Source of the DNA: a virus
Strand: one strand, 5' to 3'
IMG/VR virus record: IMGVR_UViG_3300028840_002880
Coordinates: 1-27,318 of that record
DNA: 27,318 nucleotides
The position numbers and the translations under genes were made by a program. The notes under the pieces were generated by a model. That model was not told where the DNA came from, did no database searches, and was given only the letters and a program-made list of their open reading frames with translations. Of this stretch, positions 1-27,318 are shown piece after piece (positions within the stretch are counted from its first letter, which is position 1; each line of letters opens with the position of its first letter).

Positions 1-284
1 GTCTTAGAAAATGGCCTAGGTTTCGCGAAATACCCCCCCTCGCGAAATGGGCCGCTGAGGGCCTCTGGGGCGCCCAGACGCGTCGATCGTCCCAGGACGT
101 CCCAACAGTCGCCCGATTGTTTCCGCGGCGTCTCAGGGGCGCCTGGGACGTCTCGCCCAAGATCGGGCGCCCTCGTCGTCCCGCGCAATGGTACCCCCTC
201 CCCCCCGGTCGCCGATCTGGCGACGATCTGGGGGAGCCGCGAAAGAATAGGACCGGGGAGGGTCGGGGGTAGATTTGAGATCAT
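1..284 (-). CDS. Possible partial ORF running off the left edge (presumed packaging region)
   Basis: An ATG at 284-282 overlaps the HNH stop codon as ATGA, and the frame stays open for about 94 codons to base 1. The overlap matches the coupling style of this genome, and the next gene after a phage HNH gene is often the small terminase. Against it, the translation is rich in Pro, Arg and Gly, matches no terminase family I recognise, and a second minus-strand frame is also open. A TTG start about 35 codons in, behind a GGGGGGGAGGGGG stretch, is an alternative. The same DNA carries inverted repeats, so a non-coding packaging or regulatory region is equally possible. Confidence 0.3.
   Translation of the reverse strand, partial: MISNLPPTLPGPILSRLPQIVARSATGGEGVPLRGTTRAPDLGRDVPGAPETPRKQSGDCWDVLGRSTRLGAPEALSGPFREGGYFAKPRPFSK
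64..172. repeat. Cluster of inverted repeats and GGGCGCCC palindromes next to the HNH gene
   Basis: GGGCGCCC occurs at 68-75 and 165-172. The first copy sits inside a TCTGGG-GCG-CCCAGA hairpin at 64-78. CGTCCCAGG at 88-96 is complementary to CCTGGGACG at 142-150, and CGCCCGAT at 110-117 is complementary to ATCGGGCG at 162-169. These two pairings interlock, so they would form either a pseudoknot or alternative folds. By analogy with phages whose HNH gene flanks the cos site, the cluster may be part of a packaging or terminase recognition region. That role is inference, and GC-rich coding sequence could also produce such repeats. Confidence 0.35.
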
Positions 285-694
285 GCCGCGGATTCCTCGT
301 CGGGAGCCTGGACCCCCTCCCCCTCCGGCGCGGACCGGATGGAGGGGGGAGACCTCAGAATCTCGGACTCAGCGCGCCTATGGCAGGAAACGCAAAGCGC
401 CTGGAGATTTGACAGACGGAACGCTAGACGATGATCGACCGCGATCGGTGTCAAATGGTGAACCTCGGACGCTCCTGTCGCTACGCCCGTAGCCTCGTGC
501 ATCCCATAGGGATCCTCGCAAAGAGGATGCCGCGAGAGATAGTAGGAACGTAGGGACCGCCAACGTTTCGAGGATCGTATCCGTTTGGCCCTGGCGAGCG
601 CCGGATTGTCGGCTCGCTTCTGTTCGTAGCGGAGATCTGTTTCGAAACGGTCTCGCGTTCGTCTGGACTTATGCGTCCTGCCCTTGATTGGCAT
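281..694 (-). CDS. HNH endonuclease, 137 aa
   Basis: An HNH homing-type nuclease of the kind that sits beside phage terminase genes and is needed for packaging cleavage in HK97-like phages (family knowledge). The core is visible at residues 57-106: HPLC, then EVHHLTPI with the His pair at 79-80, NLQALC with Asn97, and CVSCH with Cys101, Cys104 and His105. The N-terminus is basic and the C-terminal 30 residues look disordered. The first zinc knuckle is unusual: Cys59 is followed by Glu-Asp-Pro, so the expected second Cys is missing. I start at ATG 694 (MPIKGRT) because the upstream open frame only shadows the preceding gene. No strong ribosome site is visible, and the gene starts 13 bases after the previous stop. 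Confidence 0.85.
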   Translation of the reverse strand: MPIKGRTHKSRRTRDRFETDLRYEQKRADNPALARAKRIRSSKRWRSLRSYYLSRHPLCEDPYGMHEATGVATGASEVHHLTPIAVDHRLAFRLSNLQALCVSCHRRAESEILRSPPSIRSAPEGEGVQAPDEESAA

Positions 695-707
695 CGTCTG
701 GACTGGA

Positions 708-1079
708 TCAGTCGTCCAGGATCGAATAGAAGAAATCGACGTTGGCGCCGACTGTCTGCTTGAGATAGATCGTTTGGCCCGCGGCGAGTTCGATCTCGAT
801 CGTATCCCCGTCCTGGAGAGTATAGTAACCATTGCCGGAACCGGATCCCGACATAGTCGGATTGTCTCCGACGGGGACGTCCCCGCCCCGAGAGGTCAGG
901 GTTAGGAGAACGGAATCGTCCGGCGCGACGAGGTCAACGTCTCCGCCATTGACAGAAACGGGAGAAACCTCGGGCGTGGATTGTCCGTCCTGAGTGAGGA
1001 TCTTGCTCGCCCTCTGGATCGGAAATCCATTAACGTCCTGGGGCAATCCCCCCTTGTAGATTCGGATGCTACTCGCCAT
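708..1079 (-). CDS. Small virion-like protein, paralogue of the N-terminal domain of the 1388-2452 gene, 123 aa
   Basis: The function is not recognised. The protein is beta-rich and acidic, and it aligns by eye over its whole length with residues 1-115 of the 1388-2452 product. Both open with a Y.GGLP..VN..G signature, then share a P-V/I-x-V stretch, a block ending near D..VG....., and a closing V-D-F near the C-terminus. Such short beta domains are common in virion decoration or attachment proteins, but that role is inference. ATG 1079 follows GGAGGAATAGATCACA, a reasonable ribosome site. The gene is third in a three-gene unit downstream of the promoter at 2478-2506. Confidence 0.6.
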   Translation of the reverse strand: MASSIRIYKGGLPQDVNGFPIQRASKILTQDGQSTPEVSPVSVNGGDVDLVAPDDSVLLTLTSRGGDVPVGDNPTMSGSGSGNGYYTLQDGDTIEIELAAGQTIYLKQTVGANVDFFYSILDD

Positions 1080-1085
1080 TGTGAT

Positions 1086-1391
1086 CTATTCCTCCGGGAT
1101 ATGAGAAAAGCCCAAGACCTCGGCCTGGGCATTCGTTACGATCGCGGCAGGGACCGAACGGACAAACGCGAGAAGAGTCGCGGCAACGCTACGACTCCCC
1201 GCCGAAACGGCATCCGCGGGGACGTCGTCGTCCGAGTAAAACACAGAAACGACCCCGTTCCCATCGTGCGATTCTGCAAGCGGATAAACCGTCCCAGAAT
1301 GGAGATAGGCTTCCAGGTCCGCGTATTTTGCCTGGAGGACGTCGTCGTAGGCCTTGGCTTTCGTCATTGAATCGAACAGGACGCGAATCAT
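1086..1391 (-). CDS. Uncharacterised small protein between two paralogous virion-like genes, 101 aa
   Basis: The start is ATG 1391 (MIRVLFDSM), which overlaps the upstream stop as ATGA. The longer open frame to 1475 lies inside the neighbouring gene. The protein looks like a compact alpha/beta fold: an N-terminal helix rich in Lys and Ala (KAKAYDDVLQAKYADL), an acidic SDDD turn, then an Ala/Val-rich helix. No cysteines, signal peptide or membrane segment are seen. It has no family resemblance that I recognise. Tight coupling to the LamG-like gene suggests co-expression with it, perhaps as a partner or chaperone. Confidence 0.6.
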   Translation of the reverse strand: MIRVLFDSMTKAKAYDDVLQAKYADLEAYLHSGTVYPLAESHDGNGVVSVFYSDDDVPADAVSAGSRSVAATLLAFVRSVPAAIVTNAQAEVLGFSHIPEE

Positions 1392-2452
1392 GGTAGATTG
1401 AACCTCCGGCGGATCTCGTCTTGATACAGGGCTAGCTTTCGATCCGAAAGAGCCTCGTCCCAGAATATCAGGCAAGCAACAGCACCGAAAAACGGGAGAG
1501 CAGCGTCGAACAGGGCTCCGATTGAGAGATTGGAAACGCCAACATCTACCGCGCTCGCTCCGCTAAAAACCTGGGTTCGATTCTTCCAGCCCTTTGTCTG
1601 ATTGGCACCGTTGCCCTCTCGGCGAGCAGTGTAGAGATCTACGACTCCTGAGGTATGGGCGCCCATAGGCCAAAAGCCTACCCCGTCGGAGAACTCGACC
1701 TGTCCGGGGTTGATTACTCCGGCCATGTATCCCATGCCTTTAAAGTCGAACGGGTTATCGGTCGTCGTTACGACTTGGGAATTGGCATAGGACGTAAGGG
1801 CGCACATTAGGGTAAACGGACCCGTCCCGACGTTCATGGGCTTAGTGCCCACGTTAAGCGTGAAGGTATTTCGTGCGGCGTCGAAACCGAATAAAGCCGA
1901 GGCGCCTCCGGTCGGAGGTATCCATAGGGGACGAGTGAACAGTCCCGGCTGTTGCTGATACGGATCCGTCGGGCGACGGACAGAGGAATGAATCTTCCGG
2001 ATTCTGTACTCCGAACCGACGAGATCCATAGAGATCCTGGAAACCTCGTCGGCCATGAAGGCGACTTTACAAGCGGGATCCGCCAGGGCTCCGTATGCTT
2101 GCTGTCCAGAGATCGCGAAATCGACGGTTACGTCTACCGCGGCGTTTCGGACGACCCAGATAGACCCCCCGGCAGTAACCGGGAACCGCGCCCATTCTGT
2201 ATCAAGAATGGTCACATATCCCAGGGAGAAAGTCGCATCCGTGCCGACTCGGAGATCGGCGCCGGTCGCCTGGATCAGGATCTCGGTTGCGTTGTCTGGG
2301 ATTGGGATTTCTATGGGCGTGGAGGAGACGGTAATCGGGCTCGATTGTTTCGTCGGACTCGTCGCGTCGTTGAGTTCCAGCCTATTGCAGATCTGGAGCC
2401 CGTTCGCGTTTACCCCGAGGGGTAATCCCCCGGAATAGGTAGAAATCCCCAT
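1388..2452 (-). CDS. Virion-like protein with shared N-terminal module and C-terminal LamG/lectin-like domain, 354 aa
   Basis: Residues 1-115 form a beta-rich module shared with the 708-1079 product. Residues from about 150 to 354 resemble a concanavalin/LamG-type jelly roll. The C-terminal pattern is characteristic: a Gly-containing strand (SIGALFDAALPFFG), a strand ending LIFWDEALSD, then a closing helix ending RRRFNLP. Such domains bind carbohydrate on fibres and decoration proteins, so adhesion to the host surface is a plausible inference. The ATG at 2452 is preceded by GAGGGTGAACT and lies just downstream of the promoter at 2478-2506, so this is the first gene of its transcript. It overlaps the next gene by ATGA. 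Confidence 0.65.
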   Translation of the reverse strand: MGISTYSGGLPLGVNANGLQICNRLELNDATSPTKQSSPITVSSTPIEIPIPDNATEILIQATGADLRVGTDATFSLGYVTILDTEWARFPVTAGGSIWVVRNAAVDVTVDFAISGQQAYGALADPACKVAFMADEVSRISMDLVGSEYRIRKIHSSVRRPTDPYQQQPGLFTRPLWIPPTGGASALFGFDAARNTFTLNVGTKPMNVGTGPFTLMCALTSYANSQVVTTTDNPFDFKGMGYMAGVINPGQVEFSDGVGFWPMGAHTSGVVDLYTARREGNGANQTKGWKNRTQVFSGASAVDVGVSNLSIGALFDAALPFFGAVACLIFWDEALSDRKLALYQDEIRRRFNLP

Positions 2453-2477
2453 AGTTCACCCTCGCTACGTTTCGAGG

Positions 2478-2506
2478 AGTGTACAGGGATGCCCGAATTT
2501 TGTCAA
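2478..2506 (-). promoter_or_regulatory. Sigma70-type promoter for the 2452-281 gene cluster
   Basis: The minus strand reads a perfect -35 box TTGACA (2506-2501), a 17-base spacer, then TACACT (2483-2478) as a 4/6 match to the -10 consensus. It lies between an intrinsic terminator (2516-2549) and the first gene of the distal cluster (start 2452), which is where a promoter is expected. Transcription should begin near 2471. Confidence 0.75.
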
Positions 2507-2515
2507 TCTGAGAGC

Positions 2516-2549
2516 AAAAGAGGCCCGCCCGGAGGAATCCGGGCGAGCC
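2516..2549 (-). terminator. Rho-independent terminator closing the middle gene block
   Basis: On the minus strand an 11-bp stem (GGCTCGCCCGG with CCGGGCGGGCC, one U-G wobble) and a 6-base loop are followed by TCTTTT. The wobble pairs only in the minus-strand RNA, which supports this orientation. It lies 20 bases after the last small ORF of the block and 10 bases before the next promoter. Confidence 0.85.
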
Positions 2550-2568
2550 AGGAGGGCGCGGACTGGAA

Positions 2569-2628
2569 TCAGTCGCCGCGAGTCGTATGCGACTGCAACA
2601 AGTCCGAGAGGGTTTCGGGTTTCGTCAT
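2569..2628 (-). CDS. Possible 19-residue peptide gene coupled to the zinc-ribbon membrane protein
   Basis: An ATG at 2628 overlaps the upstream TGA as ATGA and opens a frame of 19 codons (MTKPETLSD to TTRGD) before a stop. GGGGGAGGG lies 9 bases before the start. The stop lies 20 bases before the intrinsic terminator, so this would be the last gene of the unit. It is too short for composition to test. No function can be assigned. Confidence 0.35.
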   Translation of the reverse strand: MTKPETLSDLLQSHTTRGD

Positions 2629-3020
2629 TGCTCCAAGCCCTCCCCCTCGTGCGCAGTCTGCCAAGCCAGGACCGAGCAAACGAACGAACCAAGCCAGAGG
2701 ATTCCAGCCGCGGCGAGTCCAGCCCCGAGCCCCAAAGACAGGAGCCCCAGGACGAGGAGGGCCGCGGCGCCGATCTGGAGGATCGAGACGACAGTCCGGC
2801 GCTCGCGATCCGCCGAGAGGCAAGGGACAGATCTATCGAGCCTCTCCAGGCCCCGGAGACGCTCAGATCGAAAGCAGGATAGGCAGAGCCCGCCGGATGC
2901 CTCTGGCGAATCCTTGCCCTCCTCGCGTTCCGGCCCGCTCAGATGGGCGCCGCAACGGTAGCAGTAGACGGGAACGTCGTCGCCGACCAGGGAGGTAAAC
3001 CCGGAACGGATACGAGGCAT
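2625..3020 (-). CDS. Zinc-ribbon membrane protein, 131 aa
   Basis: The N-terminal half has a CxxC pair (VYCYRCGAHL, about residues 19-22) and a second pair (GLCLSCF, near residues 45-48), which together make a zinc ribbon. Two hydrophobic segments follow at about residues 78-98 and 100-118 (ILQIGAAALLVLGLL and AAGILWLGSFVCSVLA). The expected topology is a small metal-binding domain anchored in the inner membrane. ATG 3020 is chosen because it follows the upstream stop closely and has GGAGGAG upstream; the longer frame to 3173 is an Arg/Pro-rich shadow. The function is not recognised. Zinc ribbon plus two TM helices is a common layout among uncharacterised phage accessory proteins. Confidence 0.65.
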   Translation of the reverse strand: MPRIRSGFTSLVGDDVPVYCYRCGAHLSGPEREEGKDSPEASGGLCLSCFRSERLRGLERLDRSVPCLSADRERRTVVSILQIGAAALLVLGLLSLGLGAGLAAAGILWLGSFVCSVLAWQTAHEGEGLEQ

Positions 3021-3028
3021 TGGCCCCC

Positions 3029-3301
3029 CTACTCCTCCCATTGGTTGAATCTCCGGAGCCGGTTCACGAGATCGCGCTCGGCGACCGGATCTAGATGGGC
3101 GGTTCCGTCCAGGTTCTCGCGGAGTCCGTCCGCCAGGGCGAGGACGATATCCAGGAGGTCCGGGGAGACGCAAGACAATGCGGACCAGAATGCAAGGCTA
3201 ACGGTCTCGATCTCGATCGGAGGAAGGCTAGCGTCTTGGGCGCGCTTGAAACTATCGCGAGCCCGCCGGAGCGTTTCCAGGCGTCCGAGTTTAGGAGCCA
3301 T
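3029..3301 (-). CDS. Uncharacterised helical protein, 90 aa
   Basis: ATG 3301 (MAPKLGRLETL) sits exactly 5 bases after GAAAGGGC, the recurrent initiation element of this phage, and overlaps the upstream ribbon-helix-helix gene by 11 bases. Earlier in-frame starts lie within that gene. The product is almost all helix: a basic N-terminal helix (RRARDSFKRAQ), an aliphatic stretch containing SPDLLDIVLALADGL, and a C-terminal helix ending RRFNQWEE. It has no cysteine pair, membrane segment or family signature I recognise. Confidence 0.6.
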   Translation of the reverse strand: MAPKLGRLETLRRARDSFKRAQDASLPPIEIETVSLAFWSALSCVSPDLLDIVLALADGLRENLDGTAHLDPVAERDLVNRLRRFNQWEE

Positions 3302-3458
3302 AACTCGCCCTTTCGCGCTTGAGACCCTTCCGAATCTGTTCCCGGAGCCAACGCGCATAGGGTACGCCCTTTTTCGCGCAATGGACCTTGACTGCCTTAT
3401 GCAGGGCCGGGTCTACGTCGATCGCGATCCGCGCGAGCCCCTTTTTCTGATTTTGCAT
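3291..3458 (-). CDS. Ribbon-helix-helix (Arc/MetJ-type) DNA-binding protein, 55 aa
   Basis: A short gene found by translating the gap between neighbours. After a basic N-terminus the sequence reads RIAIDVDPALHKAVKVHCAK, then KKGVPYARWLREQI: a strand, helix, turn, helix order typical of ribbon-helix-helix repressors, which bind operators as dimers through the N-terminal strand. The start ATG 3458 has GAGAGGGG six bases upstream and lies 3 bases after the preceding stop. It overlaps the next gene by 11 bases. It is the only RHH-type regulator candidate in the window. The repeated hairpins near 6.1 and 6.4 kb are possible targets, but that link is speculation. Confidence 0.7.
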   Translation of the reverse strand: MQNQKKGLARIAIDVDPALHKAVKVHCAKKGVPYARWLREQIRKGLKRERASYGS

Positions 3459-3461
3459 AAG

Positions 3462-3953
3462 CTACCCCTCTCCCTTGTCGTCGGTTTCCTGATAGTCCAC
3501 TCCCTCACAGTCGCGGAGGAGTTCCGCGGCGTTTTTCTTGTTGAGTTTCTCGGCGTCCTCGAAAGCGTCCCGGAGGACCTGGGTCAAGTTTTTGCGCGCG
3601 GCAACGACCGCGGCCTCCGCGTCCCGAATCTTGCCGAGGGCGTCCGAATCTATGACGCGGAAACGCGCGTTTTGTCCCTTGCAGTTAGCCTCCGTCGAGC
3701 GTCGGCCCTCGGAATCTGTCGCGAGAACTCCGAAACGGGCGAACCCTCCGCCGGATGGAACGTTGATCGAAACCGCGCCAGAATCCCGGACGTAGCGCCG
3801 AACGTGTTCCTCCGTCGGCCCGTCTAACCGGAGGCGCCCGTATTTCTGAGTCTCGACGTTCCGGACGAGATAAACGCGGACGATCGCGCGGCGCCCCTTG
3901 CCTCCGTCCAGGATCCGGACCCGTTGCCCGTCCTTGTGCAATAGTGCGCGCAT
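3462..3953 (-). CDS. Uncharacterised protein with C-terminal coiled-coil, 163 aa
   Basis: The N-terminal part is beta-rich and basic (RVRILDGGKGRRAIVRVYLV, about residues 10-30). The C-terminal part from about residue 105 is a long charged helix (RDAEAAVVAARKNLTQVL onward) ending in an acidic DDKGEG tail. I see no catalytic motif. ATG 3953 lies 2 bases after the stop of the upstream 50-aa gene; a GTG at 3956 overlapping that stop as TAGTG is equally possible. The longer frame to 4064 overlaps that gene and is rejected. Confidence 0.55.
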   Translation of the reverse strand: MRALLHKDGQRVRILDGGKGRRAIVRVYLVRNVETQKYGRLRLDGPTEEHVRRYVRDSGAVSINVPSGGGFARFGVLATDSEGRRSTEANCKGQNARFRVIDSDALGKIRDAEAAVVAARKNLTQVLRDAFEDAEKLNKKNAAELLRDCEGVDYQETDDKGEG

Positions 3954-3955
3954 CA

Positions 3956-4108
3956 CTAGATCGCCCTGCCCTTGGACTTGAGCCAGCACCGATAGCATTT
4001 CCGCGGGCGTCGCGTCTTGCGGGCGATCACGTTCCGCTTGATCGGACGCGCGCAATCCTCGCATTTGTGCGAGGGATCGCGATCGGTGTACTTGTACGGT
4101 TTCCGCAT
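3956..4108 (-). CDS. Small zinc-ribbon protein, 50 aa
   Basis: A short gene found by direct translation. It begins MRKPYKYTDRDPSHKCEDC and later has KCYRCWLKSKG, so two CxxC pairs (Cys16, Cys19 and near residues 39 and 42) are separated by a basic stretch RPIKRNVIARKTRR. It would fold as a single treble-clef or ribbon zinc site with strong positive charge, which suggests nucleic-acid binding. ATG 4108 follows GAAAGGGC by exactly 5 bases. Similar tiny Cys4 proteins are widespread in phages without assigned roles. Confidence 0.7.
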   Translation of the reverse strand: MRKPYKYTDRDPSHKCEDCARPIKRNVIARKTRRPRKCYRCWLKSKGRAI

Positions 4109-4243
4109 AGGTAGCCCTTTCATAATTGCGGTCCGTCGATCGTCGTCGCCTCGCCTGGGCCTCCGCGGCCCTTACCCTGCCCCACTAGCAGACGACTCGT
4201 GCAGGATTGGCCCGCGCCCTGTAGAGGGCGCGAGCCGTTCGGC
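4109..4243 (-). terminator. Intergenic leader with a terminator-like hairpin at 4210-4235
   Basis: On the minus strand GCTCGCGCCCT, loop CTAC, AGGGCGCGGGC forms an 11-bp stem with one U-G wobble that pairs only in minus-strand RNA. It lies 8 bases after the stop of the 4244-4837 gene. No U-tract follows, so it may be a weak or Rho-assisted terminator or an RNA stabiliser. Between the hairpin and the GAAAGGGC element at 4114-4121 I see GGGCC/GGCCC arms around 4160-4175 but no convincing promoter. Confidence 0.5.
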
Positions 4244-4837
4244 CTAGTAGCCTCCGCAAAATCTCCGTTCCGCGGCCTCCTCGGCCCTGATAGACGCCTC
4301 CGCGGCCAAACCGCCTGCCAGATGATGCTCGTAACGCTCGCGGAGGATCTCGGGGACCTTGGAGAGGTCAGGGACCGGGACGACCCGTTGACCGTTGCAT
4401 TCGTCGCAACGGATATCGTAGTCGCCGCGCCAGTATGCCTCCTCGAAATCCGGGTCCTCGGCGAACTCCTCGGAGGAAATCCCGTGCCCGTCTATCGCGG
4501 GATTGACCCGCGTCCCCTTCCCGCGGCAGGACTGGCAGACCTCGAAACGCGCGGGGACGATGTAGCGGAGTTCCCGCCCCTCGTCGTCGTCCCAGGTCAG
4601 GACGTGGAAGGGCTCGCCGATCGCGCGGAGCGCCGACTCGGCCTCCTGCTCGTCCTGGTTGCGGACGATCTCGGCGACCTTGTCGTCGTCGGAGAGTTCC
4701 GAGTCCGGGACCTCCTCGACCGAGAACCGATCGCCGGAGGGCTCGCGGAGGTTCATTGCCGCTACCTCGTCGGATGGGTCGTGCATGGATACCGGGCCGC
4801 GGTATCCGTCTCGACTGTCGATAATGATCCAAGCCAT
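4244..4837 (-). CDS. DnaJ-type zinc-finger protein, 197 aa
   Basis: The protein carries two CxxCxG motifs, CQSCRGKG (Cys101, Cys104) and CDECNGQ (Cys144, Cys147), separated by an acidic 40-residue insert. This matches half of the DnaJ cysteine-rich zinc domain. There is no J domain (no HPD), so a co-chaperone role is not implied; in phages such domains usually serve as small protein- or nucleic-acid-binding zinc folds. The N-terminal 80 residues are strongly acidic, the C-terminal helix is Ala/Glu-rich. ATG 4837 has a G-rich site (GGGGGG) 7 bases upstream and follows the preceding stop by 12 bases. Confidence 0.7.
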   Translation of the reverse strand: MAWIIIDSRDGYRGPVSMHDPSDEVAAMNLREPSGDRFSVEEVPDSELSDDDKVAEIVRNQDEQEAESALRAIGEPFHVLTWDDDEGRELRYIVPARFEVCQSCRGKGTRVNPAIDGHGISSEEFAEDPDFEEAYWRGDYDIRCDECNGQRVVPVPDLSKVPEILRERYEHHLAGGLAAEASIRAEEAAERRFCGGY

Positions 4838-4849
4838 TGATCTACCCCC

Positions 4850-5602
4850 CTATCCGTATACCAAACGGCCAAAGGTTGCGACCTGGACGACCGCGTCGGC
4901 GACCTCGGCGTCCACGTTTTCAATATCGCGCGCGGCGACGATGCCGACGAGTCGCGCGGGGAATTTGCCGGAGATGATGATCTCGTCTATCGCGTTGCGG
5001 ATCGCGGAGAAGCCGATCGTTGTCGCCTTGAACTCGGCGCGCGGATCCTCCTTGTCGCGCTCGATAATGATCGCTTCCACGGAGAGACCATCATCCGCGA
5101 GCGGATCGGTATGGGCGATATCCTCGCGCCGAATCGTCTCGATCTCCGCCCAGTAGTTAATGCCTCCCTCCGCCGCGGTCGTCATGAGGTCGCGGATCTG
5201 CTCGTCTGTCCAGATGGCGCCGACGGAATAGCGGGCCTGGGGCTCGCCAGTCTTGTCATCGATCAGCTCGACCTCGGGCTCCGGCTCGGGATAGGCATCC
5301 GCCCAATTGTCGAGGTCCTCGTCCAGGTCGAGGCGAACGATCGGCAGGCAACAGCCCTTGGGGTACTCGACGCGGACCGACCTATCGACCGCGATATAGT
5401 CGCGATCGTGATCGTCCGGAATGAACAGGACCCGAGAAGGATCCTTGTCCGGATCGTGATCGCAGGCCGCGGGATAGGTGTCGATATCTTCCCGAATGAT
5501 AACGCGATCGCCGATCCGGAGCGTCTCCCCGCTCCGAAGGCTAGCGGATTTCTTCTCCATTGCTCGCCGCAAGTTTAGGACGATTCTCTCGGCGCGGTTC
5601 AT
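4850..5602 (-). CDS. Conserved-type phage protein with a C-terminal FGELVYG-like end, 250 aa
   Basis: The N-terminal 100 residues look like a beta-barrel (LRIGDRVIIREDID and later VRVEYPKGCC). The C-terminal 120 residues contain a pattern I recall from other uncharacterised phage proteins: a helix followed by GINYWAEI, a middle section with IIIER and an ATTIGFSAIRNAIDEI helix, and the ending ADAVVQVATFGRLVYG. The biochemical role is unknown. ATG 5602 directly follows the upstream TAG, with GGAGG 8 bases before it. The long acidic linker (PEPEPEVELIDD) suggests two domains. Confidence 0.65.
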   Translation of the reverse strand: MNRAERIVLNLRRAMEKKSASLRSGETLRIGDRVIIREDIDTYPAACDHDPDKDPSRVLFIPDDHDRDYIAVDRSVRVEYPKGCCLPIVRLDLDEDLDNWADAYPEPEPEVELIDDKTGEPQARYSVGAIWTDEQIRDLMTTAAEGGINYWAEIETIRREDIAHTDPLADDGLSVEAIIIERDKEDPRAEFKATTIGFSAIRNAIDEIIISGKFPARLVGIVAARDIENVDAEVADAVVQVATFGRLVYG

Positions 5603-6103
5603 CTACAAATCCTCCGGCTTGTTGTTGCGGGCCTGGGTCGAGTAGGTAGCAATCGAGGACCAGGGGAAGAAATAGAAAACGCCCTTCTTTGTCGAAATCT
5701 CGATCCCTGGAGTCTCGTCGCCGAACCGATAGGAGTCGGTCGTTATGATGATATCGTCCCCACAGAATTCCCAGGGATCGGCGTCGCCCATAATCGTTAT
5801 CGTATGGACGAGGTAGGTCGCGCCTTCCTGCTTGGGTTCCTCGCGTTTGCCGCGGTTGGTGAAGCAGTCCACGAGGGAACCGTAGACCGCGCGCTCCACG
5901 TTCTTTTTCGCCTCCGCGAGATTCGGCTCGGACCAGGAGGTCGCATTTCCGTCCCGGTCCCAACAGCAGAGCCAACGATCATCCGCTGTAAACGGATCGG
6001 GGTTCTTGCGGACATTCGCGATTGTATGTCGCTTGTCCTCCAGTTGGACGGAGAGAACCCAGACCTCCCCGACCTTTTTCCAATCTGTCCCGTTACGTTT
6101 CAT
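5603..6103 (-). CDS. Uncharacterised phage protein, 166 aa
   Basis: The sequence has a basic N-terminus, Trp-rich beta segments (RWLCCWDRDG), a central helix and a C-terminal segment with aromatic strands (KKGVFYFFPWSSIATYS). I recognise no family. ATG 6103 lies exactly 5 bases after GAAAGGGC, which in turn lies directly behind the repeated hairpin at 6119-6143. The stop codon abuts the next start. Confidence 0.6.
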   Translation of the reverse strand: MKRNGTDWKKVGEVWVLSVQLEDKRHTIANVRKNPDPFTADDRWLCCWDRDGNATSWSEPNLAEAKKNVERAVYGSLVDCFTNRGKREEPKQEGATYLVHTITIMGDADPWEFCGDDIIITTDSYRFGDETPGIEISTKKGVFYFFPWSSIATYSTQARNNKPEDL

Positions 6104-6118
6104 GCAACGCCCTTTCAG

Positions 6119-6143
6119 TACAGACCGAGCCCGTTCCCGGTCT
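6119..6143 (-). promoter_or_regulatory. Leader hairpin, copy 1 of a 25-bp repeat
   Basis: The 25-base sequence at 6119-6143 recurs exactly at 6443-6467. It contains AGACCG and CGGTCT as inverted arms around a 10-base centre. Here the arms are 6 bp. The element ends 2 bases before the GAAAGGGC initiation element of the 5603-6103 gene, so it would form a stem-loop just ahead of the ribosome site. Confidence 0.6.
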
Positions 6144-6149
6144 AGGGTT

Positions 6150-6179
6150 GACCCGCGCCCCGGTTACGGAGCGCGGGCC
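6150..6179 (-). terminator. GC-rich hairpin after the 6189-6428 gene
   Basis: The minus strand reads GGCCCGCGC, a 12-base loop, then GCGCGGGTC, a 9-bp stem with one G-U pair. It starts 9 bases after the stop of the 6189-6428 gene. No U-tract follows, so termination would be weak or factor-dependent. It resembles the hairpin at 4210-4235 in position and composition. Confidence 0.5.
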
Positions 6180-6188
6180 GATTGATCT

Positions 6189-6428
6189 CTAACTCCGGGT
6201 GTACTTTGCGGTCGGCCAAAAAGCCTCGTCGTCGTACCGCTCAAGCCAACCGCGCGAGATCAATTCGCCGACGACCGCGCTAACCTCCTCGCGGGTCGCA
6301 TTTTCTTTAACCTGGACGCGGACCTCGTAGAGAAAACCGTCGATCGTGCAAGGCCCCATTGCCTGAGCGCGATCCATGATCGCCTCGCGCATCGTGTACG
6401 GCTTGCCCGCCGCGCTACCCTGTTTCAT
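6189..6428 (-). CDS. Small winged-helix-like protein, 79 aa
   Basis: The layout is helix (YTMREAIMDRAQAMG), a short strand-turn, a helix, then TREEVSAVVGELISRGWLER followed by a beta-hairpin ending AFWPTAKYT. That order is typical of small winged helix-turn-helix proteins in phage replication regions. The domain assignment rests on pattern only. ATG 6428 follows GAAAGGGC by 5 bases. The gene is transcribed from the promoter at 6474-6502 and its leader begins with a 10-bp inverted repeat, so it is the best candidate here for a specifically regulated gene. Confidence 0.55.
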   Translation of the reverse strand: MKQGSAAGKPYTMREAIMDRAQAMGPCTIDGFLYEVRVQVKENATREEVSAVVGELISRGWLERYDDEAFWPTAKYTRS

Positions 6429-6441
6429 TGCTTGCCCTTTC

Positions 6442-6502
6442 CTACAGACCGAGCCCGTTCCCGGTCTGTAGAAAGTATCGCCCGAACCTGGAAAGTTTGC
6501 AA
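6442..6502 (-). promoter_or_regulatory. Promoter with a perfect 10-bp inverted repeat at the start of its transcript (hairpin copy 2)
   Basis: Minus strand: TTGCAA at 6502-6497 as the -35 box, a 17-base spacer, GATACT at 6479-6474 as the -10 box (each 4/6). The perfect inverted repeat CTACAGACCG...CGGTCTGTAG (6471-6462 with 6451-6442, 10-base centre) begins 3 bases downstream. It therefore covers the expected start site. It contains the 25-base repeat also found at 6119-6143. It could be an operator or a hairpin at the very 5' end of the RNA. Confidence 0.6.
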
Positions 6503-6526
6503 TACTGAAGATTTGCCGAGATGGGG

Positions 6527-7207
6527 CTATTTTCGCCCGATCTTGCGGAGTTCGTAGACCGTTACCGGCAAAAGGGGCGCGCCATACTTGCGCGCCTCCC
6601 GGTCCGGGATGAACCGGAGGCAGTCTACCCTATGCCGCTTTGTGATCCTGTCCAGGGGGATCGCATACTCGCCGCGCTCGGTAAAACCAGGGACGCCGAC
6701 AACGTAACGATGCCCCCAAGTCCCGTCAGGATATAGGATCCTGTCGGTATGGACGCGGTCCCAACGTCGAGGAACCGCGACGACTTTCCAACCGGCGGAC
6801 TTGATCCATTCCAGGCGAGTCCAGTTTGTCGGATATGGACGCAAAGCGTCATAGTGCTTTCCGCCCTTCAGAAAATTCACATTCGCGAACGAGGTCGCGC
6901 GCTTGCCCGTGAAACGCGCGTCACTCGTCGGAGTGTAGCACGTTACAGGAATCCATTCGGTATGGACAGGGATCGGCACGAGTCGATAGGGAGGAGGTTT
7001 ATCCGCGGTCTGCTCCTCTATCTCGTCTCCCAGGTTTAAAGGTGCCTCCGCGGTCGCGGGCTGTTCGGCCTCCGATATGACAGATTTGGATTCGGGGAGG
7101 GCCGACCTCTGGACGGAGAACCAGAGGAACAAAACCGCGGCAACCGCGGAGGCGATAACGAGCAGAACGTCGGCGCGAGCCTCAGAACGGGATTGAAGTC
7201 GGTGCAT
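6527..7207 (-). CDS. Membrane-anchored 3D-domain protein, probable murein lytic transglycosylase-like enzyme, 226 aa
   Basis: A single hydrophobic segment (about residues 14-31, VLLVIASAVAAVLFLWF) follows a basic N-terminus and should anchor the protein with the rest outside the cytoplasm. An acidic linker follows. Residues 85-222 resemble the 3D (Asp-Asp-Asp) domain of MltA-type transglycosylases: IPVTCYTPTSD (Asp96), then LDRITKRHRVDCLRF (Asp186, Asp195), then REARKYGAPLLPVTVYEL. The three aspartates fall in the expected order. I infer cell-wall cleavage, perhaps as the endolysin, because no other wall hydrolase is visible. It lies 10 kb from the holin-like genes, which is unusual. It overlaps the upstream gene by 26 bases, and no clear ribosome site is seen. 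Confidence 0.55.
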   Translation of the reverse strand: MHRLQSRSEARADVLLVIASAVAAVLFLWFSVQRSALPESKSVISEAEQPATAEAPLNLGDEIEEQTADKPPPYRLVPIPVHTEWIPVTCYTPTSDARFTGKRATSFANVNFLKGGKHYDALRPYPTNWTRLEWIKSAGWKVVAVPRRWDRVHTDRILYPDGTWGHRYVVGVPGFTERGEYAIPLDRITKRHRVDCLRFIPDREARKYGAPLLPVTVYELRKIGRK

Positions 7208-7751
7208 TGCTTTTGCGACCTAACGCCGAGTTTTCGTATTCAATCAAGTCTTGGTCTTTGGGGTAGAGCGTTCTCGCCCGGACGAGCGCCTCCCAGGTCC
7301 CTATGTTTTGCCACCAGGGCGCCCGCGGTCTATGTCCGTTGCGCGCGTGACAAATGATCCAGGCGACAGGGGAGGGCATCCATTGCGGCGCCAAAACCTC
7401 GACGCGTCGCTCTACCTCGGCTTGTGTCGGATACTTTGCGCGCCATTGCACGAGGGGACCCTCGTCGGTATCGAGTTCGATCCGATCCCAGAGACCGCGC
7501 GCTACGTCCTCCCGTCTCATAGCATGAGGACAGGAACAAAGGGCCTCCCCCATTTCCAAAACCTTGCCCGCCCTGTAGACGATCGCTAGGATCCCCGTGC
7601 TCATGCAATCGAGACAATGGGCCTGGGCGCGCTCGTCCTTGTTCTCGGCGTTATGCTCTCCGCGCTTTATGAGTTTCGCCGCGGTTTTTGTGTCCAGGAG
7701 TTTGCAGAAAGCCTCCGTCAAATCGGAGGGATTGCGTTCGTTATCTCCCAT
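7182..7751 (-). CDS. Uncharacterised protein downstream of the replication initiator, 189 aa
   Basis: Two cysteine pairs (HCLDCMSTG near residues 45-50 and ALCSCPHA near residues 70-76) suggest a zinc site. A C-terminal helical part contains YPTQAEVERRVEVLAPQW. It has no Walker motif, so a DnaC-type ATPase is unlikely. Its place immediately after a DnaD/O-like gene suggests a replication role, but that is only context. ATG 7751 lies 5 bases after GAAAGGGC, and those bases lie inside the upstream 44-aa gene. Confidence 0.6.
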   Translation of the reverse strand: MGDNERNPSDLTEAFCKLLDTKTAAKLIKRGEHNAENKDERAQAHCLDCMSTGILAIVYRAGKVLEMGEALCSCPHAMRREDVARGLWDRIELDTDEGPLVQWRAKYPTQAEVERRVEVLAPQWMPSPVAWIICHARNGHRPRAPWWQNIGTWEALVRARTLYPKDQDLIEYENSALGRKSNAPTSIPF

Positions 7752-7875
7752 CGTTTGCCCTTTCTAGTTTCTTGAACTCAACAACCCAAACCCAGGGAAT
7801 GGCCGTTACCTCTCCGAACTCAGTAGGCTTGACCGCGTCTATTACGTCTTGCAGCTTTCCGTCAGAATCACCCAT
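7741..7875 (-). CDS. Small uncharacterised protein, 44 aa
   Basis: Found by direct translation. ATG 7875 has GAGAGGAGG 9 bases upstream and overlaps the stop of the replication gene by 8 bases. The product starts MGDSDGKLQDVIDAV and contains an aromatic strand IPWVWVVEFKKLE. The stop overlaps the next gene by 11 bases. The strong ribosome site and overlaps on both sides argue that it is real. No family is recognised. Confidence 0.55.
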   Translation of the reverse strand: MGDSDGKLQDVIDAVKPTEFGEVTAIPWVWVVEFKKLERANDGR

Positions 7876-8935
7876 TGCGCCGCGCCTCCTCTCTGAACCC
7901 GAGATAGTTCAAACAGATTTCCAGGCGTCTCGATTCGTTGAGACCAAGACTTTCAAGCCAGATCGCGAGCGCCCTTTTTGCCTCCTGCCGTCCGCGCCAG
8001 GGCGTCCGCGCTTTCCAGATCGCGAGATCCTTTCGGGCTTGATCTGGGAACGGTTCGCGTCGGATATGCTCGATCGTTACGCGGTTCGGGATAGACGACG
8101 TCGAGGCAGGGGGAACCCAGGACGGATCCGCGTACTCCTCCCAGGCGCCGGACGGTCCGAGGAACGTTACCGCTTGCTTGGTAAATCTGGGTTCTTCCCC
8201 CATCCGTTCCCTGGCGTAGTTGGACGCCGCGCGGACCAGTTGCTCCCTGGTCGCCCCGTTGCGGACGAGTCGGTCCCATTTCTGGAACGCGCCGCGCTTT
8301 GGATTGCCTCCCTCTCGTTTCGGATATGCCGCCCAGAACTCTTCAAAATCTACAGGGTAGGTATCACCAGACCCACCGCGTTTCTCGATCTTCCCGCGCG
8401 TCTTGCGGGCCTTGCCGTTGCTCTTGGAGTCTGGCGCCTGCTCTGTCTCGATCTGAGCGATCCCCTCGCGCGCGGGCGCGGGCGCGCGTCCGGATTCCGG
8501 ATTCCGGACTCCGGTTCCGGAGTTCCCAGACCCAAGATCCCAAGTTCCTACTGAGTCCGCTACTGAGTCCGATACTGAGTCCGATTTATCCGTTTTCGGA
8601 TCTATTACCGCAAAATCTAGGTCTTTTCTCGAAAGCAAACCCTGTAGCCAGGATGGGCAATGCTTCGGCCAATCATGGAGGACGATCCGATAGCGTTTTG
8701 ACTCGTCCGCCCAACCAGATTGCACCAGTGCAGCAACAAACTGCTCAGGGTCCCCCGTCCATTCGACCGCGGTCGCGAGGACCGAATCCGGCCATTTCCC
8801 GACGTCTCCCTGAGGAGCATAGTCACAAGCCCACGCCCAGAGTTCTTCAAGGATGCCGACCGCGTGAAGTCTTGGCACTCCAAGTAACGACGCGAGCGCG
8901 ATCGTTTTCGGATGCCGTGTTCCGCCCTTTTTCAA
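7868..8935 (-). CDS. Phage replication initiator / helicase-loader-like protein (DnaD/O type), 355 aa
   Basis: The N-terminal 110 residues form a winged-helix region (KTIALASLLGVPRLHAVG, later GKWPDSVLATAVEW and RIVLHDWPKHC). A low-complexity Ser/Asp/Gly linker follows. At about residues 190-290 the protein reads DFEEFWAAYPKREGG, KRGAFQKWDRLV, RFTKQAVTFLG and WEEYADP, the pattern typical of the C-terminal domain of phage O/DnaD-like replication proteins that bind DNA and recruit the helicase. The start is TTG 8935, supported by GGGGAGG 7 bases upstream. The open frame has no better ATG at the N-terminal domain boundary. Confidence 0.75.
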   Translation of the reverse strand: MKKGGTRHPKTIALASLLGVPRLHAVGILEELWAWACDYAPQGDVGKWPDSVLATAVEWTGDPEQFVAALVQSGWADESKRYRIVLHDWPKHCPSWLQGLLSRKDLDFAVIDPKTDKSDSVSDSVADSVGTWDLGSGNSGTGVRNPESGRAPAPAREGIAQIETEQAPDSKSNGKARKTRGKIEKRGGSGDTYPVDFEEFWAAYPKREGGNPKRGAFQKWDRLVRNGATREQLVRAASNYARERMGEEPRFTKQAVTFLGPSGAWEEYADPSWVPPASTSSIPNRVTIEHIRREPFPDQARKDLAIWKARTPWRGRQEAKRALAIWLESLGLNESRRLEICLNYLGFREEARRNG

Positions 8936-8953
8936 TCCGTTGCCTCCCCTTTG

Positions 8954-9253
8954 TTATCGCTTCGCGGTTATCCTGTTGGACCTCTGGATAGAGGCGCAAC
9001 GCGGACAATGAAACGTGAGAACGTCCGCCCCGTCGAAACCCTCCTCTATGTTTTCGACTCGGACCGTCTCCTCGGAAAACCATTCGACGCATTTCGAACA
9101 GTAAACCTTGATAACGGGCCGCGCAGATTTGAGAAACCTCGCCCAGGTGTATCGACAAACCAGACAGGTAAAACGATCGTGATCGATCTCCTCTATTGTC
9201 TCGATCATTTTCCCGCCGCATTTTGGACAGGGATGGATATCAGTCGGAGGCAT
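8954..9253 (-). CDS. Double zinc-ribbon protein, 99 aa
   Basis: Four CxxC pairs are visible: CPKC (Cys9, Cys12), CLVC (near 30-33), CSKC (near 51-54) and CPRC (near 82-85). They form two zinc ribbons in tandem, separated by a basic segment WARFLKSARPVIK. The C-terminus is basic (RSNRITAKR), which suggests nucleic-acid binding. ATG 9253 has AGGGG before it. It immediately precedes the replication gene and may be co-translated with it. No specific family is assigned. Confidence 0.7.
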   Translation of the reverse strand: MPPTDIHPCPKCGGKMIETIEEIDHDRFTCLVCRYTWARFLKSARPVIKVYCSKCVEWFSEETVRVENIEEGFDGADVLTFHCPRCASIQRSNRITAKR

Positions 9254-9264
9254 TTCGTCCCCTC

Positions 9265-9516
9265 CTAGTCGTAGTTGCCCATAGCTAAATCTGAATCGAG
9301 ATCCTTGTCCCTACGAATGGCATACGCGTCCGGATCCTCGTCCTCGTCGTAGTCGTCTGGATAGTAATCCGAGGGATCCGCCTCCTCGTATGCGTCGCAA
9401 GTATGCGAGGCGAGGCACGAGAAGCAGAGAACAGCCCTACACCCGTCGCATTCGATAGCCTCGTCGTCTATGGCGTCCCCGCAATCCTCACAGTTTTGTG
9501 CCTGCTCAAGATCCAT
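9265..9516 (-). CDS. RING/treble-clef-like zinc protein with acidic tail, 83 aa
   Basis: The N-terminal part reads CEDC, then ECDGCRAVLCFSCLASHTCDAY: three CxxC-type pairs plus a His and Cys, arranged like a B-box or RING-type cross-braced zinc fold. From about residue 45 the protein is strongly acidic (DDYDEDEDPDAY). Of two adjacent ATGs (9522 and 9516) I prefer 9516, because GGAAGGGG is 6 bases upstream of it but abuts the first. It overlaps the upstream gene by 11 bases. An acidic tail can mimic DNA, but no such function is shown. Confidence 0.6.
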   Translation of the reverse strand: MDLEQAQNCEDCGDAIDDEAIECDGCRAVLCFSCLASHTCDAYEEADPSDYYPDDYDEDEDPDAYAIRRDKDLDSDLAMGNYD

Positions 9517-9718
9517 CGTCATCCCCTTCCGTTTGTGCGAGCGCGAGAGCGACAGCAGCACGGATAAACTCCTCGCATGCCTCGCCACCAGCACAATCTC
9601 GGATGGTCGCCTCGCTGCACGGCCACTCGGGCACGGTAGACCAATTGCACACTCCGACTCCCCGTATATGCCACGGACCATGGTCCAGTTTTTTTACGCA
9701 CACGCGTTCTTCTTCCAT
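9506..9718 (-). CDS. Uncharacterised small Cys-containing protein, 70 aa
   Basis: The start is ATG 9718 (MEEERVCVKKLDHG), which overlaps the previous stop as TGATG with GGGAAGGGGGAG just before it. The protein has five cysteines without a regular CxxC spacing and an Ala-rich C-terminal helix (FIRAAVALALAQ) ending in acidic GDDDGS. The longer frame to 9763 shadows the upstream gene. No family is recognised. Confidence 0.5.
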   Translation of the reverse strand: MEEERVCVKKLDHGPWHIRGVGVCNWSTVPEWPCSEATIRDCAGGEACEEFIRAAVALALAQTEGDDDGS

Positions 9719-9984
9719 CACTCCCCCTTCCCTTCCCACGCCCGCCGCGCAATGTCCCCGCAATACGTGTTACCGGGTAGCCGCTCGATTTCCGCAAGAG
9801 CCTCGCGCAGCCGCTTGATCTCCTTGCAATGACAGTCAGCTTGTAGCCCGCCATCTACCCATGATCCTCCGCAACAATCACAATGTCGGATCATGCTCTT
9901 CAACCGCTCGACCTCGGCTTCCAGCGCATTGCGTTCCCGCATGAGGCAGGCCTGGCAGTTGCAGCCCTGTTCGTGGTCACACAT
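9718..9984 (-). CDS. Coiled-coil protein with Cys clusters, paralogous in its C-terminus to the 11779-12189 gene, 88 aa
   Basis: Begins [18 protein letters not shown] at ATG 9984, then a coiled-coil (NALEAEVERLKSMI), a Cys-rich turn (HCDCCGGSW), and the ending LREALAEIERLPGNTYCGDI. The last 30 residues match the end of the 11779-12189 product almost exactly, at DNA level too (9739-9820 against 11798-11880). The gene overlaps its upstream neighbour by 8 bases. The start is preceded by GGAAGGGGGCGAG. The function is unknown; the shared end may be a protein-interaction motif. Confidence 0.6.
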   Translation of the reverse strand: MCDHEQGCNCQACLMRERNALEAEVERLKSMIRHCDCCGGSWVDGGLQADCHCKEIKRLREALAEIERLPGNTYCGDIARRAWEGKGE

Positions 9985-10807
9985 CACTCGCCCCCTTCCC
10001 TTCCGCGCCCGCGTCATCCATCATCGCCCACCCCACCACGCCACTATCCACCGGCACGGCAATTGCCAGACCATTCCGGTAGGCCTCGCGTATGCCGGTC
10101 GTCAGCGCCAGCGGATCACCACCGTCCACCCATCCCATCGACCTGGCGACATAGACGCATAGCGCGCCCCGTGCGGCCCGTGCGTCCCATGCGTCCCATG
10201 CGGCCCGTGCGTCCCATGCGTCCTGTGCGGCCCATGCGGCCCGTGCGTCCCGTGCGACCCATGCGTCCCGTGCGACCCATGCGTCCCATGCGTCCCATGC
10301 GTCCCGTGCGCTATCGTATCTGCGCAATTGCCAGGTTATGCCACGGGCATCCAGCGCCGACTGGAGCGCCGACGCCACTGCGTCGGCATCGTGCTGTGGC
10401 CTCGCCAGTGCCTCGCGCCATGCGATTTGTTCGTTGACCAGCCCGTCGATGATCGAATCCAGACCGCACCCGAGACACATTTCAGCCAGCGGCTCGCGCA
10501 GGTCCGTGATCTCCTCGATGATCTCCCATGTTGACGCGCGCATCTTGTCTCCGCGCTCCGTGATTTTGGCCCGCGTCTGCACGCGCCACAGCCGCGATGG
10601 CCAGCCATCTGGCCAGAGCCCGGCAATGCGCAGAGCGGTGGCAGCAGACCGGCACGCGTTCCAGCCTGCGCCGCACTCGGCGATGCCGCGATTCACGCGG
10701 ACGCGTGGCAGCCGATGGGGCAGGCTGCCGTCCCAGATGGGATCGCCTCCGCGCACGGGCGGTCGCAGGTCGTGTGTCGTCACCTTGTATGCCAATGTTT
10801 TAGCCAT
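9977..10807 (-). CDS. Phage accessory protein with internal (W/R)-(D/V/A)-A tripeptide repeats, 276 aa
   Basis: The N-terminal 75 residues ([16 protein letters not shown] to [14 protein letters not shown]) form a Trp- and Gly-rich beta domain like that of other uncharacterised phage proteins. The middle contains [16 protein letters not shown], which should be helical. Residues around 165-215 are a run of three-residue repeats of Trp or Arg, then Asp, Val or Ala, then Ala, encoded by the 9-bp repeat at 10163-10306. A normal C-terminal domain follows. Proteins with similar Ala-Trp-Asp repeats occur in other phages without a known role. ATG 10807 overlaps the upstream stop as TGATG and has GGAGGAG 6 bases upstream. 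Confidence 0.65.
10163..10306 (-). repeat. Tandem 9-bp repeat, about 16 units, inside a coding region
   Basis: Read on the plus strand the unit is TGCG(T/G/A)CCC(A/G). Fifteen near-perfect units run from 10172 to 10306, with one degenerate unit before them. Because the unit is 9 bp, all frames stay open and several false ORFs of MGR or MRP repeats appear. Variation is limited to two positions, which in the real frame exchange Trp/Arg and Asp/Val/Ala. Replication slippage would change the protein by whole tripeptides. Confidence 0.9.
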
Positions 10808-11058
10808 CACTCACTCCTCCCCTTCCGTGCCTTGTGCCCGCGAGGGCGGACAGCACACGACACACACGCGCACTCATCACTCCCAACAATTGCGTGTGCC
10901 AGCGCGGATGTCACAATGTGCTTACGATCACGCAATTCTTCTAGCGTGTCGCCAAACACCCACGCTATGCGTTCGGGCTCGGGGTTGTAGTACAGCACTT
11001 CGCCCATGTAGCCCTCGGCGGTCTTTCGGTCCTTGATGCCGGGAAGTACGCTAGGCAT
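10807..11058 (-). CDS. Uncharacterised small protein, 83 aa
   Basis: Starts MPSVLPGIKDRKTAEG at ATG 11058, which overlaps the upstream stop as TAATG. A GAGGGAAGAATA stretch precedes the start. The middle contains RIAWVFGDTLEELRDRKHIV, likely strand then helix, and the C-terminus has CACVSC and a basic end. No family is recognised. Both gene boundaries are stop-start overlaps typical of this block. Confidence 0.55.
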   Translation of the reverse strand: MPSVLPGIKDRKTAEGYMGEVLYYNPEPERIAWVFGDTLEELRDRKHIVTSALAHAIVGSDECACVSCAVRPRGHKARKGRSE

Positions 11059-11246
11059 TATTCTTCCCTCAACAATTCTTGCTCTCGCAGGAACGCGAGC
11101 AACGCATCGGATGGTGTATCTCCAAATGCACAGCAGGATTCCTGAATGTTCTCGAAATCATCCCACGCTGCCATGTAGGAATCCCCATCGGGACGAATGA
11201 TTATCTTCATCCCGTCATTCTCTATGAGCATAATGCCGACATTCAC
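11058..11246 (-). CDS. HicB-like small protein, 62 aa
   Basis: The sequence follows the HicB antitoxin-type fold: strand (MKIIIRPDGDSYMAAWDD), then FGDTPSDALLAFLREQ, the conserved G-D-T-P-x-x-A-L turn and helix. Many phages carry such stand-alone domains. No HicA-like toxin (small, with a catalytic His) is seen nearby, so a toxin-antitoxin pair is not supported. GTG 11246 overlaps the previous stop as GTGA and has GAGG about 8 bases upstream; ATG five codons later is an alternative. Confidence 0.6.
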   Translation of the reverse strand: MNVGIMLIENDGMKIIIRPDGDSYMAAWDDFENIQESCCAFGDTPSDALLAFLREQELLREE

Positions 11247-11602
11247 AGCAATTCCTCTTTCACCATCTTCACCGCATCGATCTTCGCCACGGCCCGCGTG
11301 GCGAGGCCCTGCTCACAGGCGTATCGCTGAATCTCGGCGCTAGATGAAACGATCCACCGCTCCTTGATGTCTGCCTCAATTGCGGCGTCTAACACTTGAT
11401 ACCCGTTTTCCTCTCGCGGAAATCCGCCGTAGGACATCGGGATTTTCCCGTCGCATACCAAGTGTGTGACGCCGCCATCACGGATCATTCTGATGGCCAT
11501 GTTGGCGTCTGGCGCGAACAGTGCGTCGATCCCTGCTTCTTCGCACTGCTCTTCGTACATCGCCAGAATGCTCTCGTCGTCGTCCACAAACAGCGTTGTC
11601 AT
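11243..11602 (-). CDS. Stand-alone response-regulator receiver domain (CheY-like), 119 aa
   Basis: The full receiver signature is present: acidic pocket VDDDE (Asp7-Asp9), phospho-acceptor Asp51 in LVCDGKIP, the conserved Ser in IVSSSAE (Ser86-88), and Lys107 in VAKID. The length equals one receiver domain, with no output domain. In bacteria such proteins accept phosphate from histidine kinases and signal through protein contacts. In a phage it could tap or buffer a host two-component pathway, which is inference. A gap of about 175 bases holding a tRNA-like element separates it from the upstream gene. It overlaps the HicB-like gene by GTGA. Confidence 0.75.
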   Translation of the reverse strand: MTTLFVDDDESILAMYEEQCEEAGIDALFAPDANMAIRMIRDGGVTHLVCDGKIPMSYGGFPREENGYQVLDAAIEADIKERWIVSSSAEIQRYACEQGLATRAVAKIDAVKMVKEELL

Positions 11603-11778
11603 GGTATTCTCCCCAAATCAAAGTTACCTGATTTCGCCGACACTAGTAGGCGAGGTGGGACTCGAACCCACATGTAACCAATTACGGTTTCTACACCTTA
11701 TAAGAGTGAGCCGATACTCGCCTAAAATCTAAAATACATTGCCTTGCTAGGACCCGCCGCCGCGTCGTTTTTGTGTCA
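11603..11778 (-). other. Intergenic region with the tRNA-like element; nothing else clear
   Basis: Outside the tRNA-like element at 11648-11723 the stretch holds a 10-codon open frame at 11749-11780, whose ATG overlaps the upstream stop as TGATG. That might be a gene remnant. I see no convincing promoter or terminator. The sequence is noticeably more AT-rich than its surroundings. Confidence 0.4.
11648..11723 (-). tRNA. tRNA-like element, perfect acceptor and T arms, no normal D arm
   Basis: On the minus strand AGGCGAG (11723-11717) pairs fully with CTCGCCT (11654-11648). GTGGG-TTCGAGT-CCCAC (11671-11655) is a canonical T arm next to it. Total length is 76. The middle does not fold normally: CACT-CTTATAA-GGTG could be an anticodon arm with anticodon UAU (Ile, codon AUA), but that leaves only 7 bases for the D arm and 22 bases (with an AACC/GGTT hairpin) as variable arm. 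CCA is not encoded. It may be a divergent tRNA, a decayed tRNA, or a mimic. An attP segment matching a tRNA 3' end is a further possibility. Confidence 0.5.
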
Positions 11779-12189
11779 TCACTCACTCCCTCCCAGTGCC
11801 CGCCGCGCAATGTCCCCGTAGTAGGTGTTGCCGGGTAGTTTTTCGATCTCGGTCAACGCGGCCCGCAGCCGCGTGTGCTCTTCGTCGAGTTCCCCGACCG
11901 ATTCGTCCAGGAGTTCATACGCCGCCCGCAGCCGATCGATCTCGGATTCATACCGGCACCGCGCGCACGGATCGTCCACCGGGCAATGGCTGCCGCTCCA
12001 ATCGGCCAGCCCCACACCCGCCTGTCGGCAGTCAAGGCCGCGCATAATGTCCTCCAGCGTTCTGACCCGATCGCGTTCCCGCTCCACTTCCTCGGCGGCG
12101 TCAACCAAAGCGTTGAACATATCCCACGGCACCATAATCACCCCGTTTGGACGGCGCATCCGTTGGAGTTGTTCGCGCTCAAGATTCAT
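11779..12189 (-). CDS. Coiled-coil protein, paralogous in its C-terminus to the 9718-9984 gene, 136 aa
   Basis: ATG 12189 (MNLEREQLQRM) follows GGAAGGGGGCGAG. The first third has a conserved-looking VIMVPWDMFNALVDAAEEVE. A Cys-rich centre (HCPVDDPCARCRYE) and a coiled-coil (EIDRLRAAYELLDE) follow. It ends LTEIEKLPGNTYYGDIARRA, nearly identical to the end of the 9718-9984 product. Phage proteins with this kind of end exist but have no known function. The longer open frame to 12300 lies inside the upstream gene. Confidence 0.6.
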   Translation of the reverse strand: MNLEREQLQRMRRPNGVIMVPWDMFNALVDAAEEVERERDRVRTLEDIMRGLDCRQAGVGLADWSGSHCPVDDPCARCRYESEIDRLRAAYELLDESVGELDEEHTRLRAALTEIEKLPGNTYYGDIARRALGGSE

Positions 12190-12484
12190 CCTCGCCCCCT
12201 TCCGCGTTGTCCAGAGGCGTCTCCGGCGCTTTCTCGATCTTCTGGAGGCGGTACTCCTCCAGGATCGTAGCGAGGTCCTTCCCCTCCGTCTCGGAGACAT
12301 ACCGGCAGACCGTGAGGGTCGCCGGTTTCATTGCCTCGACCTCCAGGCAAATCGATATAACACGCAGTCCGCCGAGCCCCAGGGCATCCAGGAGAGGTAC
12401 AACGGACTCCCCGGCTCCGAACAAAATGGGCGCCCTATCTGGCTCCGTAAAATCGGCGGATGGGCTCCCCGGTTCCTCTACCAT
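12179..12484 (-). CDS. Uncharacterised phage protein, 101 aa
   Basis: The core is a helix LLDALGLGGLRVISICLEVE followed by a strand region (PATLTVCRYV) and a helix (LATILEEYRLQK), ending in an acidic tail. I recall similar small proteins in other phage nonstructural regions but know no function. ATG 12484 overlaps the upstream stop as TAATG. It overlaps the next gene by 11 bases. Confidence 0.6.
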   Translation of the reverse strand: MVEEPGSPSADFTEPDRAPILFGAGESVVPLLDALGLGGLRVISICLEVEAMKPATLTVCRYVSETEGKDLATILEEYRLQKIEKAPETPLDNAEGGEDES

Positions 12485-12882
12485 TAGAAACGCGCCTCCT
12501 CTAGGATCTGCTCGTCTACCGGAATTTCGTTACAGACCCATTTTTTAGCTTTCGCGCCGCGTTTGATCGGCGCTTTCCGCCAACCATGCACCTCGATACG
12601 TCCGCCGGATCTCAACCATTCCAGGGCCTCCGGTATCTCCGCGAGTTTGTGAACCCTCGCGCGGGCGTTGCTCGCGCTCGTCGTCTGGACAAGCAGGATA
12701 CCGATTCCAGGTTGACAGGCGATCAAATCGCAACCCCAGAGGTCTCGGCGGACGCCCTGCTTTGTCGGCCTGGATACCCCGTCCTCTCCATCCCTCCAGT
12801 AGGGTTGCCAATACTCGACCTTTGCTACCGTCCATCCGCGGGACCTTAACAGTTCGGTCGATCTGGACGTCGGCGAACTCAT
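12484..12882 (-). CDS. PD-(D/E)XK-like nuclease (resolvase/VRR-type candidate), 132 aa
   Basis: A short helix with Glu10 (RSTELLRSRG) and strand AKVEYWQPYW lead to RRDLWGCDLIACQ (Asp47, Asp52) and then ILLVQTTSASNARARVHKL. This has the order of a PD-(D/E)XK core, with Gln66 in place of the acidic residue and Thr at the usual Lys position, as in some phage nuclease families with a VQxT motif. A later GWRK motif is also typical. I infer a nuclease or resolvase of DNA branches, with activity uncertain because of the substitutions. ATG 12882 overlaps the upstream stop as ATGA; a TTG at 12903 is less likely. Confidence 0.55.
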   Translation of the reverse strand: MSSPTSRSTELLRSRGWTVAKVEYWQPYWRDGEDGVSRPTKQGVRRDLWGCDLIACQPGIGILLVQTTSASNARARVHKLAEIPEALEWLRSGGRIEVHGWRKAPIKRGAKAKKWVCNEIPVDEQILEEARF

Positions 12883-13181
12883 GGCAACGGAGCATCCATG
12901 CAACCGAGGGCGCGCGTCCTGGTGAAACTACAAACAACGTCCCTTCTGCCCAGGTCGATCGCGGCCTCTACCGCGCGATCCGTCCGGACGATAGCCTTCT
13001 CGTTCTCTCTCTCGACGCGGGCCTCTTTCTCCGGATCGAGGCGTCTGTCTCTATGGCGCTTTTTCATAGCGGCATCCTTGGCGAGATTGGCCTCCCTAAT
13101 TGCATCCCGGAGCGCCTCTTTCCGTCGCCTCGCATCCGCCCGCCTATGGACTCTTCGAACGCTCTTGCTATTGCGCCCCAT
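12879..13181 (-). CDS. Basic helical protein, 100 aa
   Basis: The protein is extremely rich in Arg, Lys, Glu and Ala (for example RRVHRRADARRRKEALRDAI) and looks like one long helix up to about residue 75, after which VVCSFTRTRALGCMD forms a different end. It could bind nucleic acid. ATG 13181 follows the upstream TAA by one base. Without a motif the function is open. Confidence 0.5.
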   Translation of the reverse strand: MGRNSKSVRRVHRRADARRRKEALRDAIREANLAKDAAMKKRHRDRRLDPEKEARVERENEKAIVRTDRAVEAAIDLGRRDVVCSFTRTRALGCMDAPLP

Positions 13182-13182
13182 T

Positions 13183-13476
13183 TTAGAAGAGAGTCCTCTG
13201 TACGGGCTCGGATGGACGTATCATCCAGACGATAGCAGACCGTCCGGCCCTGGTCTTTCGCTTCCTCCCCGAGTCCATAATCTCCTCTCCCTGTTGGAGT
13301 TCCTTGCGCCTGGGGCATTCCGTTTGCGGACTCATGCCGAGGGCGTCCTGGATCTCCTGGTCCGTAGCCCCGTTGTCGCCGCGGTCGCGGATAAACGCGC
13401 GGACCTGGGCGCGCAGACTAGGCGCCGCCGGACGAATTCGTCTATGTGCTTCCCTGCTTGTATGTGTCGTCTCCAT
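13183..13476 (-). CDS. Winged helix-turn-helix regulator-like protein, 97 aa
   Basis: Residues 20-90 follow a familiar phage winged-helix pattern: a helix (LRAQVRAFIRDRG), GATDQEIQDALGMSPQT as helix-turn-helix, PRRKELQQGEEIMDSG as third helix, and the wing KRKTRAGRSAIVWM. It probably controls transcription or serves replication. The gene has its own structured leader (13498-13563), and GAAAGGGC lies 4 bases before ATG 13476. Confidence 0.7.
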   Translation of the reverse strand: METTHTSREAHRRIRPAAPSLRAQVRAFIRDRGDNGATDQEIQDALGMSPQTECPRRKELQQGEEIMDSGRKRKTRAGRSAIVWMIRPSEPVQRTLF

Positions 13477-13480
13477 CGTT

Positions 13481-13574
13481 GCCCTTTCCGAAAGTGAGGG
13501 ACCGCGACGAGGCGCGAGCCGCTGAAAGGTCGGAAGGTGATAACCTAACCTCGCCGCGGTCCCGGTTGGGGTTC
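13481..13574 (-). promoter_or_regulatory. Structured leader: 15-bp inverted repeat at 13498-13512 / 13549-13563
   Basis: GGGACCGCGACGAGG at 13498-13512 is complementary to 13549-13563 with one mismatch. The 36-base loop contains a smaller AGGT-GATA-ACCT hairpin. It lies directly before the initiation element of the winged-helix gene. It has no U-tract, so it is more likely a leader fold, an operator, or a Rho-type site than an intrinsic terminator. Confidence 0.6.
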
Positions 13575-13700
13575 CTACCCTCGTTCCCCGTCGTCTCCGT
13601 TCCTGTCGGCGCCCAGGGGCTTAACCGGCGCCCTGGTCACGCGGACGCCGCGGACCTCGACCGCCTGGAGCGGTTCGATATCCATAGCGGCAATCTTGTA
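13575..13700 (-). other. Minus-1-frame continuation of the 13637-13852 gene (41 codons)
   Basis: If the reading frame moves by -1 at the TTTT run (13700-13703), translation goes on as YKIAAMDIEPLQAVEVRGV and ends at a stop at 13575. This stretch looks coding (balanced residues, strand pattern), whereas the zero frame over the same DNA is NRSRRSRSAASA. The joined protein would be 92 aa. Confidence 0.6.
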
Positions 13701-13852
13701 AAACCGGCCCGGAACTGCGTCTCTCTCAACGCGGCATCCGCCGACTTCCTGGTATCGAAAACGGGACCAAACGGGAGGAGAGAAACCTCCCCCGTCTCGT
13801 CCTGTTGGACCTCCAGGATCCTATACTCCAGATGTTGCTTTCTCCGTCCCAT
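13637..13852 (-). CDS. Small phage protein with apparent -1 frameshift (zero-frame ORF 71 aa; joined product 92 aa)
   Basis: The gene starts MGRRKQHLEYRILEV at ATG 13852, 9 bases after AGGAGGG. Up to residue 51 (FDTRKSADAALRETQFRAGF) it looks like a genuine small beta-alpha protein. After GGT TTT the zero frame becomes a low-complexity Arg/Ser tail, while the -1 frame continues convincingly to 13575. Either one T is missing here (mutation or assembly error), or the ribosome slips at TTTT. No classic X-XXY-YYZ heptamer is present, so a missing base is the simpler reading. No function is known. Confidence 0.6.
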   Translation of the reverse strand: MGRRKQHLEYRILEVQQDETGEVSLLPFGPVFDTRKSADAALRETQFRAGFTRLPLWISNRSRRSRSAASA

Positions 13853-13866
13853 CCGTTACGTCCCTC

Positions 13867-14115
13867 CTATGAAACTCCCGGACCCTCCGGAAGTGTTTCC
13901 CAATAGCATTTGAGGAATTGTCCGCCTAGCGTTGGTTCCTCCTTGTCGTTTACCGTCACGATCCAGGCGACGGATTTCCCGCAATGGCATAGGATCCGAT
14001 TCCTACGACCAAGGTTCCGGCCCGCGTTTACCTTTAGGATCCTCCGGCATTTTGGACAATGGACCTCTGCCCAATATCGCCAGAGGATCGGATCTAGTTG
14101 CAACGCGCAAACCAT
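13867..14115 (-). CDS. Zinc-ribbon protein, 82 aa
   Basis: A CPKC pair (Cys20, Cys23) and CHC near residues 43-45 make a zinc ribbon around a basic loop (RRILKVNAGRNLGRRNR), followed by strand SVAWIVTVND. It is probably a nucleic-acid-binding accessory protein. ATG 14115 has GGAGGG 13 bases upstream, a long spacing. In the -1 frame of the upstream gene a stop overlaps it exactly as TAATG, which suggests translational coupling. Confidence 0.6.
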   Translation of the reverse strand: MVCALQLDPILWRYWAEVHCPKCRRILKVNAGRNLGRRNRILCHCGKSVAWIVTVNDKEEPTLGGQFLKCYWETLPEGPGVS

Positions 14116-14407
14116 TACGGATTATTGACCCTCCAAAAAAAACCGTAGGCCCGAAATCGTAGACCCCGCGCTCGGGCCATTGCGCGGGCTCCCCGTGATA
14201 ACGTTCTCCCGCCCGGACCGCGGCGCGCAGAACTCGGCATTTGAACACGTGCCTAGAACCATGATAAACACGCCCGCCGACTACCGTCGGACCCGAGTCC
14301 AGACTGAAAGCCTCTATCCGTTCCTCTCCGGTCCAAGACCAACATTTCCGGACAGAGACCAGGGCGCCGCAATCAGGGCAAGACCTACGCTTACCCCTCG
14401 GGCGCAT
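14003..14407 (-). CDS. Cys-containing protein with a T8 run near its end; zero frame 134 aa, -1 frame 97 aa
   Basis: ATG 14407 follows GGAGGGG by 7 bases, and the start overlaps the nuclease gene by 17 bases. The N-terminus has CPDC (near residues 10-13) and further Cys at about 22 and 58, compatible with zinc. The zero frame overlaps the next gene by 113 bases with a weak-looking tail. At gtT-TTT-TTT (14135-14142) a -1 shift would instead end after six codons at TAA overlapping the next ATG as TAATG, the junction style used elsewhere here. The true C-terminus is therefore uncertain. Confidence 0.55.
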   Translation of the reverse strand: MRPRGKRRSCPDCGALVSVRKCWSWTGEERIEAFSLDSGPTVVGGRVYHGSRHVFKCRVLRAAVRAGERYHGEPAQWPERGVYDFGPTVFFGGSIIRNGLRVATRSDPLAILGRGPLSKMPEDPKGKRGPEPWS

Positions 14408-15344
14408 TGTCAAGCCCCTCCAGGACCTCGATTTTCTTCCGCCATGATCCGCGCTTGTCCTGGGTCCCCTTGATCAAAAAACGACCGATAGCGAGTTGAG
14501 TTTCTCCCCGTTCAAAACGGGCCTTTACCGCGTCGCGGATCGCGGCGTCGAAACCCTGATAGTCGCGGGCCGAGGTCTGGAGTTTGTCCCGTTCTTCCAG
14601 GGCTTCCTCTAATTCCGGATCGTCCATCCATACCAGGGCCTCGGCTTGTGTGAGATCCGGAACGCATATTCCGCGATACTCGCAACGTCCGCAAATCTCA
14701 CGAGACCAGGGCAACCGATCCGGAAGGGTTCCCTTATCAACGTGTCGATTGATCCGGGACGCTTTCTGTAGTAGCCCTTCACAGTAGTCAAGGTCAAGGT
14801 CGATCCAGATCTCCCGAAAGAGCCCGGACGTTTTGTTAATGAACAGGATAAGTCCCCGCTGTTCCTCGGTGTCGGCTTTCATTACTAGATATAGTTGGAT
14901 CTGCGCGGGGTATCGCCGAACGTGCGCGGACTTGTGATTGTAGAGATCCGCCGCGCTTTCGATCGTGCCGAAAATGTACGGTGAACAGGATTTGACGTCC
15001 ATAACGTGCAGGACGTCGCCGAAATCCTCGTGCCCGATCATGGCGTCGATATGACCCGTTATCCGTTCTTCCGGAAATTCAAGCGCGGTTTGCTGCTCGA
15101 AAATTCGATATCCCAGATCCTCCAGTTTCCGGATTGCATGGCGCTCGAAAAGATCGCCGAGCCCGAAAATCGCCTGTAGTTCCGGGGATGGGGGTTCGGC
15201 GTCTTTCCAACGCGTCCGCATATAGACGAGTTTCCGCTCGCAAGGATCGCCCAGGGCGCTCGCGCGGTTCGTATGGCAGGGATAGACCCTGGCATCGTCC
15301 CGGAGGGCCTGGAGTTGTCTCTCCTCGATCGACAGAGGCGCCAC
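14391..15344 (-). CDS. Cas4/AddB-like PD-(D/E)XK nuclease with 4-Cys Fe-S cluster, 317 aa
   Basis: The nuclease core shows GHIDAMIG (Asp100), VMDVKS (Asp116, Lys118) and QIQLY (Gln148). Four cysteines placed as in Cas4 and AddB, Cys35 (DPCERK) and Cys218, Cys221, Cys227 (CGRCEYRGIC), should hold an Fe-S cluster. Such enzymes resect DNA ends and in phages pair with annealing proteins, as the neighbouring gene here suggests. I start at GTG 15344, which shares its G with the upstream TAG; the longer frame to 15536 is a Pro/Arg/Gly shadow of the annealing protein. No CRISPR array or cas1 is seen, so a recombination role is favoured. Confidence 0.8.
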   Translation of the reverse strand: MAPLSIEERQLQALRDDARVYPCHTNRASALGDPCERKLVYMRTRWKDAEPPSPELQAIFGLGDLFERHAIRKLEDLGYRIFEQQTALEFPEERITGHIDAMIGHEDFGDVLHVMDVKSCSPYIFGTIESAADLYNHKSAHVRRYPAQIQLYLVMKADTEEQRGLILFINKTSGLFREIWIDLDLDYCEGLLQKASRINRHVDKGTLPDRLPWSREICGRCEYRGICVPDLTQAEALVWMDDPELEEALEERDKLQTSARDYQGFDAAIRDAVKARFERGETQLAIGRFLIKGTQDKRGSWRKKIEVLEGLDNAPEG

Positions 15345-16294
15345 TAGAACAGGTCCCCAGGCGCGGGCGCGTCGGTGTCGCCCTGGTCGTCGGCGTCTCC
15401 CTGGTCGAGGGGGAAATCCCCCGGCTTGTGCTTCTTGAACCAATCCACGATAGCGTCGTAGTGGGCGACAGGGATATGCCGGTCCGATTTGTAGCCGAAC
15501 CCCTGGATTGCCTCGCGGTATGCCTCGACCGTCCAACCGGCCTCTTTGGTCGCGATTGCGAACAACCTGCGCCCCTGGCCCTCAGAAATCGCCCCAGAGG
15601 CCCCGGAATCGTGAGGGGACTCCTTGGGCGCCGAGTTGTTTCCGCGACGTCCTGGGCCGGATTTGGCCCCCTGGCCTCCCGATTTGGCCCCCTGGTCCCG
15701 TTTCTCGCCGCCTCCCTTGAAATCGAACGCGCCCCCCTTGATCTCGATCCCATGCCGCTCCAGATCCTCGACCGAGAGGCGCCGGATCCCGAGGATCCTC
15801 TGGCAAGCGTTCCGATAGAGGTCGGAAATCGCGTCTTGTTTGACGTCACAAGGATTAATTTCGGAGAGGGGACGCTCGTAGGTCTCCCCGTCCTTGTCCT
15901 TGCGGTTGAGATAGATCGACTTCCTGGACGAGGCAGTCCCGACGACGTCCAGCCAGGGCGCTTGTCCGCGGATGCTCGCCCGCCCGAATGCCGTATAGGT
16001 GAAGAACTTTCCGCGCTCGTCCTCCCCATCCTCGCGAACGACCTGGGGCTCCCCGCGATCGTCGCGAATGAACTCGACGCAGATACCAAAAACCGGCATG
16101 ATCCGCTCGGCGCCAGAATCCCGGAGCCAGGGCTCACCCTGGATCAATGTCCAGTCTTGGGGCTTGGTGCGCTTGCAAACGATCGCGGCGACCTTGTTCA
16201 GTACCTCGATACGCCTCTCCACAAACTCCGCCAGATCCAGACGCTCCAAAGCGTCCAGGGCGTCCGGCTCCCTCGTCTCGATCTCGTTCCCCAT
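15344..16294 (-). CDS. Putative single-strand annealing / recombination protein, 316 aa
   Basis: Residues 1-165 resemble a phage family found beside Cas4-like nucleases: a long N-terminal helix, PQDWTLIQGEPWLRDSGAER, a beta section, and VKQDAISDLYRNACQRILGI. A basic Gly/Lys/Ser linker with repeated QGAKSG follows. The C-terminal helical domain (EGQGRRLFAIATKEAGW) resembles one attached to several phage DNA-binding proteins. The end PAPGDLF is acidic with a final Phe, like the tip of SSB proteins. I infer DNA annealing together with the next gene's exonuclease. ATG 16294 lies 5 bases after GAAAGGGC; the GTG at 16309 overlaps the previous stop. Confidence 0.6.
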   Translation of the reverse strand: MGNEIETREPDALDALERLDLAEFVERRIEVLNKVAAIVCKRTKPQDWTLIQGEPWLRDSGAERIMPVFGICVEFIRDDRGEPQVVREDGEDERGKFFTYTAFGRASIRGQAPWLDVVGTASSRKSIYLNRKDKDGETYERPLSEINPCDVKQDAISDLYRNACQRILGIRRLSVEDLERHGIEIKGGAFDFKGGGEKRDQGAKSGGQGAKSGPGRRGNNSAPKESPHDSGASGAISEGQGRRLFAIATKEAGWTVEAYREAIQGFGYKSDRHIPVAHYDAIVDWFKKHKPGDFPLDQGDADDQGDTDAPAPGDLF

Positions 16295-16305
16295 CCTATG
16301 CCCTT

Positions 16306-16725
16306 TCACTTAGTGGCCCAGGCGATCCACGCGACCGCCACAAAAAGGAGACAGTTCAAAACTTGTTGGGAAGCCGCGCCCAATCGGACGCGCGCCTCGA
16401 TCCCTCCAAAATGAATCGCAAGATGCAAAGATCGACCGGCGTCCGGCGATAAGATCTTGAGACGTACAAGGATCAAACCGATATCCACTAGGACCGCGGC
16501 GATCGCGGCGCCAATCGCGTACCAGTGACCAGTAGAACCCAGGACCGAAAGAACAGACAAGAGCCAGAGCCCTTCCCATCCGATTTCTGCCTTTCGGTCC
16601 TGGTAGCAATGCTCTCCGATCAGATCCGCAGCGTAGTGGCTCGCGACGCCCAGGGCGATCCCCCAGGGTCCTCCAATCGTGAATGATACGAGCGCCCCGA
16701 TCGGCGCGTGACTCGCCGGGAACAT
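16306..16725 (-). CDS. Polytopic membrane protein with conserved His residues, about 139 aa
   Basis: About three or four hydrophobic segments are seen (PIGALVSFTIGGPWGIALG, WEGLWLLSVLSVLG, IGAAIAAVLVDIGLILV and NCLLFVAVAWIAW). The first part has FPASHAPIG and ASHYAADLIGEH, with conserved-looking His and Asp, reminiscent of YdjM-type membrane hydrolases, though the resemblance is weak. I take ATG 16725 (MFPASH), preceded by GGGGGTGA; an in-frame ATG at 16737 is possible. The start lies only 12 bases after a terminator-like hairpin, so expression may be controlled by read-through. Confidence 0.55.
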   Translation of the reverse strand: MFPASHAPIGALVSFTIGGPWGIALGVASHYAADLIGEHCYQDRKAEIGWEGLWLLSVLSVLGSTGHWYAIGAAIAAVLVDIGLILVRLKILSPDAGRSLHLAIHFGGIEARVRLGAASQQVLNCLLFVAVAWIAWATK

Positions 16726-16737
16726 TCTCACCCCCAT

Positions 16738-16780
16738 ACAAAACGACCGCCGAGAGGAAAGGGCTTACCCCTCGGCGGTC
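16738..16780 (-). terminator. Intrinsic terminator-like hairpin with T-run, just before the 16725 start
   Basis: Minus strand: GACCGCCGAG, a 16-base loop, CTCGGCGGTC, then GTTTTGT. The 10-bp stem is perfect and the T-run follows directly. It would end transcripts of the late and lysis genes and any transcript from the promoter at 16850-16878. Since the next start codon is immediately downstream, it could also act as an attenuator. Confidence 0.75.
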
Positions 16781-16849
16781 TGCGGGAAGCAGGGAAGCAA
16801 GGCTTCCCTCCTCTATCTATTTTGCAGAGCCCTTTTCTCCGTTGCTGAA
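16781..16849 (-). ncRNA. Body of a candidate small RNA between promoter and terminator, with an AGGGAAGC hairpin
   Basis: A transcript started near 16843 and ended at the T-run near 16738 would be about 105 nt. Inside it AGGGAAGC (16809-16802 on the minus strand) pairs perfectly with GCTTCCCT (16798-16791) across 3 bases, and a second CTTCCC copy follows. I see no ORF with a ribosome site in this stretch. The RNA could be a regulatory sRNA or only an attenuated leader; this is inference from layout. Confidence 0.4.
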
Positions 16850-16878
16850 AAACTAGCCTCGCGCCCTGGGCCTGTCAA
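16850..16878 (-). promoter_or_regulatory. Sigma70-type promoter with perfect -35
   Basis: Minus strand: TTGACA at 16878-16873, 17-base spacer, TAGTTT at 16855-16850 (3/6). The -35 box overlaps the stop codon of the 16875-17150 gene. It lies at the boundary between late and non-structural genes, where a new promoter is expected. Confidence 0.5.
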
Positions 16879-17150
16879 CCCTTGGTAACAGAATCCCAGA
16901 TAGCTTTTATCACCGTCCCGATTGCCGCTACCAGGGCGCCGAGGATCGCGACATTTCTCCGCGCGTCCGCGGCTTCCCGGCGTTTTTCGTCGGTTTCGAC
17001 TGCTTTCACGCGGGCGCTGAGTCCCTGGTGTTTGTAGACGAGACCCTCCTCCGGTTCGTCTCCGCCGGTTAGGATCTTGTCCATTTTCTTCAGGATCTGG
17101 GTATTCTGCGTGACCGCGAAATGGATCTCAGTTAGGGACGGTTCGGGCAT
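16875..17150 (-). CDS. Small protein with coiled-coil and C-terminal TM segment (XhlA/holin-like), 91 aa
   Basis: A helical N-terminal half (VTQNTQILKKMDKIL, then ARVKAVETDEKRREAADA) leads to a hydrophobic segment near the C-terminus (NVAILGALVAAIGTVIKAIW). Coiled-coil then single TM is the layout of XhlA-type holin accessory proteins. As the last gene of the lysis-like cassette it probably acts at the inner membrane. ATG 17150 is preferred; GTG 17171 would extend it by seven residues into the overlap with the lipoprotein gene. Confidence 0.6.
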   Translation of the reverse strand: MPEPSLTEIHFAVTQNTQILKKMDKILTGGDEPEEGLVYKHQGLSARVKAVETDEKRREAADARRNVAILGALVAAIGTVIKAIWDSVTKG

Positions 17151-17415
17151 CGCGCTCGGCCTTTCTGTCACTTGCCCATTTCAAATAGTCTAGCACGTTT
17201 CCGGGACTCACGAGATACCAACCCTCGACCTCGCTCCAGGGGATTATATCCCCATCGTAGACGGGGACGGAGTTCTCGATTTGGAGAATCCTAGAGTCCG
17301 AGGAGAGAACAACGGGCTCAGTCCTCCGGATTCCGCATCCCGCTCCAAATGCGAGAGATAACAACAGTATTGCCGCGAGCCAGAGCCGCCTCGATCGCGA
17401 TCGTCTCGATCTCAT
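17128..17415 (-). CDS. Small lipoprotein, o-spanin-like candidate, 95 aa
   Basis: An Arg-rich n-region and hydrophobic stretch LWLAAILLLSLAFGAG end at Cys27, a plausible though imperfect lipobox (FGAG-C). The rest (VPVYDGDIIPWSEVEGWYLV, then a charged helix) would be periplasmic. ATG 17415 has AAAGGA about 5 bases upstream and lies inside the 17318-17518 gene, in a different frame, over 98 bases. Overlapping genes with a lipoprotein are typical for Rz/Rz1 spanins, but the upstream partner is short for an i-spanin, so the spanin role is tentative. Confidence 0.6.
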   Translation of the reverse strand: MRSRRSRSRRLWLAAILLLSLAFGAGCGIRRTEPVVLSSDSRILQIENSVPVYDGDIIPWSEVEGWYLVSPGNVLDYLKWASDRKAERDARTVPN

Positions 17416-17518
17416 TCGCTTCCTTTACCCTCTTGAGTTCGCGGAATCGGATCATATCCGGATCGTATCTGTTCCGCAACCAGAACAGGACGAGGCGGAC
17501 CAGTAGCCCCCAGTCCAT
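17318..17518 (-). CDS. Short membrane-anchored helical protein overlapping the lipoprotein gene, 66 aa
   Basis: The N-terminus is hydrophobic (MDWGLLVRLVLFWL), then charged helix (RELKRVKEANEIETIAIEAA). This could be a truncated or minimal i-spanin or another small lysis protein. The last third overlaps the lipoprotein gene in another frame, which constrains both proteins. No clear ribosome site precedes ATG 17518, and it begins 7 bases after the upstream stop. Confidence 0.5.
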   Translation of the reverse strand: MDWGLLVRLVLFWLRNRYDPDMIRFRELKRVKEANEIETIAIEAALARGNTVVISRIWSGMRNPED

Positions 17519-17525
17519 GATTGAA

Positions 17526-17822
17526 TCAGTCCGGGGTAGTGGTTGAGGTCTTGCCCGAACTCAGACCGTCGGCGATTCCCTGGCCGAGTAGGAACGTCCC
17601 CAGGATGCCTACGATCGTATTCTCGTAAGCGGACAGATCGAGTCCGGTCGTCGCCGCGACGATCACGCCGACCAAGGCGACCAGGGCGACAATGAATTTT
17701 CTCCCGCCGAGTTTACCAATCAGATTCTTCACCTTCTTCTCCTCTTCTTGTCCGGGCGGTTCGGGTTCCGGCAAACCCCTTGCCGGATCCTCTGCCGCTA
17801 CCATTTTGCAAACGTTCCCCAT
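17526..17822 (-). CDS. Holin-like membrane protein, 98 aa
   Basis: After an acidic, Pro-rich N-terminus (about 30 residues) comes LIGKLGGRKFIVALVALVGV as first membrane segment and TIVGILGTFLLGQGIADG as second. The GGRKF...GQGIADG pattern is one I recall from phage holin-like proteins. It is the first gene after the fibre genes, as holins often are. ATG 17822 has GAGGG 8 bases upstream. Confidence 0.65.
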   Translation of the reverse strand: MGNVCKMVAAEDPARGLPEPEPPGQEEEKKVKNLIGKLGGRKFIVALVALVGVIVAATTGLDLSAYENTIVGILGTFLLGQGIADGLSSGKTSTTTPD

Positions 17823-17840
17823 CCTATTACCCTCGCTTGC

Positions 17841-19109
17841 CTATGACTTTGCCAACGTCCCCGCGTATCTCGTATCATCCGGATTCAGATCGATAGCGGT
17901 AAAGGTAACCTTTTCCGAGTCCGCATTGATCCCGCCCGCGTACCAGTTCAGCGCGGCGACGGTCCTATCGGTTGCGGTCTCGTTCCAGTCGCAAGTCCCC
18001 CCGTGGAGGTTGAGAGTAGCGATCTGGTTCCCGGAGGAGGGCGTATGATTCAGATAGCAAACGCCCGCCCAGGCGTCCAATACGTCCGCGTTCCAATCGC
18101 CCTCGGTTCTCATGACTCCGCCCATTATGACGAGGTCCGGCGTCCCGGAGGCGCAACGGAGGCGGTTCGTCCCCCCATATTGGCGCCAGTTAGACCAAGT
18201 GACCCCCTCGCCGAGCGTTACCCTTGTCTGAGTCCCGAGATCCGAGACGTCCCCGTCGCCGATCGTGGAAGTCTCGTCCGCGGCGTCTACCGCTACCCCT
18301 ACTCCGCCGATCGCCTCGCGGACGATGATATCCGTGCTTGAGGAGTTCGCGAGAATACGGACGACAGGAAGCCCCAATTCCGACGGTTGCGAAGCAGTCT
18401 GGAAGATTTCGACCTGGGAGGCAACCGATCCCAGGTTGAGCATAATCCTCGGCGAGCCCGCCGGTTGCGACGGTCCTGGGTTCTCGCCGATTTCGACAAT
18501 CGAGGCGCCGATCTGGAGATAAACGTCCCGGTATTCCGCTTTCGGATCGTCCTCCTCGTAGGTCTCGGCGTCCGACGACAACGCGAACCGCCTAGAGTCG
18601 AGTCCGACTTTCCCGGTAAAGTTCTGCGTGACCGAGAGATAGGCCAGAGTTACCGCGGACTGCGCAAGGCCCCAAAGGATCGAAACGTCGGATTTATCTA
18701 CGATCACTTCGTCGGAGTTCACGGGGACCGCGTTATCCGACCAATTCGCGGCGACGTCCCAATGATGCCGCGACTCGCAAGCAGTCGTATCTGAAAAAGC
18801 TCCGATCGTTCCCGTCCCGCCACTAACGCCGGAAACAGGATCGAAGGGCTCGCCAGGATCGTCCGCGGTTCCGATTACCGTATTTCCCGAATCGGTCCAA
18901 GTGACTTCCTCAAAGTAGGGATGCGTCGAAGCGTCGGCAGCCGCGGCCAGGGCGACCGCGGTCGGGTTCAATCCTCCGGCGCCGATTACGGAAACGCTCG
19001 CGTTTCCGAGTGAGATCGAGTAAGTAGTAAGAACGTCATAGCTACTGATCGCACAAGATGAGACTTGCGCGACCGCGTCCGCTTCACCGAGCCAATATTT
19101 CCGCGCCAT
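17841..19109 (-). CDS. Tail-fibre-like beta-rich protein, 422 aa
   Basis: The N-terminal 100 residues (MARKYWLGEADAVAQV, later VIGTADDPGEPF) resemble a repeat module seen in phage fibre proteins with a small Ig-like fold. At about 120-135 comes HHWDVAANWSDNAVPVNSDE, a motif common at the start of beta-helical or adhesion regions. The rest has Gly- and Asp-rich strands compatible with a beta-helix. It is probably on the tail tip and may bind the host. ATG 19109 has GAGAGG 10 bases upstream. Confidence 0.65.
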   Translation of the reverse strand: MARKYWLGEADAVAQVSSCAISSYDVLTTYSISLGNASVSVIGAGGLNPTAVALAAAADASTHPYFEEVTWTDSGNTVIGTADDPGEPFDPVSGVSGGTGTIGAFSDTTACESRHHWDVAANWSDNAVPVNSDEVIVDKSDVSILWGLAQSAVTLAYLSVTQNFTGKVGLDSRRFALSSDAETYEEDDPKAEYRDVYLQIGASIVEIGENPGPSQPAGSPRIMLNLGSVASQVEIFQTASQPSELGLPVVRILANSSSTDIIVREAIGGVGVAVDAADETSTIGDGDVSDLGTQTRVTLGEGVTWSNWRQYGGTNRLRCASGTPDLVIMGGVMRTEGDWNADVLDAWAGVCYLNHTPSSGNQIATLNLHGGTCDWNETATDRTVAALNWYAGGINADSEKVTFTAIDLNPDDTRYAGTLAKS

Positions 19110-19123
19110 TTATCAATACCTCT

Positions 19124-20236
19124 CTACTGAAAAACGCCGAGCCCGTTGCATATGATTGCCGACCCTGGCGATCCCTCTATTGCGGTCCAAGTTGCACCGT
19201 CCCAAATCCAGACGTCCGAGGAAACCCCAGAACGCACAAGATTATTTCCGCCAATCACTAGCAGGCCATTCCAAACCGTTAGCGTCGAGGCGACGCCCGC
19301 GGAAAACCCTCCGGCCAGGGCCGACCAGGAGGCGCCATTCCACGCCGCTACTCTGTTGACAGGAGTTCCGCCGATTGCGGTAAACGCGCCCGCCATAATC
19401 AGCAGGCCATTCCAGACAGTGAAAGCATACGCCTGGGATCCCGTTGCCCCTGTCGCTACGCCTCCGGGGTTGATCGTCCATGAAGATCCGTTGTAGAAAG
19501 CGTGAGATCCCGCGACGGGGATGATCGGAACGTTGTCAATTAGAGCGCCGCCCGCCCATACGTCAGTGCCATAGACCTCAAGGGCATAGCAGATTCCGTC
19601 CAATCCCGTGCCGAGATTTCCCCAGGTAGCACCGTTGAAAACGCGAACCGCGTCATTCGTAAACGGAGCCCCTCCAGTCCTTCCGAGATAGATCAGTCCG
19701 CTATTGGGATCGATCTTAGTAGCCCAATTCGACGCCGCGGCGCCTGGGCCTATTCCTAATGCCGTCCACGTAGTGCCGTCGAACGCGGCGCCTCCGTTGT
19801 ATCCTGGAACCGCGTTAATGCTCGTGAACAGACCGCACAAAACAATAGACCCTAGAGAATCCCCGGACGTTACAAAGCTATTGATCGTTGCCGGTTCCGT
19901 CCATGATCCGCCGATCCATTGGGCGAAGTAATCCGCCGGAGCCCCGGATACCTTGCGGAATTGTCCATAGGCGTAATTTTTGCCGGACAGACTTAGGATA
20001 CCGTTCACTTGCGGAGATGTAGTAGCCGTAACTCCAGCGAGTCCTCCGCCCATTTTTGACCAGACCTTACCAGAGCCGGTATAGCGAGAGACGCTCGGAC
20101 CAGGATCTACCGCGTACCCCCCGATATTGATCAAATCCGTTACCGTTAGATCGTCGTCTCTGCCCCGTACACCTAGCGGGCTTTCTATGAAGGCTCCAAG
20201 CGGAGACTGATCGAAGGACCCGAAATTGCTCGCCAT
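19124..20236 (-). CDS. Beta-propeller-like virion protein with WNG..W repeats, 370 aa
   Basis: Repeats of about 45-50 residues contain the pattern N-G-x-x-W followed by a hydrophobic strand and GG: for example AAFDGTTWTALGIG, VFNGATWGNLGTGL, FYNGSSWTINPGG, AWNGASWSALAGGF and IWDGATWTAIEG. This is typical of kelch-like or delta-60 propellers. The N-terminus holds two SPLG motifs (QSPLGAFIESPLGVRG) known from phage tail proteins, perhaps a docking peptide. It is a likely adhesin or tail decoration. ATG 20236 lies 4 bases after the upstream stop; the open frame up to 20362 is a shadow. Confidence 0.7.
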   Translation of the reverse strand: MASNFGSFDQSPLGAFIESPLGVRGRDDDLTVTDLINIGGYAVDPGPSVSRYTGSGKVWSKMGGGLAGVTATTSPQVNGILSLSGKNYAYGQFRKVSGAPADYFAQWIGGSWTEPATINSFVTSGDSLGSIVLCGLFTSINAVPGYNGGAAFDGTTWTALGIGPGAAASNWATKIDPNSGLIYLGRTGGAPFTNDAVRVFNGATWGNLGTGLDGICYALEVYGTDVWAGGALIDNVPIIPVAGSHAFYNGSSWTINPGGVATGATGSQAYAFTVWNGLLIMAGAFTAIGGTPVNRVAAWNGASWSALAGGFSAGVASTLTVWNGLLVIGGNNLVRSGVSSDVWIWDGATWTAIEGSPGSAIICNGLGVFQ

Positions 20237-20240
20237 AGGA

Positions 20241-20786
20241 TCAGGTCCCGTATTCGTGCGCCCAGGCGCGTCCGTCGCGGTTGTCGTCCAACCACTCGAC
20301 CGTCTCGTCTCCGGCCTGGACTCCGGTTCCTCCGGTCGGCGCATAGGTTGCCCAGATTTCATCCCCGGCGACGTATGGATCCACTACGACCTGATCCTCT
20401 GTATCGCCTAGACTGGACGCGGTACGCGATACGTCGGATGTATAGTTGTAGGTGATTCCGTTACGGCTCTTGCCGTCGAACGGATTCCGTCGCAGGATGT
20501 AATTCTTTGCGACGAATACCGTCGGTCCTGTCGGCTCCGTGCCGTCGAATGGCTCGCAGACCAGATAGTCCCCGGCAACGCTAACGAGACGGAAACGCGC
20601 AACGTCTCCGGCCCGGATCGTAATCGGTCCGTCCGCGTCCAAGCCGATCTGCTTGGGAGGACGAACTCCGCGCGTGATTGCCTCAACCGCGCGATTCGTT
20701 TCGTTTAACGGACGATGATCTACCGGCTCCCGTGACCTCCATCGTTTGAGGTTAGGAGTTTTGGATTTCCCCGTAACCTCTGCCAT
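20241..20786 (-). CDS. Tail-region structural protein, unrecognised, 181 aa
   Basis: A basic N-terminus with KRWRSREPVDHRPLNETNRA precedes a beta domain (ITIRAGDVARFRLVSVAGDY). The C-terminal part has DEIWATYAPTGGTG. The N-terminal helix and position between a possible distal-tail protein and fibres suggest a baseplate or fibre-adaptor component; I recall similar proteins in other phages but no function. ATG 20786 overlaps the upstream stop as TAATG. Confidence 0.55.
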   Translation of the reverse strand: MAEVTGKSKTPNLKRWRSREPVDHRPLNETNRAVEAITRGVRPPKQIGLDADGPITIRAGDVARFRLVSVAGDYLVCEPFDGTEPTGPTVFVAKNYILRRNPFDGKSRNGITYNYTSDVSRTASSLGDTEDQVVVDPYVAGDEIWATYAPTGGTGVQAGDETVEWLDDNRDGRAWAHEYGT

Positions 20787-21604
20787 TAGGGAAGTCCCAA
20801 GAGGAGGGCGTTAAAATCTGCTTCCTGGTAGTAGGGAACGAGGAGGATGCCGTTTCCAATCGTCGCCCCGCGGACCGCGCGGCCCGTCGCCGGATTGGTA
20901 AAAACCGCGGTAGCGTCCCAGGTACGAATGAGGGATCCGCCTTGTTCTAGGCGACGCTCGTCGGCGAGTTGAAACTCATAGGAGACTTTCCAACCGTCCC
21001 CGGCAAAATCGCTAGAGATATCCGTACAGAGCCAGGACCGCGGGGGATCGCCTAACCAAGTTTGAGAGTTTACCTTTCCCTTATTCTGACGATTCTTCAA
21101 ATAGGAGTTAGTCGTCTCTTTGCGCGAGAATCTGAGACGCGTAACGGGGACCTGAACCTCCAGGGCTACAGTCTGAGGCTCAAAGTCCTTTGTGATGTAG
21201 TTACCTTCCGCGTCCAGGGCTTGCCCGCTATACTCGACCTCGATCAATTTGCCGTCCCGGTCGAAATTCGTCGTTACCGTCTCGATCGTCGTAGAAATCG
21301 AGATCTCCGGAGGCTCCGTATCGTCCGGTTCCTTCTCGTCCCAATCGAGGGGCTTATAGTGCGCCTCAATTCGGAACGTCTTTGGATCTATTGGCGCGAC
21401 CGAATGCGACTTTACGAAAATGTCTGGCTTTCCCGGATGCGCCTCGCCCAGTTGCGGGACGCCTGGGGCGAGGATCGCGTTAATCATTTTCGTTTTTGCG
21501 TCGCCGGTAACGTTCTCGACAATGAAAACCCGAACCGTTTCGACTCCGTCCGCGGAGTTTGAAAGGCTCGCACCGTCTAGGATTTCTGGGCGTACTGTTG
21601 CCAT
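20786..21604 (-). CDS. Protein in the distal-tail position after the tape measure, 272 aa
   Basis: The sequence is beta-rich, starting MATVRPEILDGASLSNSADG, with a central EISISTTIETVTTNFDRDG and ending in a strand-rich section (GNGILLVPYYQEADF). In siphoviruses the gene directly after the tape measure usually encodes the distal tail (Dit) or tail-tip hub protein, so that is the best guess from context. I do not recognise the family. ATG 21604 follows the upstream TAA by one base. Confidence 0.55.
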   Translation of the reverse strand: MATVRPEILDGASLSNSADGVETVRVFIVENVTGDAKTKMINAILAPGVPQLGEAHPGKPDIFVKSHSVAPIDPKTFRIEAHYKPLDWDEKEPDDTEPPEISISTTIETVTTNFDRDGKLIEVEYSGQALDAEGNYITKDFEPQTVALEVQVPVTRLRFSRKETTNSYLKNRQNKGKVNSQTWLGDPPRSWLCTDISSDFAGDGWKVSYEFQLADERRLEQGGSLIRTWDATAVFTNPATGRAVRGATIGNGILLVPYYQEADFNALLLGLP

Positions 21605-21605
21605 T

Positions 21606-23015
21606 TTACACCGTTACCGCTACCGGCTGTTTGTCCCTGATTTGACGGAGCAGGGAGTTAGTGGTTTTCAATTGCGGATCCTCTACCTTGCGTTCGTTCA
21701 TTTTGAGAGGACCGACTCGGAGGGCGACGCGTCCGAGGTTTACGTCCTTGCCGAACGTGGAAATAGCTTTTAGAAAGGCTTTCCCTGCCTTTCCCCCCGC
21801 GGCCTCCATACGCTTCCGGACCTCCTCGATCGAAAAAGGATCTTTCACCTTTTTGAGTTCGACTGTTTTCTTCGCGGCCTCCTCCGCGGCGTCGAGGATT
21901 TTCTCCGCCTGGAAGGTAATCCGTTTTTCGTGATAGTTCTCGGCGAATCTATCGAATGCCTCGCGCGCGTCCTCAAGGCTTCCCTTACCGGCTTCCCAGA
22001 AACCTTCCGCATAGTCGCCCATGCGAAAATTGAGTTTCTCGATTTTCTTTCCGATAATGGGAAGTTTTTCGAGGCCCTTCAGCAGGGTATCGATAGCGAT
22101 AGACCAAGTCTTTAGCAAGCCCCCGAGTGCCTTTTGGATAGCCCCGACAACGGTAAGAAAGACCCCCTTAGAGAGTTCAAACCAGTCCATGAGTTTCCCA
22201 ACCCATTGAATAACGTATTGGACCCCCTTTCCGACTTGCTTAAAAGACAGGGCTCCGCTCTTTCCTAGTTCTACCATTTTGTCGGAAGCAAAATCGATAT
22301 AAGGCGCGACTGCTACCGCGATTTTGTTCGCGAATCCTTGGGCCTGGAGTGTTAGGCGACCTATCGAGTCGTTTGCCTCTTCGACCTTTGCCGCGCTTAT
22401 CCTGTCAAACGTAATACCCAGGGCCTCGGCCTCCGTCTGTACATTTCGGAGACCGTCCTCGCCCATAAGGAGGAAATTCATCAGGTCCTGGCCCTGGCGT
22501 CCGAACAGGGCAAACGCTACGCCCGCGCGATCCGCGGCGCTCGGGAGTTTGCTAATCGCCCCGGCTATCTTGCGCATTGCCTCCGCCGCGGGGATTTGGG
22601 AAAGATCCTCTGCCTTAAGCCCCAGGGCGTCCAGCCCCTTAACCCCCTCGCCATAGCCGAGATTGGCCTCGCCGATCCGACGGATCAGTCGTTGAAATCC
22701 CTTGGTGAGAACCTCGTTACTCGTCCCGCTCAGTCGCGCGGCCTCTTGGAAGCCGATCAGGTCCTCGGTAGAGATACCGAGTTCGTCCGATAGCTTTCCG
22801 ATCTGATCTATCGCCTTGAGGCTTTGACGCGTCATAAGGGCGAGCCCGCCCGCGGCGCCCGCAACCAGGGCGGTCCCGAACTTGAGTACCGACGTATTCG
22901 CGAAAGGGATATCCTTGGCGAATCGACGGAGAGATCTACGGGACTTCTTGAGACCCTTTTCGAATTTCTTCCCGTCGAGCCCAAGGGCTACCGCCAGACT
23001 GCCGATAATAGCCAT
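21606..23015 (-). CDS. Tail tape measure protein, 469 aa
   Basis: A mostly helical protein with the N-terminal pattern of tape measures (SLAVALGLDGKKFEKGLKKS), hydrophobic stretch LKFGTALVAGAAGGLALM at about 45-62, and then QIGKLSDELGISTEDLIGFQ, GLDALGLKAEDL and FALFGRQGQDLM. A C-terminal membrane-active region (WSIAIDTLLKGL) follows. Tape measures set tail length; at 469 residues this is short, so the tail should be short for a siphovirus. It follows the G/GT chaperone genes in the usual order. ATG 23015 has AAAGGTAAG upstream. Confidence 0.85.
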   Translation of the reverse strand: MAIIGSLAVALGLDGKKFEKGLKKSRRSLRRFAKDIPFANTSVLKFGTALVAGAAGGLALMTRQSLKAIDQIGKLSDELGISTEDLIGFQEAARLSGTSNEVLTKGFQRLIRRIGEANLGYGEGVKGLDALGLKAEDLSQIPAAEAMRKIAGAISKLPSAADRAGVAFALFGRQGQDLMNFLLMGEDGLRNVQTEAEALGITFDRISAAKVEEANDSIGRLTLQAQGFANKIAVAVAPYIDFASDKMVELGKSGALSFKQVGKGVQYVIQWVGKLMDWFELSKGVFLTVVGAIQKALGGLLKTWSIAIDTLLKGLEKLPIIGKKIEKLNFRMGDYAEGFWEAGKGSLEDAREAFDRFAENYHEKRITFQAEKILDAAEEAAKKTVELKKVKDPFSIEEVRKRMEAAGGKAGKAFLKAISTFGKDVNLGRVALRVGPLKMNERKVEDPQLKTTNSLLRQIRDKQPVAVTV

Positions 23016-23020
23016 TCGCT

Positions 23021-23817
23021 CTACTTACCTTTCGCCTTGTTTCCGGTTCCGAAGAGGGCGTGCAACGTGGACGCGATCTGTCCGGCACTCATACGATGGA
23101 CCTCCTCCGTTCCTGTCTCCGTGGAGTCGAAATCGAAAAGGAACTCCTCCAGTTTGTAACGCTTTCCCGTGTTGGTCTCCGCTATCACTTGACAGATACG
23201 CGCCATTCTCAGGTCTGCGCGTTCCTCTCCCAGGGGTTCGATCCGAAAGTATTGCATCCATCCGAACAGTTCCGACGCGGAAACCTCGTCGCGTATCTCC
23301 TCGACAGTCTTTCCCAAATGCGACGCCAGACGGTACAGGGCGAGCGTTATCGGGCGTCGCTCTAGTCGTTTCCCTCCGGCCCTCCGTTGACCCCCTCTTT
23401 TGATTCCGCGCGCTCCTGGAGCGTTTTGGACGTCCCAGGCGTGTCTCGGTCGTCCCCGGTAACGTCGGGAGTCAGTTCGATATTATTCAGTTCCGCGCCC
23501 CTGTCTACGACAGTCCGCATAATCTCCGCGGCCTTGTCCTTGAGTTTCTCCAAGTCGGCGCCGGTAAAAAGAGGCTCGCCTTGCTCGTCGCAAGCCATTT
23601 GGGCGAACATAAGCGCGAGACCGTCCAGAGGACCGAGATCCGTATCAGGGTCGCGGATCTGGCGAGCGAACTCGTCCCATTGCTCTATCTGGCGAGAGGA
23701 GAGGCGCCGGAGTAGGACGGTTCCGCCCCACTCCGGGACCTCGATCTCGCCGACAATCCGATCGTTCGCGCGGAGAATATCCGCGCCGGAAAGCACTCGT
23801 CTACGTTCCTCGCTCAA
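23021..23817 (-). CDS. Tail assembly chaperone GT, -1 frameshift product, about 265 aa
   Basis: Joined from the G frame (23817 to 23368) and the -1 frame (to 23021) at GGGAAAC. The T part reads RPITLALYRLASHLGKTVEE, then SELFGWMQYFRIEPLGEERA, a clear lambda gpT / DUF4035-type pattern. The open T frame extends upstream past the TTG at 23317 into the slip site without stops, which shows that it needs no own start. As in lambda, GT should bridge the tape measure and tail tube. Confidence 0.8.
23362..23817 (-). CDS. Tail assembly chaperone G, 151 aa
   Basis: A helical acidic protein (IVGEIEVPEWGGTVLLRRLS, then LALMFAQMACDEQGEPLFTG) of the type expressed between tail tube and tape measure. I start at TTG 23817 because AAAGGAGGATGGGACC precedes it, and the same 18-base sequence precedes the TTG start at 25594. 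A GTG at 23850 would include the ribosome site in the gene. The stop comes right after the slippery site. Confidence 0.75.
   Translation of the reverse strand: MSEERRRVLSGADILRANDRIVGEIEVPEWGGTVLLRRLSSRQIEQWDEFARQIRDPDTDLGPLDGLALMFAQMACDEQGEPLFTGADLEKLKDKAAEIMRTVVDRGAELNNIELTPDVTGDDRDTPGTSKTLQERAESKEGVNGGPEGND
23368..23374 (-). promoter_or_regulatory. Slippery heptamer GGGAAAC for -1 ribosomal frameshifting
   Basis: On the minus strand the G frame reads gaG-GGA-AAC-gac-tag, a perfect X-XXY-YYZ site. Lambda uses the related GGGAAAG at the same point of its G/T genes. After the slip the codons are cga cta gag and lead into the T region. Confidence 0.8.
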
Positions 23818-23859
23818 GGTCCCATCCTCCTTTGAGCTAATGCGGGCCACTAGCCCTGG

Positions 23860-24306
23860 TTACGCCGCGGGGACAAACTGACAGGGTCCAGCAACCTTCA
23901 CCGTCATATCGGCAGTGATAACCGCGGCACCCTCAATCGAGGGAGTGTATCCGGTACAGAAACCGGGAAATTCCCAGTAGGCCGCGGTCGAATCGCCATC
24001 GGCCAGGGGCAACGTGATCCGGACCGTTTCGGACGGTTGGTTAATCGGAGGCCATTGGGTTTTGTCGGCCTGCCCAGTATGAACGTGGACGCCGAGGGAA
24101 ACCTCGCCCCCGTCGATAAGACGCGAGGCAATGAACTCCATATTGTTGCCCTCGTCCGCGTCCGGATCGGCAGTCCCGAGATGGGTTACGTCGATCGGAT
24201 CGCGGGCGAAACTCGGCCCGCCGATAGTGAGGATCTCGGCGTCGAATCCCGAAGTAGGGAAAGAGATCGTGGTTCCCTGCCCAACATCGTGCGAAAGTCC
24301 AGCCAT
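23860..24306 (-). CDS. Major tail tube protein, 148 aa
   Basis: Starts MAGLSHDVGQGTTISFPTSG and shows the tail tube pattern: DPIDVTHLGTADPDADE, a GGEVSLGVHV strand, and the ending EFPGFCTGYTPSIEGAAVIT. It should polymerise into the tube through which DNA passes. It lies between neck and chaperone genes as expected. Its start (24306) has AGGAGG 7 bases upstream, one of the strongest ribosome sites in the window, fitting high expression. Confidence 0.8.
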   Translation of the reverse strand: MAGLSHDVGQGTTISFPTSGFDAEILTIGGPSFARDPIDVTHLGTADPDADEGNNMEFIASRLIDGGEVSLGVHVHTGQADKTQWPPINQPSETVRITLPLADGDSTAAYWEFPGFCTGYTPSIEGAAVITADMTVKVAGPCQFVPAA

Positions 24307-24317
24307 TTCAAAGCCTC

Positions 24318-24740
24318 CTAGTTAGGATCTGCAAGGGTTCTATGCAACCAAACATCAAACGTCACGATACAACGGTAAATGATCTTCTGGGATGCGTCGT
24401 TAGGTTCGTCGGTTACGTTCTGCTCGTTCTCAAGGAAGAACCTAACCGAACTCGATCCCATCGTCCCGTTATATCCGTCTAACGCCAATCGCAACGCTTC
24501 GAAGATCGCCTCTCGACCGTCCGGCGTTAGCGAATAGATATCGAATTGATACCTTTGATCGACCAGAGTCGTAGACCCGTCCAAATGGTGAGGAGTCTCG
24601 CCCCCGATCTTGAGATAGGTAACATATGGAGGATTGAGGACCTGAGTCGGAGCGATATCCGTGAATAACCGATCCCCTATCAAAGAGGTTAGGCCCGAGA
24701 TCCCTTGTAGGTACTGGTAGAGATCGACCTCGAAACTCAT
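24318..24740 (-). CDS. DUF3168-type tail completion / neck protein, 140 aa
   Basis: The sequence matches the DUF3168 pattern: N-terminal helix LYQYLQGISGLTSLIGDRLF, then PPYVTYLKIGG, HHLDGSTTLVDQRYQFDIYS, a long helix REAIFEALRLALDGY and a final strand. These proteins cap the tail end at the head-tail junction. The gene overlaps the gp10-like gene by ATGA. Confidence 0.8.
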   Translation of the reverse strand: MSFEVDLYQYLQGISGLTSLIGDRLFTDIAPTQVLNPPYVTYLKIGGETPHHLDGSTTLVDQRYQFDIYSLTPDGREAIFEALRLALDGYNGTMGSSSVRFFLENEQNVTDEPNDASQKIIYRCIVTFDVWLHRTLADPN

Positions 24741-25246
24741 GCCGCTTTCACCTTACCCTTAACCGCGACCTCCTGTTGCGACCTGAGAATCGATACAAAG
24801 AGCCGGATTGTCGTCCAAAGGACCCGCTTCATAATCCCGAGGGCGCGATACTTGTTATCGTAGAGCGCCGGACGCAAATACGGTTTAGGTTCGACGCGAC
24901 CGAAAGGGCCTTTTCCGAACAACATTTTAGGATGCCCTAATTCCACGTGGGCAGGATAGTACCATTTCGAGGATCCGCTGATTCCCATTTTTGCCCGCGT
25001 CCCTGTTTGCACCATTGCGCCCGCGAATGTCTTTCGACCGACCGGACGAATTCGGATATTCTGCTCCAGGCGCCCAGACAGTTTCGGCGCGTTGTCTCGT
25101 GCCGCGTCCAATACGGGTTGAGCCGCGGCGACCGCGGCCTCTTTCATTAGCTTTGTTGTCGTCTCTATACCGAGACGCGTCAAAGCCTTTTCGAGTTCCT
25201 TGTCGCCGAAGAGGGCCATTCCAAACCTTACCGAGGAGCCCGCCAT
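24737..25246 (-). CDS. HK97 gp10-like head-tail joining protein, 169 aa
   Basis: Contains the family signs: helix AAQPVLDAARDNAPKLSGRL, strand with ENIRIRP-like order, YYPAHVELGHPK and KPYLRPAL. Members help join head and tail. The C-terminal extension after KPYLRPAL, with a hydrophobic WTTIRLFVSIL, is longer than in typical members. ATG 25246 follows the upstream stop by 9 bases; ATG 25219 is possible. Confidence 0.8.
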   Translation of the reverse strand: MAGSSVRFGMALFGDKELEKALTRLGIETTTKLMKEAAVAAAQPVLDAARDNAPKLSGRLEQNIRIRPVGRKTFAGAMVQTGTRAKMGISGSSKWYYPAHVELGHPKMLFGKGPFGRVEPKPYLRPALYDNKYRALGIMKRVLWTTIRLFVSILRSQQEVAVKGKVKAA

Positions 25247-25255
25247 AGGTCTACC

Positions 25256-25594
25256 CTACTTGATCTCTCGCAATGCCGCGACTACTTGACCCTGTACGAC
25301 GACCGCGTAACCCGCGGGGTTCTCCTCTACGGTCTGGCGCAGGGTCTTAAATTCGGCGTCCTCCAATTCACCAGAGAAGTCCGGCGAATTGATCTTCTGA
25401 CCGACGCGCCAGATCTGCTCCGCGGCGTCCGCGTTCTTGGGTTTGGTTGCGATCAAATGCGAGGTAACGATATGCGCGATTGTCGCCGGTTGCCCGTCGG
25501 CCTTGTCACGCGATCCGCAGAAGGGGCATTGCCCTCGTTGGATTTCGTTACCCTCCAGGTCCACAAGGACCCCCGCCATATTCACTTGCTTCAA
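25256..25594 (-). CDS. Small conserved-type protein in the connector region with CxxC, 112 aa
   Basis: After GVLVDLEGNEIQ comes CPFCGSRDK, then TIAHIVTSHLIATKP, and an alpha-rich end with DFSGELEDAEFKTLRQTVEE and VVVQGQVVAALREI. I recall a similar small phage protein family without the zinc knuckle, so the CPFC loop may be an insertion. The start is TTG 25594, with GGAGG 8 bases before it; an ATG lies at 25579. The function is unknown. Confidence 0.6.
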   Translation of the reverse strand: MKQVNMAGVLVDLEGNEIQRGQCPFCGSRDKADGQPATIAHIVTSHLIATKPKNADAAEQIWRVGQKINSPDFSGELEDAEFKTLRQTVEENPAGYAVVVQGQVVAALREIK

Positions 25595-25642
25595 GGTCCC
25601 ATCCTCCTCTGAAGCGTTAAGAGAACAAAGAGACTGCGCACC

Positions 25643-27318
25643 TTACGCGCCTCCGCCAATCTGGACGATCGAAAGGGTTACATTCTCAATTACCACGTTA
25701 TTCGTGTTCGTATTGTTCCAGACCCATAGCTCCAGGGTATCCGCGGCGTCCGCGTCGATAATGCCTGAAAGGCTCGCGCTACCGATATCGGCGCCGCCCC
25801 CGGCAAGATTCCTTTCAGCAGTAACGTTGGAATAACGAGTAGCCCCGTTGTTTTTGAACAAACCAAACCCAACGGAATACGCGGTTCCTCCGACCGACGA
25901 GAACGAGACCGAGACGGTCACGAGGTATTGCCCCGCCTTGTCTATTGTTATGTGATCGTTCGTATGGTCAGGGGTTGCCTGATTGGATTCCCCATCCGTC
26001 GCGAAAGACGTTACTTGTACCTTGTTCGCGATCCCGGTTCCTGTGATCGTGATGGTATCGGTAACGTCCGCGGCGTAGATCTCGGCAAACGGCAGGCCAG
26101 AGCCGGAGCCAACGAAAAGAAGATCATCCTCCAGGCGAGTCGCCCCACCTACTGCCAGGGCGTAACCAGAAACGGGAGCCGCGTCGATACCGATTCGCGT
26201 CTCGTCTATCTCGCCCGCTATTCTCATGCGGTTGACAATCGTGGAGCTATCGGCTTGCGCGGTCCTGATTTCCAATTCAGAACTGGAGTCAAGCCAACGT
26301 GCTTCCGCCTTGAGATCGTTCGGTCCGCCCGTTTCCGTTCGCCATTGCATGAGGGCGGACGTTGTACCGTTTACCGAGATTCTGGACGTCGCCGACGCGC
26401 CCGTAGAGTCGAGCCAGAATTTTTCCCCGCTTTGGTGATAGAACTCTAATTCCGATCCGCCAGTCGTCGCGGTTATGTAGGTGTCCGGTGTCCCGGCGTC
26501 CCCGTCAAAGTAGAGTTTGTGCCCCTCCTCCAGATAGACGTCTCCGTCGATCGACAGACGACGCCCAGAGGCAGGCGCGGTCCCAAGTCCGGTCCAGGTA
26601 TCTACCTGGGCGGTATCGTAGGCATGGAGGGCGACATTAAGCGTCAGTTGAGAGGCGCTCGCTTGCCATGCCTGCCCCCCGGCAGGGTGGCAAAAGATAT
26701 TGAGATCGTCCGCGTTGAAATAGCAGGTACTTCCCTGGTCTTTGTTCAGAACGACCGCGCCGGATGTATCGATCGACAGACTCCCGGCGAGATAGAGATC
26801 TCCGTCGATCTCGACCTCCGTCGCGTCCTGGGCTCCCTTGATCGTTACCCTTGTCGTCGCGCTATTTCCCGAGTCCGTCGTCGCTAGAATGAGATCCGTT
26901 CCCGCCTCGTCTGTCTGGACCGTAAACGTCCCTGCCCCCTCCCAGGTAACGTCCGCGTTTGGATCCGTCGCGTCATCCTCACTACGGAGGCGGAGACCGC
27001 GGGCGAAATTCTCGCCGGAATAGAGAAACAGGGCCGCGCCTCTCGTCCTGCTCGTAAAGTTCGGCGTCGCCATGATATAGACGGGGATCCCGGCGCTATT
27101 CCCGTCGTTTGTAATGACCAGACCGCCCCCGCCAGGGACGTAACAATCTATGAGAGCGTGCCCGCCAGGAAATGCCGGAGAATGGTCCGTATTGTCGCCG
27201 ATACGGATCCCGCCGTTTACGTCCAGGGCGACGAAATTCGTTTCGTCCGGCGTCCGGCCTATCCCGGCGACGGCATCGTCCCGGACTTGAAATAGGACGT
27301 CATCGTCGGAGTTCTCGA
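25643..27318 (-). CDS. Fibre or head-decoration protein with C1q/TNF-like C-terminal domain, partial (start beyond window)
   Basis: The frame is open to the window edge: upstream of the ATG at 27073 another 81 codons (starting ENSDDDVLF) carry no stop and no ATG, GTG or TTG, and no ribosome site precedes 27073. The 557 residues seen contain repeated short beta motifs (DGDLYLAGSLSID, DGDVYLEEGHKLYFDGD). The last 130 residues (HITIDKAGQYLVTVSVSF to the end) resemble a C1q/TNF jelly roll that forms trimers. Its place just upstream of the connector genes suggests a head fibre or decoration, perhaps a host-binding one. Confidence 0.7.
   Translation of the reverse strand, partial: ENSDDDVLFQVRDDAVAGIGRTPDETNFVALDVNGGIRIGDNTDHSPAFPGGHALIDCYVPGGGGLVITNDGNSAGIPVYIMATPNFTSRTRGAALFLYSGENFARGLRLRSEDDATDPNADVTWEGAGTFTVQTDEAGTDLILATTDSGNSATTRVTIKGAQDATEVEIDGDLYLAGSLSIDTSGAVVLNKDQGSTCYFNADDLNIFCHPAGGQAWQASASQLTLNVALHAYDTAQVDTWTGLGTAPASGRRLSIDGDVYLEEGHKLYFDGDAGTPDTYITATTGGSELEFYHQSGEKFWLDSTGASATSRISVNGTTSALMQWRTETGGPNDLKAEARWLDSSSELEIRTAQADSSTIVNRMRIAGEIDETRIGIDAAPVSGYALAVGGATRLEDDLLFVGSGSGLPFAEIYAADVTDTITITGTGIANKVQVTSFATDGESNQATPDHTNDHITIDKAGQYLVTVSVSFSSVGGTAYSVGFGLFKNNGATRYSNVTAERNLAGGGADIGSASLSGIIDADAADTLELWVWNNTNTNNVVIENVTLSIVQIGGGA

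Follow-up and report, generated by a model that had tools for sequence, protein, structure and literature searches.

The 27.3-kb fragment of an uncultured tailed phage analysed here (the window) carries an eight-letter motif, GAAAGGGC, in seven copies on its coding (minus) strand, each immediately upstream of the start codon of an early-type, non-structural gene, and we consider it probable that this motif is a translation-initiation element like the Start-Associated Sequences (SAS) of certain phages, under constraint beyond Shine-Dalgarno (SD) pairing. The original prediction had listed seven minus-strand positions and a strict spacing to the start codon; on recount all seven coordinates were correct, and the element precedes the ATG by 5 nt six times and by 4 nt once, at 13476. 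The sites are as follows.

16300..16307, minus strand: GAAAGGGC, 5 nt before ATG 16294, starting right behind the TAA that ends ORF 16306-16737 upstream.
13481..13488, minus strand: GAAAGGGC, 4 nt before ATG 13476, in an intergenic gap of 160 nt.
7757..7764, minus strand: GAAAGGGC, 5 nt before ATG 7751, in the 3′-terminal part of ORF 7741-7875, which lies upstream and overlaps; in that frame the motif encodes Glu-Arg-Ala.
6434..6441, minus strand: GAAAGGGC, 5 nt before ATG 6428, in a gap of 98 nt, immediately past an inverted repeat.
6109..6116, minus strand: GAAAGGGC, 5 nt before ATG 6103, in a gap of 85 nt, 2 nt past a second copy of the inverted repeat.
4114..4121, minus strand: GAAAGGGC, 5 nt before ATG 4108, in a gap of 135 nt.
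3307..3314, minus strand: GAAAGGGC, 5 nt before ATG 3301, in the 3′-terminal part of ORF 3291-3458, which lies upstream and overlaps; in that frame the motif encodes Glu-Arg-Ala.

Every sense copy thus lies 4–5 nt before an ATG (7/7). On both strands together we observed nine copies versus 1.44 expected, a count that was matched in none of 100 shuffles. The motif is not equally frequent away from starts: the only two such copies are antisense (16757-16764 and 24902-24909, plus strand), approximately the number expected by chance. When we scored the occurrences of one 8-mer at spacing n or n+1 ahead of any ATG, the real minus strand gave a value of 7, while 300 dinucleotide shuffles gave 4 at most and usually 2. 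A de novo ranking of all 8-mers placed GAAAGGGC first, with all of its seven copies at starts, and the runner-up reached 4. Taken together, the shuffles and the ranking rule out a chance origin of the placement.

The limits of conservation coincide exactly with the 8-mer, with flanking columns being near background. The motif is, in part, an ordinary SD site shifted toward the end of 16S rRNA: GAAAGGG is computed to form seven pairs (-8.4 kcal/mol) with GAUCACCUCCUUUCU, a ...CCUCCUUUCU-type 16S tail from which that of the host may differ, compared to -9.2 kcal/mol for AGGAGG in the same analysis, and only five pairs (-4.4 kcal/mol) with the E. coli tail. For B. subtilis and L. monocytogenes, a 16S end of the ...UUUCU type is known from measurement. 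In a survey of bacterial tails GATCACCTCCTTT was the commonest (14,088 of 20,495), and shifted SD sites such as AAGGA or AAGGAG dominate in some bacteria (PMC6107228). Plain SD function in a host with a CCUUUC tail, with GAAAGG(G) serving as a good shifted SD and its identity reflecting limited options or copying, would account for the pairing of seven of the eight bases and for a computed strength close to that of AGGAGG. We nevertheless regard this explanation as unlikely. The G at position 7 forms only a G-U wobble where an A would pair properly, and the C at position 8 is unpaired, yet both are invariant, which is not predicted by SD pairing alone. Like shifted sites of the AAGGA/AAGGAG type (PMC6107228), the motif is complementary to the 3′ portion of the tail and stands at a proper distance from the start; however, plain SDs differ among genes, whereas here all eight letters are fixed at all seven sites, wobble and unpaired base included, rather than varying within the limits of 16S complementarity. 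Moreover, GAAAGG is followed by GC in all seven start-proximal copies versus none of eight elsewhere, that is, GAAAGG lacking the GC never stands at a start here. The remaining approximately 40 genes of the window have varied SDs, many of them AGGAGG-like, and in control stretches (lambda, D3, L009, L013, L017 and L020) the most frequent 8-mer at starts is found only two to three times. The proposal that the element is more than a normal SD site is thus upheld in part. Its support comes mainly from the fixed GC and from the lack of variant copies, and is tempered by the potential of bases 1–7 to pair with the commonest type of bacterial 16S tail.

The genes that follow the element are listed below.

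15344..16294, minus strand: 316 aa, no family match, 27–30% identical to proteins annotated as hypothetical in phages MW202801 and HP1.
13183..13476, minus strand: 97 aa, PHROG 1123 (function unknown), with relatives in Pelagibacter, Erythrobacter and Mesorhizobium phages.
7182..7751, minus strand: 189 aa, no match.
6189..6428, minus strand: 79 aa, no match.
5603..6103, minus strand: 166 aa, no match.
3956..4108, minus strand: 50 aa, no match.
3029..3301, minus strand: 90 aa, no match.

Since a Cas4-type exonuclease gene (14391-15410) adjoins it, the 316-aa protein is possibly a ssDNA-annealing recombinase; structure and family searches lent this assignment no support. The element precedes 7 of about 32 non-structural genes and none of 17 structural genes, a statistically weak restriction (p = 0.04) that depends on a list made by hand from the ORFs of a fragment lacking head genes. 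The original prediction had drawn a contrast between these genes and the tail genes with their AGGAGG-like sites. The contrast is not simply one of non-structural versus tail genes, because AGGAGG/GGAGG-like sites precede many other non-structural genes, for example those at 13852, 12484, 9253 and 7875.

Genes bearing the element tend to follow long intergenic gaps: gaps of at least 50 nt precede four of the seven versus 4 of 42 other genes (p = 0.009). The four gaps, of 85–160 nt, contain strong hairpins, and two of them contain an inverted repeat.

6439..6474, minus strand: inverted repeat TTTCTACAGACCG-N10-CGGTCTGTAGGAA, reaching into the element at 6434-6441 from directly upstream and resembling the extended SAS (ESAS), the inverted repeats found directly upstream of the SAS in Cluster K (PMC3203893).
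6122..6143, minus strand: AGACCGGGAACGGGCTCGGTCT, the inverted repeat in its second copy, lying upstream of the element at 6109-6116.

The hairpins and repeats would fit a role of GAAAGGGC at the level of DNA or the transcript, as part of a promoter, a point where transcription starts, a site of RNA processing or an operator bound by a protein that happens to stand at gene starts, and the Adephagia ESAS does contain SigA-like promoters (PMC11373665). We consider such an explanation very unlikely for the element itself. Its position is fixed relative to the ATG and not to the gap; a promoter-type role is difficult to reconcile with three elements lying in or at the end of an upstream ORF, two of them inside overlapping ORFs and one abutting the stop codon; and the sole sigma-70-like promoter in positions 1-17600 (2478-2506) coincides with no element. 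Masking of the site by an mRNA hairpin was rejected as a class-wide feature, the mean unpaired probability being 0.53 at the elements versus 0.40 at other starts; upstream tracts complementary to the element are present at only three sites.

The inverted repeat is found at only two of the seven sites (6428 and 6103), and the two copies are nearly identical, perhaps through one duplication: a 24-nt core, GACCGGGAACGGGCTCGGTCTGTA, is the same at 6443-6466 and 6119-6142. Since the element is shared along with this core, one could suppose that all seven copies are left over from recent duplication of a single 5′ leader. This is extremely unlikely overall, as the other five sites have no flanks in common and columns outside the 8-mer are near background, and for those five a duplication is unlikely. 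At 6428 and 6103 the repeat is probably a DNA-level operator or promoter, or alternatively an mRNA hairpin, as has been proposed for ESAS.

Judged from its sequence features, the closest known kind of element is the SAS described in mycobacteriophages of Cluster K and in Microbacterium phages of Cluster EF. Descriptions of SAS go back to 2011 and cover a few clusters of actinobacteriophages; what they do is still given as unknown (PMC3203893, PMC7302621, PMC11373665). As in Cluster K (TM4, Anaya and Adephagia; PMC3203893, PMC11373665, PMC12699233), the motif is asymmetric, is repeated a few nucleotides ahead of mostly ATG starts in a single orientation, is confined to non-structural genes (on the hand-made list), prefers genes after gaps over 50 bp, and is complementary to the 16S tail (assumed to be CCUUUCU) yet conserved beyond this complementarity; the inverted repeats upstream of a subset of Cluster K sites may have their counterpart in those at two of ours. 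Unlike it, the Cluster K consensus GGGATAGGAGCCC includes AGGAG, is present in 11–19 copies per genome, is conserved in many relatives and is more loosely spaced (3–7 nt); within an Anaya stretch, 5 of the 13 copies of the best 8-mer share one spacing pair, compared to 7 of 7 here. With up to two mismatches allowed, GGGATAGGAGCCC does not describe our sites, where only GAAAGGGC is conserved and the flanks are not.

The Cluster EF SAS, as in AnnaSerena (PMC7302621), is likewise an unusually conserved motif that recurs at the ribosome-binding position of some of the genes, with an extended element described upstream; its consensus, GGGAAAGGACCCC, has the GAAAGG core in common with GAAAGGGC and is computed to pair with the same region of the 16S tail. 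The strict consensus is not matched in the window, since the bases on either side of GAAAGG differ. The EF motif is 13 bp long and present in ten copies, versus 8 bp and seven copies here, and ESAS accompany all EF sites whereas the inverted repeat is found at only two of ours. The likeness is drawn from motif features. No informative relative was found using five window proteins, alignments and the DNA pattern in viral_contigs, or alignments in genome_contigs; the single close match, 100% identical over 15,160 bp, is a contig that belongs to this phage itself. No such element was seen in four distant partial relatives (L009, L012, L013 and L020); a single GAAAGGGC-N5-ATG in L013 (13170-13185) was dismissed because its reading frame is only about 10 codons long. 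We claim no host, since the best protein matches are split among phages of Vibrio/Alteromonas, Microcystis, Roseobacter and Pelagibacter and no single candidate emerges. None of 50,697 phage records matched the tested region at the nucleotide level, and finding a shorter and more strictly spaced version of the SAS in such a phage suggests a wider distribution of this device, which may have evolved more than once.

For a SAS-like element we propose the following sequence of events. GAAAGGGC would fill the ribosome-binding position of the seven genes at a fixed distance from the AUG, and its bases 1–7 would pair with the very 3′ terminus of 16S rRNA (CCUUUC of the ...CCUCCUUUCU tail) as a shifted SD of near-canonical computed strength. 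The invariant G7-C8 and the absence of variants suggest that something beyond plain rRNA pairing also reads the motif as a tag, in which case the seven genes may form one translational group, probably expressed in the early phase of infection. There are only seven sites, and many other non-structural genes lack the element, which weighs against this explanation. A dedicated trans-acting factor that reads GAAAGGGC is possible but unsupported, and we lean against it. Still more doubtful is the fuller proposal that the motif is a phage-specific tag through which such a factor switches the seven genes on or off together, with a phage RNA-binding protein, a modified ribosome or an RNA with the complement GCCCUUUC as candidate readers. 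The distinction between pairing and non-pairing bases (G7 and C8) offers a simple mutational contrast for a reader beyond rRNA. One copy of the GCCCUUUC complement is present on the sense strand, 8 nt before ATG 16737, inside an inverted repeat (16745-16780) that is the strongest in the window.

The source is an uncultured tailed phage, represented by a virus record of the IMG/VR collection (27,318 bases), and all clear genes of the window lie on the minus strand:

about 25-17 kb, minus strand: tail genes, including tail terminator, tail completion and tail assembly chaperone
21606-23015, minus strand: tape measure
below 16.7 kb, minus strand: non-structural genes
14391-15410, minus strand: Cas4-type exonuclease
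7868-8935, minus strand: replication initiator
281-832, minus strand: HNH nuclease

A 176-nt gap contains a tRNA called by Rfam (11647-11723, minus strand, 32.7 bits) and not by ARAGORN. A 53-bp repeat (9729-9780 and about 11787-11838, 87% identical) encodes the C-terminal ends of two paralogous ORFs (EIERLPGNTYCGDIARRA / EIEKLPGNTYYGDIARRA), and ORF 9977-10810 (minus strand) contains a stretch of low-complexity WDAWDAW / VARDAW repeats.

The element GAAAGGGC occurs nine times in the window against 1.44 expected, a total reached in 0 of 100 shuffles. Seven copies, at exactly the coordinates originally noted, are on the coding strand, and every one precedes the ATG of an open frame, six by 5 nt and one by 4 nt. 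The noted spacing before start codons was thus confirmed, with the addition that two copies, both on the plus strand, lie away from starts. Ranking all 8-mers before open-frame ATGs placed GAAAGGGC top, with 7/7 sense copies at starts, and the second reached 4. The proposed genome count and shuffle comparison likewise put the excess at starts beyond shuffles: an identical 8-mer at two adjacent spacings was found 7 times on the real strand versus 2, 3 or (three times) 4 in 300 dinucleotide shuffles. Outside the 8-mer, column conservation is about background, save for the start codon itself and a slight bias towards A/T 2 nt beyond it. Sense-strand GAAAGG occurs 15 times; GC comes next in exactly the seven start-associated cases, and none of the other eight is at a gene start at the element distance (p = 0.00016, post-hoc Fisher test). 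The analysis itself shows the position, identity, spacing and pairing potential of the element.

The element would function in translation initiation. Its bases 1-7, GAAAGGG, can all pair without a break with the 16S tail GAUCACCUCCUUUCU, giving seven pairs of which the last is G-U (computed -8.4 kcal/mol; -9.2 kcal/mol for AGGAGG), while GAAAGGGC forms five with the E. coli tail GAUCACCUCCUUA (computed -4.4). In a published survey the GATCACCTCCTTT form is the commonest 16S tail, 14,088/20,495 (PMC6107228), and a longer ...UUUCU end was measured in B. subtilis and L. monocytogenes (PMC6107228, PMC6288834). Since seven bases pair with a common tail type, the earlier impression that the element exceeds a normal Shine-Dalgarno (SD) sequence is only partly right: given a host tail of this kind, pairing accounts for these bases, but it leaves G7 and C8 (positions 7 and 8) unexplained. 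Position 7 is invariably G, where A would be the better partner, and the invariable C at position 8 does not pair; these are features beyond SD pairing. SDs of other window genes vary and are often AGGAGG-like. A plain shifted SD is a real but rather improbable account, and we favour, with fair confidence, a translation element resembling a Start-Associated Sequence (SAS), under constraint beyond the SD. An additional reader might recognise G7-C8; that it is a dedicated trans factor is a tentative extension of the SAS-like reading.

In Cluster K mycobacteriophages each genome has 11-19 copies of a 13-bp SAS, GGGATAGGAGCCC, 3-7 bp from start codons of non-structural genes, favouring large gaps, with conservation exceeding 16S complementarity and, in about half, upstream 17-bp inverted repeats (extended SAS, ESAS) (PMC3203893). 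In Cluster EF Microbacterium phages GGGAAAGGACCCC is present ten times, and these phages have an ESAS of their own (PMC7302621). The role of the SAS was still termed unknown or unverified in 2024 and 2025 reports (PMC11373665, PMC12699233). The same script recovered the SAS from an Anaya stretch (top 8-mer TAGGAGCC, 5/13 copies at one spacing pair) and gave 2-3 for lambda and D3 stretches. Our element resembles the SAS class in where it sits, in its orientation, in the set of genes it precedes and in its conservation beyond SD pairing, and shares GAAAGG with the EF consensus; it differs in length, tighter spacing and an inverted repeat at only two sites, and strictly matches neither the Cluster K nor the Cluster EF consensus. 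It probably works like an SAS.

Four of the seven elements lie in gaps of 85-160 nt, and gaps of at least 50 nt precede element-bearing genes more often than other genes (4/7 vs 4/42, p = 0.009). Two elements fall inside the end of an overlapping upstream ORF, where both encode Glu-Arg-Ala, and a third directly adjoins a stop codon. Translational coupling of these genes is thus possible, and a promoter part is unlikely at these sites; an element acting at the DNA or transcript level is accordingly quite improbable. Predicted folds showed no class-wide masking of the element. An identical 24-nt stretch with an inverted repeat precedes the elements at the ATGs 6428 and 6103, as duplication would produce, but in five of the seven leaders nothing beyond the element is shared; duplication accounts for this pair at most and is very improbable as the general origin. 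Three element-bearing genes are each preceded by a gene whose stop codon is closely followed by a hairpin, and shared GGGCGCNGGYYAANCC words lie within these hairpins, at 4204-4219, 6145-6160 and 13618-13633 (minus strand).

Viral contigs gave a single close match, IMGVR_UViG_3300017971_001033, which is identical to window 11135-26294 over all 15,160 bp and is hence from the same phage; both elements within its span are confirmed by it, but it carries no information on conservation. A start-associated 8-mer comparable to the element was absent from phage MW202801 and from three distantly related viral contigs, L012 (tape measure N-terminus 52% identical), L013 (exonuclease 36%) and L020 (homologue of the 13183-13476 protein, 44%). 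Scanning genome contigs yielded no relatives.

The window's strongest inverted repeat (16745-16780) lies between the tail and non-structural blocks, 8 nt before ATG 16737. Its sense-strand upper part includes GCCCTTTC, which is exactly complementary to the start element and could be there by chance, since plus-strand copies are at the expected number; a terminator-like GTTTTGT follows the repeat.
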